The notes under the pieces were generated by a model. That model was not told the DNA's origin, searched no databases, and saw only the letters and a program-made list of their open reading frames with translations. A stretch of DNA of 64,000 bases, taken from the NCBI GenBank assembly GCA_017397725.1, contig JAFQIA010000008.1, positions 1 through 64,000 of the forward strand, given 5' to 3'. The translations under genes were made by a program, and so were the position numbers. This DNA is from Clostridia bacterium (GTDB taxonomy: Bacteria; Bacillota; Clostridia; Monoglobales; Monoglobaceae). Below are positions 1-64,000 of this stretch, piece by piece. The first letter of the stretch is position 1. The number at the start of each line of letters is the position of its first letter.

Positions 1-618
1 GCGATTATGATCAATGAAATCGTGCATTTCAAGAGCGGATTTCGCGTGCTTACCTACATACCGGCAGTCATTCCCGGAATTGCAGCAATGCTGATGTGGT
101 ACTTTATGTACTATCCGGACCAGACCGGACTTTTGAATATGGTTCTTTCCAAATTCGGCATCGAACCATACCAATGGCTGAACGACCCGGACTTCAGTAT
201 CTTAGGTATCGTTATCTATATGACCTGGAAAGGCTTTGCAGGAACGATGTTGCTTTACTACGCATCCCTGCAGGGCGTATCGGTAGAACTGTATGAGGCG
301 GCAATGATTGACGGCGCCGGACCTTTCAGAAGATTGTGGCATGTAACCAGACCTGCGATTGAGGGCTTGTTACTTTTGAACCTTGTAAGACAGATTATCA
401 GCGTGTTCCAGGTAATGGAACAACCTCTTGCTATGACAGGCGGCGGTCCCAATGGAGCGTCTACTTCCCTTTCGTATCAGTTGTATCAGTACGGCTTTAA
501 TAGCGGCGGTAAGGGAACCGGTCAGGCAATGGCACTTGGTGTCATCATCTTCTTGATTTTGATTGTATTCACCATTTTCTACTTCTGGCTCAACCGGAAG
601 GTAGAAGACAGATATTAA
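1..618 (+). CDS. Sugar ABC transporter permease, MalF/UgpA type (5' end outside window)
   Basis: Inner-membrane subunit of a CUT1-type ABC sugar importer. The reading frame is already open at base 1, and alignment with the complete paralogue at 29135-30070 shows that the N-terminal third lies upstream of the window, so the ATG at 7 is internal. What remains has hydrophobic segments and the cytoplasmic EAA loop (EAAMIDGAGPFRRLWHVTRP) that docks on the ATPase. It is followed 16 bp later by the second permease, with the ribosome site AGGAGGG between them. The protein is very similar to the 29135-30070 permease (roughly 80 percent by eye), so the two are recent-to-moderate duplicates. Family call is firm; the sugar is unknown. 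Confidence 0.9.
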   Translation, partial: AIMINEIVHFKSGFRVLTYIPAVIPGIAAMLMWYFMYYPDQTGLLNMVLSKFGIEPYQWLNDPDFSILGIVIYMTWKGFAGTMLLYYASLQGVSVELYEAAMIDGAGPFRRLWHVTRPAIEGLLLLNLVRQIISVFQVMEQPLAMTGGGPNGASTSLSYQLYQYGFNSGGKGTGQAMALGVIIFLILIVFTIFYFWLNRKVEDRY

Positions 619-634
619 AAGGAGGGCTCAAGGT

Positions 635-1546
635 ATGAAAAACTTCAAAGACAAGCAAACCGGCGTATTGAGCCACTCTGATTTGAAAACCACCTACGGA
701 AAGACCTTGTATTGGATATTCTTCTCCTTGTTGGTGGTAGTAGCATTGATTGCGGTAATTCCTGCAATCTGGACCATCTTGACATCCTTTAAGGATACCC
801 AGGAGATTTATGCGGCGTTCAGCTTCTTCCCCAAGGATATGAGCCTTGGCAAAATGGGAAGCCGCCTGAGTGAATCCTGGAAGGCATTGCAGTTGGGCAG
901 TTCGTTTATCAACACCATCATTATGTCCTTTGGAAGTCTTGCGGTCCATATTGTAGTTTGCGGCTTTGGTGGATATGTCATATCCAAGTTAAAGCCGACG
1001 GGAACCAAACTGATTTTCACTCTGGTGGTATGGACTATGATGATGCCCGGTCAGGTGAGAATGGTGCCCAACTATATTTCTTGGTTACACTTCCCCTTTG
1101 CATCGGATAATGGTCTTGGCGTGAGTCTTTTGGACACCTTCTGGCCCATGTGGCTGAATGCAGGTGCGGATACCTTTGCGGTACTGCTGTTTAAGAATGC
1201 CTTTGATGGACTTTCCAACTCCTATGTGGAGGCGGCAAAGCTGGATGGCTGCAGCAACTATGGGGTATTCTTCAAGATTATGCTCCCCTTGGCGTTGCCG
1301 GTCATTATCTTCCAGTCCATCAATGTATTGAGTGCGGCGTGGTCTGACTTCTTCACCCCGCTGTTGGTACTGGACAAAAATGCGGTGGTACCGCTTAAGG
1401 TTTACCGCTTGCAGACCGACAACTCTATTGAGATGAACACCTACTTTATGGCATTGGTGTTTGCATCCATCCCGCCCTTTATCATCTTTGCTTTCTTCCA
1501 AAGACAGATTCTCGGCGGCATCAATGTGGGCGGCGTAAAAGGGTAA
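635..1546 (+). CDS. Sugar ABC transporter permease, MalG/UgpE type
   Basis: Second membrane subunit of the same CUT1 importer, 303 residues, the usual length for the family. Six membrane segments are expected; the first is at about residues 25-50. The EAA loop near residues 190-210 reads EAAKLDGCSNYGVFFKIMLP. The ATG follows AAAGGAGGG with normal spacing. It is a close paralogue of the permease at 30089-31000, with shared N-terminal signature KQTG(V/I)LS and shared C-terminus ending GGVKG. No ATP-binding subunit is nearby, so the importer probably borrows a shared MsmX-like ATPase encoded elsewhere (family knowledge, not visible here). Confidence 0.92.
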   Translation: MKNFKDKQTGVLSHSDLKTTYGKTLYWIFFSLLVVVALIAVIPAIWTILTSFKDTQEIYAAFSFFPKDMSLGKMGSRLSESWKALQLGSSFINTIIMSFGSLAVHIVVCGFGGYVISKLKPTGTKLIFTLVVWTMMMPGQVRMVPNYISWLHFPFASDNGLGVSLLDTFWPMWLNAGADTFAVLLFKNAFDGLSNSYVEAAKLDGCSNYGVFFKIMLPLALPVIIFQSINVLSAAWSDFFTPLLVLDKNAVVPLKVYRLQTDNSIEMNTYFMALVFASIPPFIIFAFFQRQILGGINVGGVKG

Positions 1547-1555
1547 GGTGATGGG

Positions 1556-2560
1556 ATGAATCATAATATTGATGATATTATTCAAAAAATTTCTAAGGTT
1601 GTAGCCGCCCATCAGCTGGAAAAGGATGGCACGTACGCCCGATGGCGGTGGCAGAATGTCGAGCAAAATCGGGAATTAGGAATCAATGAATACGGATGCG
1701 CAGATGCAGTAAATATTTTATATACCATTGGTGAGTTTCCTAAGGATTTGAAACTGCGACAAAGTTGTATTAACGCACTGCAAGGTCTGCAAAATCAGGA
1801 AACAGGATTGTTTGTAGAAAAGACTCATCATCCTATTCATACCACAGCGCATTGCATTGCTGCCCTTGAGTTGTTTGATGCAAAGCCGTTGTATCCAATC
1901 AAAGAACTTTTACAGTATGCCAACAATACTGGGATTTGGAACTTTCTTGAGAGCTTGGATTGGAAGAACAATCCTTGGAATGAATCCCATAAAGGAGCAG
2001 GAATTTTTGCAGCCTTAGTACTTAGTGACAGCGTGGACAAAAGCTGGATGGATACTTATTTTGAGTGGCTTTGGGAGAATGCAGACCCTGAAACAGGTTT
2101 TTGGAAAAAGGATATGGTGAATGGGGGAGGAGCCCCCAAGTTTCATCATCTGGCAAGTTCTTTTCACTATTTGTTTAATCACGAATATGTCCGTCGACCG
2201 CTTCGGTATCCCGAAAAGGTTATTGATACCTGTATTGATATGTATCAAGCAGATGATATGAATGGTCAATTCGGAAGACTGATTGGTTTTGCGGAGATTG
2301 ATTGGGTATATTGCATTACCCGTGCAAGTCGCCAAACTCCTCACCGGTTTGATGAATGTCGACGAATCTTGCAAAGTTTCGCAACGGATTTTTTTGATTA
2401 TCTAAGAAGTCTTGATACGGATAAAGACGATGGATTCAATGATTTGCATGCATTGTTTGGCACAGTTTGTGCTCTGGCAGAATTGCAACAGGCTTTACCT
2501 GGATTTATCCAAACGAAAAAGCCGTTGCGTTTGGTCCTTGATCGGAGACCATTCATCTGA
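1556..2560 (+). CDS. Uncharacterised alpha/alpha-toroid-like protein
   Basis: 334 residues, no signal peptide, so cytoplasmic. I do not recognise a named family. The pattern is of repeated helical pairs with short conserved turns such as LQNQETGLF (about residues 80-88) and WENADPETGFW (about 173-183), resembling the QW-like turns of prenyltransferase/squalene-cyclase (alpha/alpha)6 barrels, a fold also used by many glycan lyases and hydrolases. A His pair followed by IHTTAHCIAALELF sits near residue 95-110. It starts 9 bp after the permease stop and is the last gene of that operon, ending in a strong terminator, so a role in handling the imported sugar is a fair inference. No catalytic residues can be named. 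Confidence 0.6.
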   Translation: MNHNIDDIIQKISKVVAAHQLEKDGTYARWRWQNVEQNRELGINEYGCADAVNILYTIGEFPKDLKLRQSCINALQGLQNQETGLFVEKTHHPIHTTAHCIAALELFDAKPLYPIKELLQYANNTGIWNFLESLDWKNNPWNESHKGAGIFAALVLSDSVDKSWMDTYFEWLWENADPETGFWKKDMVNGGGAPKFHHLASSFHYLFNHEYVRRPLRYPEKVIDTCIDMYQADDMNGQFGRLIGFAEIDWVYCITRASRQTPHRFDECRRILQSFATDFFDYLRSLDTDKDDGFNDLHALFGTVCALAELQQALPGFIQTKKPLRLVLDRRPFI

Positions 2561-2588
2561 CCAATTACTGACAAAGTCCCCAATAAAA

Positions 2589-2624
2589 CCAAAAAACAAG
2601 TCGCAAATGCGACTTGTTTTTTGG
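2589..2624 (+). terminator. Rho-independent terminator
   Basis: A perfect 16-bp stem (CCAAAAAACAAGTCGC / GCGACTTGTTTTTTGG) closes on an AAAT loop 28 bp after the stop of the toroid-like gene. The stem carries both A and T tracts, so it can act in both directions. Confidence 0.88.
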
Positions 2625-2639
2625 TTGGCGGAGAAGGAG
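2624..2639 (-). repeat. Copy of the tRNA-Ser(GCU) 3' end; candidate att-like repeat
   Basis: GTTGGCGGAGAAGGAG is identical to positions 37949-37964, which are the two bases beyond CCA plus the last 14 bases of the intact tRNA-Ser(GCU). Orientation is the same. Homology stops abruptly at 2640, and no T-loop or anticodon arm follows, so this is a fragment and not a second tRNA. Duplicated tRNA 3' ends are the usual scar of integrase-mediated insertion, but no integrase is visible. The rest of the gap to 2767 holds only a weak inverted repeat (AAATATG at 2700-2706 with CATATTT at 2715-2721). Confidence 0.6.
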
Positions 2640-2767
2640 CTCTGCCACTCATATGCACAGAATGATTAATCCTGGACTGAGGACATTTGCGAAGTATACA
2701 AATATGAAAATACCCATATTTACAGCTCTCTATGATTCATAAAATTTAGATGCTTTGGGAGTGCACG

Positions 2768-3610
2768 TTAATAAAAAGGTGTTTCCTTTTTTCGAATAAT
2801 TTTGGTTGAAACTCCAAAATGTTCTTTGAAGGCTTTCAAAAAATAATTATAGTCAGAAAAACCAACTGCCAGAGAGATATCGGCAACAGACATATCGGTT
2901 GATTGTAGCAATTCCTTTGCTTTGGTCAACCGTTTTGCTTTTATATACGCGGCAATGCCTCCAGGAATATATTGATTACATAGTGCGTAAAGCCTAGTGC
3001 GGCTAATGCTAAATTTGCGGCAAAGAGAGGGAATGGTGATGTCTTCTGCGAGATGGGAAGCAATGTAATCGTCAATGGCAGAAAACAGTTCAATGCGCGA
3101 GGGTTTTATAATCTCTTTAAGCAAGATATAGCTAGTGCACGCTTCCAAAATTTTTGAGGCGGCAACAAGTTGCTTTTTACTCTTGAATTTGATTTTTTTA
3201 ATTAATTCATTTATCTCATTGCTATGGGTGTAGTTTTTAGATAATGTCAACAAGCTATTTTTGAAATCATCTTTTTCCTTACTGTCGCTTACTTGTCCAA
3301 ACATAACATAGCCAATGATAGAACCGTTATTCATAATGGGCGAGGTTGCCTCAATAAGACCGGCGTGACATTTATACGTAGTGAGAACTCCGCTTTTTTT
3401 GCAGGTTTCAAAAGAAATCTTATCGCTTTGACAACATAATTCGTAAAAGCGGGGATATTGACGCATATGCAAGCAAAAGGGAGAACATTCTTTGGGATAA
3501 GCAAAGATTTCTCTATAATTTTCATCGAAAAGAACAATGCGTATTCCGGTAAGCGTATAAAAGTTTTTCATTAAATCTGCAAGTTCATGGGTATCAAATT
3601 TTAATGACAT
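2768..3610 (-). CDS. AraC-family regulator with PocR sensor domain
   Basis: Transcription factor of about 280 residues. The N-terminal half is a PocR-type ligand domain, a PAS-like module named after the propanediol regulator, recognisable by its cysteine-rich stretch and the KCHAGL motif followed by a hydrophobic core ending GYVMFGQVSD. The C-terminal 100 residues are the AraC double helix-turn-helix (SLCRKFSISRTRLYALCNQY, then DISLAVGFSDYNYFLKAFKE). The longer frame would start at a TTG at 3649; the ATG at 3610 begins at the conserved MSLKFDTHEL and is preferred. It is divergent from the isomerase-kinase-aldolase operon at 3718 and is its likely regulator. The effector is unknown; a small aldehyde or diol is plausible from the domain family. 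Confidence 0.85.
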   Translation of the reverse strand: MSLKFDTHELADLMKNFYTLTGIRIVLFDENYREIFAYPKECSPFCLHMRQYPRFYELCCQSDKISFETCKKSGVLTTYKCHAGLIEATSPIMNNGSIIGYVMFGQVSDSKEKDDFKNSLLTLSKNYTHSNEINELIKKIKFKSKKQLVAASKILEACTSYILLKEIIKPSRIELFSAIDDYIASHLAEDITIPSLCRKFSISRTRLYALCNQYIPGGIAAYIKAKRLTKAKELLQSTDMSVADISLAVGFSDYNYFLKAFKEHFGVSTKIIRKKETPFY

Positions 3611-3664
3611 AATTATTCCAACTTTCGGTACAAAATTACAGTTTTTCAAACGTAAATTACTATA

Positions 3665-3692
3665 ATTATAGCATAAGAATTGATAAAATCAA
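3665..3692 (-). promoter_or_regulatory. Candidate promoter for the PocR/AraC gene
   Basis: On the minus strand TTGATT (3692-3687), a 16-bp spacer and TATAAT (3670-3665) precede the regulator. The plus strand also reads TATAAT at 3661-3666, possibly the -10 of the isomerase operon, but without a good -35, as expected for an activator-dependent promoter. An inverted repeat TCAAGA-AAAA-TCTTGA lies at 3689-3704, between this promoter and the isomerase ribosome site. Confidence 0.5.
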
Positions 3693-3717
3693 GAAAAATC
3701 TTGAAAGGACTGATTTG

Positions 3718-5112
3718 ATGACATTTGCTTTATACTTTGGAAACCGAGGATTTATGCCTGCTGAGCTTATTGAAGGGGCAAGAGAAGATATGGTAAAGGC
3801 GGTGACCGATGCCGGATATGACTATATCATTATGGACAAGGATTCTACGCGCTATGGAGCAGTAGAAACACGGGGCGAGGGCAGACTTTACGCAAAGTGG
3901 CTGAAAGCTCACGAAGGGGAATATGACGGTGTAATTTTATGTATGCCTATTTTTGTTGATGAAAACGGTGCGATTGCCGCGCTTCAGGATGCGGGCGTTC
4001 CCATTTTGATGCAGGCATATCCTGATGAAATCGGAAAGATGGATTTTCAGCACAGAAGAGATGCATATTGCGGAAAATTTTCTGTAACCGATGTTTTTGA
4101 ACAATACAGAGTTCCGTATACAGTAATGACACCTCACGTTGTTCATCCGCTTTCTCCTGAATTTGCACAAAATCTTCACGATTTTGCTGGTGTTTGCCGT
4201 GTTGTGAACGGAATGAAACGTTTTACAATCGGTTGTCTCGGTGCAAGAACATCTGCGTTTAAGACAGTTCGTTTTGATGAACTTACAATGCAAAGACACG
4301 GAATTAATGTTGAATGTTTTGACCTTTCTGAGCTTTTTGAGTTTGTTCGTGCAAAGGCAGATGACGATAAAAAGGTTCTTGAGAAGAAAAAGACACTTGA
4401 AAATTATACTGACTTTACAAATGTTCCTGAAGAAAAGAAAATCATGCTTTCCAAAATAAGTGTTGTTATTGATGAATACATAGAAACGTATCATTTGGAT
4501 GCAATATCATTAAGATGCTGGAACGAAATGGAAACATACCTGAGAGTATGCCCATGCGTGCTGATATCCGAATTAAACGACAGAGGAATTGTGGCATCCT
4601 GTGAAATTGATATGTGCTCTGCTATTACAATGAGAGCACTCGCTCTTGCAACCCAAGGCCCTGCAGCTTGTCTTGACTGGAACAATAACTATGGCGATGA
4701 TCCTGATAAGGTTATTCTTTTCCATTGTGGCTCAACTGCACAAAAACTTATGGCAGGTAAGGGTGAAGTTACATCACATAAGATGTTTGATAAAGGCGAT
4801 CCGGGAAGCGGCTGGGGAACAAACGAGGGCAGAATCGCGGCTTTCCCAATGACATTCTCAAACTGTAAGACAGAAGATGGAAAAATTACAATCTACTTCA
4901 GCGAAGGGGAATTCACAGGTGAAGATATAGAAAAAGAGTTCTTTGGCTGTGGCGGTGTTGCTAAGATTGACAATCTTCAGGACAAACTTATAAAACTTGC
5001 ACGTGGCGGATTTAAGCATCATACCACTGTTGCAAACGGACACGTTAAGACAATCTTAGAGGAAGCTTTCAAGTATTATCTTGGTTATGATGTAGTAAGC
5101 ATTGAGGTGTAA
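3718..5112 (+). CDS. L-fucose/L-arabinose isomerase family protein
   Basis: Predicted cytosolic aldose-ketose isomerase, 464 residues, metal dependent. The two-part architecture fits the fucose/arabinose isomerase superfamily: an N-terminal substrate-fold region up to about residue 170, then the catalytic region with likely metal ligands in CEID (Glu296, Asp298), FHCG and the HH pair near residue 440. It is shorter than E. coli FucI (about 590) and closer to the FucI-like family without the first domain. An in-frame TTG at 3715 exists but the ATG at 3718 has the better spacing from GAAAGGAC. First gene of an isomerase-kinase-mutarotase-aldolase-GH36 operon, so it probably makes the ketose that the kinase at 5115 phosphorylates. 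Exact sugar unknown. Confidence 0.8.
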   Translation: MTFALYFGNRGFMPAELIEGAREDMVKAVTDAGYDYIIMDKDSTRYGAVETRGEGRLYAKWLKAHEGEYDGVILCMPIFVDENGAIAALQDAGVPILMQAYPDEIGKMDFQHRRDAYCGKFSVTDVFEQYRVPYTVMTPHVVHPLSPEFAQNLHDFAGVCRVVNGMKRFTIGCLGARTSAFKTVRFDELTMQRHGINVECFDLSELFEFVRAKADDDKKVLEKKKTLENYTDFTNVPEEKKIMLSKISVVIDEYIETYHLDAISLRCWNEMETYLRVCPCVLISELNDRGIVASCEIDMCSAITMRALALATQGPAACLDWNNNYGDDPDKVILFHCGSTAQKLMAGKGEVTSHKMFDKGDPGSGWGTNEGRIAAFPMTFSNCKTEDGKITIYFSEGEFTGEDIEKEFFGCGGVAKIDNLQDKLIKLARGGFKHHTTVANGHVKTILEEAFKYYLGYDVVSIEV

Positions 5113-5114
5113 TT

Positions 5115-6587
5115 ATGATTATAGGCGGACTTGATGTCGGAACAACTGGATGCAAGCTGACGGCTTATGACGATAGGGGGAATTTTATCTATAATTCCTA
5201 TAAAGAGTATGAGGTCAGTCGCCAAAGCGGTGAGCACGAGATAGATGCATCTGTTATTTTTGATGCGGTATGTGATGTTATAAAGGATACGGCACAAAAG
5301 CATGAACTTTCGGCGATAGGTGTTACTACTTTTGGTGAAACTTTTACTGCTTTGGATGAAAATGACAATGTTTTGATGCCTTCAATGCTGTATACAGATC
5401 CAAGAGGGGAAGAAGAGTGTAAAGCACTCTGTGATGCATTGGGGATGGATAAACTTACATATATCTCGGGAGTAAAACCTCACCAGATGTACAGCCTTCC
5501 CAAAATTATGTGGATCAAAAATAAGAGACCGGATATTTTTGCAAAAGTGAAACGCATATTGCTTATGGAGGACTATATCGTTTACAAGCTGACAGGAAAT
5601 GCGTGTATTGATTATTCTCTGGCTGCGAGAACGATGGCATTTGATATACGTAATAAATGCTGGAGTGAAGAAATCCTTGGCGCTGCCGGAATAGAAAAAA
5701 GTCTTTTATCTGTTCCTGTTCCTGCCTTTCACATTGCTGGTGAAATAAAGGCGGATGTTGCGGAAAGTTTGGGAATATCTAAGTCCATCAAAATCGTGAA
5801 TGGTGCCCATGACCAAGTGGCGTCAGCGGTAGGCGCCGGAGTGTTTGAGGTTGGACAGGCGGTAGACGGAACAGGCACTGTGGAATGCGTGACTCCTGTG
5901 TTTGACCATATCCCTGAACATAAAACGCTGTACGAGGAAGGCTACTCTGTTGTGCCTTATGTATTTGACGGAACCTATGTGTGTTATGCACTTTCCTTTA
6001 CAGGTGGTGCAACATTAAAGTGGTTCAGGGACAATTTGTCAGAGGAAAAATCATATGCTATACTTGATTCAAAAGTAAAGAGCAAACCTACCGGAATCCT
6101 GATTCTTCCACATTTTGCAGGAGCAGCAAATCCTTATATGGATAACGATTCAAAAGCCGCAATGATCGGCCTTACTTTGGAACATACGTCCGCTGATATT
6201 TATCAGGCGCTGATGGAGGGTGTGACCTACGAGATAATGACAAATGTTGAGCATCTCGAATCGTTTGGTATAATCCCTAAGAAACTATTTGCAACCGGTG
6301 GGGGTGCTTCCTCCGATGTATGGTTGCAGATTAAGGCAGATATATTGAATCGCCCGATTACCGCCCTTGCTGCAAAAGAAGTAGGGGCATGTGGTACCTG
6401 TATGATGACAGGTGTTGCAATTGGAATCTATAGTGATTTGCATGAGGCGAAAAAGGCTTTTGTAAAGGAAAAGAAAACCTTCTTGCCGAATTCTGAAAAT
6501 TCGAAAAAGTATCAACGGTATTATCAGTCGTATAAGAAAATATATGCGGCAGTAAGACCAATTGTCAAGGAGGCATACGATGAATAA
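5115..6587 (+). CDS. FGGY-family carbohydrate kinase
   Basis: ATP-dependent sugar kinase, 490 residues, standard length for the FGGY family (xylulo-, fuculo-, ribulo-, glycerokinases). The N-terminal phosphate loop LDVGTTGCK is at residues 6-14; the catalytic Asp lies in NGAHDQ near residue 235; the C-terminal ATP-binding motif is TGGGAS near residue 395. It starts 2 bp after the isomerase stop, using GAGGTG inside that gene as ribosome site, so translation is coupled. Given the isomerase before and a ketose-phosphate aldolase after, it most likely phosphorylates the ketose, probably at C1 or at the terminal carbon. The motif set does not separate the substrates. Confidence 0.9.
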   Translation: MIIGGLDVGTTGCKLTAYDDRGNFIYNSYKEYEVSRQSGEHEIDASVIFDAVCDVIKDTAQKHELSAIGVTTFGETFTALDENDNVLMPSMLYTDPRGEEECKALCDALGMDKLTYISGVKPHQMYSLPKIMWIKNKRPDIFAKVKRILLMEDYIVYKLTGNACIDYSLAARTMAFDIRNKCWSEEILGAAGIEKSLLSVPVPAFHIAGEIKADVAESLGISKSIKIVNGAHDQVASAVGAGVFEVGQAVDGTGTVECVTPVFDHIPEHKTLYEEGYSVVPYVFDGTYVCYALSFTGGATLKWFRDNLSEEKSYAILDSKVKSKPTGILILPHFAGAANPYMDNDSKAAMIGLTLEHTSADIYQALMEGVTYEIMTNVEHLESFGIIPKKLFATGGGASSDVWLQIKADILNRPITALAAKEVGACGTCMMTGVAIGIYSDLHEAKKAFVKEKKTFLPNSENSKKYQRYYQSYKKIYAAVRPIVKEAYDE

Positions 6588-7545
6588 GTATATGGGACAT
6601 CCCCATCAGGTTTATGGTGTAGAGGAAATGCGACTTTCCGTTGGCAAAGGGGACGGAATGCGGATGCTCTATGTTAGAAATGGTCTTGGCCTTGAATTTT
6701 GGGTATCGGTTGACAGATGTGCGGATATTTCAAGGCTTTCGCTAAAAGGCGATAATTTCGGGTATTTTGCGCCTTGCGGATATGTTTCTCCCAAATATTA
6801 TGACGATAAAGGAGCGGGGTTCTTGAAGTCTTTTACAGCAGGCTTTCTTACAACTTGTGGATTGACTGCTGTGGGGAGTCCTTGCAATGATAATGGTGAA
6901 GAATTGCCGTTACACGGTACAATTTCCAATACGCCTTGTGAGAATATTGCCCATTGGATTGCAGATGATGGCATTCATATCAAAGCTATTGTTCGTGATG
7001 CAGCTCTGTTTTCTCACAAGTTGATCTTAGAGAGGGAGTATATCACTTCTCTTGAAGAAAACAAGATTATTCTGTGTGATAAGATAAAAAATATCGGTAG
7101 CGTCGAAAGCCCGTTGGAGATTTTGTATCATTGCAATATGGGGTATCCGTTGCTTGATGAAGATGCCGAAATATCGATCCCTTCAAGCGCGGTCGAGCCA
7201 AGAAACGAACACGCAAGAACGGGGATTTCGGATTGTCTTAAGGTTGAAAAACCGCAAAAGGGCTATGAGGAAATGTGCTATTATCACACACTTCAAGGAC
7301 AAGCAGAGGTTTCAATCTTTAACCCGAAGTTGAAAAAGGGGTTAAGAATGTCTTATGATGCCAATTCCCTTAAATGCTTCACGCAATGGAAGATGATGGG
7401 TGAATATGATTATGTCATGGGTCTGGAACCGGGAAATTGTTTGCCGGACGGACGCAATGTTATGCGGGAAAAGGGAATGCTGGAGTTTTTGGCCCCGGGC
7501 GAGGAGAAAATAGTAAATTTAAAATTTGAAGCGTTTGAAGAATAA
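6580..7545 (+). CDS. DUF4432 family protein (aldose 1-epimerase-like fold)
   Basis: 321 residues with the galactose-mutarotase-like beta-sandwich signature of the DUF4432 group: VDRCADISRL near residue 45, then AGFLTTCGL and LHGTISNTP with a probable active-site His. Members sit in many sugar operons and are thought to interconvert anomers, but the reaction is mostly untested. The longest frame begins at a TTG at 6562 inside the kinase gene; the ATG at 6580 follows AGGAGG with ideal spacing and overlaps the kinase stop by 8 bp. A role in supplying the right anomer to the isomerase at 3718 is an inference from position. Confidence 0.8.
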   Translation: MNKYMGHPHQVYGVEEMRLSVGKGDGMRMLYVRNGLGLEFWVSVDRCADISRLSLKGDNFGYFAPCGYVSPKYYDDKGAGFLKSFTAGFLTTCGLTAVGSPCNDNGEELPLHGTISNTPCENIAHWIADDGIHIKAIVRDAALFSHKLILEREYITSLEENKIILCDKIKNIGSVESPLEILYHCNMGYPLLDEDAEISIPSSAVEPRNEHARTGISDCLKVEKPQKGYEEMCYYHTLQGQAEVSIFNPKLKKGLRMSYDANSLKCFTQWKMMGEYDYVMGLEPGNCLPDGRNVMREKGMLEFLAPGEEKIVNLKFEAFEE

Positions 7546-7555
7546 GGAGAAAAAT

Positions 7556-8404
7556 ATGCTTGTATCATTAAAACAAATTCTTAAAATAGCAGAAGCAAGA
7601 AAAATTGCTATTGGTTCATTTAATACACCGAATCTCGAAAGCCTGCAGGCGATTTTGGGTGCAGCTGAAGAATTAAATGAGCCGGTTATCATTATGCACG
7701 CACAGTTGCATGAAGACATCGGTGTATGTAAGCTTGATGAGATTGCTCCAATCATGGTTTATATGGCGGAAAAAGCTTCTGTTCCTGTATGTGTACATCT
7801 AGACCACGGTACGGATTTTGGCTATGTGAAGAAAGCATTAGATGCCGGATTTACCTCGGTTATGTTTGATGGTTCAGAAGGTGGTATAGAAGAAAATATT
7901 GCCAATACTGCGTTAGTTGTAGAAACGGCAGCACGTTTTGGTGCATCAGTAGAAGGAGAAGTAGGATCCCTGGGTGAAAGAGCCGATGGCTATGGAGACC
8001 ATCACGGGGAAAGTATATATACAGATCCGATGCTCGCCCAAAGGTTTGTCAAGGAAACCGGAATCGATGCCCTTGCCTGTGCATTTGGTACTGTCCATGG
8101 AATTTCAAGCAAGAAAATGGTACTTGATTATGACAGAATCACGATGATCAAAGAGGTTGTTGATGTTCCTCTTGTTATGCATGGAGCGAGTGGTTTGACG
8201 GAAGACGAATTTAAGGAAACAATCAGACGCGGGATTCGTAAAATAAACTATTATTCCAACACATCAAAGATTGCAGCTGAGGTAATCGCAAAGAAAAAAT
8301 ATACACAATTCCACGATGTGGTAAGGGGTGCAACTGAAGCCATAAAAGAAGATATAAAGAATGCAATGCGCATCTTTACGATGGTTGAAAATCCTAAGGA
8401 GTAA
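7556..8404 (+). CDS. Class II ketose-phosphate aldolase (fructose/tagatose-bisphosphate aldolase family)
   Basis: Zinc-dependent aldolase, 282 residues. Family motifs are all present: LDHG with Asp83 and zinc ligand His84, MFDGS, VEGEVG, the YTDP stretch, AFGTVHG, LVMHGASG and KINYYSNTS. It cleaves a ketose phosphate to dihydroxyacetone phosphate and an aldehyde. The AAGGAGA ribosome site sets the ATG at 7556; the longer TTG start at 7526 is inside the preceding gene. Position after an isomerase and a kinase gives the third step of a Leloir-independent sugar route. GatY-like tagatose-bisphosphate, KbaY-like or single-phosphate substrates cannot be separated by eye; with only one kinase in the operon, a ketose-1-phosphate substrate is possible. 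Confidence 0.88.
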   Translation: MLVSLKQILKIAEARKIAIGSFNTPNLESLQAILGAAEELNEPVIIMHAQLHEDIGVCKLDEIAPIMVYMAEKASVPVCVHLDHGTDFGYVKKALDAGFTSVMFDGSEGGIEENIANTALVVETAARFGASVEGEVGSLGERADGYGDHHGESIYTDPMLAQRFVKETGIDALACAFGTVHGISSKKMVLDYDRITMIKEVVDVPLVMHGASGLTEDEFKETIRRGIRKINYYSNTSKIAAEVIAKKKYTQFHDVVRGATEAIKEDIKNAMRIFTMVENPKE

Positions 8405-8466
8405 AAGTATTAAGGAAATACCTCTTACAAAAAGTATTGATGTAATTAAATAGCATTAAGGAGAAA

Positions 8467-10497
8467 ATGAAAATGGTTCTTGATTTTACTCAAAATGGTA
8501 TTTCAGTAGTCTTTGATATTACCGATGACAAAAAAGTTGTATTGAAACATTTTTCGGCAGAAAACACAGCGTATGACCAACAGAAAAATACGAAATGGTG
8601 TCCTGCGCTGGAAATACAGATAAGCGGAGAAAATCAGAATGACCATCATGGAGCAAAGCATACCGGAACATCTGGATTCTTTTCTCTCCTGTATGATAGT
8701 CATAAATACTATGAAAATAAATATGGAAACAAGCTGGAAATCACTCTTTGCGACAGCAAAATAAGCGCAGTAATTCATTACCAATTTTATAAAGGCATAT
8801 CGACTGTCCGTACTTGGACAACAGTTTCCAATATTTCTTCTGAAACTGTGGGACTGGAGTACGTTTCGTCCTTTGCGTATACCGGATTAAGTAAAGAAAG
8901 CCCACGCATCCTCATTCCGCATAGTACGTGGTGCTATGAGGCAAACTGGAAGGATTACAGTCTGGCAGAGCTTGGAATGGAGTCGGACCGCACCTTTGCA
9001 CTTAAGCGGGTGATGGCCTCCAACACCGGTATGTGGTCCTGCAAAGAGTATCTTCCTATGGCGGCGTATTATGATGAAGCATCGACCTTGATGTGGCAGA
9101 TTGAAAGCAATGGTTCTTGGCAATGGGAAATCAGTGATATCGATAAGATGTTTTATTTAAGACTCAGCGGACCCACTGAACAGGAAAATCAGTGGCATAA
9201 AGAACTGAAACCGGCTGAGGTTTTTGAAAGCGTAAAGACCTGTTTGTCTATAGGAAAGGATTTTAACGCTGCCCTTGCAGCGATGACAAAGTACCGCAGA
9301 ATCATCTTTGAAAATAGCGATACCAACCGAAAGATGCCGGTTGTTTTTAACGACTATATGCATTGCTTATGGGCGGACCCCAGCACTGAAAAAATGATTC
9401 CGATCATTGACCGGGCCGCAGAAGCGGGCGCAGATTATTATTGTATGGATGCCGGATGGTATGCGGACGGAACATGGTGGGAAACTGTAGGCGAATGGCT
9501 GCCCCAGAAAAAAAGATTCCCCAATGGAATCAATGAAGTATTTGACTATATCCGGGCAAAGGGAATGATTCCCGGAATCTGGCTGGAACTTGAGGTTATG
9601 GGAATTGGGTGTCCGCTTGCCAAGGAGTTTGAAGATGAATGTTTCTTTATGCGTCACGGAAGAAGAGTGATAGACCACGGGCGGTATCAATTGGATTTCA
9701 GGAACAAAAAGGTGCGGGAATATACAACCTCCATTGTGGATAGAGTGGTACAGGAATATGGTGTTGGCTATATCAAAACCGATTACAACATTGAAGGCGG
9801 TGTGGGGACAGAGGTCAATGCCGATAGCTTTGGTGACGGACTTTTGGAAAATAACCGTGCCTATCTCAGTTGGGTAGAGGAGATACGCAAAAAATATCCC
9901 GATTTGATACTGGAAGGCTGCTCTAGCGGAGGCTTGCGTATGGATTATGCACACCTTGAGAGACACCATTTGTTATCAGTGAGCGATCAGGAAAACTGGC
10001 AGAGGACTGCCAATGTTGCAGCAGCAATCTCCACGGCGGTATTGCCGGAACAGTCGCTGGTGTGGTCTTATCCCCGTAAGGATAATGATGGAAACACGGT
10101 AGCGTTTAATATGGTCAATGCGATGCTCCAGAGAATGAATTTGAGCGGAGAAATCACAGCACTCGACGAAAAACAGTTTGCGCTTGTGAAAGAGGGCGTT
10201 GCCTGTTATAAAAAAATTCGTGAAGAGATTATGGATTCTATTCCATTTTATCCTGCGGGAATCCCACAGTATGGTGATGGTTGGCTATGTTTGGGAATGC
10301 AGTCTGATAAGCGTAGCATGCTGTCGGTTTGGCGTATGGACGGTGAGGCGACCGAGTGGGAGATCCCGTTGGATATTACGGCGGATGTGGTAAAAATACT
10401 TTATCCATCTTCATCAGAAGCAAAAGTCACAAAAACTAAGCAAGGGATTCGAGTTTGCCTCCCCAAAACTTATACAGCAGTAATATTAGAAATTTAG
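8467..10497 (+). CDS. Alpha-galactosidase-type glycoside hydrolase, GH36
   Basis: 676 residues, no signal peptide, so it acts on imported oligosaccharides. An N-terminal beta-sandwich (about 1-280) precedes the TIM barrel. Barrel landmarks are CMDAGWYADG, GIWLELEVMG, then the nucleophile Asp439 in IKTDYN and the acid/base Asp493 in CSSGGLRMDY. These follow the clan GH-D pattern. The second ATG at 8473 has better spacing (9 bp) from AAGGAG than the first at 8467 (3 bp), so the true start may be two codons later. Last gene of the isomerase operon, 62 bp after the aldolase, with a terminator right behind. Likely releases alpha-galactose or a related residue (alpha-GalNAc, beta-L-arabinopyranose are alternatives in this clan). 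Confidence 0.9.
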   Translation: MKMVLDFTQNGISVVFDITDDKKVVLKHFSAENTAYDQQKNTKWCPALEIQISGENQNDHHGAKHTGTSGFFSLLYDSHKYYENKYGNKLEITLCDSKISAVIHYQFYKGISTVRTWTTVSNISSETVGLEYVSSFAYTGLSKESPRILIPHSTWCYEANWKDYSLAELGMESDRTFALKRVMASNTGMWSCKEYLPMAAYYDEASTLMWQIESNGSWQWEISDIDKMFYLRLSGPTEQENQWHKELKPAEVFESVKTCLSIGKDFNAALAAMTKYRRIIFENSDTNRKMPVVFNDYMHCLWADPSTEKMIPIIDRAAEAGADYYCMDAGWYADGTWWETVGEWLPQKKRFPNGINEVFDYIRAKGMIPGIWLELEVMGIGCPLAKEFEDECFFMRHGRRVIDHGRYQLDFRNKKVREYTTSIVDRVVQEYGVGYIKTDYNIEGGVGTEVNADSFGDGLLENNRAYLSWVEEIRKKYPDLILEGCSSGGLRMDYAHLERHHLLSVSDQENWQRTANVAAAISTAVLPEQSLVWSYPRKDNDGNTVAFNMVNAMLQRMNLSGEITALDEKQFALVKEGVACYKKIREEIMDSIPFYPAGIPQYGDGWLCLGMQSDKRSMLSVWRMDGEATEWEIPLDITADVVKILYPSSSEAKVTKTKQGIRVCLPKTYTAVILEI

Positions 10498-10501
10498 AAT
10501 G

Positions 10502-10529
10502 AAAAAAGCCGAATTATTTCGGCTTTTTT
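10502..10529. terminator. Bidirectional terminator between GH36 and AraC genes
   Basis: AAAAAAGCCGAA - TTAT - TTCGGCTTTTTT, a 12-bp perfect stem with T tracts on both strands, placed between the convergent genes ending at 10497 and 10536. Confidence 0.92.
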
Positions 10530-10535
10530 TGTTTG

Positions 10536-11381
10536 TCAGATTTTTGATTGTTTGGATTTTTTTCGGTATTCTGATGGTGACATACCGGTTCTGTTCCGGA
10601 AAATTCGTGAGAAATATAAGGGATTGTCAAAGCCGGCAGAGGAGGCGACCTCACTGATGGAAAGCTGCGTTCGGGTGTTTTTCAGGAGTTTTTTTGCCAT
10701 TTCAATACGGTAGGAAATCAGGTAATCTTGAGGGGAAACGCCATATTCCTGCTTAAAAAGTGCGTAAAGGTAGTTTCGGCTGATGTGAAAGTCTTTTGCA
10801 ATATCGGAAATGGTTATGGTACTGTAATAGCTTTTTTCGATATAGCTTGCCACTTTTTGGGCAATCGAAGGAAGCATGCTGTCCTTTTCAATGGAATCCT
10901 TCATATGAAGTGCGATAATTCTGTAAAAAACGGATTGGAGATTATAGGCCTCTTCGTATTCGTTGGAATAGTCCTCGCGGAAGAGCGCGTCTTTGATGAA
11001 GCTGATGCATTCGCGGTTGTGTGCGAACGGGAAAACACAGTTATGCTTCATCTCCAGTTGTGCCAGCAATTTTGGGGCAGTAGAACCACGGAACATAATC
11101 CAGTAGCTTTCGTAAGGCTCTTCATTATCAGAGATAATAACCTCGAGCTCCTTTGGAACAACCAAATATCCGTTGGATTTGTCGAAGGGCTCATTCATAA
11201 AAATACCTTTGCCCGACTCTATATAATGAAGGATGTAAACATCTCGCTTCAAAGTCTGGTATAAGCCGGCAGGAGTGCGGTTGTGACCGATCTCGACCAC
11301 TGAGATATCCGCGGACACGTCAACCCCTGAAGTGCGGTATGAAATGGGGTAATTTTTGGCAAAACGATTATAAAAAAGCAT
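10536..11381 (-). CDS. AraC-family regulator with cupin-type sugar-binding domain
   Basis: 281 residues. Residues 1-160 form a cupin-like effector domain (HYIESGKGIF, then the PYESYWIMFRG strand typical of AraC sugar-binding domains). Residues 175-275 hold two helix-turn-helix units: ISDIAKDFHISRNYLYALFK and ISEVASSAGFDNPLYFSRIF. The ATG at 11381 follows AGGTGGT. It is convergent with the GH36 operon and divergent from the SLH-led locus at 11700, which makes that locus the probable target and an oligosaccharide from it the probable effector. Confidence 0.9.
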   Translation of the reverse strand: MLFYNRFAKNYPISYRTSGVDVSADISVVEIGHNRTPAGLYQTLKRDVYILHYIESGKGIFMNEPFDKSNGYLVVPKELEVIISDNEEPYESYWIMFRGSTAPKLLAQLEMKHNCVFPFAHNRECISFIKDALFREDYSNEYEEAYNLQSVFYRIIALHMKDSIEKDSMLPSIAQKVASYIEKSYYSTITISDIAKDFHISRNYLYALFKQEYGVSPQDYLISYRIEMAKKLLKNTRTQLSISEVASSAGFDNPLYFSRIFRNRTGMSPSEYRKKSKQSKI

Positions 11382-11411
11382 AATAAGACCACCTATATAA
11401 CATTTGTGTAT

Positions 11412-11440
11412 ATTTTACCACGATCTATGCATTTTGTAAA
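11412..11440 (-). promoter_or_regulatory. Promoter for the cupin-AraC gene
   Basis: Minus strand TTTACA (11440-11435), 17-bp spacer, TAAAAT (11417-11412), a good sigma-A match 31 bp before the start codon. Confidence 0.7.
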
Positions 11441-11699
11441 GGTATAAAAATTGATAAAATATTCATAGGTGTAGTGTGTCTTTTTGTTTCGGTTGGAAAA
11501 ACAAATGTGAAAAAAGTATAAAAACAGTCTGAAAAAACAGCGAAAATTTTACATATCAGCCGTATATAGTGGCTAGTTCGTGTCTTTTATACTATATTTG
11601 CTAACCGGGATAAAATTCTTGGGAAAGAGAGTCGGGTAGTTAACATTTGGTAAGATTTTAGGAAAATAAATGCAAAAGCGGAAAGGACTGGTCTGTAAA
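11441..11699 (+). promoter_or_regulatory. Regulatory gap upstream of the surface-protein operon
   Basis: An AT-rich stretch without a convincing gene. A -10-like TATACT lies at 11588-11593 but no -35 sits 16-18 bp before it, which suits an activator-dependent promoter. A 7-bp inverted repeat, ATATAGT (11564-11570) and ACTATAT (11591-11597), brackets this -10. A weaker alternative is TTGGAA-18-TATAAA at 11493-11522. The regulator encoded divergently is the natural candidate to bind here. Confidence 0.4.
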
Positions 11700-13409
11700 A
11701 TGAAAAAGAGGAAGCATTTCACAACGATAAGCATGGCGCTTGTGGGGCTGATGCTTGCGCAGAATGTTGTTATGGCGGCACCTGTTGTACAGAGAGAGGA
11801 TATTACTTACAAAAGCGGCGTGGTATCCGTGCCTGTCAGTACAGAGAGCAAGGAAGCAATCACCTATCAGGTGTATACGGGGAACGCGCCCGCGAAAAGC
11901 ACCATCAAAGGATTTGGCGAGGAATATCTTGAACCTGACAAGAGCAAGCTTTTTTTGGAGTTTGAGCTTGAGGAAACCGGAAACTACAATCTCAGAATTT
12001 CGGATGACACGGGAATCCTTGTCATTGACAACCTTCTTTACGCAAAGAAAAGTGAGCGGATGGCGTTTGTAGGTGCTGTTACAGGCGCACTTGCCATAGG
12101 AACCCCGACACCGGAGAATCTGGATGCAGCAATCGATACCGCAGCTACTGCACTTCACAACCTGATTGTTACGCAGGCTAACGAAAAGAGCGCAACCACC
12201 GTCGGCGTGAATGTTGTAGACTACCAAGGCTACACTCCTCAGGTTCAGAAGGAGATTTGTATTGAGGTTGTCAAACGTGCCGCAAATGAAACCCTGACAG
12301 AAGACGCCCTCTGCGACCATTATCAGGAGGTAGAGTCACTTGTAAGAATCAATAGTAGTACCGAAGCGGACGGAATGAAAACCGTCGAGCGCCTGAATCT
12401 TGACTTTGAAGGCATGAAGTTTGAGGATATTGCTGATGCTGAAAAGCAAGCGTGGCTCAAAAGGAATGTGGTAAAAAATAAAACCTACGCCACAATGGAT
12501 GAGATTCAGATCGGTTACAACAGAGCAAATGCCCTTTATTCCATAGACACTGCAAAGATTACCAATGTAGAAGGGTTGGTTAAAGGTTACGCAACACTTT
12601 TAGGGATTGCAACAGATAACCGATACACCGCTTATGTTGCGGCAGCAAATCCAACTATCAATGGTGCGTTGGTGGAAGGCTTTGCAGTAACCAAACCAGA
12701 AACGCCGGAAGAACTTCTTGTTGCATTGGCAAATGCGGTTGCGACACCGCCGGCAGGCGGCGGTGGCGGTGGTGGCGCCATGGGCGGCGGAACCATAAAG
12801 CAGGATTTTGCAATCACCGAAAACCAGAACACGAATCAGGAAGAACCTGAGCAAGTCGTACAGGCTACTTCAAAATTCAAGGATGTGCCAAAAACCCATT
12901 GGGCATATTCCGCAGTAGAGGAAATGCAGAGGGAAGGAATCATCTCTGGTTATGGGGATGGAACATTCCTGCCGGACCAGACAGTAAAACGTGAGGAATT
13001 TGTCAAGATGATTGTTGCGGCGTTTGGGTTTGAAAGCAAAACCGCATCCAGCTATTTCCATGACGTGTTTGACAGCGACTGGTTCTATCCTTACATCAGC
13101 GCCGCTTTTGAAAAAGGTATTGTCAAAGGTGACCAACTTGGATTGTTCGGTGTAAATACAGGAATCACACGAGAGGATGCAACGGTGATTGCATCAAGAG
13201 TATTGAATCTTGCAGGAAAATCTACCGAAGCAACCAGAACCTATGCAAACTTTGGTGACCAAGGGGCGATTTCTGATTATGCAAGAGAAGCGGTGAAAGA
13301 ACTCTATTGTATGGGAAGAATCAACGGCACCGACAACGGCAAGTTTGAGCCGCAACGGTTCTGTACCAGAGCAGAAGCGGCAATGATCATTTACAATATT
13401 TCAAGATAG
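11700..13409 (+). CDS. S-layer homology (SLH) domain surface protein
   Basis: Secreted, wall-attached protein of 569 residues. A signal peptide (MKKRKHF start, hydrophobic core, cut near VVMAAP) is followed by about 340 residues I cannot assign, then a flexible glycine run (seven Gly, AMGGG), an acidic-polar linker, and three C-terminal SLH units beginning FKDVPKTHWAYSAVEEMQ, FHDVFDSDWFYPYISAAF and FGDQGAISDYAREAVKEL. SLH domains bind pyruvylated secondary wall polymer. An ATG at 11670 is also in frame with its own AGGA, but the ATG at 11700 gives a normal signal peptide. First gene of the large locus; it may anchor or scaffold the binding protein and hydrolases encoded behind it, which have no anchor of their own. 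Confidence 0.88.
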   Translation: MKKRKHFTTISMALVGLMLAQNVVMAAPVVQREDITYKSGVVSVPVSTESKEAITYQVYTGNAPAKSTIKGFGEEYLEPDKSKLFLEFELEETGNYNLRISDDTGILVIDNLLYAKKSERMAFVGAVTGALAIGTPTPENLDAAIDTAATALHNLIVTQANEKSATTVGVNVVDYQGYTPQVQKEICIEVVKRAANETLTEDALCDHYQEVESLVRINSSTEADGMKTVERLNLDFEGMKFEDIADAEKQAWLKRNVVKNKTYATMDEIQIGYNRANALYSIDTAKITNVEGLVKGYATLLGIATDNRYTAYVAAANPTINGALVEGFAVTKPETPEELLVALANAVATPPAGGGGGGGAMGGGTIKQDFAITENQNTNQEEPEQVVQATSKFKDVPKTHWAYSAVEEMQREGIISGYGDGTFLPDQTVKREEFVKMIVAAFGFESKTASSYFHDVFDSDWFYPYISAAFEKGIVKGDQLGLFGVNTGITREDATVIASRVLNLAGKSTEATRTYANFGDQGAISDYAREAVKELYCMGRINGTDNGKFEPQRFCTRAEAAMIIYNISR

Positions 13410-13419
13410 GAGGGATAAG

Positions 13420-16026
13420 ATGTTAAAGAGAACACTATGTATGCTCATTTCATTGTCTATGATTTTGGGGATGATTTGTGTCTATGCGTCGCCGGATGTG
13501 CCTTCGATGGATGAGACCAAGCTGTCTGTTTTAAAGGGGCTCGACATTGTAAACGGCTATGAAAGCGAAACGAAAATGCTTGACAAAATGAGTAAAAGCA
13601 CCTTCATCAACTTCCTTCTTAATATGATGTACGGAGGAAGATTTCAGGCAGGCTACGACGAGGTTGCGCTACAGATGGCGGCAGACTTGAAAATTATTGA
13701 TAACGCGGCGTCGGTTTCGCCAGCTGACACTTTGAAGGGTGAAGAAGCTATCAAAATGGCAATGTGTCTTTTGGGTTATCGTGACCTCTGTCTGCTATCG
13801 GGAGGTTATCCTTATGGATTTCGGGTAAAAGCGGACCAGATTGATTTGACCAAGGGCCTCAGTATCAAAGATGAGATGAGCAATGCAGAGGCATATAAGC
13901 TTTTGTATAACACTATGAATGTGGGAATTGCTGACATTGATGCAATTGTGGTCCATGGCGATAAATATGCCAATTACTATACCCAGTACGAGGATGTTAC
14001 TATACTGAACATTTATCGAAATATCTATAAAGTCGAGGGTATTGTGGATGCCAATATGACAACCGGTTTGTATGAAACTGCCGGCACATCGGACAACTGC
14101 ATCAAGATTGATGGCACACAGTACCGTGACCCTGACAATCTGTTGTTTGATGCGGTGGGTATGAAAGTTCGTGCTTTTGTACATAAAGAGGAGTCGGGAC
14201 TTCACACCTTGGTTTATGCAGAATCCCATGAACATACCCACATAACAGAGTTCAAAACGGAAAATATATCTTATATTTCTTCAGATATAAGAAAAATTGA
14301 GTATTATCCTGAGGACAATGCAAAGGGAAGCAAACGGGCAAACATCAAAGCTTCGGTTTCCTTGCTTTACAACGGCACAGTTTACAGTAACTATACCGCG
14401 GCGGATTTTCAGACGAAAAGCGGAATTGTAACCTTGATTGATAATAATGACGATAATACGATTGACGTTATCAGACTGGATGTATACAAGAATATGCTTG
14501 TTTCCTCGGTATCGGCATCCAGCGAGGTAATTAACAACGAGTACACCAAAGATGCAAATGTATTGAGAAAGCTGGAACTTAAGAATTATGAGGGCACCGG
14601 CGATGTGGTGAAGTTCTTTATGGACGGCAAGGTAGCGGCTTTTGAAGATGTAATGCCGGGCGATGTACTGAGCGTGTTTGAATCCAAGGGCACAGGTGCC
14701 AAAAGCGTGATTGTTCATATCACCAGAAATGCACCGATCATTGATGTAACAAGCTGTAATACCAAAGCGGAGGAAATCACAGCAGGAGATGTTACCTACA
14801 AGTTTTCAGATACCTACAAAGCGGCAAAGACCGCAGGTGAAGATTTTGCACAGGCAATCTCTGCCGGCAAAAAATATCAGGTTTATCTGGATATGGACGA
14901 TAAGATTGTTGCCGCAAAGTTATACAATGACTCTGGTCTTAGTTATGGGTATCTCAAAGCAATCGCTGTCATACCCGGGACATTCAAATCTGACTACGCA
15001 GTAAAGTTGTTCGGTGATGACGGAAAGTGGAGAGAACTTTACTTTAAAGAAAAGGTGAAGGTGGGTAGCAGTGCCGGTGCAGAAATATTGACCGCACAGG
15101 TGGCAGCGACCAGAATGCAGGCAGCCTTCGTTGGTGATGTTATCGGTTATACACTGGATAAAGAAGGTAAAATCAATCGTATTGAATTACCGGTCCCCAT
15201 TTCCGGCAACCTGCTTGACAAGTCTGCGGTCCCAAACAGCGATGACCGACTGATTAAAACAGCAACCAATCAAAAAACCTATTATTACAACAACACTTCT
15301 TTTGAAAGCCAGCATTATATGACTGCGGACACTAAGGTTATTTTCATTCCTTCGGCAGAACCTGATAATGAAGACTTGTATGATATAGGAAACAATTATT
15401 CATTTGTGCGGGAGACGGTGACCTACACCGGTTATGGCTGTGATGAATTTGGATTTTTGGATTTGGTATTGGTAGAGCGGAACAGCGAACAGAGCAAAAA
15501 GGTGGGAAGCCAGCTATACTTCATTCGTGATTTCGGTTTTTCCCTTGACAGCGAGGGAAATTCTCATCCTGAGATTACCATTGCGTCATCTACATATTAC
15601 GGACTTTCCTTGCCTCTTGAAAATGCATTCCTTCTTGCCAACATCAAGCAAGGTGATATTGTGAGACTTCATGTCAACGCATCAGGATTTGTGGACCGGA
15701 TTGACCATGTGTTCGATATAGCTCCTGCCGGTGCCACAACCAGAGAAGAAATTCTTGTTGGTGCCATCACCGGCGACATTAACAGCGGAGCGGGACAGGT
15801 CAAGGGCTTCTTGAGAAAAGCCGATTTTACAAACGAAAGAATGCTGATTGAAAGCGATCGTTTGCAGGCATTAAAGGTTTCCAAGACAGTTCCGGTTCTG
15901 ATTTATGATGCGAGACTGCGCAAGGTGCTGTCGGGTACCGTCTATGATTTGAATATTGACGATTATGTGGTTGTTCAGATTTCCGATGCAAAAGTAACCG
16001 GTATCTATGTGGTTCGGGAACTGTAA
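13420..16026 (+). CDS. Large secreted protein with degenerate SLH-like N-terminus, function unknown
   Basis: 868 residues with a clear signal peptide (hydrophobic core MLISLSMILGMICV, cut near YASP). Residues 30-170 look like degenerate SLH units: LSVLKGLDIVNGY, then STFINFLLNMM, AADLKIIDNA and SNAEAYKLLYNTMNVGI, without the usual TRAE or WA signatures. The remaining 700 residues are beta-rich with repeated short segments of the type GDVLSVFE, GDVIGYTLDKEGKINRIELP, GDIVRLHVN and DDYVVVQISD, each like a small barrel turn. No enzyme motif seen. It starts 10 bp after the SLH gene behind AGGAGGG, so the two are made together. I infer an extracellular structural or assembly partner of the SLH protein. 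Confidence 0.7.
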   Translation: MLKRTLCMLISLSMILGMICVYASPDVPSMDETKLSVLKGLDIVNGYESETKMLDKMSKSTFINFLLNMMYGGRFQAGYDEVALQMAADLKIIDNAASVSPADTLKGEEAIKMAMCLLGYRDLCLLSGGYPYGFRVKADQIDLTKGLSIKDEMSNAEAYKLLYNTMNVGIADIDAIVVHGDKYANYYTQYEDVTILNIYRNIYKVEGIVDANMTTGLYETAGTSDNCIKIDGTQYRDPDNLLFDAVGMKVRAFVHKEESGLHTLVYAESHEHTHITEFKTENISYISSDIRKIEYYPEDNAKGSKRANIKASVSLLYNGTVYSNYTAADFQTKSGIVTLIDNNDDNTIDVIRLDVYKNMLVSSVSASSEVINNEYTKDANVLRKLELKNYEGTGDVVKFFMDGKVAAFEDVMPGDVLSVFESKGTGAKSVIVHITRNAPIIDVTSCNTKAEEITAGDVTYKFSDTYKAAKTAGEDFAQAISAGKKYQVYLDMDDKIVAAKLYNDSGLSYGYLKAIAVIPGTFKSDYAVKLFGDDGKWRELYFKEKVKVGSSAGAEILTAQVAATRMQAAFVGDVIGYTLDKEGKINRIELPVPISGNLLDKSAVPNSDDRLIKTATNQKTYYYNNTSFESQHYMTADTKVIFIPSAEPDNEDLYDIGNNYSFVRETVTYTGYGCDEFGFLDLVLVERNSEQSKKVGSQLYFIRDFGFSLDSEGNSHPEITIASSTYYGLSLPLENAFLLANIKQGDIVRLHVNASGFVDRIDHVFDIAPAGATTREEILVGAITGDINSGAGQVKGFLRKADFTNERMLIESDRLQALKVSKTVPVLIYDARLRKVLSGTVYDLNIDDYVVVQISDAKVTGIYVVREL

Positions 16027-16093
16027 AGATATTTGAAAAAATTTGAACGGTTGTAAAACCGGCGAATAAAAAATATATAAGGAGATTTTAATT

Positions 16094-18976
16094 ATGAAAA
16101 CAAATGTCAAAAAATTATTTTCGATGCTGCTTGCAATGGCAATGATTCTTGGCACCATGTCCTCGGTAAGCATTTTCGCTGAGGAAAACCAGATCGAAGG
16201 TCTCTATGTAGAGGCTACAGGTTCCAGCACGGTGACTTATTCCAATGCAAAAGCTTATAGCGGCAGCCGCTCTATCGTCGTCGACGCAAAGGGCAACTAT
16301 GTTGGTTTGGGCGATCCGGTAGCGGATTTCCAGATGGACCCTTCCAAAGCTTACGGTCTGGAATTCTATATCTATGTAGATTCCTGGACCTCCGGCAAAA
16401 TTGAGCTGAAACCTACCGGCAATGATAACAACACCTATCCCACTGTGTATAGTGCGGCGTTGGAGCACGGCGGTGCAGGTCTTTACCTCAACGGAACCAA
16501 CAAGGCGCGTTGGGGATTGGAAAAAATAGAATCCGGTGAAAAAGCCGGTTGGTACAGAGTATGGAACACCACCGCCATCAACAGCGAAGACCATGATTTC
16601 AGCGATGTTGCAGGCTTCGGAAAAGGCCGTATGTGGTATTTTGATGGTACCATGAAGGTTTATCTTGACAATATCAAAGTTTTTGACTGGACCGGCTATA
16701 CCACAAGCCAGAACAGCGGTACCAGAGGCGAAAATCCTATCTTCACTCAGGATTTTGAGAAGAGTATCGTTGTTCCCACCCTCCCCAATGCAGAAGATTT
16801 GGATACCGAAGATATTGGATTGACTCTTGCAAACGGAGCTGGTTATACCAATACCGGTGCAGTTTATGGTATCACCGATGCGATTGCATATACCGGTGAA
16901 AAATCTCTTTATGTGGATTCTACCAACGGAAAGATTGGTCTGGGTAGCTGTGAGGATGACTTTGGTATGGTAAAAGGCACTGCTTACGGTATTAAATTCT
17001 CCATCTATGTGGCAGAAAACAGTTCCGGACTCCTACAACTTAGACCGCAAAACAGCCAAAACCAAACTTATCGTGCAATGTATTATACCGAGATTGCGGG
17101 CACATCTGCAAATGGTTTGAGTGTGACCGGTGCTTGTAAGGACAGATGGACCGTCACCGAGGGTACCGGTGCTCAGGCGGGCTGGTACAGATTTGAATCC
17201 CTCTACCCGATTTATGTTGAGAACACCAGTATTGCAGACTTTATGCCTGGCCTAATGTTCAATTTTGAAGGCAAGTTCAAGGCGTTCCTGGATGATATTG
17301 AAATCTATAACTGGACCAAAGCACCGGCTACGGGAGATGGTTTTGCCAACGGTATGGGCGAGACTTTGATTGGTAGCAGAGATTTTGAAACAACTTTTGT
17401 TGCTCCTACCATTCCCGATGCAGAAGATTTGGATGTGAACAGTGTTGGGATGACTCTTGCAAGTGGTGAAGGCTATACCAATTCCGGTGCTATTTACGGT
17501 GTGACCGATGCGGCGGCTTATACCGGTGAAAAATCTCTTTATATTGATTCCACCAGCGGAAAGATTGGTGTAGGTAGCTGCGCAGACGATTTTGGTATGG
17601 AAAAAGGCGTTGCTTACGGCATGAAGTTCTCTATCTATATTGCAGAAAACAGTGAGGGACTTCTGCAGGTTAGACCACAAAACAACCAAAACCAAACTTA
17701 TCGTTCAATGTATTATACCGAGATTGCGGGCACATCCGAAGATGGTTTGAGCGTGACCGGCACTTGTGCAAACAGATGGACCATCACCGAGGGCACCGGT
17801 GAGCAGACAGGCTGGTACAGATTTGAATCGCTCTATCCGATTTTTGTCGAGAACACTGACATTGCTGCGTTTACGCCCGGTTTGATGTTCAACTTTGAAG
17901 GCAAGTTCAAGGCGTTCCTGGATGATATTGAAATTTACAACTGGACCAAAGCACCGGCTACCGGAGACGGTTTTGCCAACGGTATGGGCGATACCCTGAT
18001 TGGAAGCAGAGATTTTGAAACTGTCATTGTGGAAGTGGAAAAACCCACCATTCCGGATGCAAGCACTTTGGATCTTGATAATGTGAATCTGAAGCTTAAC
18101 CCTGACTATTCCGGCTCCAAGGCAGTTTACGGTATTACCGATACATTTTCCTTCAAGGGTGAGAATTCCCTCTATGTGGATTCCACCGCAGGTTCTATCG
18201 GTCTGGGTAGCTGTGCAGACGACTTTGGTATGGTAGTGGGTACGCCCTATGGTATGAAGTTCTCTATCTATATTGTAGAGAATAGCGAGGGCAAGCTCCA
18301 GATTAAGCCTCAGAATAGTGCAAACCAGACCTACAAGGGCAACCACATCATTGATATAACAGGTACATCCGAAACAAGCTTGACAGTTGCTGGTTACTGC
18401 AGCGACAGATGGACGGTAACGCCGGCGGCAGGTGCAAAAAAAGGTTGGTATACCTTTGAAACCAGATATCCGGTATTTGCCGAACCCAACAATGAGAGTG
18501 CAGGCTTTTTGGTAGGACAGATGTTCAACTTTGAAGGAAAGTTCAAAGCGTTCATCGATGATGTAGAAATCTACAACTGGGAAAAAGAAATTGCTACTGG
18601 CGATGCAATGAAGGACGGTATGGGTTCTACCTTGCTGAGTTCCAAAAACTTTGAATATTCCAAGGGCTTTGTCGGAAAATTCGTGAAGTCTGTGGCGGGC
18701 AACAATGTAACCGTTAGTGTTGATATCAGAAACTGTGATAAGGACAACTACACTGCACAGCTGATTCTGGGCGTATACAGCGGTAACAGACTGGACGGAG
18801 AGCCTGTTATGACTGCGGTTACCGATATTGCAAAGGTAGCCGAAGGCGGTGCAGTTACTACCTTATCCGAAACCATCACGGTACCTCAGGGCAAGACCTT
18901 GAAAATCTTCCTGTGGGATAGCATTGACGGAATGAGACCGATTAAGAGAAGCGAAACCTTTACGATAGGACAATAA
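16094..18976 (+). CDS. Secreted multi-module protein with four tandem carbohydrate-binding-like repeats
   Basis: 960 residues. Signal peptide at 1-29 (cut near IFAEE). Four beta-sandwich-like modules of about 208-212 residues follow. Each has a YTGEKSLYVDS-type strand, a GSC.DDFGM turn, a GWYRFES strand and a closing FEGKFKAFLDDIEIYNW strand, a layout reminiscent of CBM4/9/22-like sandwiches. The first module is the most divergent, the middle two nearly identical. The last 100 residues form a different C-terminal domain (VTVSVDIRN, ending LKIFLWDSIDGMRPI) also seen in clostridial secreted lyases. No catalytic motif, so a polysaccharide-binding protein is the best guess. It lies between the SLH pair and the two GH-A enzymes. 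Confidence 0.8.
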   Translation: MKTNVKKLFSMLLAMAMILGTMSSVSIFAEENQIEGLYVEATGSSTVTYSNAKAYSGSRSIVVDAKGNYVGLGDPVADFQMDPSKAYGLEFYIYVDSWTSGKIELKPTGNDNNTYPTVYSAALEHGGAGLYLNGTNKARWGLEKIESGEKAGWYRVWNTTAINSEDHDFSDVAGFGKGRMWYFDGTMKVYLDNIKVFDWTGYTTSQNSGTRGENPIFTQDFEKSIVVPTLPNAEDLDTEDIGLTLANGAGYTNTGAVYGITDAIAYTGEKSLYVDSTNGKIGLGSCEDDFGMVKGTAYGIKFSIYVAENSSGLLQLRPQNSQNQTYRAMYYTEIAGTSANGLSVTGACKDRWTVTEGTGAQAGWYRFESLYPIYVENTSIADFMPGLMFNFEGKFKAFLDDIEIYNWTKAPATGDGFANGMGETLIGSRDFETTFVAPTIPDAEDLDVNSVGMTLASGEGYTNSGAIYGVTDAAAYTGEKSLYIDSTSGKIGVGSCADDFGMEKGVAYGMKFSIYIAENSEGLLQVRPQNNQNQTYRSMYYTEIAGTSEDGLSVTGTCANRWTITEGTGEQTGWYRFESLYPIFVENTDIAAFTPGLMFNFEGKFKAFLDDIEIYNWTKAPATGDGFANGMGDTLIGSRDFETVIVEVEKPTIPDASTLDLDNVNLKLNPDYSGSKAVYGITDTFSFKGENSLYVDSTAGSIGLGSCADDFGMVVGTPYGMKFSIYIVENSEGKLQIKPQNSANQTYKGNHIIDITGTSETSLTVAGYCSDRWTVTPAAGAKKGWYTFETRYPVFAEPNNESAGFLVGQMFNFEGKFKAFIDDVEIYNWEKEIATGDAMKDGMGSTLLSSKNFEYSKGFVGKFVKSVAGNNVTVSVDIRNCDKDNYTAQLILGVYSGNRLDGEPVMTAVTDIAKVAEGGAVTTLSETITVPQGKTLKIFLWDSIDGMRPIKRSETFTIGQ
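16200..18655 (+). repeat. Four tandem in-frame coding repeats, period 624-636 bp
   Basis: Equivalent points fall at 16646, 17270, 17900 and 18536 (the codon pair before the last strand of each module), giving periods of 624, 630 and 636 bp. Copies 2 and 3 are nearly the same over long stretches, for example GGCAAGTTCAAGGCGTTCCT in both, so the array has expanded or been homogenised recently, while copies 1 and 4 have drifted. Confidence 0.85.
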
Positions 18977-18978
18977 TT

Positions 18979-21879
18979 ATGAAAAATAAAATCATCAGTA
19001 TTCTGCTTGTGATTGCAACGATTTTTACCATCTGCCCCGTCTGCTTTGCGGACGGGAGCGGATGCTTTGTCACAAGCGGCATGGAAAGCAAAGGCAGTGT
19101 TGCTTTGAATGAACCCATATGCGCCAATGGGACCATTGTGTTTGGCGGAGTTCACGCAAGAGGTAAGGAGCAGCTTTTGACCTTAAAAATTTTGGATAAA
19201 ACCGGAAAGATTTATGCGCTTGCAGAGGTGGAAAGTGTACAAGACGGCAGATTCCATTTTGACCTTGAACTCAATGCAGACGCCAGCGGAAAAGAGCTTG
19301 TTGCCTATATTGACGGCGATGATGCAGGAGTGCAGTCGAGCGTGAACTTTGTTTATGATTGTCAATGTGGTGCAAGCAGAGAAACCCTCAAACAGGATGT
19401 GAGCGTGATTGAGGGACTTATTGCTTCGTGCGAAGCAGAAAATATTTCGGTGGAATACGAAAAGGTGAACCTTGGAGTAATTAAGAAATTCGATGAATTT
19501 CTTGACGGCTATATTACCCGAGGGTTGATTGCAGAATACAGCCACAATCTTGGCGTGATTGTAAAGCTTGCGCGTGAGACCAAGGAAACCCTGCAAGCAT
19601 ACCTTGACGGTGCCAAAACCGCAAAGGTTGCACCGGTATATCAAAGCTCTTATCTCACCCAAGACGGAAAGAGTTTGATTGCAACCATGAGCCTGAACGG
19701 AGAACTGGTTCAGCAACCGGTATTCCTGAATGGTTACGGGCATTGGCTGGATGCGATTTCTGACTATGGAGTATTCCCTGAACTGGGCATAAACTTTACC
19801 CATTTCGAGGTAGGCCCCAACAGCATCCTGAAACCGGGAACCGGAGGAAGAAAGTATGACATTGATACCGATTCGGTAAATTGGATTAAGAGCGTATTCA
19901 AAAAAGCAGAGGACAACAATATTTCCATAATGTTTATGACCTCCATGCATTATTTCCCCCAGTTTATCTATGACAATTATCCGGAGATCAACAACAGCGG
20001 AAACGGGACGTTCCCCAACTTTATGCCCTATAATCCTACTCATCCTGAGGTACAGGAGGCTTTGGCGACATTCTTGAATGCCATTATTCCGGAAATCAAG
20101 GATTACAAGTCTTTCCACAGCATTTGTCTGGCAAACGAGCCCTTGTTTATCTCCCACGAGTATCCGGACTATTACCTGCCGGCTTACAGAAGTTTCCTCA
20201 AGGAAAAGTATAACAACGACATATCTGCCCTCAGAGATGCGTACGGGATTCTTTTCCTGACTACAACCTTTGACAGTATCACCATGCCGGAGAGAATTAG
20301 CAATAGTGCGCATTATAACGACTGGAGAGAATTCAACGATTCCATTCTGACCCAATGGTTTACTGCGCTGAAGAATGTGGTGAAAAAGATCGATGAATCC
20401 ATTCCGGTGCAGACCAAGGTTTCGGCATATATTTCCAGTGTAGGAAGCGGAAACCGAAGAGTGTTCTGTGGTACCAACTACGAGCAATGGTCACAGATTA
20501 TGGACTTGAACGGCTGTGATGCCTGGGGTATTTATGGTGAAAACAGTTCCAAAATTCAAGGAAAAACTATGTGGTATGACTTTATGACTTCCTTGAAAAA
20601 TGCACCTGTTATCAACAGTGAGGACCATATTTTGGCGGACGCTTATGAATTGACCTATAACGGGGATGAACTAAAGTACAATATGGCGGATATGTGGCAG
20701 GGGGCAATCCATGGCAGAGCCGGTGCAGTTTACTGGCTGTGGGATAAGTCTGCAAGAGCCGCGGAAAATACCGGCTACTATAATGCGAACCTTACCCGCC
20801 GTGCAGACCATGTCGCAGCAATCGGCAAAACCAATCTGGATTTGAACCGCCTTGCCAATGAGGTGACTGCAATCCAGAAAAAAGAGTCAAGGACTGCTGT
20901 GCTTTATTCCAACTATACACAGGTCAGCAAATCCGAAAAGCATCTTGCGGGAATGTATGAGGCTTATCGCTATCTCCAGAATAGCGGTGAAAAGGTTTAT
21001 ATTGTGAATGATACCTATCCTGAAAAGCTGAATGAAAATGAGAATCTGGAGCTTTTGGTTGTGCCTGTTTGCGACTATATGCCGGAAAAGGTATGGGTGG
21101 AGCTGGAAAAATTTGTTGACAGCGGCAAGAAGATTATTTTTGCTGAGAGCAGTAGTACCTATTATAACGAAAACGGTAAGAGTCTTGACAGTACCCGTAA
21201 GAATAAGGTGTTGAATCAGTCGGTGCGAGTTTCCTTTGGAGGCTGGAATTCCATCAATGGTGTATTTTCTCAATGTGGGGACGTTCAGACGGCGATTGCC
21301 AATGTAATTTCCAAGCTTGATAGAATGATTGAAGTTTCCAGCACAAACGGTGAAACAGAGTGGACGGCTGCGAAGTATGGAAACAGTTATGTGCTGAACC
21401 TTTGCAATTTTGGCAGCACTGCAACCACCATTACGGTAACCAACAAGGATGGCGCGTTTGCAGGAAAGCTCTTTGATCTGATTGAAAACCAAGAAATTGT
21501 AAACAACTTCAGCTTGCAGCCTTACGAAACCAAACTGGTGCGTCTGGATAATATCAAGGAAGGAATCAGTTTCTGGAATCAGGACGGAAGCGAAGCCACT
21601 GAGGTAAAGGCAGGAACGATTACTTCCAAGGTCAATACCGTGTTGGAAGCCAACAGCCCGTATAAACACATTGTTGCAGTGTATGGCAAAGACAAGAGCT
21701 TGCAAAGAGTATTCTTTACCAAAGATACCTATGCGGACAAAGATGGAAAGGTTTTCTCGGCATTGGATGTTGAGATTTCGACAACGGAAGCAGACAATTG
21801 TATCATAAAATCCTTCTTGTTTGACAGCTTTGGGAAATTGACACCGCTTACTTCAGCAGAAGTATTGGGTCAAAACTAA
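18979..21879 (+). CDS. Secreted clan GH-A glycoside hydrolase (GH42-like)
   Basis: 966 residues. Signal peptide 1-25 (MKNKIISILLVIATIF, cut near CFADG). A short beta domain (about 30-115) and a helical segment lead into a TIM barrel at about 230-640. The acid/base is Glu387 in LANEP; the nucleophile is probably Glu548 in INSEDH, the equivalent of a GH42-type beta-strand 7 Glu. Residues 650-780 resemble the Rossmann-like trimerisation domain of GH42 beta-galactosidases, and the C-terminal 80 residues end in an IKSFLFDSFGKLTPL domain like that closing the 16094 protein. It starts 2 bp after that gene. Motifs match no single GH family well; beta-galactosidase or related exo-activity is the cautious guess. 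Confidence 0.78.
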   Translation: MKNKIISILLVIATIFTICPVCFADGSGCFVTSGMESKGSVALNEPICANGTIVFGGVHARGKEQLLTLKILDKTGKIYALAEVESVQDGRFHFDLELNADASGKELVAYIDGDDAGVQSSVNFVYDCQCGASRETLKQDVSVIEGLIASCEAENISVEYEKVNLGVIKKFDEFLDGYITRGLIAEYSHNLGVIVKLARETKETLQAYLDGAKTAKVAPVYQSSYLTQDGKSLIATMSLNGELVQQPVFLNGYGHWLDAISDYGVFPELGINFTHFEVGPNSILKPGTGGRKYDIDTDSVNWIKSVFKKAEDNNISIMFMTSMHYFPQFIYDNYPEINNSGNGTFPNFMPYNPTHPEVQEALATFLNAIIPEIKDYKSFHSICLANEPLFISHEYPDYYLPAYRSFLKEKYNNDISALRDAYGILFLTTTFDSITMPERISNSAHYNDWREFNDSILTQWFTALKNVVKKIDESIPVQTKVSAYISSVGSGNRRVFCGTNYEQWSQIMDLNGCDAWGIYGENSSKIQGKTMWYDFMTSLKNAPVINSEDHILADAYELTYNGDELKYNMADMWQGAIHGRAGAVYWLWDKSARAAENTGYYNANLTRRADHVAAIGKTNLDLNRLANEVTAIQKKESRTAVLYSNYTQVSKSEKHLAGMYEAYRYLQNSGEKVYIVNDTYPEKLNENENLELLVVPVCDYMPEKVWVELEKFVDSGKKIIFAESSSTYYNENGKSLDSTRKNKVLNQSVRVSFGGWNSINGVFSQCGDVQTAIANVISKLDRMIEVSSTNGETEWTAAKYGNSYVLNLCNFGSTATTITVTNKDGAFAGKLFDLIENQEIVNNFSLQPYETKLVRLDNIKEGISFWNQDGSEATEVKAGTITSKVNTVLEANSPYKHIVAVYGKDKSLQRVFFTKDTYADKDGKVFSALDVEISTTEADNCIIKSFLFDSFGKLTPLTSAEVLGQN

Positions 21880-21924
21880 AGGTATCAAAAAGGGTGAAAT
21901 TGAAAGACAGAGAGGAAGGTTCGG

Positions 21925-24900
21925 ATGAAAAAGAGAATGAACCGCATATTTGCAATGGTACTGGCGGCAAGTGCTTTATTTACCGTTGTTCCGGCAATGG
22001 GTGTGGGTGCCGCAACCAATACTGTCCCTGCGGGATGGTCATTCGGAATGTCGGCAAACACCGTTGGCGGAGTTACTGTTGACACCACAGAAAAGTATGG
22101 CGGCGAGGCTTCCATGAAGCTTTGGAACCATACCCGTCGCACCAAGGAAGAGTATGTCAGAATCAGCTATGACATTCCGGTTGAGCCGGGACATGCGTAC
22201 AAGTACGGATTTATGGCAAAGGTGGAAAACGGCAACGGCAATATTTATTGCCAGATGAACTGGGACCGTTCGGCACTTACCAATTTGGTGCCCACGGGCA
22301 AGACTGCGGATTGGAGATCCTTTGAGTTTGTGTATAACAATGGCGCAGAAACCTCTGCTGCAATCCGGTTTTGTATGGAGAACTATACCGACGGTCTTTG
22401 GATCGATGATATGTACTTCTATGATATGAGCCTGCCCCAGACACCGGAGAATAACCTGATTAAAAATCCTTCTTTTGAGGGAATTGCGACGCAAGCTGCA
22501 AGCGGAGAGGCAAGTCAGGACATTGTTCCCGTTCACAAAAAGAAGGATATTGTCATTGACGGAAGCCTTGATGAGTGGAAGGACGTTACAGCAAGAACGC
22601 TGGATATTTATACCGATTTTACCAAAGAAGCGCAGAGCATTGCGGGTGAAATCCGTTATGCTTATGATGATGACAACTTCTATTTCTTGCTGGATGTGGA
22701 AGATGATGCACATATGCCGATTTCTGCAGGAAGCTACTGGAACGGTGACGGTTTGCAGTTCACCATCTGCGGTACCGATGAAACCTTTGGCATTTCCTAT
22801 GGTGTTGTCTATGATGAGAAGAGCAATTTAACCGTTGAGTTTGGCGACACCGCGATTATCACCAGCACCACCAGAAAAGGAAATCATACGGTTTATGAGG
22901 TTGCCATTCCTTGGTCGGCGTATTTTGGGGAAATCCCTCCAGTGGTACTTTTCTGTGCCATTGCCAACGACAATGATGACGACGGCAAAGGCAGAAAGGG
23001 CTGTATCGATGTTGCCCCCGGTATTTCTATGTATAAGGGCAGTCAGGCGTTCCCCAAGATGATGTTGCTTAAGGATGAAGACGAGTTTGCAACCTTCTTC
23101 CAAGGGGACAAGGATATTTCCACCGGTGGCATAGCGAATTACACGGTGGATTTGTTTAATCAGACCGAAAGGGAGAAAACATTCACCATTTCCAGCGAAA
23201 AAGCAGGCGTCAAGGAAAAGGTAACCATCCAGGGCGGTCAGTCGGGAAGCTTCCACTTTTCTGCGGAGCTGACAGGCTATGGCGAAACCGAGGTGGATGT
23301 TTCGGTGACCGACGGCAAGGTCACGGTCAGCGATACGATGATTACCAATGTATGTGCCGATGAGGCAATCACGGTTGCAGTCATCGCACAGCAGAAGAAA
23401 CAGTTTAATGAGCTTACCGCACTGATTGGGGAGTGTATCGAAAAGGGAATCCCCATTGAATATCAAAAGGTAAAATACTATACCATTGAATTGTTCATTC
23501 AGTATCTGGAAGAGGATTTGGCGGATAAGGACTTGACTCGTATTGCACATCAGGATAAAGTTTTGACTCGTCTTTACAATGAGGCAAAAGCGGAGCTGGA
23601 AGGACTGCTTGCAGGTACGATTCAGCCGGTGTCGGTGCCCAGATATGTGACATCTCCCATTGAGGTGGTAGACAATCATTTTGTTGCCACCACCCAAAGA
23701 GAGGACGGAACCAAGGAAGAGCGTCCGGTATTCTTTGTAGGTGCAGGTCACTGGGAGCCCTCCAGACAGGCAGATGTGATTGAAACCCTTTCCAAGGTTG
23801 GGTTCAACTGCTCCCATCCGGAGCTGGGTCCTTGGGATATTATGACCGAGGCAATTCCTGTGAAAAACTGGAGCCTGAGAGGTGTTGGAAATTATGAGGT
23901 TGAGGTTTCTGCCTCCGATGAGGTGAGAAACGGACAATCTGCGTTGAAAATCGTATCAACTGCACCTTACCGCAGCAACAATTATAAGTATTTGATACAG
24001 ACGGTGGATGCAAAGCCCAATACTACTTATGAGTATGGTATTTCAGTGAAAGGAAGCAATGTTCTGGGGGCATTCTATATTCTTACCACCAATGGTTTGA
24101 CCGGTGTGGGTAACCGAGCAATGCGCCAGAGCTTGAACGGCACTTTTGATTGGCGAGATGACAAGCTTTCTTATACCACAGGACCGGAGGAAAAGACCTT
24201 GAGCTTTATTATCCTTGTGGAGGATAAGGCGGGCGCCATCATTGTAGATGATGCGTTTATCCGTCAGGCAGGAACCGACCAGAATCTTCTCTTAAATGGT
24301 AATTTTGAGGGCAGATATCCTGAAGGCCAATACTATGCGATTGATGAACGAACAGTGAAAAAGTTTGAAGAAACGTTTGATAATCTGGCGAAGTTCAACC
24401 TATCGGGACAGTTTGGTGCATCTCCACACTATGTGCCTTCCTTTGTTTTAAGGGATTATCCGGAAATCAATCTTCCCGAACAATGGGGCAACTTTAACCA
24501 TCAGGACCCCAACCATCCTAAGCTTCTGGAGATGTATGAAATATTCTATAAGAGTCTGATTCCCAGAATCAAGGATAAGGAATCCTTTGACGGGGTTATT
24601 CTTGCCAACGAACCCCAGTACAACTCCATGCTGGACAGTTGGGCGTTTATGGACGATTACCGTGCGGCAATGAAGGAAAAATACAAGAACATTCAGGCAC
24701 TCAACCAGAGATGGGGAACGGCATACAAGTCTTTTGACGAAGTGGAAATGCCAAATGGCATTGAGGCAACGCCGAGATACTATGATTGGAAAGAATATAA
24801 CGATACCATTCTTCCTGAGTGGATTGGCAATGTCAGTGACTACATCAAGGCGATTGACCCCGATGTGTTTACTCATGTCAAGGTGATGGATACTTTTAAG

Positions 24901-26007
24901 ACTGGTGTGAATTTCCGTATCAGCTCCAGCGATAATTATGAAATACTCAAGGATGTTACCGATATTAACGGCTGCGATGCATGGTCGATGATTGCCACGG
25001 ATGATTCCAGATGGAAGAATATCTTCTATGACTTCCTTACCTCTGTAAAGAACGCGCCTATCTACAACACCGAGGACCATATTATTGTAGATGCCCGTAC
25101 GCTTACCTATGATGATAACGAAGTTCTTTACAACATTGCAGACATCTGGAACGGTGCGGTGCACGGCAGAGGCGGTTCGGTACTTTGGTTGTGGGACAGA
25201 TATTCCAGATCTAAGAACGGGACCATTTACTTCAACTCCTTGCTTACAGCAAGACCGGATTCGGTTGCAACCTTGGGTAAGACAACCCTTGACCTTAACA
25301 GACTTGCCAAGGAAGTGGTAGCACTTCAAGATGCAAAGAGTGAGATTGCAGTTCTCTATTCGGATACCAGTGTTCCGTACAACGATGAGATGCTGGATAT
25401 TATACGTTCTGTTTCGGCATCCTTGGGAGAAAATGGTCAAAAAACGCGGTTTGTGGTTGAGAGCCAGCTGGGAACCATGATGGACTACAAAGCGATCATT
25501 ATCCCCGGAAGTGTGAGTGTAAGAAAGGATACCCTTGAACAACTGAATCGGTTTGTTCAGCAGGGGGGGGAACTTATCATTCTGGGCGACAAAGCGCTAA
25601 GTCTCAATGAATATGGCGACAAGCACAGCGAAAGGCTTGTTTCTGCTGTCAAGAGCAAGGCGGTTTGCCTGACCTATGAAGATGCGGGAACCACCATTGC
25701 CGGTGTGAGCAAACAGACAATTAAGAAGGCGATTACTACTTTGGTTCAGGAGCTTAAACTTGATACCGTAGTTGTAAAAGATAAAGCAACAGGAGAGACT
25801 GTGACAGATGCTGACTGGATTACCGCAGAATATGACGGTGCTTATATCATCAATCTTTGCGGATATACCTGGGAGGATAGAGAGGTTGAGGTTTATCTCA
25901 ACGGCCAAAAGGTAACTGCCTCTGAGGATTTGATTAACTTTGGGAAGTATGGTGAAACCATTACCCTTGAAGGACATGTTCCGCTTCTTTTGAGAGTGGA
26001 AAAGTAG
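21925..26007 (+). CDS. Very large secreted multi-domain clan GH-A hydrolase with CBM modules
   Basis: 1360 residues. Signal peptide to about 30 (cut near VGAAT). Residues 30-180 look like a CBM4/9-type sandwich (ending LWIDDMYFYDM). Residues 195-380 resemble a CBM9/DOMON-like domain (VIDGSLDEWKDV, NFYFLLDVEDDAH, VAIPWSAYF). The TIM barrel has acid/base Glu896 in LANEP and probable nucleophile Glu1050 in YNTEDH, matching the 18979 enzyme. Another sandwich of about 140 residues is inserted in the barrel soon after its first strand (between HPELGPWD and VKKFEETF). The tail is a GH42-like Rossmann domain. It is a paralogue of 18979 with extra binding modules, probably acting on polymer while the other takes smaller pieces. 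Confidence 0.8.
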   Translation: MKKRMNRIFAMVLAASALFTVVPAMGVGAATNTVPAGWSFGMSANTVGGVTVDTTEKYGGEASMKLWNHTRRTKEEYVRISYDIPVEPGHAYKYGFMAKVENGNGNIYCQMNWDRSALTNLVPTGKTADWRSFEFVYNNGAETSAAIRFCMENYTDGLWIDDMYFYDMSLPQTPENNLIKNPSFEGIATQAASGEASQDIVPVHKKKDIVIDGSLDEWKDVTARTLDIYTDFTKEAQSIAGEIRYAYDDDNFYFLLDVEDDAHMPISAGSYWNGDGLQFTICGTDETFGISYGVVYDEKSNLTVEFGDTAIITSTTRKGNHTVYEVAIPWSAYFGEIPPVVLFCAIANDNDDDGKGRKGCIDVAPGISMYKGSQAFPKMMLLKDEDEFATFFQGDKDISTGGIANYTVDLFNQTEREKTFTISSEKAGVKEKVTIQGGQSGSFHFSAELTGYGETEVDVSVTDGKVTVSDTMITNVCADEAITVAVIAQQKKQFNELTALIGECIEKGIPIEYQKVKYYTIELFIQYLEEDLADKDLTRIAHQDKVLTRLYNEAKAELEGLLAGTIQPVSVPRYVTSPIEVVDNHFVATTQREDGTKEERPVFFVGAGHWEPSRQADVIETLSKVGFNCSHPELGPWDIMTEAIPVKNWSLRGVGNYEVEVSASDEVRNGQSALKIVSTAPYRSNNYKYLIQTVDAKPNTTYEYGISVKGSNVLGAFYILTTNGLTGVGNRAMRQSLNGTFDWRDDKLSYTTGPEEKTLSFIILVEDKAGAIIVDDAFIRQAGTDQNLLLNGNFEGRYPEGQYYAIDERTVKKFEETFDNLAKFNLSGQFGASPHYVPSFVLRDYPEINLPEQWGNFNHQDPNHPKLLEMYEIFYKSLIPRIKDKESFDGVILANEPQYNSMLDSWAFMDDYRAAMKEKYKNIQALNQRWGTAYKSFDEVEMPNGIEATPRYYDWKEYNDTILPEWIGNVSDYIKAIDPDVFTHVKVMDTFKTGVNFRISSSDNYEILKDVTDINGCDAWSMIATDDSRWKNIFYDFLTSVKNAPIYNTEDHIIVDARTLTYDDNEVLYNIADIWNGAVHGRGGSVLWLWDRYSRSKNGTIYFNSLLTARPDSVATLGKTTLDLNRLAKEVVALQDAKSEIAVLYSDTSVPYNDEMLDIIRSVSASLGENGQKTRFVVESQLGTMMDYKAIIIPGSVSVRKDTLEQLNRFVQQGGELIILGDKALSLNEYGDKHSERLVSAVKSKAVCLTYEDAGTTIAGVSKQTIKKAITTLVQELKLDTVVVKDKATGETVTDADWITAEYDGAYIINLCGYTWEDREVEVYLNGQKVTASEDLINFGKYGETITLEGHVPLLLRVEK

Positions 26008-26021
26008 CATTTGACAGGCGA

Positions 26022-26058
26022 CATCTGCTGAAACGGCAAACTGCCGTTTCAGCAGATG
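26022..26058 (+). promoter_or_regulatory. 17-bp perfect hairpin between hydrolase and GH65 genes
   Basis: CATCTGCTGAAACGGCA and its exact complement are separated by a 3-base AAC loop, with no T tract behind. It sits 14 bp after the GH-A stop and 48 bp before the GH65 start. Without a U run it is more likely an mRNA-stabilising or processing element than a full terminator. Confidence 0.75.
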
Positions 26059-26105
26059 GGAATACAATATTGATTCAGGCAAATTATGATAGAGGGAAAG
26101 AAAAT

Positions 26106-28352
26106 ATGGATAAGTGGATTTTGACATCCGAAAAGATTGATTGGAAGAAAATGAAAAAGCGTGAGTCTATCTGGACTCAGGGAAATGGATATATGGGAAT
26201 CAGAGCCTCTTTTGAAGAAGGCTATACCGGTTCGGCAAGAAATACGTTAATCAACGGGTTGTTTGATTGCCCTAAAGAGGAGGTCGCAGAACTTGCGGTG
26301 CTTCCTGATGCGACCAACTGTGAAATAAGTTTCAATGGTGAAACATTTAATATGATTTGTGGAATAGTTGAGAATTTCCGTACAAGTCTTAATATGCGGA
26401 CGGGCGAGTTCACAAGAACGCTTGATTGGACCAGTCCAAAAGGGAAAAAATTTAGCATTGTATTTTCGAGAATGGTGTCAGATGCAAGAAAGCATGTGAT
26501 GGCACAGAGGGTTTGGATTACACCGCTTTCGGAGGATGTCGAGGTTTGTCTGGTGACAGGCATAGACGGCAAAATAACAAATACGGGGGTGCAGCATTTC
26601 GGCAATCCTGAAAAGCGTGCATACAAAGATGGAATCAAGGGAATGTATTTGACTACCTTGCAGTCGCAAGTAGATGTAGCCATTCATTATACCCTCAAGT
26701 TTAACAAAGAATGTACCGAAAGAATAACCATTGACAGAAGAAGCGTATATTCTGAGGTTCGTACAACCGTTGGCAAGAATGACACGTTTACGATGGAAAA
26801 ACTCGTATCGTATGCCACGGAAAGAGACTTTGAATATGCAGACTTTGAATATAGCGATGAGGTTTTAAGAAACGATGGAAAAGCGTATCTGAATGAAGTG
26901 ATAGAGTTGGGCTATGACGGTTTACTCAAGGAAAGTGCTCGGTCATGGAGTCAATTTTGGCAGGAATCTCTGGTGGATGTAAATGCAAACGATGCATTGA
27001 TAGACGGAGCGATTATTTTTGCACAGTACCATCTTCACATTATGGCAAGCAGGGATGATAATCGTTTGGGCATTGGTGCAAAAGCATTAAGCGGAGAGGG
27101 GTATATGGGGCATTCCTACTGGGATACCGAGATATTTATTCTTCCTTACTATCTGTGCACAGAACCGCAGGTAGCACGCCGGCTTTTGGAATACCGATAC
27201 CAACTTTTGCCGGTAGCCAAAAACAAGGCGGCAAAATTTGGATTTCAGGGTGCAATGTATCCGTGGGAAAGTACTTGGATTACCGATGGAGAAGGATGTA
27301 TTGAATACGGGGACATGGATTTGTTAACCGGTGAAAAACGGCGGTTTACCATGGGGGAAACCGAAATCCATGTAACTGCCGGAGTTGCCTTTGCTGCGTG
27401 GCAATATTATTGTATGACCGGCGACGAAGAATTTATGGAAAAGTACGGGAACGAACTTATTATTCGTACAGCAATCTTCTGGGCGGATCGGGCAGAAAAA
27501 AGAAATGGCAGATACGAAATTCTTGGTGTCATTGGCGCCGATGAATATAAGGAAGATGTGGATAACAATACATATACCAATTATATGGCACACAAGAATC
27601 TTGTTCTGGCGAAAAATATTTTGGACAGCAACCCCGAACGGCTTTTGCGCAAGCTGGAAAAAGAATATAATATGAAAGACGTGAAAATGGAAATATCGGA
27701 GGTTGCGGAAAACCTTTATCTGCCTGTTGCAGAAGAAGACGGTATCATTCCACAGTTTGACGGATGTAAGTCGTTGAAGGAAAAAGACATTACCTATTAC
27801 AAAAACCTGGATAGCGTGTTTGATATTTTCAAGGACTACGGCTTTGCGGAGATTCTTCAGATGCAGGTGTTTAAGCAGGCAGATATTGTGATGCTGTTTT
27901 ACCTTATGAGTGATGTGTTTGATGAGGAAACCGTACGTAAGAATTTTGCGTATTATGAAGAACGGACATTGCATGACTCTTCACTCAGTATGTGCATTCA
28001 TGCACTTGTTGCGGTGCGCTTGGGCATGAAAGACATGGCGGAAAAGCTTTTCTATGACTGCTGTTGTGTGGACTTTGGCGAAAACACCAACAATTCCGAC
28101 GCAGGAATCCATTCCGCATCTATCGGCGGAATCTGGCTGGCAACTGTTATGGGGTATGGCGGACTCAGAATCACCGATAACAGTTTGCAGTTGAAGCCTG
28201 TGTTGCCTGACGGATGGGAAAACTATTCCTTCCCAGTATGGTATCGAGGGAGCAAGCTGAAGGTTCTGGTGGATAAAAATGGCTGTTGTGTGGAACGCGT
28301 CTTAGGAGATGCAGTCACGATTGTTTTGAACGGAAAAGAAATTTTGGTATAA
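26106..28352 (+). CDS. GH65 family alpha-glucoside phosphorylase
   Basis: 748 residues, cytosolic. Phosphorolysis of an alpha-glucosyl disaccharide gives beta-glucose-1-phosphate. Family layout: N-terminal super-sandwich to about 270, a linker, then the (alpha/alpha)6 barrel with GEGYMGHSYWDTEIF, the catalytic acid Glu480 in IGADEYKEDVDNN, the phosphate-binding HDSSLSMCIHA and the closing GIHSASIGGIW. The phosphate-site residues favour a phosphorylase over a hydrolase, and beta-phosphoglucomutase follows at 32528, which supports this. The longer TTG-like start at 26070 is rejected because GAGGGAAAG precedes the ATG at 26106. Kojibiose, nigerose, maltose, trehalose or a glucosyl-galactose type substrate cannot be told apart here. 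Confidence 0.9.
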   Translation: MDKWILTSEKIDWKKMKKRESIWTQGNGYMGIRASFEEGYTGSARNTLINGLFDCPKEEVAELAVLPDATNCEISFNGETFNMICGIVENFRTSLNMRTGEFTRTLDWTSPKGKKFSIVFSRMVSDARKHVMAQRVWITPLSEDVEVCLVTGIDGKITNTGVQHFGNPEKRAYKDGIKGMYLTTLQSQVDVAIHYTLKFNKECTERITIDRRSVYSEVRTTVGKNDTFTMEKLVSYATERDFEYADFEYSDEVLRNDGKAYLNEVIELGYDGLLKESARSWSQFWQESLVDVNANDALIDGAIIFAQYHLHIMASRDDNRLGIGAKALSGEGYMGHSYWDTEIFILPYYLCTEPQVARRLLEYRYQLLPVAKNKAAKFGFQGAMYPWESTWITDGEGCIEYGDMDLLTGEKRRFTMGETEIHVTAGVAFAAWQYYCMTGDEEFMEKYGNELIIRTAIFWADRAEKRNGRYEILGVIGADEYKEDVDNNTYTNYMAHKNLVLAKNILDSNPERLLRKLEKEYNMKDVKMEISEVAENLYLPVAEEDGIIPQFDGCKSLKEKDITYYKNLDSVFDIFKDYGFAEILQMQVFKQADIVMLFYLMSDVFDEETVRKNFAYYEERTLHDSSLSMCIHALVAVRLGMKDMAEKLFYDCCCVDFGENTNNSDAGIHSASIGGIWLATVMGYGGLRITDNSLQLKPVLPDGWENYSFPVWYRGSKLKVLVDKNGCCVERVLGDAVTIVLNGKEILV

Positions 28353-28377
28353 AGAGCTATGGATAGGAGTGAAGGCA

Positions 28378-29094
28378 ATGAAGATTTATTTCTTGGGAAC
28401 CTGCCACGGGGCACAGGAAAAAGGACGTTTTTTAACCTGTACGGCGCTGGAAGTAGACGGAAAGATGTATCTCATTGATGCAGGAGCACCCTTTGTGTAT
28501 CTGCTGAAAAATATGGATATTATCCCTCGCGAAAAGTTGGAAACGGCATTTATTACCCATATGCACGATGACCATGCAATGCATGTGTTTTCCTGTGTGT
28601 TCCACTGCAAAAATGCCCTTTATGTCCCTGAAGAATCAGACATAGAAGGCATGAAGAATTTAATCTGGTTCTATCATTGCGAGTGGGCATATGAGCATGG
28701 GAAACCTTGTGAAATTAAAAGTGTTTCTGACGGTGCGTTTTATGATGACGGAACCATCAAGGTTACAGCGATTCCAACAAAGCATCTGGCACGGGGAAAG
28801 TCCTTTGCCTATATGATTGAAGCAGAAGGAAAACGTATTCTCTTTTCCGGAGATTTATCGGATGACTTCAGTGACTACCCGCAGATTACCGAAGAATTGG
28901 ATTTTGACGCTGTGATCTGTGAATTGACCCATTTCAGCGTAGAAAACGCAATTCCTAAATTCAACAATACCCGTACCAAAAGAATTCTGTTCAATCATGT
29001 GCGGGACGACAAGGTTGCGCTTTTGAAGAAAAATCAAGAAAAGCTGAAACGGGAGTATTATATTACCAATGACGGCGACATCATAGAAGTTTAA
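28378..29094 (+). CDS. MBL-fold metallo-hydrolase
   Basis: 238 residues with the metallo-beta-lactamase fold. Metal motif THMHDDHAMH near residues 61-70 is the classic HxHxDH; further ligands are the His in IPTKHLA, Asp in FSGDLSDD, and the His in LFNHVRDD. This set resembles the RNase Z/phosphodiesterase-like branch more than lactamases. A GTG at 28369 is in frame, but the ATG at 28378 has better spacing from ATAGGAG. It lies between GH65 and the transporter genes; its substrate is unknown, possibly a sugar phosphodiester or lactone formed in the pathway (inference only). Confidence 0.85.
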   Translation: MKIYFLGTCHGAQEKGRFLTCTALEVDGKMYLIDAGAPFVYLLKNMDIIPREKLETAFITHMHDDHAMHVFSCVFHCKNALYVPEESDIEGMKNLIWFYHCEWAYEHGKPCEIKSVSDGAFYDDGTIKVTAIPTKHLARGKSFAYMIEAEGKRILFSGDLSDDFSDYPQITEELDFDAVICELTHFSVENAIPKFNNTRTKRILFNHVRDDKVALLKKNQEKLKREYYITNDGDIIEV

Positions 29095-29134
29095 TATCGG
29101 TAGCTTACGAGTGGAGAATTGGAGGGGATTTTGT

Positions 29135-30070
29135 ATGAAACTAAGACAGGTTTTACAACAAAACAAGAGTATGTCGCAAACTAGACGCAGAATGAGACGA
29201 CGGAACAACATTGATGCATGGGTTTTGATGTTGCCGATGGTTATTATCTTGTATCTCTTTGTATGGCGGCCCACTGTTCTGGGCGGCGTATGGTCGTTTT
29301 TCAGAATGAGCGGATATTCAGTCGGTGAGTTTTGCGGTATTGACAATTATAAAATGGTTTTGTCACACACACAATTTATGCCGATGCTGTGGAACACCAT
29401 CCAGTACGTTTTGTGGTCATTGCTGATTGGATTTCTGCCGCCGCTTGTGATTGCAATTATGGTGGATGAAATTGTTCATTTTAAGAGCGGGTTTCGGGTG
29501 CTGATTTATCTACCCACCGTCATACCGGGCATTGCGGCAATGCTGATGTGGTATTTTATGTACTATCCGGATCAGACTGGTCTTTTGAATATGCTTCTTT
29601 CCAAAATAGGAGTTGACCCTTATCTCTGGCTGAATGACCCGAAGTTTGCAATCATTGGTATTGTTATTTATTCCACTTGGAAAGCGTTTCCGGGAACTAT
29701 GCTGTTGTACTTTGCAGCACTGCAGGGCGTTTCCTCTGAACTTTATGAGGCGGCATTGATTGACGGGGCAGGTTCCTTTAAGAGGTTCTGGCATGTTACC
29801 AGACCTGGCATAGAGGGGTTGTTATTGTTGAATGTGGTACGCCAGATTATCAGCGTGTTCCAAGTTATGGAAGCACCGATGGCGATGACCGGAGGCGGAC
29901 CCAACGGGGCATCTACACCGCTATCTTTGCAGCTTTACCGATACGGATTCAACAGTGGAGGCAAGGGAACGGGTCAGGCGATGGCACTTGGTGTGATAAT
30001 ATTCGTGATTTTGATTGTGTTTACCATATTCTATTTCTGGCTTAACCGCAAGGTAGAAAACAGACATTAA
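29135..30070 (+). CDS. Sugar ABC transporter permease, MalF/UgpA type
   Basis: Complete 311-residue CUT1 permease. A basic N-terminus with MRRR is followed by a first membrane helix (about 30-50) and five more; the EAA loop reads EAALIDGAGSFKRFWHVTRP. GGAGGGG sets the ATG at 29135; a GTG at 29111 would add eight residues and lies on the ribosome site. It pairs with 30089-31000 and the binding protein at 31035, and is the close paralogue of the truncated gene at the left window edge. Confidence 0.93.
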   Translation: MKLRQVLQQNKSMSQTRRRMRRRNNIDAWVLMLPMVIILYLFVWRPTVLGGVWSFFRMSGYSVGEFCGIDNYKMVLSHTQFMPMLWNTIQYVLWSLLIGFLPPLVIAIMVDEIVHFKSGFRVLIYLPTVIPGIAAMLMWYFMYYPDQTGLLNMLLSKIGVDPYLWLNDPKFAIIGIVIYSTWKAFPGTMLLYFAALQGVSSELYEAALIDGAGSFKRFWHVTRPGIEGLLLLNVVRQIISVFQVMEAPMAMTGGGPNGASTPLSLQLYRYGFNSGGKGTGQAMALGVIIFVILIVFTIFYFWLNRKVENRH

Positions 30071-30088
30071 GGGGGGAGGGTAAGTCGT

Positions 30089-31000
30089 ATGAAAAAGTTT
30101 AGTGAAAAACAGACCGGAATTTTGAGCTTATCTGACTTGAAGACGGTAAAAGGCAAGCTGTTATATTGGTTTTTCTTTGCGGTTCTTTGTTTGACCTGTG
30201 TAATCACTGTTTTCCCTGCCATATGGACGGTGCTTACGGCTTTCAAGGATACGCAGGAGATTTATGAAGCGTTCAGTATTTTTCCTCGGGATTTATCCTG
30301 GAACAATATCGTAAGAAGAGTATCCGAATCTTGGAATATTCTTCAGCTTTCGGATGAAATTGTAAATACCATTGTGCTGTCATTGGGTAATCTGGTATTC
30401 AAAATTGTTGTGTGCGGGTTTGGTGGTTATGTGCTGTCAAAACTCAAACCAACCGGAACCAAGCTGATTTTTACACTTGTTGTTTGGACAATGATGATGC
30501 CCAGCCAGATTCGAATGGTCCCCAACTATATCTCTTGGCTGCATTTCCCCTTTGCAACCGATAACGGGATGGGAATCAACCTTCTTGACACCTATTGGCC
30601 TATGTGGTTGGGTTCTGGTGGAGATACGTTTGCAGTACTGTTGTTTAAGAATGCATTTGATGCTTTGTCGGATTCCTATGTAGAGGCTGCAAAGCTGGAT
30701 GGATGCAGTAACTACGGCGTATTCTTCAAGATTATGCTACCCCTTGCAATGCCCATCATTATCTATGAGTCCATTGGTGTTTTGAGTGGCGCATGGTCGG
30801 ATTTCTTTACGCCTCTTCTGGTTCTTGATAAGAATGTGGTTGTTCCTTTGAGAATATACAGACTGCAGGGCGATTCCAGCACACAGATGAATACATACTT
30901 TATGGCGCTTGTCTTTGCAAGTATTCCGCCGTTCTTAATATTTGCAATATTCCAGAAACGAATTATGGGAGGCATTAACATCGGCGGCGTAAAAGGGTAA
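30089..31000 (+). CDS. Sugar ABC transporter permease, MalG/UgpE type
   Basis: 303 residues, exactly the length of its paralogue at 635-1546. Six membrane helices expected; EAA loop EAAKLDGCSNYGVFFKIMLP is the same in both copies. The ATG follows GGGGGGAGGG with about 9 bp spacing. It forms the translocation channel with the 29135 protein. As no ATPase gene is in the window, a shared ATPase must power both permease pairs. Confidence 0.93.
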   Translation: MKKFSEKQTGILSLSDLKTVKGKLLYWFFFAVLCLTCVITVFPAIWTVLTAFKDTQEIYEAFSIFPRDLSWNNIVRRVSESWNILQLSDEIVNTIVLSLGNLVFKIVVCGFGGYVLSKLKPTGTKLIFTLVVWTMMMPSQIRMVPNYISWLHFPFATDNGMGINLLDTYWPMWLGSGGDTFAVLLFKNAFDALSDSYVEAAKLDGCSNYGVFFKIMLPLAMPIIIYESIGVLSGAWSDFFTPLLVLDKNVVVPLRIYRLQGDSSTQMNTYFMALVFASIPPFLIFAIFQKRIMGGINIGGVKG

Positions 31001-31034
31001 AAAATAAAATTTTATATAAAGGAGTGTAAAAATT

Positions 31035-32450
31035 ATGTTTAAGACGAAGAAAAAATCCATTTGGAAGGCTGTTGCAACAGTGACAGCACTGGTATTGATT
31101 TGCGGTTGTTTTGTAGGGTGCGGCAAAACTGTATCAGATAAAGATGAGCAAGGCAGAACTATGATTTCTGTCGGTTCCTGGCCCAGCAGCGAAGGTGAAT
31201 CTCTGGATAAAATGAATGCGAGAAAAGACCGTTTTGAAGCAGCGAATCCGGATGTTGTCATTACCCCTGATACTTGGGCATTTGAAAGACAGACCTTCTA
31301 TTCCAAGGCAGCAGGCGGTCAGCTTCCCACCGTTTATATGGCAGGATTTACGGAAATCCCCGAAATCATCGGCGCAAAGTATTCTGCGGATTTGACCAAT
31401 GTTTTGAAAAAGCGCGGCTATGACGGAAAGTTTAATGATGCCATCGTAGAGGTTTTGAGCAATGATGGCAAGATGATGGCGTTCCCTACCATGGCATATA
31501 TCCTTGGTCTGGCTTATAATGTAGAAATGTTCGAAGCTGCAGGTCTTATGGAGGCGGACGGAACCCCAAAACAGCCGAAGGATTGGAATGAGGTTGTTGA
31601 GTTTGCGGTTAAAATTAAAGAGGCAACCGGCAAGCCTGGTCTGGTTCTTCCCACTGCAGGCAACAGCGGCGGTTGGATCTTTACCTCCATTGCATGGTCG
31701 TTCGGTGTGGACTTTATGGAAAAGAATGCAGAAGGCAGATGGCAGGCAACCTTTGATACCCCTGAGGCAGTTGAGGCGTTGCAGTTTATCAAGGATTTGA
31801 AATGGAAGTATGATGTTCTTCCGGCAAACACCCTGGTAAATGGTGAGGAATGGTACAAACAGTTTGCAACCGGCAATGGCGCAATGACCATTACCGCAGG
31901 AGACTACCCCAGACGTGTGATTAAGTATGGTATGAGCGCGGATAAAGTTGGTATGATGGCAACTCCTGCAGGACCCAAGCGTCATGTAACTTTGCTTGGC
32001 GGCGAGGTGCTTTGCGTGAAGAGAAATGCTACTGAGGATCAGATTGATGCAGCAATCCGTTGGATTGAAACCGCATACAACTACAGCCTGACCGATGAGT
32101 ATAAAAAGAATGCAGAAGCATCCATCGAAAGTCAGCTCAACGAAGGACGCCACGTTGGTATCAAGAGTATGAGTCCGTGGAATGTGAATACTGAAGCGTT
32201 GGCATGGTATCATGATTATATTGATTCCAAGACCAATGCGAATATCAATCATGTAAGACTGTATAATGAGTTTGTTGCAAACTGCCCGGCAGATGTTCAG
32301 CCTGAAGAGCCTGTATGTGCACAAGAACTTTACGCAATTTTGGATGGATGTATTCAGGAAGTGCTGACAAACAAGAATGCAGACTGTGCAACCGTAATCT
32401 CCAATGCAAATTCAGATTTTCAGGTAAATTACCTTAACAACTTGTTATAA
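31035..32450 (+). CDS. Extracellular sugar-binding lipoprotein (SBP family 1)
   Basis: 471 residues. Positively charged start (KTKKK), hydrophobic core and a lipobox with Cys25 (ICGC) or Cys29 (FVGC) as the lipidated residue. The mature part has the family-1 pattern: VGSWPSSEGESLDKMNAR near the N-terminus, then FERQTFYSKAAGGQLPTVYM and the aromatic-rich C-lobe (NVNTEALAWYHDYID). It delivers oligosaccharide to the permeases encoded just upstream. A strong hairpin follows the gene, which would protect its mRNA and raise its level over the downstream enzymes. Confidence 0.93.
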   Translation: MFKTKKKSIWKAVATVTALVLICGCFVGCGKTVSDKDEQGRTMISVGSWPSSEGESLDKMNARKDRFEAANPDVVITPDTWAFERQTFYSKAAGGQLPTVYMAGFTEIPEIIGAKYSADLTNVLKKRGYDGKFNDAIVEVLSNDGKMMAFPTMAYILGLAYNVEMFEAAGLMEADGTPKQPKDWNEVVEFAVKIKEATGKPGLVLPTAGNSGGWIFTSIAWSFGVDFMEKNAEGRWQATFDTPEAVEALQFIKDLKWKYDVLPANTLVNGEEWYKQFATGNGAMTITAGDYPRRVIKYGMSADKVGMMATPAGPKRHVTLLGGEVLCVKRNATEDQIDAAIRWIETAYNYSLTDEYKKNAEASIESQLNEGRHVGIKSMSPWNVNTEALAWYHDYIDSKTNANINHVRLYNEFVANCPADVQPEEPVCAQELYAILDGCIQEVLTNKNADCATVISNANSDFQVNYLNNLL

Positions 32451-32464
32451 ACCATACGATGAAT

Positions 32465-32501
32465 GATTTTGTCCTCAAAGAGTTTCTTTGAGGACAAAAT
32501 C
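32465..32501 (+). promoter_or_regulatory. 16-bp perfect hairpin after the binding-protein gene
   Basis: GATTTTGTCCTCAAAG - AGTTT - CTTTGAGGACAAAATC, 14 bp after the stop codon, with only CTATTT behind it. Such structures behind solute-binding protein genes commonly stabilise the upstream message and reduce read-through; partial termination is possible. Confidence 0.78.
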
Positions 32502-32527
32502 CTATTTCAGCAAAAGGAAGGCGGAGA

Positions 32528-33172
32528 ATGATGACGAAAAAATATAAAGCGGTTATTTTTGATTTGGATGGCGTAATTGTATCTACAGATGAATGTCATT
32601 ATGAGGCGTGGAAAATGCTTGCCGATGAGGAAGGCATTTATTTTGATCGGGAAATCAATCAAAGGCTCAGGGGCGTTAGTCGTATGGAGTCTTTGGAAAT
32701 CGTTTTGGAGCGTGCAACAAAAGAATATACCGAAGCTGAAAAGCTGGAAATGGCAACACGGAAAAACGGATATTATGTGGAAAAAATAAAAAGCCTTGAT
32801 AAAACTGCAATTTTAGCCGGCGCGTTGGAATTCGTAAGTCTGGCAAAGAATGCTGGATTAAAAGTTGCAATTGGTTCTTCCAGCAAGAACACAATGGCAA
32901 TTCTTAAACAGACGGGATGCGAGACTCTTTTTGATGCCATTGCAGATGGAAATGATATTAAAAACTCCAAACCGGCACCGGATGTATTTTTAGTTGCCGC
33001 GGAAAAGCTTCAAATAGCACCAACAGATTGTATGGTAGTGGAAGATGCAGAGGCGGGCGTGGATGCAGCGCTGGCGGCAGGAATGGATGTGCTGGCAGTA
33101 GGTTTTGCAAGCGCCTATGCAAAGGCTACATACCGTGCAAAATCTTTGGATGAAGTACTTGTAAAGAAATAG
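32528..33172 (+). CDS. pgmB: Beta-phosphoglucomutase
   Basis: HAD-superfamily mutase, 214 residues, usual length. Converts beta-glucose-1-phosphate to glucose-6-phosphate. Motif I DLDGVI carries the nucleophile Asp and the general acid Asp; the cap has the HYEAW and RLRGVSRMESL stretches typical of PgmB; motif II is IGSSSKN, motif III NSKPAPDVF, motif IV VEDAEAGVDAA. A second ATG three bases later is an equally possible start. Its link with GH65 in the same locus gives the standard phosphorolytic pair. Confidence 0.93.
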   Translation: MMTKKYKAVIFDLDGVIVSTDECHYEAWKMLADEEGIYFDREINQRLRGVSRMESLEIVLERATKEYTEAEKLEMATRKNGYYVEKIKSLDKTAILAGALEFVSLAKNAGLKVAIGSSSKNTMAILKQTGCETLFDAIADGNDIKNSKPAPDVFLVAAEKLQIAPTDCMVVEDAEAGVDAALAAGMDVLAVGFASAYAKATYRAKSLDEVLVKK

Positions 33173-33173
33173 T

Positions 33174-34004
33174 TTGGAGGGGATTACGATTACTGTTATC
33201 CAGAATTTACATACACATACAAATTATTGTGATGGCGCAGATACACCGGAAGAGGTGGTCCTTTGCGCCATAGAAAAAGGATTTTCGTCTATAGGATTTT
33301 CAGGACATTCCTTTACCCCGTATTCCAAAGAATTTTCTAAAATCGGAGATCACACCGAGGAGTATAAAAAGGATATCAAAAGCCTGAAGGAGAAATACAA
33401 AGACCGGATTGAAATTTATTTAGGTCTCGAAGTAGATATGTTTTCAGAACCTGATTTGTCAGGATATGATTACCTCATTGGTTCGGTGCACTACCTAAAA
33501 AAGGATGGGGTTTTCATTGATTTTGACAAAGGCGCCAAAGAGGTGGAGGAGATTATTCGTACCTGCTTTCACGGAGATGGAATGGCGTATGCCAAAGCAT
33601 ATTACAAAACCTTGGCACAGCTTCCTGTGTACGGAAATTTTGATATTATCGGCCACTTTGACATCATTACCAAGCATTGCGACAGCAGAAATTTTTTTGA
33701 CATAACATCAAAAGAATATTGCGATGCTGCATTTGAAGCTGCCGCAGCCCTAAAGGGAAAAATCCCGTTTTTTGAGGTGAATACGGGGGCCATCGCAAGA
33801 GGCTATCGAAAGACACCATATCCATCTGTTGCACTTATCAAGGAAATGAAACGGCTGGGATTTGGTGCGGTGATTACCGCGGATTGTCACGACAAAAGAA
33901 AGCTTGACTATAGGTTCCTTGAGGCGACAGAACTTTTGAGAGAATGTGGATATAAGGAAAAATATATTCTAACGAAAAACGGATTTGAAGCAGTTCCGCT
34001 TTAG
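33174..34004 (+). CDS. PHP-domain phosphoesterase, histidinol-phosphatase-like
   Basis: Metal-dependent phosphoesterase of about 270 residues. PHP motifs: NLHTHTNYCDG at the very N-terminus, GFSGHS, LGLEVD, IGSVHY, IGHFDII and ITADCHDK. This resembles the HisK branch, but no his genes are near, so a sugar-phosphate or related substrate is more likely. The start is odd: no ATG or GTG precedes the first motif. TTG at 33174 overlaps the ribosome site; GGAGGGG at 33176-33182 points instead to ACG (33186) or ATT (33189). It is 1 bp from the pgmB stop if TTG is used. Confidence 0.82.
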   Translation: MEGITITVIQNLHTHTNYCDGADTPEEVVLCAIEKGFSSIGFSGHSFTPYSKEFSKIGDHTEEYKKDIKSLKEKYKDRIEIYLGLEVDMFSEPDLSGYDYLIGSVHYLKKDGVFIDFDKGAKEVEEIIRTCFHGDGMAYAKAYYKTLAQLPVYGNFDIIGHFDIITKHCDSRNFFDITSKEYCDAAFEAAAALKGKIPFFEVNTGAIARGYRKTPYPSVALIKEMKRLGFGAVITADCHDKRKLDYRFLEATELLRECGYKEKYILTKNGFEAVPL

Positions 34005-34017
34005 AATGGAGATAGAT

Positions 34018-35094
34018 ATGAAATATTTAACGGCAATCGTGTTGATTTTTTCAGTATTGGGGGCATTAGATCGGATTTTTGGAGGGTGGCTTGGAATCGG
34101 CAAGGAATTTGATAAAGCCTTCCATCTGTTGGGAGCAATGGCACTTTCTATGATTGGAATGATTGTGATTTCGCCGTTTCTTGCGGAATTGATGAGACCG
34201 GTATCGATGTTTATGGAAAGCGTATTTCATATGGATGCATCGATTATACCGGCATCCTTGTTTGCTAATGATATGGGAGGCGCTGCCTTGGCATCCGAGA
34301 TGGCAGCGGAACCCAAGCTGGGACTTTATAATGCACTTGTTGTTTCTTCTATGATGGGATGTACCATTTCTTTTACGCTACCCTTTGCCCTTGGTGTGGT
34401 TGAGAAAGAGTATCATCGGGATCTGATGTCCGGTCTTTTGTGCGGCATTGTTACCATTCCCATCGGTTGCCTGATAGCAGGATTCCTTTGTGGATTGCAA
34501 GTGGTTCCGTTGATTGTCAACCTGATACCATTACTGCTGTTTTCGGGGTTCATTGCTGTAGGTTTGATTATGGCTCCGGAGTTGAGCATAAAGATATTTA
34601 AGGGGTTTGGCGTATTGATTACGGCAATCATCACTGTGGGACTTTCTTTGGGTATCATAAGATTTCTTACAGGATTTGAGGTGATTCAGGGGCTTGCTAC
34701 TATTGAAGAAGGTGCGGCGATTTGCCTTAATGCGGCAGTTGTTTTGTCAGGGTCATTTCCCTTTGTATATGTTCTGACAAAGCTTCTCTCAAAACCGCTT
34801 AAAATCGTTGGTGGGAAAATAGGTATCAATGAAACATCGGTGGTGGGAATTATTTCGACGCTTGCATCAAGTGCGACAGCGTTTGGTATGATGGATAAGA
34901 TGGATAAAAAGGGCATTGTGGTAAATGCAGCATTTGCTGTTTCCGGAGCATTTGTTTTGGGGAGCCATTTGGCGTTCACTTTGGCTTTTAACAAAAGTTA
35001 TATACTTCCTGTTATTGTAGGGAAGCTTGTGGCGGGAATCGCTGCTGCTGTTCTTGCAGGAATCATATATAAGAAAATAAATAAGCAAAAGTAA
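34018..35094 (+). CDS. EutH-like ethanolamine permease
   Basis: 358 residues, strongly hydrophobic, about ten membrane helices. It matches the EutH family in the helix-helix pattern and in PASLFANDMGGAALA near residues 75-90 and the tail helix VVGKLVAGIAAAVLAG. EutH carries ethanolamine in enteric eut operons. Here there are no eutABC, cofactor or shell genes, so the carried molecule may differ. TGGAGAT sets the ATG at 34018; in-frame ATG at 34006 and TTG at 33985 lie upstream or inside the PHP gene. Placed between a phosphoesterase and a GH30. Confidence 0.82.
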   Translation: MKYLTAIVLIFSVLGALDRIFGGWLGIGKEFDKAFHLLGAMALSMIGMIVISPFLAELMRPVSMFMESVFHMDASIIPASLFANDMGGAALASEMAAEPKLGLYNALVVSSMMGCTISFTLPFALGVVEKEYHRDLMSGLLCGIVTIPIGCLIAGFLCGLQVVPLIVNLIPLLLFSGFIAVGLIMAPELSIKIFKGFGVLITAIITVGLSLGIIRFLTGFEVIQGLATIEEGAAICLNAAVVLSGSFPFVYVLTKLLSKPLKIVGGKIGINETSVVGIISTLASSATAFGMMDKMDKKGIVVNAAFAVSGAFVLGSHLAFTLAFNKSYILPVIVGKLVAGIAAAVLAGIIYKKINKQK

Positions 35095-35116
35095 TTGTAT
35101 GGTAGGAGGAAGTTGT

Positions 35117-36439
35117 ATGAATATAAAAGCAATAAAAACCGTATATGGGAAAAAACCGATGCAGGCGTGCGATGCAGTATCAGCTTGCGGCGATGTCGAA
35201 AGAGAAGGATCGCTTATTAGTATTTTTCCGGATATTGAATATCAGGAAATCAAAGGATTTGGAGGAGCGTTCACCGAAGCGGCTTCTAACACCTTGGAGC
35301 AACTGAGCAAAGAGAACCGAGAAACCATACTGAAGTTGTATTTTGATACCAAAGAGGGTATCGGGTACAATTTCGGTCGGGTACATATAAATAGCTGCGA
35401 TTTTTCTTTGGGGAACTATACCTATGTAGAGGAAGGGGATGAAACCCTTGCAACCTTTGACATAAGCAGAGAAGAAAAATCCGTGATTCCTATGATTCAG
35501 GATGCCAAGAAATACAATGAAATTGAATTATTTGCATCCCCTTGGAGCCCGCCGGCCTATATGAAAACCACAGGTCAGATGAATCGGGGCGGGAAATTGA
35601 AGCCGGAATATTTTGACCTGTGGGCATCTTACTATGTGAAATTCATCGAGGAATACAAGAAAAACGGCATTGATATTGGGATGATTTCGGTACAAAACGA
35701 GCCCAAGGCGGCGCAAACCTGGGATTCCTGTCTTTATACTGCAGAGGAGGAACGGGATTTTGTCAAAAATTATCTTGGTAAAAAGATGCAGGATATTGGC
35801 GTGAAAATCTTATTCTGGGATCACAACAAAGAAAGAGTTGTACAGCGAGCAAAGGTTATGCTTAATGATGCGGAGGCTGCAAAATATATCTATGGCATTG
35901 CAATGCATTGGTATAGCGGCGACCATTTTGAGCAGCTTGAAATGTTCCATAAGTTGTTCCCGCAAAAAGAGATTGTTTTCTCCGAGGGTTGTTATGAATA
36001 CAGTCTTGGAGAATCTGACACCGTAAAAATCGGAGAGAAATATGCCCACGATATGATTGGAAATTTCAACAACTACTGCAACATCTTCTGTGACTGGAAT
36101 CTGCTCCTGAATGAAAAGGGTGGCCCCAACCATGTGGGAAATTTCTGTGATGCGCCCATTATGGCGGACACGCAAAATGACAAGGTTTATATTCACGATT
36201 CTTACTATTACATCGGGCATTTCAGCAAATTTGTCCAAAAGGGTGCCAAGAGAATCGGAAGCAGCAAATGGACGGCGGATTTGGATACGGTTTCCTTCAA
36301 AAATCCTGACGGAAAAATAGTATCTGTGGTGTTGAATGCTACCGACCAAGAAAAATCGTTTTGTTTTGATCTTGAAGGAAAAATGCTGGAAACAAAACTG
36401 GAAGCACATTCGATTGCTACATATATTTTTGAAGTTTAG
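35117..36439 (+). CDS. GH30 family glycoside hydrolase, cytosolic
   Basis: 440 residues, no signal peptide. TIM barrel with side beta-domain, as in glucosylceramidase-type GH30 enzymes. Acid/base Glu195 in VQNEPKAAQTW and nucleophile Glu290 in VFSEGC; the N-terminal motif IKGFGGAFTEAA is diagnostic. The C-terminal beta-domain ends SIATYIF. AGGAGGA sets the ATG at 35117; ATG at 35099 is upstream of it. It would hydrolyse beta-linked glucose, xylose or fucose from imported oligosaccharides. It complements GH65: alpha-bonds by phosphorolysis, beta-bonds by hydrolysis. Confidence 0.93.
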   Translation: MNIKAIKTVYGKKPMQACDAVSACGDVEREGSLISIFPDIEYQEIKGFGGAFTEAASNTLEQLSKENRETILKLYFDTKEGIGYNFGRVHINSCDFSLGNYTYVEEGDETLATFDISREEKSVIPMIQDAKKYNEIELFASPWSPPAYMKTTGQMNRGGKLKPEYFDLWASYYVKFIEEYKKNGIDIGMISVQNEPKAAQTWDSCLYTAEEERDFVKNYLGKKMQDIGVKILFWDHNKERVVQRAKVMLNDAEAAKYIYGIAMHWYSGDHFEQLEMFHKLFPQKEIVFSEGCYEYSLGESDTVKIGEKYAHDMIGNFNNYCNIFCDWNLLLNEKGGPNHVGNFCDAPIMADTQNDKVYIHDSYYYIGHFSKFVQKGAKRIGSSKWTADLDTVSFKNPDGKIVSVVLNATDQEKSFCFDLEGKMLETKLEAHSIATYIFEV

Positions 36440-36483
36440 AGATCCATTCAAAAAGAATAGCGTTCATAAGGAGAGGTATTGTG

Positions 36484-37161
36484 ATGAACGAACAAGCAGT
36501 ATATATTCTTAGAATTATTTTAGCAGGTATTTGTGGAATCATCATAGGCATGGAGCGCAAGAACAGGTCTAAGGAGGCCGGCGTACGCACGCACTTTGTG
36601 GTTGCATGCGGTGCGGCACTGATGATGATTGTATCCAAATACGCATTCTTTGATGTCATACAAGGCAGTGTGTTTGGAAACGCCGAGGTGCGACTTGACC
36701 CCTCCCGTGTTTCCTCTACGATAGCCAGCGGGATTGGATTCCTTGGTGCAGGAATGATTTTTGTGCATAAAAATACCGTTACCGGATTGACAACAGCAGC
36801 GGGGATTTGGGCAACCTCAGGCGTTGGAATGGCAATTGGCGCAGGGATGTATGGCGTCGGCATCGGCGCAGCGATTGTTATTTTGATCGCACAGCTTATC
36901 TTGCATATGAATTTTAGCAGAAATAAGAATGTCAATGTTAAAATTTTAAGCGTGAAAGACGTAACGGAAAAAAATTTCCAGAGGGTTATTGCAAAAGAGT
37001 TTGATGAAAAAAACATAAGCATCTTAAATGTTTCTATTGATAATACTGATGAGAATAGCGGAAGAAGTTATATATTTAAAATTGAAATGCCAAATTCAAT
37101 CAATGAAGATGAAATTATTGATTTAATAAGTTATAAGAGCTCAATAAAGGCAATTCAATAA
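36484..37161 (+). CDS. MgtC/SapB family membrane protein
   Basis: 225 residues. Four to five membrane helices in residues 5-140 with the family motifs GIERK-like IIIGMERKNRSKEAGVRTH and GIGFLGAGMIF, LTTAAGIWATSGVGMAIG, then a soluble ACT-like C-terminus of about 80 residues. The family is linked to Mg2+ limitation and membrane energetics; the reaction is not settled. GTG at 36481 immediately before the ATG is also a possible start behind AAGGAGAGG. It lies 44 bp after GH30. Confidence 0.9.
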   Translation: MNEQAVYILRIILAGICGIIIGMERKNRSKEAGVRTHFVVACGAALMMIVSKYAFFDVIQGSVFGNAEVRLDPSRVSSTIASGIGFLGAGMIFVHKNTVTGLTTAAGIWATSGVGMAIGAGMYGVGIGAAIVILIAQLILHMNFSRNKNVNVKILSVKDVTEKNFQRVIAKEFDEKNISILNVSIDNTDENSGRSYIFKIEMPNSINEDEIIDLISYKSSIKAIQ

Positions 37162-37235
37162 GGTGCGACTGAACAGAAACAGAAATAGTAGGGTAATCAG
37201 ATATTTAGCAAATACACTTTGCGAGGAGGAAAATT

Positions 37236-37886
37236 ATGACAACCTTAATTTTAATAAGACATGGTGAAAGCGAGGCAAATCGGCAGGGTGTTTTTTCAGG
37301 ACAAAATGATCCGGATTTACAAAGCAAAGGTCTTAAGCAGGCTCAATTAACGGCAAAATATATTGCGGATAACTATAAGGTTGATAAAATATACTCGAGT
37401 GACTTGCGTCGGGCCTATAAAACGGCTGTGTGCCTTGCGGCAATATTAGATTTAGAAGTTATATCTGAGCAGAACCTTCGCGAAATCAATGCCGGAGCAT
37501 GGGAAGGTATGAAATTTGAGGATTTAATTTTAACATATCCGGAAGAGTTTGATATGTGGCTATATCATATAGGTCGCGCAGGATGTGTTGGTGGAGAAAC
37601 CGTCGAACAGCTTGGCAACAGAACAATGAGTGCACTTACCAAAATTGCTAACGAACATAATGGAAAAACTGTTGTAATAGCTACCCACGCTACACCTATA
37701 CGGGCCGCACAAAGCCTTATAGAAAGTGGTTCGTTAGAGAAAATGGAAAATATACCTTGGGTATCCAATGCCTCGGTATCTGTTTTTGAATACCACAATG
37801 ATTCTTGGAAGGTTATTGAAGTAAACAGAGATGAACATTTATTTGACCTAAAAACCGTATTACCCACACGGAAAAGTGAGATCTAG
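37236..37886 (+). CDS. Histidine phosphatase family protein (phosphoglycerate mutase-like)
   Basis: 216 residues. LIRHGESEAN at 6-15 carries the phosphorylated His; Arg and second His lie in SSDLRRAYKTA and IATHATPIR; the Glu pair region is NLREINAGAWEG. Such enzymes dephosphorylate small metabolites (alpha-ribazole-P, sugar phosphates) or interconvert phosphoglycerates; the length and lack of the mutase-specific insert favour a phosphatase. It has its own GAGGAGG site after a 74-bp gap and is the last gene before the tRNA boundary, followed by a strong terminator. Confidence 0.9.
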   Translation: MTTLILIRHGESEANRQGVFSGQNDPDLQSKGLKQAQLTAKYIADNYKVDKIYSSDLRRAYKTAVCLAAILDLEVISEQNLREINAGAWEGMKFEDLILTYPEEFDMWLYHIGRAGCVGGETVEQLGNRTMSALTKIANEHNGKTVVIATHATPIRAAQSLIESGSLEKMENIPWVSNASVSVFEYHNDSWKVIEVNRDEHLFDLKTVLPTRKSEI

Positions 37887-37913
37887 AAGATAAGTGTCTC
37901 CTATTTTTGAAAC

Positions 37914-37950
37914 ACAAAAAACCGCAGTGAAATTCACTGCGGTTTTTTGT
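37914..37950. terminator. Bidirectional terminator next to tRNA-Ser
   Basis: ACAAAAAACCGCAGTGAA pairs with TTCACTGCGGTTTTTTGT almost without loop. It ends the histidine phosphatase message on the plus strand and the tRNA transcript on the minus strand. Confidence 0.9.
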
Positions 37951-38042
37951 TGGCGGAGAAGGAGGGATTTGAACCCTCGCGCCGCTTTCGCGACCTACAC
38001 CCTTAGCAGGGGCGCCTCTTCGGCCGACTTGAGTACTTCTCC
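37951..38042 (-). tRNA. tRNA-Ser (anticodon GCU)
   Basis: 92 bases with encoded CCA. Acceptor GGAGAAG pairs with CTTCTCC; the anticodon loop CTGCTAA gives GCU (anticodon at plus 38005-38007); a long variable arm (GTCGCGAAAGCGGC region) marks a class II tRNA; the T arm is GAGGGTTCAAATCCCTC. Reads AGC/AGU codons. Its 3' end is duplicated at 2624-2639. Confidence 0.95.
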
Positions 38043-38077
38043 GAATTTGAAAATAATATAAAATTGTGAAGAAAAAG

Positions 38078-38164
38078 TGGCGGAGAGGCAGAGATTCGAA
38101 CTCTGGGTGCTTTCGCATCACTAGTTTTCAAGACTAGCTCCTTAAACCACTCGGACACCTCTCC
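38078..38164 (-). tRNA. tRNA-Ser (anticodon UGA)
   Basis: 87 bases with encoded CCA. Acceptor GGAGAGG pairs with CCTCTCC; anticodon loop CTTGAAA gives UGA; variable arm GATGCGAAAGCACC; T arm CAGAGTTCGAATCTCTG. First gene of the minus-strand tRNA pair, 35 bp from tRNA-Ser(GCU). Confidence 0.96.
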
Positions 38165-38198
38165 AAGCACAACTGTGCCGCATCGGTGCGACTTAAAA

Positions 38199-38227
38199 AG
38201 TATAGCACGATGCCATTGGAATGTCAA
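38199..38227 (-). promoter_or_regulatory. Promoter for the tRNA-Ser pair
   Basis: Minus strand TTGACA (38227-38222), 17-bp spacer, TATACT (38204-38199), 34 bp before the tRNA-Ser(UGA) 5' end. Near-consensus, as expected for stable RNA. Confidence 0.88.
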
Positions 38228-38339
38228 GCTTTTTTTGGAAATTTTTCATATAAAAATGCGTTGTATTTTAGGTTTCGTCAAATGTACAAAAAAACTTACA
38301 AAAGAATTAGAGAATTTCAAAAAAATTTAGAAAAAGCAC

Positions 38340-38368
38340 TTGCTTTTTTATTCACACTGGTTTAAAAT
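38340..38368 (+). promoter_or_regulatory. Candidate promoter for the M23 peptidase gene
   Basis: TTGCTT, 17-bp spacer, TAAAAT. The same two hexamers and spacing precede the aminotransferase gene at 54365-54393. Nothing else is seen between 38228 and 38437 apart from AT-rich DNA. Confidence 0.65.
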
Positions 38369-38437
38369 TAGAATATCTGTAATATAAATTTAATATGCGT
38401 TCTCGCATAGAAAATTGGAACGAGTGGAGATGGAATC

Positions 38438-39037
38438 TTGCTTTATTATTACAGAGAAAAACAAGTAGGAAAAAGATTGGCCTTAAATTTACTAAAAGGG
38501 TCATTTCTCTTCGGTCTGGCAATTTCTCTTGTGATAGCCATGAATGATACAACCCAAGCGGGAAAGAGCACAGCAGTGGAAGCTACGCCGCCTGTGATAG
38601 AGGTACAAGGACCTTTAGAACGGTTTGGACCTAAGCTGACAGTTGTTTCGGCGAGAGATTTTTTTACAGAACCCGCACAGGGGGTTTTGACCTCAGAGTA
38701 TGGAGAACGATGGGGAAGAAACCATAGCGGCATTGACATTGGCGGAGAGGATGGCAGTAACATTCTTGCGGCAGACGGCGGGACGATTTCCTTTGCTGGA
38801 TGGGTGGAAGGATACGGAAATTATTTATCTATCGACCACGGTAATGGATTTGAAACAGCCTATGCTCATTGTAGCGAACTACTTGTTGCGCAAGGTGAGG
38901 TGGTTTCTCAAGGGCAGGTAATTGCCTATATGGGAAACACCGGAAACAGTACCGGGCCGCATCTGCATTTTGAAGTGAAGAGAGAGGGCGTATTCCAAGA
39001 CCCATTGGATTATGTCCTATATGAAAAAGCTTTTTAG
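38438..39037 (+). CDS. M23 family peptidase (LytM-type, membrane anchored)
   Basis: 199 residues. One membrane helix at about 18-36, a short linker, then a LytM zinc peptidase domain: NHSGIDIGGEDG (first His and Asp ligands), the AYAHCS strand, and GPHLHFEVK (HxH). It would cut peptidoglycan cross-links or act in spore-wall/ sporulation signalling like SpoIIQ-type proteins. The start is TTG: GTGGAG sits 8 bp before it and no ATG/GTG is available in frame before the helix. It lies 21 bp upstream of a WalR-like regulator, whose known regulon is wall hydrolases. Confidence 0.88.
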   Translation: MLYYYREKQVGKRLALNLLKGSFLFGLAISLVIAMNDTTQAGKSTAVEATPPVIEVQGPLERFGPKLTVVSARDFFTEPAQGVLTSEYGERWGRNHSGIDIGGEDGSNILAADGGTISFAGWVEGYGNYLSIDHGNGFETAYAHCSELLVAQGEVVSQGQVIAYMGNTGNSTGPHLHFEVKREGVFQDPLDYVLYEKAF

Positions 39038-39058
39038 AAAATTCCGGGGGTGGAAGAA

Positions 39059-39751
39059 ATGGGAAAGAAAATTTTGGTTGTGGATGATGAGAAGAGCATT
39101 GTAGATATTCTGAAATTGAATTTGCAAAACGAGGGTTATACAGTTTTTGAGGCGTATGACGGCGAGGAAGCCTTGGAAAAGGCATCCAGCGTGGATCCGG
39201 ATTTGATTCTTCTGGATGTGATGCTTCCGAAACTGGATGGTTTTTCTGTCTGCAAAAAGATCAGAGAAACCTCGTCTGTACCGATTTTGATGATTACTGC
39301 AAGAGAGGAAGAGGTTGACAAGGTGCTTGGTCTGGAACTGGGCGCAGATGACTATGTAACCAAACCCTTCAGCGTACGGGAGCTGTTGGCGCGAATCAAG
39401 GCAAATATGCGCCGGACAGAGCTTGAGGCAACCCAGCCTGAAGGAGATAGTGACATTGTTGATGTTGGCTGTTTCCGTCTGGACTGCAATCGTTATGAGC
39501 TTTATAAGAACGGAAAGCTGATTGACCTGACGGTACGGGAATTTGAATTGATTAAGTTCCTGTCTGCACAACCCAATAAAATCTATTCCCGAAAAGCACT
39601 CCTTGAATATGTTTGGGATTATGAGTATTACGGTGATGTTCGTACGGTAGATGTTACCGTTCGCCGTGTTCGTGAAAAGGTGGAGGACGATCCCTCTCAG
39701 CCGCGGCACATTATGACCAAGCGTGGCGTTGGTTATTACTTTGCAATCTAA
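39059..39751 (+). CDS. OmpR-family response regulator, WalR/YycF-like
   Basis: 230 residues. Receiver domain with acidic pair Asp9/Asp10, phospho-acceptor Asp53 in LLDVMLP, switch Thr and Lys102 in VTKPF; winged-helix domain from about 130 (LTVREFELIKFL, VDVTVRRVREK). Sequence and neighbourhood resemble WalR. A GTG at 39050 is in frame, but GGGGGTGG favours the ATG at 39059. No histidine kinase follows; rlmH is next, which in many Firmicutes closes the walRK operon. Confidence 0.88.
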   Translation: MGKKILVVDDEKSIVDILKLNLQNEGYTVFEAYDGEEALEKASSVDPDLILLDVMLPKLDGFSVCKKIRETSSVPILMITAREEEVDKVLGLELGADDYVTKPFSVRELLARIKANMRRTELEATQPEGDSDIVDVGCFRLDCNRYELYKNGKLIDLTVREFELIKFLSAQPNKIYSRKALLEYVWDYEYYGDVRTVDVTVRRVREKVEDDPSQPRHIMTKRGVGYYFAI

Positions 39752-39754
39752 AGC

Positions 39755-39784
39755 AAAAGCCAAACTCAAACGAGTTTGGCTTTT
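39755..39784 (+). terminator. Terminator after the response regulator
   Basis: AAAAGCCAAACTC - AAAC - GAGTTTGGCTTTT, 13-bp perfect stem, 4 bp after the stop. The T run is short, so rlmH may still be reached by read-through. Confidence 0.82.
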
Positions 39785-39801
39785 CTTATCCAGGAGGATG
39801 T

Positions 39802-40284
39802 ATGCTGAATATTACAGTGATTTGCGTTGGAAAAATCAAAGAAAAATATTTTACCGATGCGATTTTGGAATACAAAAAAAGATTGGGTAGATATTGTAAA
39901 TTAGATCTTGTGGAGGTTCCGGACGAGCCAACGCCGGACAACCCGTCTCCAAGAGAAAAGGAATTGGTTCTTGAAAAAGAAGGGGAAAGGATTTTGAAAA
40001 AAATCCCCGATTCTGCTCATGTGACTGCTCTTTGTATTGAGGGAAAACAACTGTCCTCAGAGGCTTTGGCAGAAAATATTTCTATCCTGGCATCCTCCGG
40101 TGTCAGTCATCGGGCGTTTATTATCGGTGGGTCTATGGGACTGAGTGATGCAGTCAAACGACGTGCAGATATGAAGTTGAGTTTTTCTCCGATGACCTTT
40201 CCCCATCAGTTGATGCGGGTGATTTTGCTGGAACAAATTTATCGAGCATTCAATATCAGTCAGGGCGGAAAATATCATAAATAG
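39802..40284 (+). CDS. rlmH: 23S rRNA (pseudouridine1915-N3)-methyltransferase
   Basis: 160 residues, standard length. SPOUT-class knotted methyltransferase acting on the assembled 70S ribosome at helix 69. Motifs: ITVICVGKIKEKY start, FIIGGSMGLS SAM-binding loop, and the C-terminal LSFSPMTFPHQLMRVIL and YRAFNISQGGKYHK. ATG follows CAGGAGG. The neighbour order regulator-rlmH is discussed in the findings. Confidence 0.96.
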   Translation: MLNITVICVGKIKEKYFTDAILEYKKRLGRYCKLDLVEVPDEPTPDNPSPREKELVLEKEGERILKKIPDSAHVTALCIEGKQLSSEALAENISILASSGVSHRAFIIGGSMGLSDAVKRRADMKLSFSPMTFPHQLMRVILLEQIYRAFNISQGGKYHK

Positions 40285-40297
40285 GCAGGTGGGCAAG

Positions 40298-40969
40298 ATG
40301 AGAAAGAGAAGGATCCTCATTTGTGGGATTGTCCTTGTTTTTTGTTTGGTGATGGCGTGGGTGGATGGTGTCATTCAGGCGAACTATTTTCAAAAATCTG
40401 CAATCAAGCTGATTTTGTTTTTGGTGTTTCCGGCAATCTATGCACTTTATGACAAACAACTTGCCATTCGCTCTTTATTTTATCCCAAACGAGAGGGGTT
40501 TCGTTTGGCAATTCCTTTGGCAGTTGGGGTTTATGCAGTGATACTGGGTGGATATTTTCTATGCAAAGACGTGTTTGATTTTTCGGGAATTACACGGTCT
40601 TTGACTGAAAATATCGGCGTTACCGGTAGCAATTTTCTATTTGTGTCGTTATATATTTCCTTTGTCAACTCTCTATTGGAGGAGTTTTTCTTTCGTGGCT
40701 TTGCCTTTTTGACTTTGCAGCGTAGCGTAGGGAAAAGATTTGCCTATCTGTTTAGCGCTACTGCATTTACACTTTATCATATTGCGATGATGATTGGTTG
40801 GTTTTCCATAGAACTTTTCCTCTTGGTTCTGGCGGGCTTGTTCATTGGAGGTTTGCTGCTAAACTATCTCAATGACAAAGGCCAGACGGTGTATCCGTCT
40901 TGGTTGGTGCATATGTTTGCAAACTTTGCTATCAATACCATTGGTTTTGTGTTATTTGGAATCCTGTAA
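40298..40969 (+). CDS. CPBP family intramembrane metalloprotease
   Basis: 223 residues, six or more membrane helices. CAAX-protease/bacteriocin-processing motifs: EEFFFRGFAF (motif 1 with the Glu pair), FTLYHIAMM (motif 2 His), and HMFANFAIN (motif 3 His/Asn). Function in bacteria ranges from self-immunity to membrane protein processing; nothing nearby decides. GTG at 40289 also fits, but AGGTGGG favours the ATG at 40298. Confidence 0.88.
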   Translation: MRKRRILICGIVLVFCLVMAWVDGVIQANYFQKSAIKLILFLVFPAIYALYDKQLAIRSLFYPKREGFRLAIPLAVGVYAVILGGYFLCKDVFDFSGITRSLTENIGVTGSNFLFVSLYISFVNSLLEEFFFRGFAFLTLQRSVGKRFAYLFSATAFTLYHIAMMIGWFSIELFLLVLAGLFIGGLLLNYLNDKGQTVYPSWLVHMFANFAINTIGFVLFGIL

Positions 40970-40973
40970 AAAA

Positions 40974-41007
40974 GACTCAGTTTCGTAAGAAACTGAGTCC
41001 TGTTTTT
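40974..41007. terminator. Bidirectional terminator between CPBP and proA
   Basis: GACTCAGTTTC - GTAA - GAAACTGAGTC with a T-rich tail (CTGTTTTT) on the plus strand and AAAA/TTTT flanks on the other, between convergent genes. Confidence 0.88.
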
Positions 41008-42262
41008 ATTCACGAATCTGTCCGGTTCCTTGAATCACATACTTGGATGAAGTCAATTCTGCAAGTCCCATGGGGCCACGGGCGTGAATCTTTTGGGTGC
41101 TGATGCCGATTTCAGCGCCAAAACCAAATTCAAATCCGTCGGTAAATCGGGTGGAGGCATTGACATAGACTGCTGCAGCATCGACCTCGTTTTGGAACTT
41201 TTTTGCTGCCTCTGTATCTTGTGTAATAATTGCCTCGCTGTGTCGGCTGTTATAACGATTGATATGAGCAATGGCATCCTCCAAATTTTCCACAATCTTC
41301 ACGCCAATTTTCAAGTCCAGATACTCGGTGCTCCAGTCTTCTTCCGTTGCCAAAGTGGCAGAGGGGAAGAGGGAACAAACCTTTGCATCCCCCACAATAG
41401 AAACCCCAAAATCAGAGAGATTTTTTAACATATCGGGCAAGAACTCCTTGGCAATATCCTGATGCACCAATAGCTTTTCTTCTGCATTACAAACGGAGGG
41501 GCGTTGAGTTTTTGCATTGATGACAATGCGTTTTGCCATAGACAGGTCTGCAGAGGCATCCACATAGACGTGACAGTTTCCGGTTCCGGTTTCGATGGCG
41601 GGCACGGTCGCGTTTTCCACAACTGCCCGAATCAGTCCCGCTCCGCCTCTTGGGATAATCACATCCAGATACTCGTTCAACCGCATCAATTCCGTTGCGC
41701 TTTCCCGAGAGGTATTTTCAATCAAATTGATACAGCCAACCGGCAAACCGGCGCGATAGCCTGCATTCTGCATCACCTGAACAATGGCACGGTTGGAGCA
41801 AAGCGCCTCTTTGCCGCCGCGAAGAATCACGGCATTTCCGGATTTGATGCAAAGCCCGGCAGCATCGGCGGTGACGTTGGGACGCGCCTCATAGATAATA
41901 CCAATGACCCCCAAAGGAACCCGAACCTTGGTGATGTTCAGCCCGTTGGGACGGACAGTCTTGCTCAAAGCTTCTCCAATCGGGTCAGGCAATGCTGCAA
42001 TTTGCTCGATACCCTCTGCCATAGCCGCAATCCGGGCTTCGGTCAATGCCAGACGGTCCAGCAAGCCTTGATTCATACCGGAGTCTTTTCCTTGTGCTAA
42101 ATCCTTTTCGTTTTCCGCTAAGAGAAATGCAGTTTCATTGCGCAAGGCGCCAGCGATTGCCAGAAGTGCCTGATTTTTTATTTCGGTGGACAGGGTTGCC
42201 AGTTGATAGGATGAGGTCTTGGCAAGCTGTCCTTTTTGGTTTAATTCTTCGATGACTGTCAT
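41006..42262 (-). CDS. proA: Glutamate-5-semialdehyde dehydrogenase
   Basis: 418 residues. NADPH-dependent reduction of gamma-glutamyl phosphate, second step of proline synthesis. Catalytic Cys258 is in TQRPSVCNAEE; the NADP-binding part has GVIGIIYEARPNV and ILRGGKEA. GGAGTGG places the start at the ATG at 42262; a GTG three codons earlier overlaps that site. proB is not adjacent, which is unusual since proBA is normally an operon; proC is at 55647. Confidence 0.95.
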   Translation of the reverse strand: MTVIEELNQKGQLAKTSSYQLATLSTEIKNQALLAIAGALRNETAFLLAENEKDLAQGKDSGMNQGLLDRLALTEARIAAMAEGIEQIAALPDPIGEALSKTVRPNGLNITKVRVPLGVIGIIYEARPNVTADAAGLCIKSGNAVILRGGKEALCSNRAIVQVMQNAGYRAGLPVGCINLIENTSRESATELMRLNEYLDVIIPRGGAGLIRAVVENATVPAIETGTGNCHVYVDASADLSMAKRIVINAKTQRPSVCNAEEKLLVHQDIAKEFLPDMLKNLSDFGVSIVGDAKVCSLFPSATLATEEDWSTEYLDLKIGVKIVENLEDAIAHINRYNSRHSEAIITQDTEAAKKFQNEVDAAAVYVNASTRFTDGFEFGFGAEIGISTQKIHARGPMGLAELTSSKYVIQGTGQIRE

Positions 42263-42290
42263 AAAAACCACTCCGTGTTTTAGATTTTAG

Positions 42291-42319
42291 TTGATTATAG
42301 CACAGTTTTGTGGTATAAT
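42291..42319 (+). promoter_or_regulatory. Promoter for tatD
   Basis: TTGATT, 17-bp spacer, TATAAT, 31 bp before the start codon and divergent from proA. Confidence 0.85.
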
Positions 42320-42350
42320 CAACCGGAAAATATACAAAGGAGAGAAACTC

Positions 42351-43121
42351 ATGTTATTTGATACCCATGCACATTTTGATGACCCGCAGTTTGACGAAGA
42401 CAGAGAACAGGTCATACAAAGTCTTCGGGATTACGGGGTAGGGAATGTAACGAATATTGGCGCAAGTATGGAAACCTCCCGCCAAGCGGTGGCGCTTGCT
42501 AATCAATATGATTTTATTTATGCGACAGTCGGTGTGCATCCCGGAGAGGTTGATGAACTCACCGAGCAGGATATGCAGGAACTGAAAAATTTGGTACTGA
42601 ACAATCCTAAGGTTCGTGCTATCGGAGAGATTGGCTTGGATTATCATTATGAGGATGCAGATCCGGACGAACAACAGTTTTGGTTCCGCAGACAGCTAAA
42701 GCTTGCAGAGGAACTTTCTATGCCGGTGGTGATTCACGATAGAGATTCCAAAGGAAAATGTATCGAGATTTTGGAAGAAATGGATGTGCGAAACGGTGTG
42801 ATGCATTGTTTTTCCGGTAGTGCAGAAACTGCAAGAAAGTTGGTAGATATGGGATTTATGATTTCCTTTACTGGTGTGCTAACATTCAAGAATGCACGGC
42901 GGGCGGTGGAAGCGTGTCAGGCAGTTCCTTTGGAACGATTGATGGTGGAAACTGATTGCCCCTATATGGCGCCGGAACCCCATCGGGGAACAAGAAACTT
43001 CAGTGGATATGTCAAATATGTTGCAGAAAAAATGGCAGAAATCAAAGGCGTTTCTTATGAAGAAATTGTCCGGATTACTACCGAAAATGCGATGCGTTTT
43101 TATCAAATAAAAAATGTCTAA
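42351..43121 (+). CDS. tatD: TatD family metal-dependent hydrolase (DNase)
   Basis: 256 residues, TIM-barrel amidohydrolase relative. Metal motifs DTHAHFDD at 4-11, GVHPGEVDEL, IGEIGLDYHY, VIHDRDSKGK, HCFSGSAE and VETDCPYM. The family has 3'-5' exonuclease/DNase activity linked to repair and D-aminoacyl clearing. The 20 codons upstream of this ATG are in frame, but contain the promoter and lack a ribosome site, while AAAGGAG precedes the ATG at 42351. Confidence 0.95.
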   Translation: MLFDTHAHFDDPQFDEDREQVIQSLRDYGVGNVTNIGASMETSRQAVALANQYDFIYATVGVHPGEVDELTEQDMQELKNLVLNNPKVRAIGEIGLDYHYEDADPDEQQFWFRRQLKLAEELSMPVVIHDRDSKGKCIEILEEMDVRNGVMHCFSGSAETARKLVDMGFMISFTGVLTFKNARRAVEACQAVPLERLMVETDCPYMAPEPHRGTRNFSGYVKYVAEKMAEIKGVSYEEIVRITTENAMRFYQIKNV

Positions 43122-43146
43122 GGTAGAATTACCTTAGACATTTTTT
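43111..43146. terminator. Bidirectional terminator between tatD and nrdD
   Basis: AAAAATGTCTAAGGTA - GAAT - TACCTTAGACATTTTTT; the left arm contains the tatD stop codon. T runs on both strands serve the two convergent genes. Confidence 0.9.
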
Positions 43147-43147
43147 G

Positions 43148-45496
43148 TTAAGCTTCGGGGATATCTTCGGTTACATTCATATGCTTGGTGCGGTCTGCAA
43201 CCTCTGCACGCTTACCGTCATTGAAACGATCCAGCGTTCCCACCAGATATCCGGTAATTCTGCGGATACGCTCAAAGCCTGTCTGGTTTTCGTGTTCATC
43301 TGCGCTACGTCCACACTGAGGACAAACATCGCCGATGATACCGGTGTAACCACAAACCGGATCGCGGTCAACCGGATGGTTGATACTTCCGTAACCGATG
43401 CCTTGCTCTTTCATACAACGAATTACTTTTTCGAATGCTTCCAGATTGGTGGTGGGGTCACCATCAAGTTCGATGTAGGTGATGTGACCACCATTGGTCA
43501 AAGCGTGGTAAGGTGCCTCCAGACGAATCTTATCAAAAGCACTGATATTGTAGTAAACCGGAATATGGAAAGAGTTGGTATAGTAATCTCTGTCAGTAAC
43601 GCCGGGGATTTCTCCGTACTTTTTGCGGTCCAGTCTGACAAAACGACCAGAAAGACCTTCAGCAGGAGTTGCAATCAAGGAGAAGTTCAAACCGTGCTCT
43701 TTGGTTGCTTTGTCCATCTTCTGGCGCATAAAGCCGATGATTTCCAGACCCAGATTCTGTGCAGTTGTGGACTCACCGTGGTGCTGACCAATCAAGGCTT
43801 TCAAGCACTCTGCAAGTCCAATAAAGCCGGCAGTCAAGGTTCCGTGCTTCAAAACTTCTTCCACGGAATCATCCGGACCCAATCCCTCAGAATCAATCCA
43901 GATACCTTGTCCCATCAGGAAGGGATAGTTTCTTACCTTCTTGGAACATTGAATCTTGAATCTTGCAAGGAGCTGGTCGATAACCAAATCCAACTTTCTG
44001 CCCAAATCTTCAAAGAAAATTTCCACATTGCCGTGTGCCTTGATTGCAAGACGGGGCAGATTGATGGAGGTAAAGCTCAGGTTGCCTCTGCCGTAAACAA
44101 TTTCGCGGTCAGGGTCAAATGCGTTGGCAACAACACGGGTACGACATCCCATATAAGCCGCCTCGGTTTCAGGATGACCGGGCTTGTAATACTGCAGATT
44201 AAAGGGTGCATCCAAGAACCCAAAGTTGGGGAACAACCGCTTTGCAGATACTCTGCAAGCCAGCTTGAACAAATCGTAGTTGGGATCCTCAGGATTGTAG
44301 CTGATACCCTCTTTGACCTTAAAGATGTGAATCGGGAAGATGGGGGTTTCCCCATTACCAAGACCTGCTTCGGTTGCCAGAAGCACATTCTTGATAACCA
44401 TTCTGCCCTCGGGAGAGGTATCGGTACCATAGTTCAAAGAACTGAAAGGAATCTGCGCACCTGCACGGGAATGCATAGTGTTCAGGTTATGTACCAATGC
44501 TTCCATTGCCTGATAGGTGGCACGATCGGTTTCCTTCAGTGCGGATTTGGTAACAAAGGCTGCAATTTGCTTTGCCCTTTTCTTATCATTGGTCAAAGGC
44601 GCAAGTTTGGCAATCAAAAGATCCTGATACTTTTTGTCATTAGAAAGGGTGGGAATCTGCTTGGATTCTGCCTCAATCTCTGCAACCATTGCCTTTGCAG
44701 CAGCCAGTCCATCCTCTTGTTCGCAATCAAGCTCCAAAGCGCGACCCAAGTTTTCAGTAAATCTGCGCTTATAGGTCTTTGCAACACCGGGAGCCATACT
44801 ATAATCAAAGTTGGGCACACTCTGTCCGCCGTGTTGGTCATTCTGATTGGACTGAATGGCAATACAAGCCAGAGCGGAGTAGCTGGCAATATCATTGGGC
44901 TCTCTCAAAAATCCGTGACCGGTGGAAAAACCGCCCGAAAACAAAGACTTCAGGTCAATCTGACAGCAAGTGGTGGTCAGGGTCAAGAAGTCCAAATCAT
45001 GGATATGGATGTCACCGTTGCGGTGAGCCTCAGAGTGCTGAGGGTCCAGAATAAACATATCATAGAACTGTTTTGCACCCTCAGAACCATATTTCAACAT
45101 GGTTCCCATTGCGGTATCACCATCAATGTTTGCATTCTCACGCTTGACATCGTTATCCTTTGCGGACTTAAAGGTTAAATCCTCATACACACGCATCAGT
45201 TTGGTGTTCATTTCGCGGATGCGGGTTCTCTGGGAGCGGTAGAGGATGAATTCTTTGGCGGTACGGCTGTGACCCTCTTCGATTAAGGTATGCTCAACCG
45301 CATCCTGAATTTGTTCCACGGTAGGACGCTCAATCCCTTGCTCCTCGATGAAGTCAATGACCTTTTTTGCCAAATCCAAAGAAGTCTGGTAATTCTTTCC
45401 GCCGATTGCCTCTGCTGCCTGATAAATGGCGTTTGCGATTTTTTCGATGTCGAAAGCAACTTCTCTTCCGTCACGTTTGATAATAGATTTAATCAT
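43148..45496 (-). CDS. nrdD: Anaerobic ribonucleoside-triphosphate reductase (class III)
   Basis: 782 residues. Makes deoxynucleotides without oxygen. N-terminal ATP-cone (IKRDGREVAFDIEKI, about 1-95), the large barrel with the conserved CRTRVVAN stretch, a C-terminal zinc site (PVCGYTGIIGDVCPQCGR) and the glycyl radical Gly749 in RITGYL. The frame is open for 52 further codons upstream, but these cover the promoter; TGGAGGG precedes the ATG at 45496. The activase gene nrdG is not next to it, since tatD lies convergent downstream. Confidence 0.96.
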   Translation of the reverse strand: MIKSIIKRDGREVAFDIEKIANAIYQAAEAIGGKNYQTSLDLAKKVIDFIEEQGIERPTVEQIQDAVEHTLIEEGHSRTAKEFILYRSQRTRIREMNTKLMRVYEDLTFKSAKDNDVKRENANIDGDTAMGTMLKYGSEGAKQFYDMFILDPQHSEAHRNGDIHIHDLDFLTLTTTCCQIDLKSLFSGGFSTGHGFLREPNDIASYSALACIAIQSNQNDQHGGQSVPNFDYSMAPGVAKTYKRRFTENLGRALELDCEQEDGLAAAKAMVAEIEAESKQIPTLSNDKKYQDLLIAKLAPLTNDKKRAKQIAAFVTKSALKETDRATYQAMEALVHNLNTMHSRAGAQIPFSSLNYGTDTSPEGRMVIKNVLLATEAGLGNGETPIFPIHIFKVKEGISYNPEDPNYDLFKLACRVSAKRLFPNFGFLDAPFNLQYYKPGHPETEAAYMGCRTRVVANAFDPDREIVYGRGNLSFTSINLPRLAIKAHGNVEIFFEDLGRKLDLVIDQLLARFKIQCSKKVRNYPFLMGQGIWIDSEGLGPDDSVEEVLKHGTLTAGFIGLAECLKALIGQHHGESTTAQNLGLEIIGFMRQKMDKATKEHGLNFSLIATPAEGLSGRFVRLDRKKYGEIPGVTDRDYYTNSFHIPVYYNISAFDKIRLEAPYHALTNGGHITYIELDGDPTTNLEAFEKVIRCMKEQGIGYGSINHPVDRDPVCGYTGIIGDVCPQCGRSADEHENQTGFERIRRITGYLVGTLDRFNDGKRAEVADRTKHMNVTEDIPEA

Positions 45497-45577
45497 AACA
45501 TTCCCTCCATAGCCATAATTTCGGTGACTAAAGACACAAAAACAAACGAACTTAAGTGGTGCCGTCGTTTGTGTCAG

Positions 45578-45593
45578 ATACAATATATTGTGA
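45578..45593 (-). promoter_or_regulatory. Candidate NrdR box
   Basis: ATACAATATATTGTGA matches the NrdR repressor palindrome (consensus acaCwAtATaTwGtgt) at most positions. It lies just downstream of the expected start of transcription. A second, much weaker palindrome (around 45609-45625) overlaps the -10 about 31 bp away, the usual spacing for NrdR pairs. Confidence 0.7.
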
Positions 45594-45620
45594 TTTGAAT
45601 TAAAAATGTAACGCAGATAT

Positions 45621-45649
45621 AGTATAATCTTGTTATATAAGAATGTCAA
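45621..45649 (-). promoter_or_regulatory. Promoter for nrdD
   Basis: Minus strand TTGACA (45649-45644), 17-bp spacer, TATACT (45626-45621). Near-consensus, giving a leader of about 120 bases before the start codon that contains the NrdR box. Confidence 0.85.
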
Positions 45650-45727
45650 CACAAAAACGCAAAAAGAATATTACAATTCTGTTACAAATAGGAAAGTGGT
45701 GTGAGAAATAAAATTTTGAAAAAAAGC

Positions 45728-45756
45728 GTGACAACTTGTTTTCGTTATGGTAGAAT
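45728..45756 (+). promoter_or_regulatory. Candidate promoter for smc
   Basis: GTGACA, 17-bp spacer, TAGAAT, 51 bp before the smc start. It completes the 311-bp gap between nrdD and smc, which otherwise holds only the nrdD promoter and NrdR box. Confidence 0.55.
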
Positions 45757-45807
45757 AATTTTGTATGACTTGCAGGAGTCAAGAATTTAAGTAAAGAGGA
45801 TTAGGAT

Positions 45808-48800
45808 ATGCGGCTGAAGAGTATTGAGATGCAGGGATTTAAGTCCTTTGCAGACAAAATTTATCTGGATTTCAATCCGGGAATCACGGCGATTGTCGGT
45901 CCCAATGGGTCGGGCAAGAGTAATATTTCTGATGCAATCCGTTGGGTTATGGGAGAGCAAAGCGCCAAATCTTTGCGCGGTAGCAAGATGGAAGATGTCA
46001 TTTTCTCTGGTACTGAGGAGAGAAAACCCTTAGGTTTTGCGGAGGTTACCTTGGTCTTGGATAACTCAGACCATTATTTTGCGTTGGATTTTCCGGAAAT
46101 TACGGTGACACGTCGTGTTTATCGAAGCGGTGAGGGTGAGTATTATATCAATAAGACCCTTTGTCGTCTTAAGGATATTCATGAATTATTTATGGATACC
46201 GGTCTGGGAAGAGATGGGTATTCCATTATTGGACAAGGTAAAATCGATAATATTCTCAGCACCAAATCGGAAGACCGTCGCCAAATCTTTGAGGAAGCGG
46301 CAGGAATTTCCAAATATAAGTATCGCAAGATTGAGGCAGAGCGCAAGCTCACCCAAGCAACCGAGAATCTGACCCGTGTAGAGGACATTCTGGGGGAACT
46401 GGAATCCCGATTGGAGCCTTTGCGAGTACAATCCGAAAAGGCGAAAAAGTACTTACTGTTGCGGGATGAGATGCGGGGATTGGATATCACTGTATCGGTG
46501 ATTCACGCAGAACAGGCAAAAGCCGAGCTGAAAGAACTGAACCAGAATATAGAAATTCTGGCATCCCAAATCAAAGACGTACAGGGCGAAATGGAAGCGA
46601 CTGAAGCGGAAATTACAGCCATGTATAATAATATGGAAGAATATGATAAGGAAATCATCGCTTGTCGGGAAGCAGAACAAGGTGCCATCAGCTCCATCCA
46701 TGAAGAAAAAAATCAGATGACCATTCATCAGAATGACATGGAGCATAATCGCCAGAATATTGCTCGTCTGGAAGAAGAAGTCAAAACCGGAATGGCTGCC
46801 ATCGCAGAAATTGACAAGGTGATTGCGGAACATTCTGAGGTACTTGCTGCACTGGATGCCAAGAATCAAGGGACCTGTGAAACCTTGGAAGCTTTGACTG
46901 AAAAATCCATGCAGGCAGGGCGTGATGCCAATGCGAAAAATGATGCTGTGGAGAACATCAAGGCAGAAATGATTGACCTGCTTGCAAAAATTAATGCTTT
47001 GCGGGCAGACTGCAACAGTCTGGATATGTTGGTAGTGAATTTCAAGGAGCGGCAAACTGTTCTGGAAAAAGATTTGAACGATAAGGTAGAAAGCCGCACA
47101 GAATTGAAACAAGGGCAGAAGAACGCAGCCCAAGCCGCTGCCGCTTGCGAAACAGAAATCAAGCAAGAGGAAGATGCCCAAAAGCAGGCAGAAAATGATA
47201 TTTTTCTGGCGGAACAAAAGCTCCGCAAGATGCAGGAAACCCAGAACCAGAACATGCTTGCGGTGGATCAAAAACGCTCCCGCAAGAAGATGCTCTTGGA
47301 TATGGAGCGGGAATACGAGGGTTATGCTCGCGGCGTCAAATGCGTGATGACGGCAGTGGACGACGGAAAGCTCTCTAAGGCTAAAATTTACGGTCCCCTT
47401 TCCAAACTGATTCGCACCGAAAGAAAGTATATTGCTGCGATTGAAACCGCTTTAGGGGCGGCAAATCAGAACATCGTGACCGCCAGAGAAGAGGATGCAA
47501 AAACTGCGATCAATTACCTGAAAAACAGCAAACAGGGACGGGCAACCTTCTTGCCTATCAGCGCGATTAAAGCCAAAACCTTTGATTTGGGGAATGCGGA
47601 AAAACAAGCAGGCTTTTTGTCCATTGCATCTGATTTGGTGGATTGTGATAAAATTTATCAAAATATCATCAGTAATCTTCTTGGTGGCACCGTGGTCTGT
47701 GATACCATGGACAACGCCGTAGAAATGGCAAAAAAGAACAATCACAAGTTCCGGATTGTAACGCTTGATGGGGATGTGATTCAGCCAGGCGGAGCAATGA
47801 CCGGCGGTAGCCGGAATAAGAATACCAGTTCTTTGTTCCGGACCGGAGAGATTGAAGCTCTGGAAAAAGAGATTGATGCATTAAACAAAACCTTGGAACA
47901 AGAGGCAAAGGAACAGGAAGCTTTGCTTACCGAGTTGGAGAACAAAAAACTCCAGTTCAAGGAAATGACCGAACGGATGCAGGGAAAACGCACTGAATTG
48001 GTGCAACTGCAGGCAGAAGAAAAGCGTTTTCAGGATTTGCTCCAAGGCGTTTCTCAATCTGCGGAGCAGGCAGAAAAAGAGCATGCCGACATCCTCACAC
48101 GAATTGCAGGGTTGGAAAAAGATAAGGAAGCAAAGAATCTGGAAATTGATGCCAAAAACAATATTTGTGCCCGCTTAGAGGCGCAAATTGCAGCGGCACA
48201 AAAAGAGTATTCTGATCTTTCCAGCCAGAATGAACTGCTGATTTCTCAGTTGACCGAATTGAACCTTGCCCGCAATACCATTTTGAAGGATATGGAATTG
48301 GAGCAGGATAGAATTTCACGGTTGAATACCGAAAAAGCACAGCATCTGGAGGGGATTACCACCAAAAACGGCGGAATGCAGATGCTCCGCAACCGCAATC
48401 AGGATGCCGCTGATGCCATTGCAGAAAGCAACAAAAAGGTTGTTATGCTGGAGCAGGCGCTTGAAGATGCCAGAAAACGGTTGGAAGAGTTGAGCCAGAA
48501 CCGTGCCCAGACGGAGCTTCGGGTCAGAGAACAACAGGATTCCATGAAGGATGTACAGGAACAGGTATTCAGCCTGACTCAGCAACAGAACAAAATGGAA
48601 GCAAAGGCGGAAAAGTTCGAAACAGAGATTGAGACCATTGTTAATCGTCTGCTTGAAGAATACGAGCTTCCATACAGCGAAGCCGCTTCTATGAAGCGAG
48701 ACGAGGATTTTGACTTCAAAAATGCATCCCAAAGAATTCGGGAGTTGCGGGATAAAATCCGTGGCCTTGGTAATATCAATATTGATGCCATTGAAGAATA

Positions 48801-49371
48801 TAAAAATATTAAGGAACGATTTGAATTCCTGAGCACTCAAGCAAGCGATTTGCAAAAGGCAAAAGGAGAGCTGGAGGCAGTGATTGAAGAGATGCTTTCC
48901 ATTATGCAAACTCGTTTTGCTGAGCAGTTCAGGGTTATCAACACCAACTTTAACAGGGTATTTGCAGAGTTGTTTGGAGGCGGACGCGCCAACCTGACCT
49001 TAACTGAGCCGGATAACATTCTGGAAAGCGGTATTGAAATTGAGGCGCAACCGCCGGGGAAAAAGCTGCAGAGTTTGACCTTGCTCTCGGGCGGTGAACG
49101 GGCATTTACTGCCATTGCGCTGTTGTTTGCAATTTTAGATGTTCGGCCCACCCCGTTCTGCATTTTGGACGAAATCGAGGCGGCATTGGACGATGTCAAT
49201 GTTTATCGGACTGCGCAATACCTGAAAAACTATAGCGACAAAACCCAGTTTATCGTGGTTACGCACAGACGGGGAACCATGGAGGCTGCCAATATTCTCT
49301 ATGGTGTTACCATGCAGGAAAGAGGTATTTCCAAACTTCTTTCTTTGAATATTGACGAAATACAAGAATAA
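45808..49371 (+). CDS. smc: Chromosome segregation ATPase SMC
   Basis: 1187 residues, full length. Walker A GPNGSGKSN at 31-39, a long coiled coil to about 500, the hinge at about 510-680 (ends near GGAMTGGSRNKN), a second coiled coil, then signature LLSGGERAFTAIAL and Walker B CILDEIEAALDD near the C-terminus. Works with ScpA/ScpB (not in the window) in loop extrusion and chromosome arm pairing. ATG follows GAGGATTAGG. It is 20 bp upstream of ftsY, the standard Firmicutes pairing, usually with rnc upstream, which is absent here. Confidence 0.97.
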   Translation: MRLKSIEMQGFKSFADKIYLDFNPGITAIVGPNGSGKSNISDAIRWVMGEQSAKSLRGSKMEDVIFSGTEERKPLGFAEVTLVLDNSDHYFALDFPEITVTRRVYRSGEGEYYINKTLCRLKDIHELFMDTGLGRDGYSIIGQGKIDNILSTKSEDRRQIFEEAAGISKYKYRKIEAERKLTQATENLTRVEDILGELESRLEPLRVQSEKAKKYLLLRDEMRGLDITVSVIHAEQAKAELKELNQNIEILASQIKDVQGEMEATEAEITAMYNNMEEYDKEIIACREAEQGAISSIHEEKNQMTIHQNDMEHNRQNIARLEEEVKTGMAAIAEIDKVIAEHSEVLAALDAKNQGTCETLEALTEKSMQAGRDANAKNDAVENIKAEMIDLLAKINALRADCNSLDMLVVNFKERQTVLEKDLNDKVESRTELKQGQKNAAQAAAACETEIKQEEDAQKQAENDIFLAEQKLRKMQETQNQNMLAVDQKRSRKKMLLDMEREYEGYARGVKCVMTAVDDGKLSKAKIYGPLSKLIRTERKYIAAIETALGAANQNIVTAREEDAKTAINYLKNSKQGRATFLPISAIKAKTFDLGNAEKQAGFLSIASDLVDCDKIYQNIISNLLGGTVVCDTMDNAVEMAKKNNHKFRIVTLDGDVIQPGGAMTGGSRNKNTSSLFRTGEIEALEKEIDALNKTLEQEAKEQEALLTELENKKLQFKEMTERMQGKRTELVQLQAEEKRFQDLLQGVSQSAEQAEKEHADILTRIAGLEKDKEAKNLEIDAKNNICARLEAQIAAAQKEYSDLSSQNELLISQLTELNLARNTILKDMELEQDRISRLNTEKAQHLEGITTKNGGMQMLRNRNQDAADAIAESNKKVVMLEQALEDARKRLEELSQNRAQTELRVREQQDSMKDVQEQVFSLTQQQNKMEAKAEKFETEIETIVNRLLEEYELPYSEAASMKRDEDFDFKNASQRIRELRDKIRGLGNINIDAIEEYKNIKERFEFLSTQASDLQKAKGELEAVIEEMLSIMQTRFAEQFRVINTNFNRVFAELFGGGRANLTLTEPDNILESGIEIEAQPPGKKLQSLTLLSGGERAFTAIALLFAILDVRPTPFCILDEIEAALDDVNVYRTAQYLKNYSDKTQFIVVTHRRGTMEAANILYGVTMQERGISKLLSLNIDEIQE

Positions 49372-49391
49372 ATCGACGGAGGAATTACAGC

Positions 49392-50309
49392 ATGGGACTA
49401 TTCAACAAAATGAAAGAAAGCCTGAGCAAGACTCGGGATTCCATCAATGAAAAGTTTGAGGCGGTGATCCGCAGTTTTCGCACCGTAGATGAAGAGCTGT
49501 TTGAGGAGTTGGAGGAAGTATTGATTTGTGCCGATTTGGGCGTCAATACCTCTCTTGAAATCATTGAGCGTTTGCGCTCTGCCGCAGACGAAAAGCATAT
49601 TACCGAAAGCAGTGAGCTCAAAGCGGAGCTTGCCGCAATCCTGACTGAAATTCTGGAAAAAGGAAAAAGCTCAAAATTGGATGTACACGGGCTTCCTGCG
49701 GTAATTATGGTAATCGGTGTCAATGGAGTGGGAAAAACCACCACCATCGGCAAGATTGCGCATATGTATAAAAGTCAGGGCAAAGAGGTTGTGATTGCCG
49801 CCGCGGATACCTTCCGCGCCGCTGCCATTGAGCAGTTGGAGGTTTGGGCAGACAGAGCCGGTGTGCGCATCATCAAGCAGCAGGAAGGCTCTGACCCCGC
49901 TGCAGTGGTCTATGATGCCATCAATGCCTGCAAGGGGAAGTATGTGGATGTCTTGCTTTGCGACACCGCGGGCAGACTTCATAACAAAAAGAACCTGATG
50001 GAGGAGCTAAAAAAGATTTACCGCATCTTAGATAAGGAACTTCCCTTAAGCGGAAAAGAGGTTCTCTTGGTGTTGGATGCAACAACCGGACAGAATGCGG
50101 TACAGCAGGCCAAGGAATTTAAGGAAGCCGCCGATATCACCGGTATTGTGTTGACCAAGCTTGACGGAACTGCCAAAGGCGGGATTGTTTTTGCCATTAA
50201 AAATGAGTATGATATTCCGGTAAAATTGGTAGGTCTGGGTGAGGGTGCAGAGGATCTTGCTCTGTTTGATTCCAAGGAATTTGTGGACGGAATCCTGGAT
50301 ATGGAATAA
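49392..50309 (+). CDS. ftsY: Signal recognition particle receptor FtsY
   Basis: 305 residues, NG domains only, without the long acidic A domain of E. coli. Four-helix N domain at 1-95, then G1 GVNGVGKTTT at 109-118, the insertion-box region AADTFRAAAIEQL, G3 DTAGR, and G4 TKLDG with closing GLGEGAEDL. Docks ribosome-SRP complexes on the membrane. CGACGGAGG sets the ATG. It overlaps nothing and is followed by the rplS promoter. Confidence 0.96.
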   Translation: MGLFNKMKESLSKTRDSINEKFEAVIRSFRTVDEELFEELEEVLICADLGVNTSLEIIERLRSAADEKHITESSELKAELAAILTEILEKGKSSKLDVHGLPAVIMVIGVNGVGKTTTIGKIAHMYKSQGKEVVIAAADTFRAAAIEQLEVWADRAGVRIIKQQEGSDPAAVVYDAINACKGKYVDVLLCDTAGRLHNKKNLMEELKKIYRILDKELPLSGKEVLLVLDATTGQNAVQQAKEFKEAADITGIVLTKLDGTAKGGIVFAIKNEYDIPVKLVGLGEGAEDLALFDSKEFVDGILDME

Positions 50310-50335
50310 AAGTTGAAAAATTTTCTAAAAAACAC

Positions 50336-50364
50336 TTGCAAAATAGAAAACTTTGTGATATGAT
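50336..50364 (+). promoter_or_regulatory. Promoter for rplS
   Basis: TTGCAA, 17-bp spacer, TATGAT. Start of transcription expected near 50371. Confidence 0.82.
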
Positions 50365-50370
50365 ATCTAA

Positions 50371-50433
50371 GTTAATTATGGGTAGTCCTCTGCCAGGCTC
50401 GGCATGAATACTTAGAAAGAAAGGAAAAAGAGC
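50371..50433 (+). promoter_or_regulatory. rplS leader; possible L19 autoregulatory structure
   Basis: About 63 transcribed bases before the L19 start, with GGGTAGTCCTCTGCCAGGCT and a GCC-loop-GGC element at about 50392-50403. Firmicutes rplS genes often carry an L19-binding leader at this place; I cannot confirm the fold by eye. Confidence 0.45.
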
Positions 50434-50775
50434 ATGGACATTTTAGCACAAATTACACAGGAACAAATCAGAACCGACCTTCCTGAACTGGCAATCGGTG
50501 ATACCGTAAAGGTTTACGTGAAGGTAAAAGAGGGAAACAGAGAAAGAGTACAGATGTTTGAGGGTACTGTTATTAAGAAGAATCATGGCGGTATTCAGGA
50601 AACCTTTACTGTTCGTCGTGTTTCCTACGGTGTTGGCGTTGAAAGAACTTTCCCTGTCAACTCTCCCAAAATCGACCGCATTGAGGTCGTTAGACACGGT
50701 AAGGTTCGTCGGGCTAAGCTTTACTATCTGCGTGATAGAGTTGGTAAGGCAGCTAAGGTAAAAGAAAAACTTTAA
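50434..50775 (+). CDS. rplS: 50S ribosomal protein L19
   Basis: 113 residues, standard length. Sits at the 30S-50S interface. Motifs: [20 protein letters not shown], then [20 protein letters not shown] and the basic tail [19 protein letters not shown]. Own promoter; followed by lepB. Confidence 0.98.
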
Positions 50776-50788
50776 TTCAGAAACGCTC

Positions 50789-50823
50789 AACAGTGGTGGT
50801 TATGTGACATAATCACCACTGTT
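50789..50823 (+). terminator. Hairpin after rplS (weak terminator)
   Basis: AACAGTGGTGGTTATG - TGA - CATAATCACCACTGTT, 16-bp stem with one G-T pair, followed by only a short T stretch. Likely partial termination, letting lepB be co-transcribed at lower level. Confidence 0.7.
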
Positions 50824-50845
50824 TGCCATTTAAGGAGGCATTACT

Positions 50846-51484
50846 ATGAATCAACCGGAAGAAACAAACATGGAAAAAGCCGTTGAAACCACAGAAAAAA
50901 AGACCAACTGGAAACGGGAACTGCTGGAGTGGGTTGGTTCTATTTTGATTGCAGTGATTCTTGCTCTCACCATCCGGGAATATGTGTTCACGCTGGTTAA
51001 AGTACAGGGCGAATCTATGGAGCCCACCTTGCAAAATGCAGATCGCTTGTATGTAAATCGCTTTTTTTATACACCGGAAAAGGGCGATGTGGTTATTTTT
51101 GTTCCCCAGTCCGATCCGGGACATCCCTATATCAAGCGTGTGATTGCAACTGAGGGCGACAAGGTGTATATTGATTTTAAGACCGGCGATGTATTTGTCA
51201 ATGGTGTCCTCTTGGATGAGCCTTACATTAAGGAGAAAACCCGTACCACGGGACTTTATATCCTCAATCAGGAAAAGACTGCCGATTATGACAAAGATCA
51301 TCCCATTGTGATTAAAAAGGACCATTACTTTGTAATGGGAGACAACCGAAACAACAGTAAGGATAGTCGCCATCTGGGACAGATTCCCAAGGAAGAAATT
51401 CTGGGCGGCGCAGTATTCCGTTTCTGGCCTCTGGATTCCATCGGCTTGATGGGAGAAGAAGCCAACCCGGAATACGGTTTATAA
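50846..51484 (+). CDS. lepB: Signal peptidase I
   Basis: 212 residues with one N-terminal membrane helix (about 28-48). Catalytic Ser57 in GESMEPTL and Lys97 in YIKRVIA; later boxes are the PYIKEK and GDNRNNSKDSRHLG motifs. Removes signal peptides from exported proteins, which in this organism includes the large surface proteins at 11700-26007. GGAGG sets the ATG at 50846. Confidence 0.96.
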   Translation: MNQPEETNMEKAVETTEKKTNWKRELLEWVGSILIAVILALTIREYVFTLVKVQGESMEPTLQNADRLYVNRFFYTPEKGDVVIFVPQSDPGHPYIKRVIATEGDKVYIDFKTGDVFVNGVLLDEPYIKEKTRTTGLYILNQEKTADYDKDHPIVIKKDHYFVMGDNRNNSKDSRHLGQIPKEEILGGAVFRFWPLDSIGLMGEEANPEYGL

Positions 51485-51494
51485 GGAGAAAACA

Positions 51495-52364
51495 ATGAAT
51501 TTACAATGGTTTCCCGGACATATGGCAAAAACCCGCCGGATGATTTCTGAACATTTGAAATTGGTGGATGTGGTGGTTGAGCTTTTGGATGCACGACTTC
51601 CCTTATCCTCCCGAAATCCGGAAATCGACCGGATTGTAGGCAACCGTCCACGAATTCTTGTGCTCAACAAGGCGGATATTGCAGATGGTGCGGCTACCGA
51701 GGCTTGGCAAAGCTATTTTACGGACCGCGGTTATGCAACCATTGCGGTGGATAGCCAGAGCGGAAAAGGATTTTCTGCCCTGAACGAGGCGATTGACAAA
51801 GTAATGAAAGAAAAGTTTGAAAGAGATAAGGCCAAAGGAATCCAACGCCACAGTGTGAAAATGATGGTGGTGGGAATCCCAAATGTGGGCAAATCTTCTT
51901 TTATTAACCGTCTTTCCGGCAGAGGCGCAACCAAAACCGGTGACCGGCCGGGTGTGACCACTGCCAAACAATGGATTCGCATTGCGGGAAAGTATGAATT
52001 GCTGGATACGCCGGGAATTTTGTGGCCCAAATTTGAAAATCCCGAGGTTGCAAAGCGGATTGCCTTTACAGGCGGAATTAAGGATGAAATCATCGATATT
52101 GAGGAATTGGCTTGCGAATTATTGGGATATCTGAAGGTGCAATATCCAGTTTTGCTGATGGAACGGTTTCGTTTAGAGGAATCTTCGATAGAAGAAGAAC
52201 CCTATGACCTTTTAGAAACCATCGGTAGAAAGCGCGGTTGCGTGATTTCCGGTGGAAATATCGATACTTTTCGGGCATCCGGATTGGTATTGGACGATTT
52301 TCGCTCTGCAAAAATTGGAAAGATTTCGTTGGAGTTTCCCCCAACGGATAAGGATGAGATATAA
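51495..52364 (+). CDS. ylqF: Ribosome biogenesis GTPase YlqF/RbgA
   Basis: 289 residues. Circularly permuted GTPase: G4 LNKADIADG near 56 comes before G1 GIPNVGKSS near 127 and G3 DTPGILWP near 173. Needed for late 50S assembly in Bacillus. 10 bp after lepB with AAGGAG. Confidence 0.95.
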   Translation: MNLQWFPGHMAKTRRMISEHLKLVDVVVELLDARLPLSSRNPEIDRIVGNRPRILVLNKADIADGAATEAWQSYFTDRGYATIAVDSQSGKGFSALNEAIDKVMKEKFERDKAKGIQRHSVKMMVVGIPNVGKSSFINRLSGRGATKTGDRPGVTTAKQWIRIAGKYELLDTPGILWPKFENPEVAKRIAFTGGIKDEIIDIEELACELLGYLKVQYPVLLMERFRLEESSIEEEPYDLLETIGRKRGCVISGGNIDTFRASGLVLDDFRSAKIGKISLEFPPTDKDEI

Positions 52365-52395
52365 AAGACTGATTTCATTGAATTCAGTCTTTTTT
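52363..52395 (+). terminator. Terminator after ylqF
   Basis: AAAAGACTGA - 11-base loop region - TCAGTCTTTT followed by TT, overlapping the ylqF stop. rnhB has its own ribosome site 10 bp further on, so read-through is still likely. Confidence 0.75.
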
Positions 52396-52412
52396 GCTAA
52401 GGAGGATAAAAA

Positions 52413-53024
52413 ATGGATATGCTAAGCTATGAAAAGAAGTATCTGAATCAAGGTTATCAAGCGATTGCCGGTGTGGATGAGGTTGGGCGTGGTCCTTTGG
52501 CAGGCCCGGTTTGTGCCGCAGCAGTGATTCTGCCGGCGGGGCTGGTGATTGAGGGAATCAACGATTCCAAAAAGCTGACCGAAAAAAAGAGAGAGGCGCT
52601 TTATGACATCATTGCCAAAGAGGCGGTTGCTTGGTCGGTTGCCTATGTAGAGCCGGAAATCATTGATGAAATCAATATTCGACAGGCAACCCATCGTGCG
52701 ATGCAGATGGCGGTAGATGGCCTCAATGTTCCTGCAGACTTTTTGCTGGTGGACGGCAATGATCATATTCCCTTTACGGTGGATTCGGAATATATTATCA
52801 AGGGAGATGCCAATTCCCAATCCATTGCGGCGGCATCCATTATGGCAAAGGTGAGCAGAGACCGCTACATGGTAGAAATGGATGCGGTCTATCCCCAGTA
52901 TGGCTTTGCCAAACACAAAGGCTATGGAACCCAGCTCCATATGGAGGGAATTCGCAGCGCGGGACTTTGCCCGTTGCACCGCAGAAGCTTTATCACAGCA
53001 AAGGTGTTGGGAAAACATGAGTAG
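52413..53024 (+). CDS. rnhB: Ribonuclease HII
   Basis: 203 residues. Cleaves RNA in RNA-DNA hybrids and single misincorporated ribonucleotides. Catalytic Asp22 and Glu23 in GVDEVGRGPLAGP, Asp114 in LLVDGND, and a later Asp in VEMDAVYP. AAGGAGG precedes the ATG; a second ATG is two codons later. Overlaps yraN by 8 bp. Confidence 0.96.
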   Translation: MDMLSYEKKYLNQGYQAIAGVDEVGRGPLAGPVCAAAVILPAGLVIEGINDSKKLTEKKREALYDIIAKEAVAWSVAYVEPEIIDEINIRQATHRAMQMAVDGLNVPADFLLVDGNDHIPFTVDSEYIIKGDANSQSIAAASIMAKVSRDRYMVEMDAVYPQYGFAKHKGYGTQLHMEGIRSAGLCPLHRRSFITAKVLGKHE

Positions 53025-53400
53025 ATACAACAAAAATCTTGGAGATTTTGGAGAGTATGTTGCGGCGGATTTTCTTTCTGCCAAAGGATATCGGGTTTTG
53101 GAACAGAACTATCGTACACGTGGCGGCGAACTGGATTTGATTGTGGAAGATAGGAAGTGGCTGATTTTCGTGGAGGTAAAAACTCGTAGCAACACCGCGT
53201 TTGGGCTTCCCGCTGAGGCGGTGGATTACCGCAAACAACAACACATGCTTTCAGCAGCGCGCGGGTATCTCCAACATCATCCAACGAATAAGGAAATCCG
53301 ATTTGATGTGATTGAAGTTCTTGCGACTATTTGTGAAGATACTCCACGCCTTAATCACATCCACCATATTGAAAATATTGTTATGGAGGGAATTTGTTGA
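53017..53400 (+). CDS. yraN: YraN family endonuclease-like protein (UPF0102)
   Basis: 127 residues, restriction-endonuclease-like fold: GDFGEYVAADFLSAKGY, then GGELDLIVEDRKWLIFVEVK with the D-ExK pattern of PD-(D/E)xK nucleases. Function in the cell not settled. The frame continues upstream inside rnhB, but the ATG at 53017, overlapping the rnhB stop, begins the conserved part. Confidence 0.9.
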   Translation: MSRYNKNLGDFGEYVAADFLSAKGYRVLEQNYRTRGGELDLIVEDRKWLIFVEVKTRSNTAFGLPAEAVDYRKQQHMLSAARGYLQHHPTNKEIRFDVIEVLATICEDTPRLNHIHHIENIVMEGIC

Positions 53401-54362
53401 AACCACAAATTTTTGATTTGCATTGTGATACCGCCCTTGAAATGGTGCTTAAGGAACAACCCCTAAAGCAAAATAACCTCCATCTGGATTTAACACGGAT
53501 GGAGGAATACGACGGATATATTCAGGTTTTTGCAGCGTTTGTGGACAAAAAAAGTATTCGTGTTACTCCTATGGAACATTGCCTTTCTTTGCTGAAAAAA
53601 CTGCATACAGAAATCGAAGAAAACAAGGAAACGATTTCCTTGATTCGAACTGTGCAGGATTTGGAAAGGGTCAAAGAGGGTAAGGGGCTTGGTGCAATCC
53701 TTTCTTTAGAGGGGGGAGAAGCGCTTCACGGGAGTCTGAATGCCCTATGGATGTATTATCAGCTTGGTGTTCGGCTGATTACCTTAACTTGGAATTGGAG
53801 CAACGAGCTTGCAGACGGGATTATGGAAGAGCGAGGAGGAGGCTTGACGGATTTTGGGAAGCAAGCCGTTGCTATGATGGAAGAATTGGGGATTCTGGTG
53901 GATGTATCCCATCTTTCGATCAAAGGATTCTGGGATGTGGCAGAAGTCACCCAAAAACCCTTTGTGGCGTCTCACTCGTGCGTACAGGCACTCTGCAAGC
54001 ATCCGCGGAACTTAAGTGATGCACAAATTGATTGCTTGGTTGCAAGACGAGGTGGAATGGGGATTAACTTTTTCCCGGAATTTCTTTCGGACGATGGGGA
54101 ATGTTCTATCCGGCAAATCCTTTCTCATATGGAATATGTTTTGGAACGAGGCGGAGAAAATATACTGGGTATCGGTTCTGATTTTGATGGTGTTTCTGCG
54201 CTTCCCCAAGGGATGCAGGGCGTTGAGGATATCCATGCTTTGATTCTTGGGATGCAAAGGTTCGGGTTTTCTCAAAAATTGATAGAAAAGATTCTTTTTG
54301 ACAACTTTCATAGGATTTTTGCGGAAAGTTTACCGGACGCAAGGAAAGTTTATGCAAAATAA
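53397..54362 (+). CDS. M19 family membrane dipeptidase
   Basis: 321 residues, TIM-barrel zinc dipeptidase. Motifs: DLHCDTALEM at the N-terminus, LSLEGGEAL, DVSHLSIKGFWDV, ASHSCVQALCKHPRNL and GIGSDFDG. The start is TTG: GGAGGG at 53385-53390 is 6 bp before TTG 53397 and 3 bp before TTG 53394, and no ATG exists before the first motif. The TTG overlaps the yraN stop, so translation is coupled. Confidence 0.9.
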   Translation: MKPQIFDLHCDTALEMVLKEQPLKQNNLHLDLTRMEEYDGYIQVFAAFVDKKSIRVTPMEHCLSLLKKLHTEIEENKETISLIRTVQDLERVKEGKGLGAILSLEGGEALHGSLNALWMYYQLGVRLITLTWNWSNELADGIMEERGGGLTDFGKQAVAMMEELGILVDVSHLSIKGFWDVAEVTQKPFVASHSCVQALCKHPRNLSDAQIDCLVARRGGMGINFFPEFLSDDGECSIRQILSHMEYVLERGGENILGIGSDFDGVSALPQGMQGVEDIHALILGMQRFGFSQKLIEKILFDNFHRIFAESLPDARKVYAK

Positions 54363-54364
54363 CC

Positions 54365-54393
54365 TTGCTTTTTGGCAATAAATATAGTAAAAT
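54365..54393 (+). promoter_or_regulatory. Candidate promoter for the aminotransferase gene
   Basis: TTGCTT, 17-bp spacer, TAAAAT, 38 bp before the start. Confidence 0.65.
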
Positions 54394-54430
54394 AATAGTT
54401 AGCTTGTTTTTAGTTGGAGGTTTATAGAAT

Positions 54431-55633
54431 ATGGAATTGCGAATTTCGGAGAAAGCCAAGTCGATTAGTCCCTCCCCGACCCTGGCGATTGACTCAAAAT
54501 TCAAACAAATGAAACAACAAGGCATTCCGGTAGTCGGCTTTGGTGCAGGCGAGCCGGATTTTGATACGCCTGATAATATTAAAGAAGCAGGTATTACTGC
54601 AATCCAGGAGAATTTTACCCGTTACACACCGGCATCCGGTACCATTGACTTAAAGCGCGCAATTTGTTGCAAGGTCAAGGCGGACACCGGTCTGGAATAT
54701 ACCACCGACAATGTGATTGTATGTAACGGCGGCAAGCACGCCCTGACCAACACTTTTATGGCAATTTTGAATCCGGGGGATGAAGTGATTATTCCTGCAC
54801 CCTACTGGGTAAGCTATCCGGAAATGGTCAAGATGGCAGATGGTGTTCCTGTATACATCGATACCAAAGAAGAGGATGATTTCAAATTCAGCATTGCACA
54901 GCTTAAGGCGGCTTGTACAGAAAAAACCCGTGCGTTGGTACTGAATACCCCCAGCAATCCCACAGGAATGGTTTATAACGAAGAGGAATTGAAAGCCATT
55001 GCTGAGTTTGCAGTTGCACATCAAATTTATATCATCTTTGATGAGATTTATGAGAAGTTGATCTATGAAGGAAAGCATGTGAATATTGCAACCCTCAATG
55101 ATGAGGCACGCAAGCTGACTATTATCATCAATGGTATGGCAAAGACTTATGCAATGACCGGTTGGAGAATCGGTTACGCAGTTGCAGAAGCACCGATTAT
55201 TAAGGCGATGAGCAATATCCAGAGTCATGCAACCTCAAACCCCAACTCTATTGCGCAAAGAGCATCGGTAGAAGCCATCAACGGCGACCAGAGCATCATT
55301 GATGTGATGAAACAGGAATATGTCAAACGCAGAGATTATATGGTTGAGCGCATCAACAGTATTGATGGTTTGAGCTGTCGTGTTCCTCATGGCGCATTTT
55401 ACATTTTTATGAATGTAAAAGAGGTGCTTAACAAGGAGCATTACGGAAAAATGATTCGCACTGCCAGCGATTTGTGTGAAGATATTCTGGAACGGGCATT
55501 GGTTGCTATGGTCCCCAGTGAGGGATTTGGTATCGATGGCTATGTAAGACTGTCCTATGCAACCTCAATGGAAGTAATTCAAACCGGTCTTGACCGAATT
55601 GAAGCATACCTCCAAGGGAAATGCACAAAATAA
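54431..55633 (+). CDS. Class I/II pyridoxal-phosphate aminotransferase, aspartate type
   Basis: 400 residues. Fold type I; pyridoxal Lys238 in NGMAKTYAMTGWRIGY, the GAGEPDFDTP start motif, NTPSNPTG and the C-terminal YVRLSYAT with the carboxylate Arg. This pattern matches Bacillus-type AspB (Igamma). Makes aspartate from oxaloacetate with glutamate as donor. Followed 13 bp later by proC. Confidence 0.92.
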   Translation: MELRISEKAKSISPSPTLAIDSKFKQMKQQGIPVVGFGAGEPDFDTPDNIKEAGITAIQENFTRYTPASGTIDLKRAICCKVKADTGLEYTTDNVIVCNGGKHALTNTFMAILNPGDEVIIPAPYWVSYPEMVKMADGVPVYIDTKEEDDFKFSIAQLKAACTEKTRALVLNTPSNPTGMVYNEEELKAIAEFAVAHQIYIIFDEIYEKLIYEGKHVNIATLNDEARKLTIIINGMAKTYAMTGWRIGYAVAEAPIIKAMSNIQSHATSNPNSIAQRASVEAINGDQSIIDVMKQEYVKRRDYMVERINSIDGLSCRVPHGAFYIFMNVKEVLNKEHYGKMIRTASDLCEDILERALVAMVPSEGFGIDGYVRLSYATSMEVIQTGLDRIEAYLQGKCTK

Positions 55634-55646
55634 GGGGGAAATCCCG

Positions 55647-56438
55647 ATGAAAATTGGATTGATCGGCGCCGGAAATATGGCATCTGCCTTGCTTGGCGGA
55701 ATGCTCAAATCCAAAATGGTAAAGGCAGAAGATGTGATTATTTCCGACAAGGATTCTGCCAAGCTTTCCATTTGGAAAGAGCAAGGCGTTGTAGTCTGCG
55801 AGGATAACCGCCTTGTAGAAGAAAAAAGTGACTTGATTATCTTTGCGGTAAAGCCCAACATCATCCAAATGGTTATGGAACAGATGCAAGGCGATACCTC
55901 AAAAATATATCTGTCTATTGCCGCAGGTGTGACCCTTGCTTTTATGGAACAATGTATGGGCGCAGACAAAAAATTGGTGCGCACCATGCCCAACACGCCG
56001 GCAATGGTGGGTTGCGGAATGACGGTGGTTGCACCGAATAAAAATATCACTAAGGCAGAAGAAGAGAAGATTCTTAATCTGCTTGGTAGTATCGGGGATG
56101 CAATGATTCTTCCGGAAAAGGAACTGGAAATCGCAACTGCACTCCACGGTAGCAGCCCTGCCTATGTGTATATGATGTTGGACGCTATGGCGGATGCAGG
56201 TGTGCGTTATGGACTGACCAAAGCCAATGCCTTGCGCCTTGCCGCAAAAGCGGTGGAGGGGAGCGCAAAAATGGTACTGGAAACAGGGATTCATCCACAA
56301 CAATTAAAGGACAATGTTTGTTCCCCCGGTGGAACTACTATTGCGGCGGTCAATGAACTGGAACGTACCGGATTTTGTTCTTCTCTGCAAGCAGGAATCG
56401 ATGCTTGCATCAAAAGAAATCAAGAAATGAAACAATAA
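55647..56438 (+). CDS. proC: Pyrroline-5-carboxylate reductase
   Basis: 263 residues. Last step of proline synthesis. NAD(P)-binding GLIGAGNMASALLGG at the N-terminus, VRTMPNTPAMVG, and the C-terminal signature SPGGTTIAAVNELE. The frame extends upstream into the aminotransferase gene, but AAGGGGGAA fixes the ATG at 55647. Not linked to proA at 41006. Confidence 0.96.
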   Translation: MKIGLIGAGNMASALLGGMLKSKMVKAEDVIISDKDSAKLSIWKEQGVVVCEDNRLVEEKSDLIIFAVKPNIIQMVMEQMQGDTSKIYLSIAAGVTLAFMEQCMGADKKLVRTMPNTPAMVGCGMTVVAPNKNITKAEEEKILNLLGSIGDAMILPEKELEIATALHGSSPAYVYMMLDAMADAGVRYGLTKANALRLAAKAVEGSAKMVLETGIHPQQLKDNVCSPGGTTIAAVNELERTGFCSSLQAGIDACIKRNQEMKQ

Positions 56439-56465
56439 AAAAGCTCGGCAATGCCGAGCTTTTTT
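56437..56465. terminator. Bidirectional terminator after proC
   Basis: AAAAAAGCTCGGC - AAT - GCCGAGCTTTTTT, lying between convergent genes; the left arm starts in the proC stop. Confidence 0.92.
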
Positions 56466-56476
56466 GTGTTCTTATC

Positions 56477-56929
56477 TTATTTCTTTGCCAGATTGATGAC
56501 CAGATAAATGAAAGCACCTACCAGATACACACCAATCAATGCCATGGGAATCCAAACATTCCAATAAGAAGATACCATCAAGGAAGCGTTTCCGGTAATG
56601 GTACGGAGCAGGCTTTCCAAAGGCATCCGCAGTTTGTTGTAAAGTGCCAGCCACAGGCTAACCAAGGCGCAAACCGCGGTAAAGATTGCATAGTGATTGG
56701 CGCGGCTTGTGTTTTTAATTACCTGTGTCTTTCCAAGAATAAAAAGGGCAATGGCACCCAGCGCAAACACTCCGGTCAAAACCCATGCCATAGGCTGAAT
56801 CATCATCAGGGTATTTACATAGTGGGATGCACGGTAGATTGCGGTCAAAGCCAGAATACCAACCACGCCCCAAGTCAGGTTAATCATATACCAATTTGTT
56901 AATTTTTCATTTCTTTCATGCTTACTCAT
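56477..56929 (-). CDS. Small integral membrane protein, function unknown
   Basis: 150 residues with four hydrophobic stretches (about 14-33, 44-66, 78-98, 121-147). I do not recognise a family. The soluble loops are short and mostly polar. AGAAAGGAAA precedes the ATG. It follows rsmE by 24 bp on the same strand, so it ends the dnaK-prmA-rsmE gene string and is probably co-transcribed. Confidence 0.75.
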   Translation of the reverse strand: MSKHERNEKLTNWYMINLTWGVVGILALTAIYRASHYVNTLMMIQPMAWVLTGVFALGAIALFILGKTQVIKNTSRANHYAIFTAVCALVSLWLALYNKLRMPLESLLRTITGNASLMVSSYWNVWIPMALIGVYLVGAFIYLVINLAKK

Positions 56930-56953
56930 TTGTAGTTTCCTTTCTGTTATGGA

Positions 56954-57697
56954 TTAAAGTTCATTCTTTTCATACATAATCATCGAGAGCATTGAGGATG
57001 CAACCGTTTCGGTACGCAAAATTCTTCTGCCAAGACCTACCAAGCTTAGTCCTGCATCTTTTGCAATTTCAGCCTCTGCGTCGGAAAATCCACCCTCCGG
57101 ACCAATCAGGATTCCTACGGTCTTAAAATCCTTTTCCCTCAGTGTGGCTTTTAAGGAAGATTCACCTTGATGTCCTAAAATCTCGTAAGGCATCAATGCT
57201 AAATCCATCGTTTTCATTTCTGCAATCGCCTGTTTTAAGGTCATTGCAGGAAGTACCTCGGGGACTTTTCCACGCCCGCATTGCTTTGCGGCCTCCAGAG
57301 CAACCTTGTTCCAACGTTTTAATTTTTCCGTCTCTTTTTTGCCCTGTTCCAGCTTTGCAACACAACGATCCAAAGCCGTAGGAACGATGGCGGAAGCACC
57401 AAGCTCCACGGATTTTTGGATGATGGACTCCATCTTTCCGGATTTGGGAATCCCTTGAAAAATGGTAACCGAAATCTGTGGTTCCTGCTTGGAATAGGTT
57501 TTGTCAAGAATTTGTGCACGACATTCCTTTGGGTCAATTTGAATCAGTTTGGCAAGGTATTCATAGCCGCTGCCGTCAAACAAAAGAATCTCATCGCCAA
57601 GTTCCATTCGGAGAACACGGGTGATGTGTGCGGCATCTTCCAAAATGCAGGCAATATCATCTTTGATATTCTGCGGTTCTGTAAAAAAACGGCGCAT
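56954..57697 (-). CDS. rsmE: 16S rRNA (uracil1498-N3)-methyltransferase
   Basis: 247 residues. SPOUT knot enzyme with N-terminal PUA-like domain (MRRFFTEPQNI, then ITRVLRMELGDEILLFDG). SAM knot motifs GPEGGFSDAE and LGRRILRTETVASS. Follows prmA as in most Firmicutes. AGGAGG sets the ATG. Confidence 0.96.
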   Translation of the reverse strand: MRRFFTEPQNIKDDIACILEDAAHITRVLRMELGDEILLFDGSGYEYLAKLIQIDPKECRAQILDKTYSKQEPQISVTIFQGIPKSGKMESIIQKSVELGASAIVPTALDRCVAKLEQGKKETEKLKRWNKVALEAAKQCGRGKVPEVLPAMTLKQAIAEMKTMDLALMPYEILGHQGESSLKATLREKDFKTVGILIGPEGGFSDAEAEIAKDAGLSLVGLGRRILRTETVASSMLSMIMYEKNEL

Positions 57698-57783
57698 AAA
57701 TCAACCTCCTGTCAAAGGTTCTTTTTTTATTTTACCATACCAAGCGGGATTTGCAAGAGGATTTCTTAAAATCCGGAAAAATG

Positions 57784-58743
57784 TTAACGAGCTGTAACAC
57801 AAGCCCAATCGGTTTCTTTTCGTACTTCAACCAAGGTAAAGCCTGCATTGGTTAATGCAGTGGTTACTTCCTCCAACCGCTCTAAAATAATGCCAGAGCA
57901 GATGAAGATGCCGTCAGGCTTCATAAATTGGCGTACAAAGGACGAGAGTGCGATGATGACATCTGCCACAATGTTTGCAAGAACCACATCATAGGTGCCA
58001 AGTTCTTCTCTGACAGAGGCATCAGTAAGCACGTCTGCCGCAAAGGCGTGGTAGTTCTCTTTGCAAAGCCCATTGAGCGCCAGATTGCTGTATGCTACAT
58101 CGATAGCATTGGCATCAATGTCAACGGCAACGGCATTTTTTGCACCCAGCAGAAGGGCGATGATGGATAAAATTCCCGAACCGCAGCCCAAATCCAGAAC
58201 GGTATCGCCGGATTTGAGGTGTTTTTCGATTTCTTCAATACAAAAACGGGTGCTTGGGTGAGAGCCGGTACCAAAGCTCATTCCGGGATTTACGGTAAAG
58301 ACGGTGCGTCCGTCGGTGTCCTCCACGGTTTCCCAAGCGGGTTTGATCAATACTTTTTCGCCCACAGGAATGGGGTGGAAGTACTGTTTCCAGATTTCGG
58401 ACCAGTCCTCGTCCTTGACAGAATCGGAGGAAACAGAAAGAGAACCAAAGATGTTCTCTGTGTCCATAGTCTTCAATTCCTTCATCGAAGATTGCACAGC
58501 GGCAAGCTGTTCAAGTCCCGCTGCACCGTCGCTTAAGTAAAGGGTGATGGTGGTATCGGCATTTTTCAGTTGTTCCAATGTTTCATCCACATAATCCCAA
58601 TATTTGCGGTTTTCCTCTAAAAATTCCTTAAAATCATCCTTGTCAGAAATCTCAATCCCGTTGATACCGAGGTTGAGCAAACGACCGCTGACAGGGTCAA
58701 TACCCTCTGCGGTGGTGGTAATGGTTACTTTAATCCAATCCAT
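57784..58743 (-). CDS. prmA: Ribosomal protein L11 methyltransferase
   Basis: 319 residues. N-terminal substrate domain (about 1-140), then a class I SAM domain: GMSFGTGSHPSTRF, LDLGCGSGILSI, AVDIDANAIDVA and VLANIVADV. Trimethylates L11. Located between dnaJ and rsmE as usual. Confidence 0.96.
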   Translation of the reverse strand: MDWIKVTITTTAEGIDPVSGRLLNLGINGIEISDKDDFKEFLEENRKYWDYVDETLEQLKNADTTITLYLSDGAAGLEQLAAVQSSMKELKTMDTENIFGSLSVSSDSVKDEDWSEIWKQYFHPIPVGEKVLIKPAWETVEDTDGRTVFTVNPGMSFGTGSHPSTRFCIEEIEKHLKSGDTVLDLGCGSGILSIIALLLGAKNAVAVDIDANAIDVAYSNLALNGLCKENYHAFAADVLTDASVREELGTYDVVLANIVADVIIALSSFVRQFMKPDGIFICSGIILERLEEVTTALTNAGFTLVEVRKETDWACVTAR

Positions 58744-58769
58744 AGTTTTCTCCTTTAATCACGAATAAG

Positions 58770-58799
58770 CCAAAACGCCGGCGAAATGTCGGCGTTTGG
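58770..58799 (-). terminator. Hairpin between dnaJ and prmA
   Basis: On the minus strand CCAAACGCCGAC - loop - GCCGGCGTTTTGG, with one mismatch-like pair and a weak T tail, 5 bp after the dnaJ stop. Partial termination would lower prmA relative to the chaperones. Confidence 0.6.
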
Positions 58800-58803
58800 T
58801 ATT

Positions 58804-59949
58804 TTACTTAAAAACCTCTTTCATTTTTTCGAAAAAGCTCTTGCTTTGCTTGTATTTGGAAGGGTCCACATTTTCATCAAAGGTCTTGAGCAAATCCTTT
58901 TGCTTTTCATTGAGACCCTTGGGGATTTCTACTGTGATGGTAACATATTGGTCACCACGCTGAGAAGAATTGATCTTCGGTACGCCCTTTCCACGCAGGC
59001 GGAATACGGTGCCGGGTTGTGTTCCCTCAGGAATTTGGTAGGAAACCTTGCCATCAATGGTGGGAACTTGAACCTCAGCGCCCAGCGTTGCTTGCACAAA
59101 GGAAATGGGATAGTCGCAAAGAATGTCATAACCCTGGCGCACAAACAGCTTGTGTCTGCGTACCCGGATATTCAAAACCAAATCTCCGTTTGCACCGCCG
59201 CGGATTCCGGTATCACCTTCGCCCCGTACATAAACCTGTTGACCGTCATCAATACCTGCGGGAATCTTGACCCGTACCTTCTTGGGTTTGCGGACGGTTC
59301 CCTCGCCGTGACAGGATTTACAGGGATTTTTGATAATGGTACCCTTACCGCCACAGGAATCACAGGGACGAACGCTCTGGAAGTTACCAAAAGCGGTTCT
59401 CTGTACGGTACGAACCTGACCGGTTCCGTGACAGGTGGGACAGGTTTCGGGAGAACTGCCTTTTTCCGCTCCTGAACCGGAGCAGGAGGAACATTTTTCT
59501 AAATGGTTGACGGTGATATCCTTTTCCACCCCAAAGCAAGCCTCTTCAAAGGATAAATCTACGCTATAATTGAGGTCGCGGCCCCGTTGTGGAGCGTTGG
59601 GGTTACTGCGTTGACCACCAAAGCCACCGCCGAAAAAACTGCTGAAGATATCTCCCATATCAAATCCGTCAAAGCCGCCAAAACCGCCGCCGTAGCCACC
59701 GCCACCGCCGGCTGCAGGGTCAAATGCCGCATGGCCAAACTGGTCATAGCGTTGCTTTTTCTCTGCATCGCTCAAGACTTCATAAGCCTCGGTTGCTTCT
59801 CTGAATTTTGCTTCCGCGCCCTCTTTATCATCCGGATTCAGGTCGGGATGATATTTTTTTGCAAGCTTGCGGTATGCTTTTTTAATTTCGTCCCCGGTAG
59901 CGGATTTTGTCACTCCAAGGACTTCATAATAATCTCTTTTCTCTGCCAT
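58804..59949 (-). CDS. dnaJ: Chaperone DnaJ
   Basis: 381 residues. J-domain with HPD ([10 protein letters not shown]) at about 33, Gly/Phe-rich region at 75-115, four zinc-finger repeats [32 protein letters not shown], then the C-terminal substrate domains. Works with DnaK. The ATG at 59949 ([12 protein letters not shown]) follows GAGG; a TTG four codons earlier is in frame but unlikely. Confidence 0.97.
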
Positions 59950-59976
59950 AAATAACCTCACGATATGATGCGAAAT

Positions 59977-60000
59977 AGGCGGACAAAAAACTGCCCGCCT
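59977..60000 (-). promoter_or_regulatory. Small hairpin between dnaK and dnaJ
   Basis: AGGCGGGC - AGTTTTTT - GTCCGCCT on the minus strand, an 8-bp stem in the 65-bp gap. May act in message processing or mild termination between the two chaperone genes. Confidence 0.5.
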
Positions 60001-60014
60001 GTTTCTTGCGTTCG

Positions 60015-61850
<1,836 letters not shown>

Positions 61851-61881
61851 TCATCCTTTCATTTTTCGTTATATTCTTTGA

Positions 61882-62418
61882 TTAGTTGCTCACCTTTACC
61901 ATGGCGTGGCGAACAACCTTATCTTGATAGACATAGCCTTTCATCAGTTCTTCTAACACGGTGTTTTCTTCCTGATCACTTTCTTCTGTCATGACGGCGT
62001 TATGCTTTTCAGGGTCAAAGGGCTTGCCCACCGCATCCATTGGCAAAACACCGATGGCAGCAAGGGCATCCACAAATTGCTTTTGAATCATTTTGACGCC
62101 TTCCAGCACGTTTGCAGCCTCAGCGTCTTCAACCGAAACCGCCCGCTCCAGATTATCCAAAACCGGTAGCAGCTTTTCAACGGTATCGCAGACAGCGGTG
62201 CTATAAACCTCGCTTTTTTCACGCTGAGAACGTTTTTTGAAGTTGTCAAACTCCGCTGCAGTACGCATCAGTCTGTCAGTGAGGCTGGCAATCGATTCTT
62301 CTGCCAATTCTAAAGGTGTTTTTTCTTCAACCACCTCATCATCCGTTGTTTCGGTATCCGTGACCGTTTCCTCAACTTCATTTTGCAAGTTTTCCTCAGG
62401 ATTTGTATTTTGGCTCAT
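61882..62418 (-). CDS. grpE: Nucleotide exchange factor GrpE
   Basis: 178 residues. Acidic disordered start (rich in Glu/Thr/Asp), a long coiled coil (about 40-105 with DNFKKRSQREK), and the C-terminal beta-domain with the VLPMDAVGKPFDPEKHNAV motif and PYxxxGxxxxxRVxRHAMVKVS-like end (GYVYQDKVVRHAMVKVS). Starts directly at the hrcA stop behind AAAGGAG. Confidence 0.97.
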   Translation of the reverse strand: MSQNTNPEENLQNEVEETVTDTETTDDEVVEEKTPLELAEESIASLTDRLMRTAAEFDNFKKRSQREKSEVYSTAVCDTVEKLLPVLDNLERAVSVEDAEAANVLEGVKMIQKQFVDALAAIGVLPMDAVGKPFDPEKHNAVMTEESDQEENTVLEELMKGYVYQDKVVRHAMVKVSN

Positions 62419-63516
62419 TTACTCATCTCCTTTGCTGGTTTTTCCATTCAGTTGTTTCTGGATTGGCAACGGTTCGGTTTCAAATTCCTGACTCAGCATT
62501 TTTTCAAGCTGTTTGGAAAAGAATTCTACGCCAGAAACCACTCTTGCATAATCCATACGGACGGGCCCGACCACGCCAATGATACCGGTGAGGTTTGCCC
62601 CCGCTTTATAAGTTGAAAGAACAACGCTGTTGTTCTTTAACTGCGGCAGTTGATTTTCATCCCCGATAAATACTTTCACCTTTCCGTCGCTGATGGATGG
62701 AAGATGATTTACCAAAGACTCTAAACCTTGCTTATCATCAAAAAATTCAAAAATTTCTTTGATTTTGGTGATTTCGTTATATTCAGGAAAGCGGAGGATG
62801 TTGGAAGAACCCTCCATATAAATCTCTCGTCGGTCAATTTCAGAAATCGCCTCGTTGACCAGTTCCAGAACCGAGGACAAAATTTCGTGATTGTCGCCTA
62901 CGGCATTGATGACCTCGATTACACGATCCAGATTCATTTCAGAACGGGTATACCCAACCAGATGTTGATTCAGCGCCTGAGTGATTTCTTCGACCATTGT
63001 TTCGGAAATCGGCGTCTTTAACCGCAAAAGCTTGTTTTTAATCAAGCCGGAGCTGTCAGAAACAATCACCATCAAGGTTTTTCCATCCACCGAAACCAGT
63101 TTGATTGCCTTGATGACACCATAACTGATGGTGGGAAGCACGCCAAAGGTAGGAAGATTGGTGATGTTAGAAAAGGTAGCAGAAACATCTTTGACAATTT
63201 TGTCTAGTTCCCGAATCTTATGGAACATTGCGTCCTGCAATTGCTGAATCTCCGCATTGGTCATGCGATAACGCTCCATCAAGGAATCCACATAAAAGCG
63301 AAAGCCTTGACTGGACGGAATTCTACCGGAAGAGGTGTGGGGCTGTAACAGGAATCCCATTTCCTCCAAATCCCCCATCTCGTTACGGATGGTGGCAGGG
63401 CTTAAATTCAAATCGGTATTTTTGGCAATACTTCTGGACCCCACCGGTTCGGCGTTTTGAATATACCCCTCAACGATGGCACGCAATATGGACTTTTTTC
63501 GTTCATCCAACGGCAT
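62419..63516 (-). CDS. hrcA: Heat-inducible repressor HrcA
   Basis: 365 residues. Winged-helix domain at 1-85 (LSPATIRNEMGDLEEMGFL), GAF-like middle with insert. Binds the CIRCE operator just upstream and represses the whole operon. The first start choices are GTG 63522 and ATG 63516 in the same frame; GGAGG has 4 and 10 bp spacing to them. I give the ATG. Confidence 0.95.
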   Translation of the reverse strand: MPLDERKKSILRAIVEGYIQNAEPVGSRSIAKNTDLNLSPATIRNEMGDLEEMGFLLQPHTSSGRIPSSQGFRFYVDSLMERYRMTNAEIQQLQDAMFHKIRELDKIVKDVSATFSNITNLPTFGVLPTISYGVIKAIKLVSVDGKTLMVIVSDSSGLIKNKLLRLKTPISETMVEEITQALNQHLVGYTRSEMNLDRVIEVINAVGDNHEILSSVLELVNEAISEIDRREIYMEGSSNILRFPEYNEITKIKEIFEFFDDKQGLESLVNHLPSISDGKVKVFIGDENQLPQLKNNSVVLSTYKAGANLTGIIGVVGPVRMDYARVVSGVEFFSKQLEKMLSQEFETEPLPIQKQLNGKTSKGDE

Positions 63517-63543
63517 ATACACAACACCTCCGGTTTTATTTTG

Positions 63544-63570
63544 TTAGCACTCTACCCAAAGGAGTGCTAA
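63544..63570. promoter_or_regulatory. CIRCE operator
   Basis: TTAGCACTC, nine bases, GAGTGCTAA: exact match to the HrcA target palindrome, just downstream of the operon promoter and 28 bp before the hrcA ATG. Confidence 0.98.
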
Positions 63571-63582
63571 CACATTAGTGAT

Positions 63583-63611
63583 AGCATATCACGGACGGAA
63601 TATTTTGTCAA
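63583..63611 (-). promoter_or_regulatory. Promoter for the hrcA-grpE-dnaK-dnaJ operon
   Basis: Minus strand TTGACA (63611-63606), 17-bp spacer, TATGCT (63588-63583), then CIRCE at about the transcription start. Confidence 0.9.
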
Positions 63612-63712
63612 GGAATTTTGGGAAAAAGATGCACAAAGAAACAAAAGGAAACCCCTTTGTTTTTGCCGAGTTTTATAGTCGGTGGGAATGGATGGAAAGT
63701 TCTCAAAAGGGG

Positions 63713-63741
63713 TTGCAATCACAACATAAGCGTGATACAAT
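63713..63741 (+). promoter_or_regulatory. Promoter for uvrB
   Basis: TTGCAA, 17-bp spacer, TACAAT, 46 bp before the start codon; no obvious SOS box is visible around it. Confidence 0.78.
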
Positions 63742-63787
63742 AGATTGTTAAGATAGGATCAAATTATAAATATATGAGGTATGGAAT

Positions 63788-64000
63788 ATGGAGTTTCAAG
63801 TTGCGTCAAAGTATAAGCCTGCCGGCGACCAGCCCAAGGCGATTGAAGCCTTGTCTGCCGGTGTTTTGCGCGGGGATAAGTTTCAGACTCTGCTGGGAGT
63901 TACGGGCAGCGGCAAAACCTTTACCATGGCCAATGTCATTGAAAAAGTGCAGCGCCCGACTTTGGTGCTTGCCCATAACAAGACCCTTGCAGCACAGCTT
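63788..64000 (+). CDS. uvrB: Excinuclease ABC subunit B, first 71 residues
   Basis: Cut by the window edge. The visible part has the diagnostic start [20 protein letters not shown], the Walker [16 protein letters not shown] at about 39-53 and the following [13 protein letters not shown] (motif Ia). UvrB is the helicase-like damage-verifying subunit of nucleotide excision repair. Divergent from the heat-shock operon. Confidence 0.95.

Follow-up and report, generated by a model that had tools for sequence, protein, structure and literature searches.

In the SusC/SusD-type PULs of Bacteroidetes, a constant surface module is repeated beside variable enzymes and a regulator, and the SusC/SusD pair is the signature by which glycan utilization loci of the Bacteroidetes are recognized and compared. 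A gpPUL is defined, at a minimum, by a polysaccharide-degrading enzyme, a transport system and a transcriptional regulator in one locus (PMC5320581); the gpPULs of Roseburia and E. rectale bring together enzymes, an ABC importer and an AraC regulator at each locus, with several substrate-specific loci per genome (PMC5320581). In Paenibacillus sp. JDR-2, the systems for xylan, beta-glucan and starch combine SLH wall anchoring and CBM4_9/CBM9-type modules with ABC oligosaccharide import and intracellular finishing enzymes (PMC4765114).

The locus that we describe here lies in the window, by which we mean the whole stretch of DNA that was analysed (64,000 nucleotides). It holds the parts of a gpPUL (the enzymes GHA1, GHA2, GH65 and GH30, an SBP with two permeases, and a divergent AraC gene) and is like the Roseburia and E. 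rectale loci in these respects; unlike it, gpPULs are defined by function only, and no recurrent module of SLH, dSLH, BP and a GH-A pair is mentioned for them (PMC5320581). It likewise shares the features listed above with the JDR-2 systems, but in the latter SLH, CBM and catalytic domain sit on one multimodular enzyme, whereas in the window the anchor, the putative scaffold, the binding protein and the enzymes are encoded by separate genes (PMC4765114). The Pfam search found no SLH domain in the window's GHA1 and GHA2, and so the JDR-2 arrangement, with SLH on the catalytic protein, does not apply to them. The layout is also like that of SusC/SusD PULs, a likeness of role and not of membership: the window differs in its Gram-positive wall and ABC import, no TonB-dependent porin or SusD homologue was found among the Pfam matches of the locus, and no cohesin or dockerin (cellulosome) was found among those of the cassette proteins.

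Already known, then, are gpPULs and the Paenibacillus systems of SLH-anchored glycosidases plus ABC import; what appears to be new is a recurrent five-gene surface module. A recurrent module of this kind, an SLH-fold partner that lacks the wall-binding Arg, and paired GH-A enzymes were not described in the literature that we searched, which included few subscription papers, so that this absence is weak evidence. We think it likely that the locus belongs to a modular Gram-positive glycan utilization system with a re-used five-gene surface cassette.

Organization of the locus

A previous reading of the sequence alone had proposed one surface-to-cytosol glycan utilization locus, with an SLH protein first, fifteen co-directional genes separated by mostly short gaps, and an AraC flank. 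All fifteen open reading frames are present on the plus strand (Table 1); the proposed end at 37161 is correct, and the proposed start at 11700 gives way to an open reading frame that begins at 11670. The domain assignments of that reading were borne out by Pfam and NCBIfam profiles, and an AraC gene does flank the cluster. From 11670 to 37161 the intergenic gaps are, in order, 10, 67, 2, 45, 62, 16, 16, 18, 34, 77, 1, -20, 4 and 41 nt, and no ABC ATPase gene lies within the 15-gene cluster. Signal-peptide-like hydrophobic stretches stand at the start of all five leading proteins, and GH65, PHP and GH30 do not have a secreted appearance.

Table 1. Features of the locus in the window, with position, strand and basis of assignment
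Feature	Position	Strand	Basis or remark
AraC-type regulator	10536..11381	-	HTH_18/HTH_AraC; divergent from operon
SLH protein, cassette gene 1	11670..13409	+	PF00395, 128 bits
dSLH, cassette gene 2	13420..16026	+	SLH-trimer fold at N-end, AlphaFold and Foldseek
BP, secreted repeat protein, cassette gene 3	16094..18976	+	four repeats; probable glycan-binding
GHA1, cassette gene 4	18979..21879	+	secreted GH42/GH167-like clan GH-A; PF02449, 83 bits
GHA2, cassette gene 5	21925..26007	+	larger GHA1 paralogue; PF02449, PF06452
GH65 alpha-glucoside phosphorylase	26070..28352	+	three GH65 Pfam domains (N, m, C); probably cytosolic
MBL-fold hydrolase	28369..29094	+	PF12706/PF00753
ABC sugar permease 1	29111..30070	+	PF00528, UgpA-like; 86% in G154
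ABC sugar permease 2	30089..31000	+	PF00528; 91% in G154
Lipoprotein SBP	31035..32450	+	PF01547, lipobox
PgmB, beta-phosphoglucomutase	32528..33172	+	TIGR01990, 237.7 bits vs cut-off 189.4
PHP phosphoesterase, HisJ family	33174..34004	+	TIGR01856 over cut-off
EutH-family permease	33985..35094	+	PF04346, 365 bits
GH30 glycosidase	35099..36439	+	PF02055, 272 bits; without signal peptide
MgtC	36481..37161	+	PF02308; co-directional

Sharing of the locus across orders

The full order AraC-SLH-dSLH-BP-GHA1-GHA2-GH65-MBL-permease-permease-SBP-PgmB-PHP-EutH-GH30 was found in the water-deer colon MAG L069 (JAGATB010000005; to judge by the identities, the same contig as G154 C11), which belongs to the same class as the window genome and to another family (f22) and another order. 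A genome from a different order thus repeats the arrangement between AraC and GH30, and the gene order is more than chance; the earlier statement that it matches no known locus falls with this gene-for-gene correspondence, and homologues of these genes are not always scattered. Identities between G154 and the window are 69% for AraC, 48% for SLH, 51% for dSLH, 60% for BP, 61% for GHA1 and 81% for GHA2, followed by 79% for GH65, 88% for MBL, 86% and 91% for the two permeases, 86% for SBP, 81% for PgmB, 71% for PHP, 68% for EutH and 74% for GH30; divergence has been fastest in the surface genes. Less complete versions occur in two genomes, G031 (the same block minus the ABC genes and PgmB) and G020, whose locus C11 combines the cassette with GH65 and MBL, carries GH30, one permease and SBP on the far side of AraC, and is without PgmB, PHP and EutH. 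AraC orthologues take the same place in all three loci (identity 69% in G154, 64% in G031 and 56% in G020 C11), and AraC-like genes adjoin most of the other cassettes described below.

These identities differ from those of the genomes at large. SMC of the window genome is 44% identical to that of G154, as against 62% for its genus mate G019 and 57% for its family mate G034, and yet the window locus is closer to G154 than to G020 of the same genus (81 versus 67% for GHA2, 79 versus 62% for GH65). The aspS on the contig of the G154 locus has 75-77% identity to aspS of genomes in the G154 family, compared with 64% to that of the window genome, whose aspS is on the window's own contig, C5. Both contigs therefore seem native to their genomes, given these aspS identities and positions, and misbinning as the source of the cross-order match is disfavoured, because aspS on the G154 contig fits its own family. 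The locus looks laterally mobile, since identity from GHA2 to GH30 is 68-91% compared with 44% for SMC, and lateral transfer is the simplest reading. Unequal selection among genes is a factor that could overstate a contrast between locus and SMC.

Recurrence of a five-gene surface cassette

The first five genes, SLH, dSLH, BP, GHA1 and GHA2, form a cassette. A search with GHA1 found paired homologues elsewhere in the window genome and in G020, G031 and G034, and the cassette became apparent when these regions were read. GHA1 homologues are present in four of the 38 genomes of the family. The window genome itself has three complete cassettes (in the window on C5, and on C26 and C20) and a further one on C25 that is cut by the contig end; G020, of the same genus, has ten (in C12 and C18 the contig ends fall inside GHA2, C20 and C27 have extra genes inserted, and in C13c an SLH-bearing GHA2-like gene precedes the SLH gene); and G031 and G034 have one each. 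Some cassettes have no adjoining permeases. Related cassettes were also found in other orders (G079, G154, G162, G221, G361 and G363, as well as G101 with one GHA seen), and relatives of GHA2 occur in 11 of 391 genomes sampled from the class, with the window genome counted. The Clostridia MAGs with a stated source come mostly from deer and water-buffalo colon or rectum.

Between non-orthologous cassette loci identity is mostly 20-45%, and cross-locus matches were nonetheless obtained in 208-210 of 210 ordered comparisons for SLH, dSLH, GHA1 and GHA2, compared with 176 of 210 for BP, the cassette protein that varies most between loci. The distance matrices of the five families agree with one another over 13 loci (Mantel r 0.61-0.95, p<=0.0044), also when the two orthologues of the window locus are removed; for co-divergence with GHA1, r is 0.84 for SLH and 0.93 for dSLH. 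This agreement shows that the five genes were duplicated and retained together. A shared duplication history could by itself yield agreement between matrices without any contact between the proteins.

The genes next to the cassette change from locus to locus. In the window they are GH65, PgmB and GH30; GH38 alpha-mannosidase adjoins the C26 cassette of the same genome and several G020 loci; the C20 cassette is flanked by a GDSL esterase together with a sialidase-like (BNR) protein, G020 C13a by GDSL and L-fucose isomerase (FucI), G034 by GH28 and GH78, L078 by a GH106-like enzyme, and L072 by GH36-like and GH35 enzymes. Rhamnosidases are among these neighbors. This is our central finding: the surface module is constant and the enzymes beside it are variable. 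The unity of the locus, as proposed by the sequence-only reading, stands, but the proposed system is one instance of a re-used five-gene surface module.

Recycling of the cell's own polymers is another task that wall-anchored proteins and glycosidases could perform next to an importer, and the locus might then break down or remodel the wall polymer or S-layer glycan of its own cell and not an external glycan. We regard this as very improbable, considering that GHA1 homologues are confined to so few genomes of the family, with many copies in one species, and that the locus-specific catabolic enzymes and regulators, together with the sharing across orders, fit scavenging better. The modular system for external glycans remains our preferred reading.

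The binding protein and the GH-A pair

BP (960 aa) consists of four repeats, at aa 50-200, 241-430, 451-640 and 672-852. Its match to CBM4_9 is below threshold (E 2.7e-4), and on such sub-threshold matches we consider BP a probable glycan-binding protein.

GHA1 and GHA2 both match PF02449 over the cut-off and have the clan GH-A catalytic residues in common with BovGH167 (6PTM) and GH42 (PMC6923384): acid/base E387 and nucleophile E548 in GHA1, and E896 and E1050, in conserved columns, in GHA2. Both catalytic Glu are kept in 28 of 28 complete GHA enzymes, and with intact catalytic Glu we could rule out that the pair are pseudo-enzymes. The best solved relative of GHA1 is BovGH167, 6ptm (phmmer 3.4e-21); the entry fits BovGH167, an enzyme that releases beta-neocarrabiose and is distantly related to GH42 (PMC6923384). 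The similarity of GHA1 to this relative is distant, and carrageenan as the substrate is not implied. GHA2 is far larger than GH167 and GH42 enzymes and has N-terminal CBM4_9/CBM9-like modules, and some relatives are fused to SLH. In all, 16 proteins fuse the GHA family to SLH (from Paenibacillus, several other MAGs and one G020 locus), which is evidence that the enzyme and anchor functions belong together at the wall.

In a midpoint-rooted tree of 49 GHA proteins, in which deep nodes are weak, GHA1 and GHA2 groups separate within a clade of the C26 and C20 cassettes of the window genome and most of G020 (supports 0.97 and 0.78) and again within a clade of G034, G162, G361 and G363 (0.995 and 0.995); window-type GHA1 lies far from window-type GHA2, and the two G079 enzymes cluster with each other. 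Because GHA1 and GHA2 groups separate within different clades, the pairing of GH-A enzymes seems to have evolved repeatedly, as might be expected if selection favored having two of them next to each other.

The SLH protein and its partner

The gene 1 protein (579 aa) is composed of an N-part with a beta-sandwich and helical region, a Gly-rich linker and three C-terminal SLH domains. It has three PF00395 matches, and the Foldseek match of its model to Sap SLH (3pyw, TMt 0.84) assigns the SLH fold; for the N-part, Foldseek gave no credible PDB match. The TRAE-type Arg, through which SpaA and Sap touch their pyruvylated wall ligand (PMC6081394), is kept three times, and over 15 loci it is found at 45 of 45 positions.

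The second protein, dSLH, retains the fold alone. The window dSLH had no match in the Pfam search, none of 14 dSLH members matches PF00395, and the TRAE-type Arg is found at 2 of 45 positions over the 15 loci. The AF2 model (pLDDT 79.6, pTM 0.50) has at its N-end a region that Foldseek matches to SpaA-SLH with probability 1.00 and TMt 0.52-0.67, so that the N-part of dSLH, like the gene 1 protein, has the fold of the SpaA and Sap SLH trimers (PMC6081394); the two differ in that gene 1 keeps the arginines while dSLH is without them at nearly all positions. For the beta-rich body of about 700 aa that follows, Foldseek gave no credible PDB match, returning just long beta proteins of low TM (approximately 0.1). 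In our inference, dSLH of the cassette puts the SLH fold to a new use, as a scaffold most likely held by its partner, since the SLH fold is kept and the wall-binding arginines are lost. SpaA, too, has one SLH domain without the TRAE-type Arg (PMC6081394), and loss of the arginine in dSLH is no proof of lost wall binding.

The dSLH family is represented in all 51 of the 51 genomes that make up the order, in most cases with no GHA. In 25 of 26 more distant relatives in the order an SLH signal is detectable, and most of these 26 adjoin an SLH gene where the flank is long enough; a version of about 960 aa adjoins a divergent SLH gene and resembles a housekeeping envelope pair. This distribution, together with the lack of a wall anchor on GHA1 and GHA2, would suit a reading in which an ordinary operon of secreted enzymes and ABC genes simply has two S-layer or envelope proteins, SLH and dSLH, encoded upstream of it, which form no complex and leave the enzymes to diffuse. 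We consider that reading unlikely: the cassette-type SLH and dSLH proteins form a high-scoring group of their own, they recur alongside the two GHA enzymes in every cassette, they co-diverge with GHA1, and GHA-SLH fusions exist. The re-used surface cassette accordingly stays the reading that we carry forward.

Transport, cytosolic and accessory genes

GH65 is closest among solved structures to kojibiose phosphorylase 3wiq (5.8e-116, 392 bits), and it matches glucosylgalactosylhydroxylysine glucosidase much less well (103 bits), leaving a collagen-glycan-type GH65 without support. With its GH65 domains and PgmB in the same operon, GH65 is predicted to act by phosphorolysis. MBL follows GH65 in all three orthologous loci (G154, G031 and G020), and a homologue (46%) adjoins the G020 C13a cassette; most loci of the family also have an SBP homologue beside them, at 53-67% identity. 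GH30, for which the nearest solved structures are 2wnw and glucosylceramidases, is the last conserved gene of the operon and is kept in G154, G031 and G020. These enzymes suggest that the substrate is a glycan containing beta-linked sugars and an alpha-glucosyl unit.

PHP and EutH occur as a pair on their own in G023 and G043 and are a separable two-gene unit that travels with window-type loci, outside the cassette. A role of EutH in ethanolamine catabolism was rejected: EutB was not found in the window genome (84% complete), EutH is present in just five of 51 genomes of the order, and the PHP-EutH pair is independent. MgtC, which the sequence-only reading had counted as a member of the system, is on another contig in G154 and does not follow GH30 in G031, and we leave it out.

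If all fifteen genes, EutH, PHP and MgtC included, served the single purpose of using a glycan bearing alpha-glucosyl-galactose, this would account for the AraC-to-GH30 order, with PHP and EutH, that is common to G154 and largely to G031. We give this reading scarcely any credence, as MgtC is not conserved with the locus, PHP-EutH stands alone elsewhere, G020 C11 is without PgmB, PHP and EutH, and GH65 is nearest to kojibiose phosphorylase; the suggested alpha-glucosyl-galactose glycan has gained no support.

Working model

In the modular system that we favor, the five-gene surface cassette would be the constant hardware, and the substrate would be set by the regulator (the AraC protein, presumably acting on the operon) and the cytosolic enzymes. 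The three intact SLH domains of the SLH protein would dock on pyruvylated wall polymer, dSLH would most likely serve as a scaffold held by that partner, and BP would capture the glycan; GHA1 and GHA2, which have no SLH of their own, would cleave it near the surface, possibly retained at the wall in a physical complex. SBP and the permeases would import the pieces, using an ATPase encoded elsewhere. GH65 would then phosphorolyse the alpha-glucoside to beta-glucose-1-phosphate, PgmB would convert beta-glucose-1-phosphate to glucose-6-phosphate, and GH30 would take off a beta-linked sugar.

We also put forward, tentatively, a more specific version, in which SLH and dSLH would be a two-protein wall scaffold, the counterpart in role of SusC/SusD, holding a substrate-tuned BP and GH-A pair; among hindgut Clostridia the cassette would behave as a plug-in module that multiplies inside genomes and passes from order to order, and the GH-A pairing would have arisen repeatedly by independent duplication.

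Significance

For Gram-positive gut bacteria, we found no signature in the literature comparable with the SusC/SusD pair. With a five-gene signature, such loci could be called automatically in clostridial genomes, and as many as ten uncharacterized surface loci per genome could be linked to candidate substrates by way of their variable enzymes. The finding also suggests that the SLH fold, without its wall-binding Arg, has been put to use again as a scaffold, and it singles out a branch of clan GH-A that has been duplicated repeatedly as a candidate for activity work. In the gut bacteria of grazing animals, the cassette apparently serves as standard equipment with which a variety of complex sugars is harvested.

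Conservation and distribution of the cassette components

A comparison of another five-gene surface cassette in the window's genome (C20) with cassette C13a of the genus mate G020 gave 78% identity for GHA2, a clan GH-A enzyme, and only 42-46% for the SLH protein, its degenerate SLH-fold partner (dSLH), the repeat binding protein (BP) and the other clan GH-A enzyme, GHA1, indicating, at the level of sequence, that in this pair the GHA2 enzyme is conserved and the surface parts are diverging fast. The number of BP repeats, counted with the same repeat query throughout, differs between orthologues (see table). In a related cassette from another order (C37 of genome G162), GHA1 is apparently divided between two overlapping ORFs, possibly through a frameshift or an assembly error.

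Homologues of dSLH were present in all 51 genomes of the window's order, usually as one protein of about 950-1000 residues whose gene adjoins a divergent SLH-protein gene (L126-L145); the two are probably a housekeeping envelope pair.

Neighboring genes and counterparts elsewhere

Directly upstream of the glycan locus lies a separate sugar operon, and a second sugar ABC permease gene set precedes it; its member at 635 shares 78% identity with the permease adjoining the C11 cassette of G020, much like the window's permease at 30089 (77%). The two-gene pair of PHP and EutH recurs in two other genomes (G023 C32, L156; G043 C47, L157) without surrounding glycan genes, and this small unit may act on a phosphorylated amine.

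Six Paenibacillus loci (L080, L086, L094, L097, L100 and L108) encode GHA-SLH fusion enzymes of about 1600-2070 residues, several of them close to ABC importer and AraC-type genes; these enzymes are a one-protein counterpart of the five-gene cassette.

Coordinates of the features discussed
Feature	Position	Strand	Content
Second sugar ABC permease set, window	7-1546	+	
PocR-AraC regulator adjoining upstream sugar operon	2768-3649	-	
Upstream sugar operon	3715-10497	+	L-fucose-isomerase-like protein, FGGY kinase, DUF4432, class II aldolase, GH36-type alpha-galactosidase
BP orthologue, window	16094-18976		4 repeats
BP orthologue, L069 (locus on the contig of G154 C11)	6892-9123		3 repeats
BP orthologue, G031 C13	17325-20015		2 repeats
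GHA1, L173 (G162 C37)	7499-10811		apparently two overlapping ORFs
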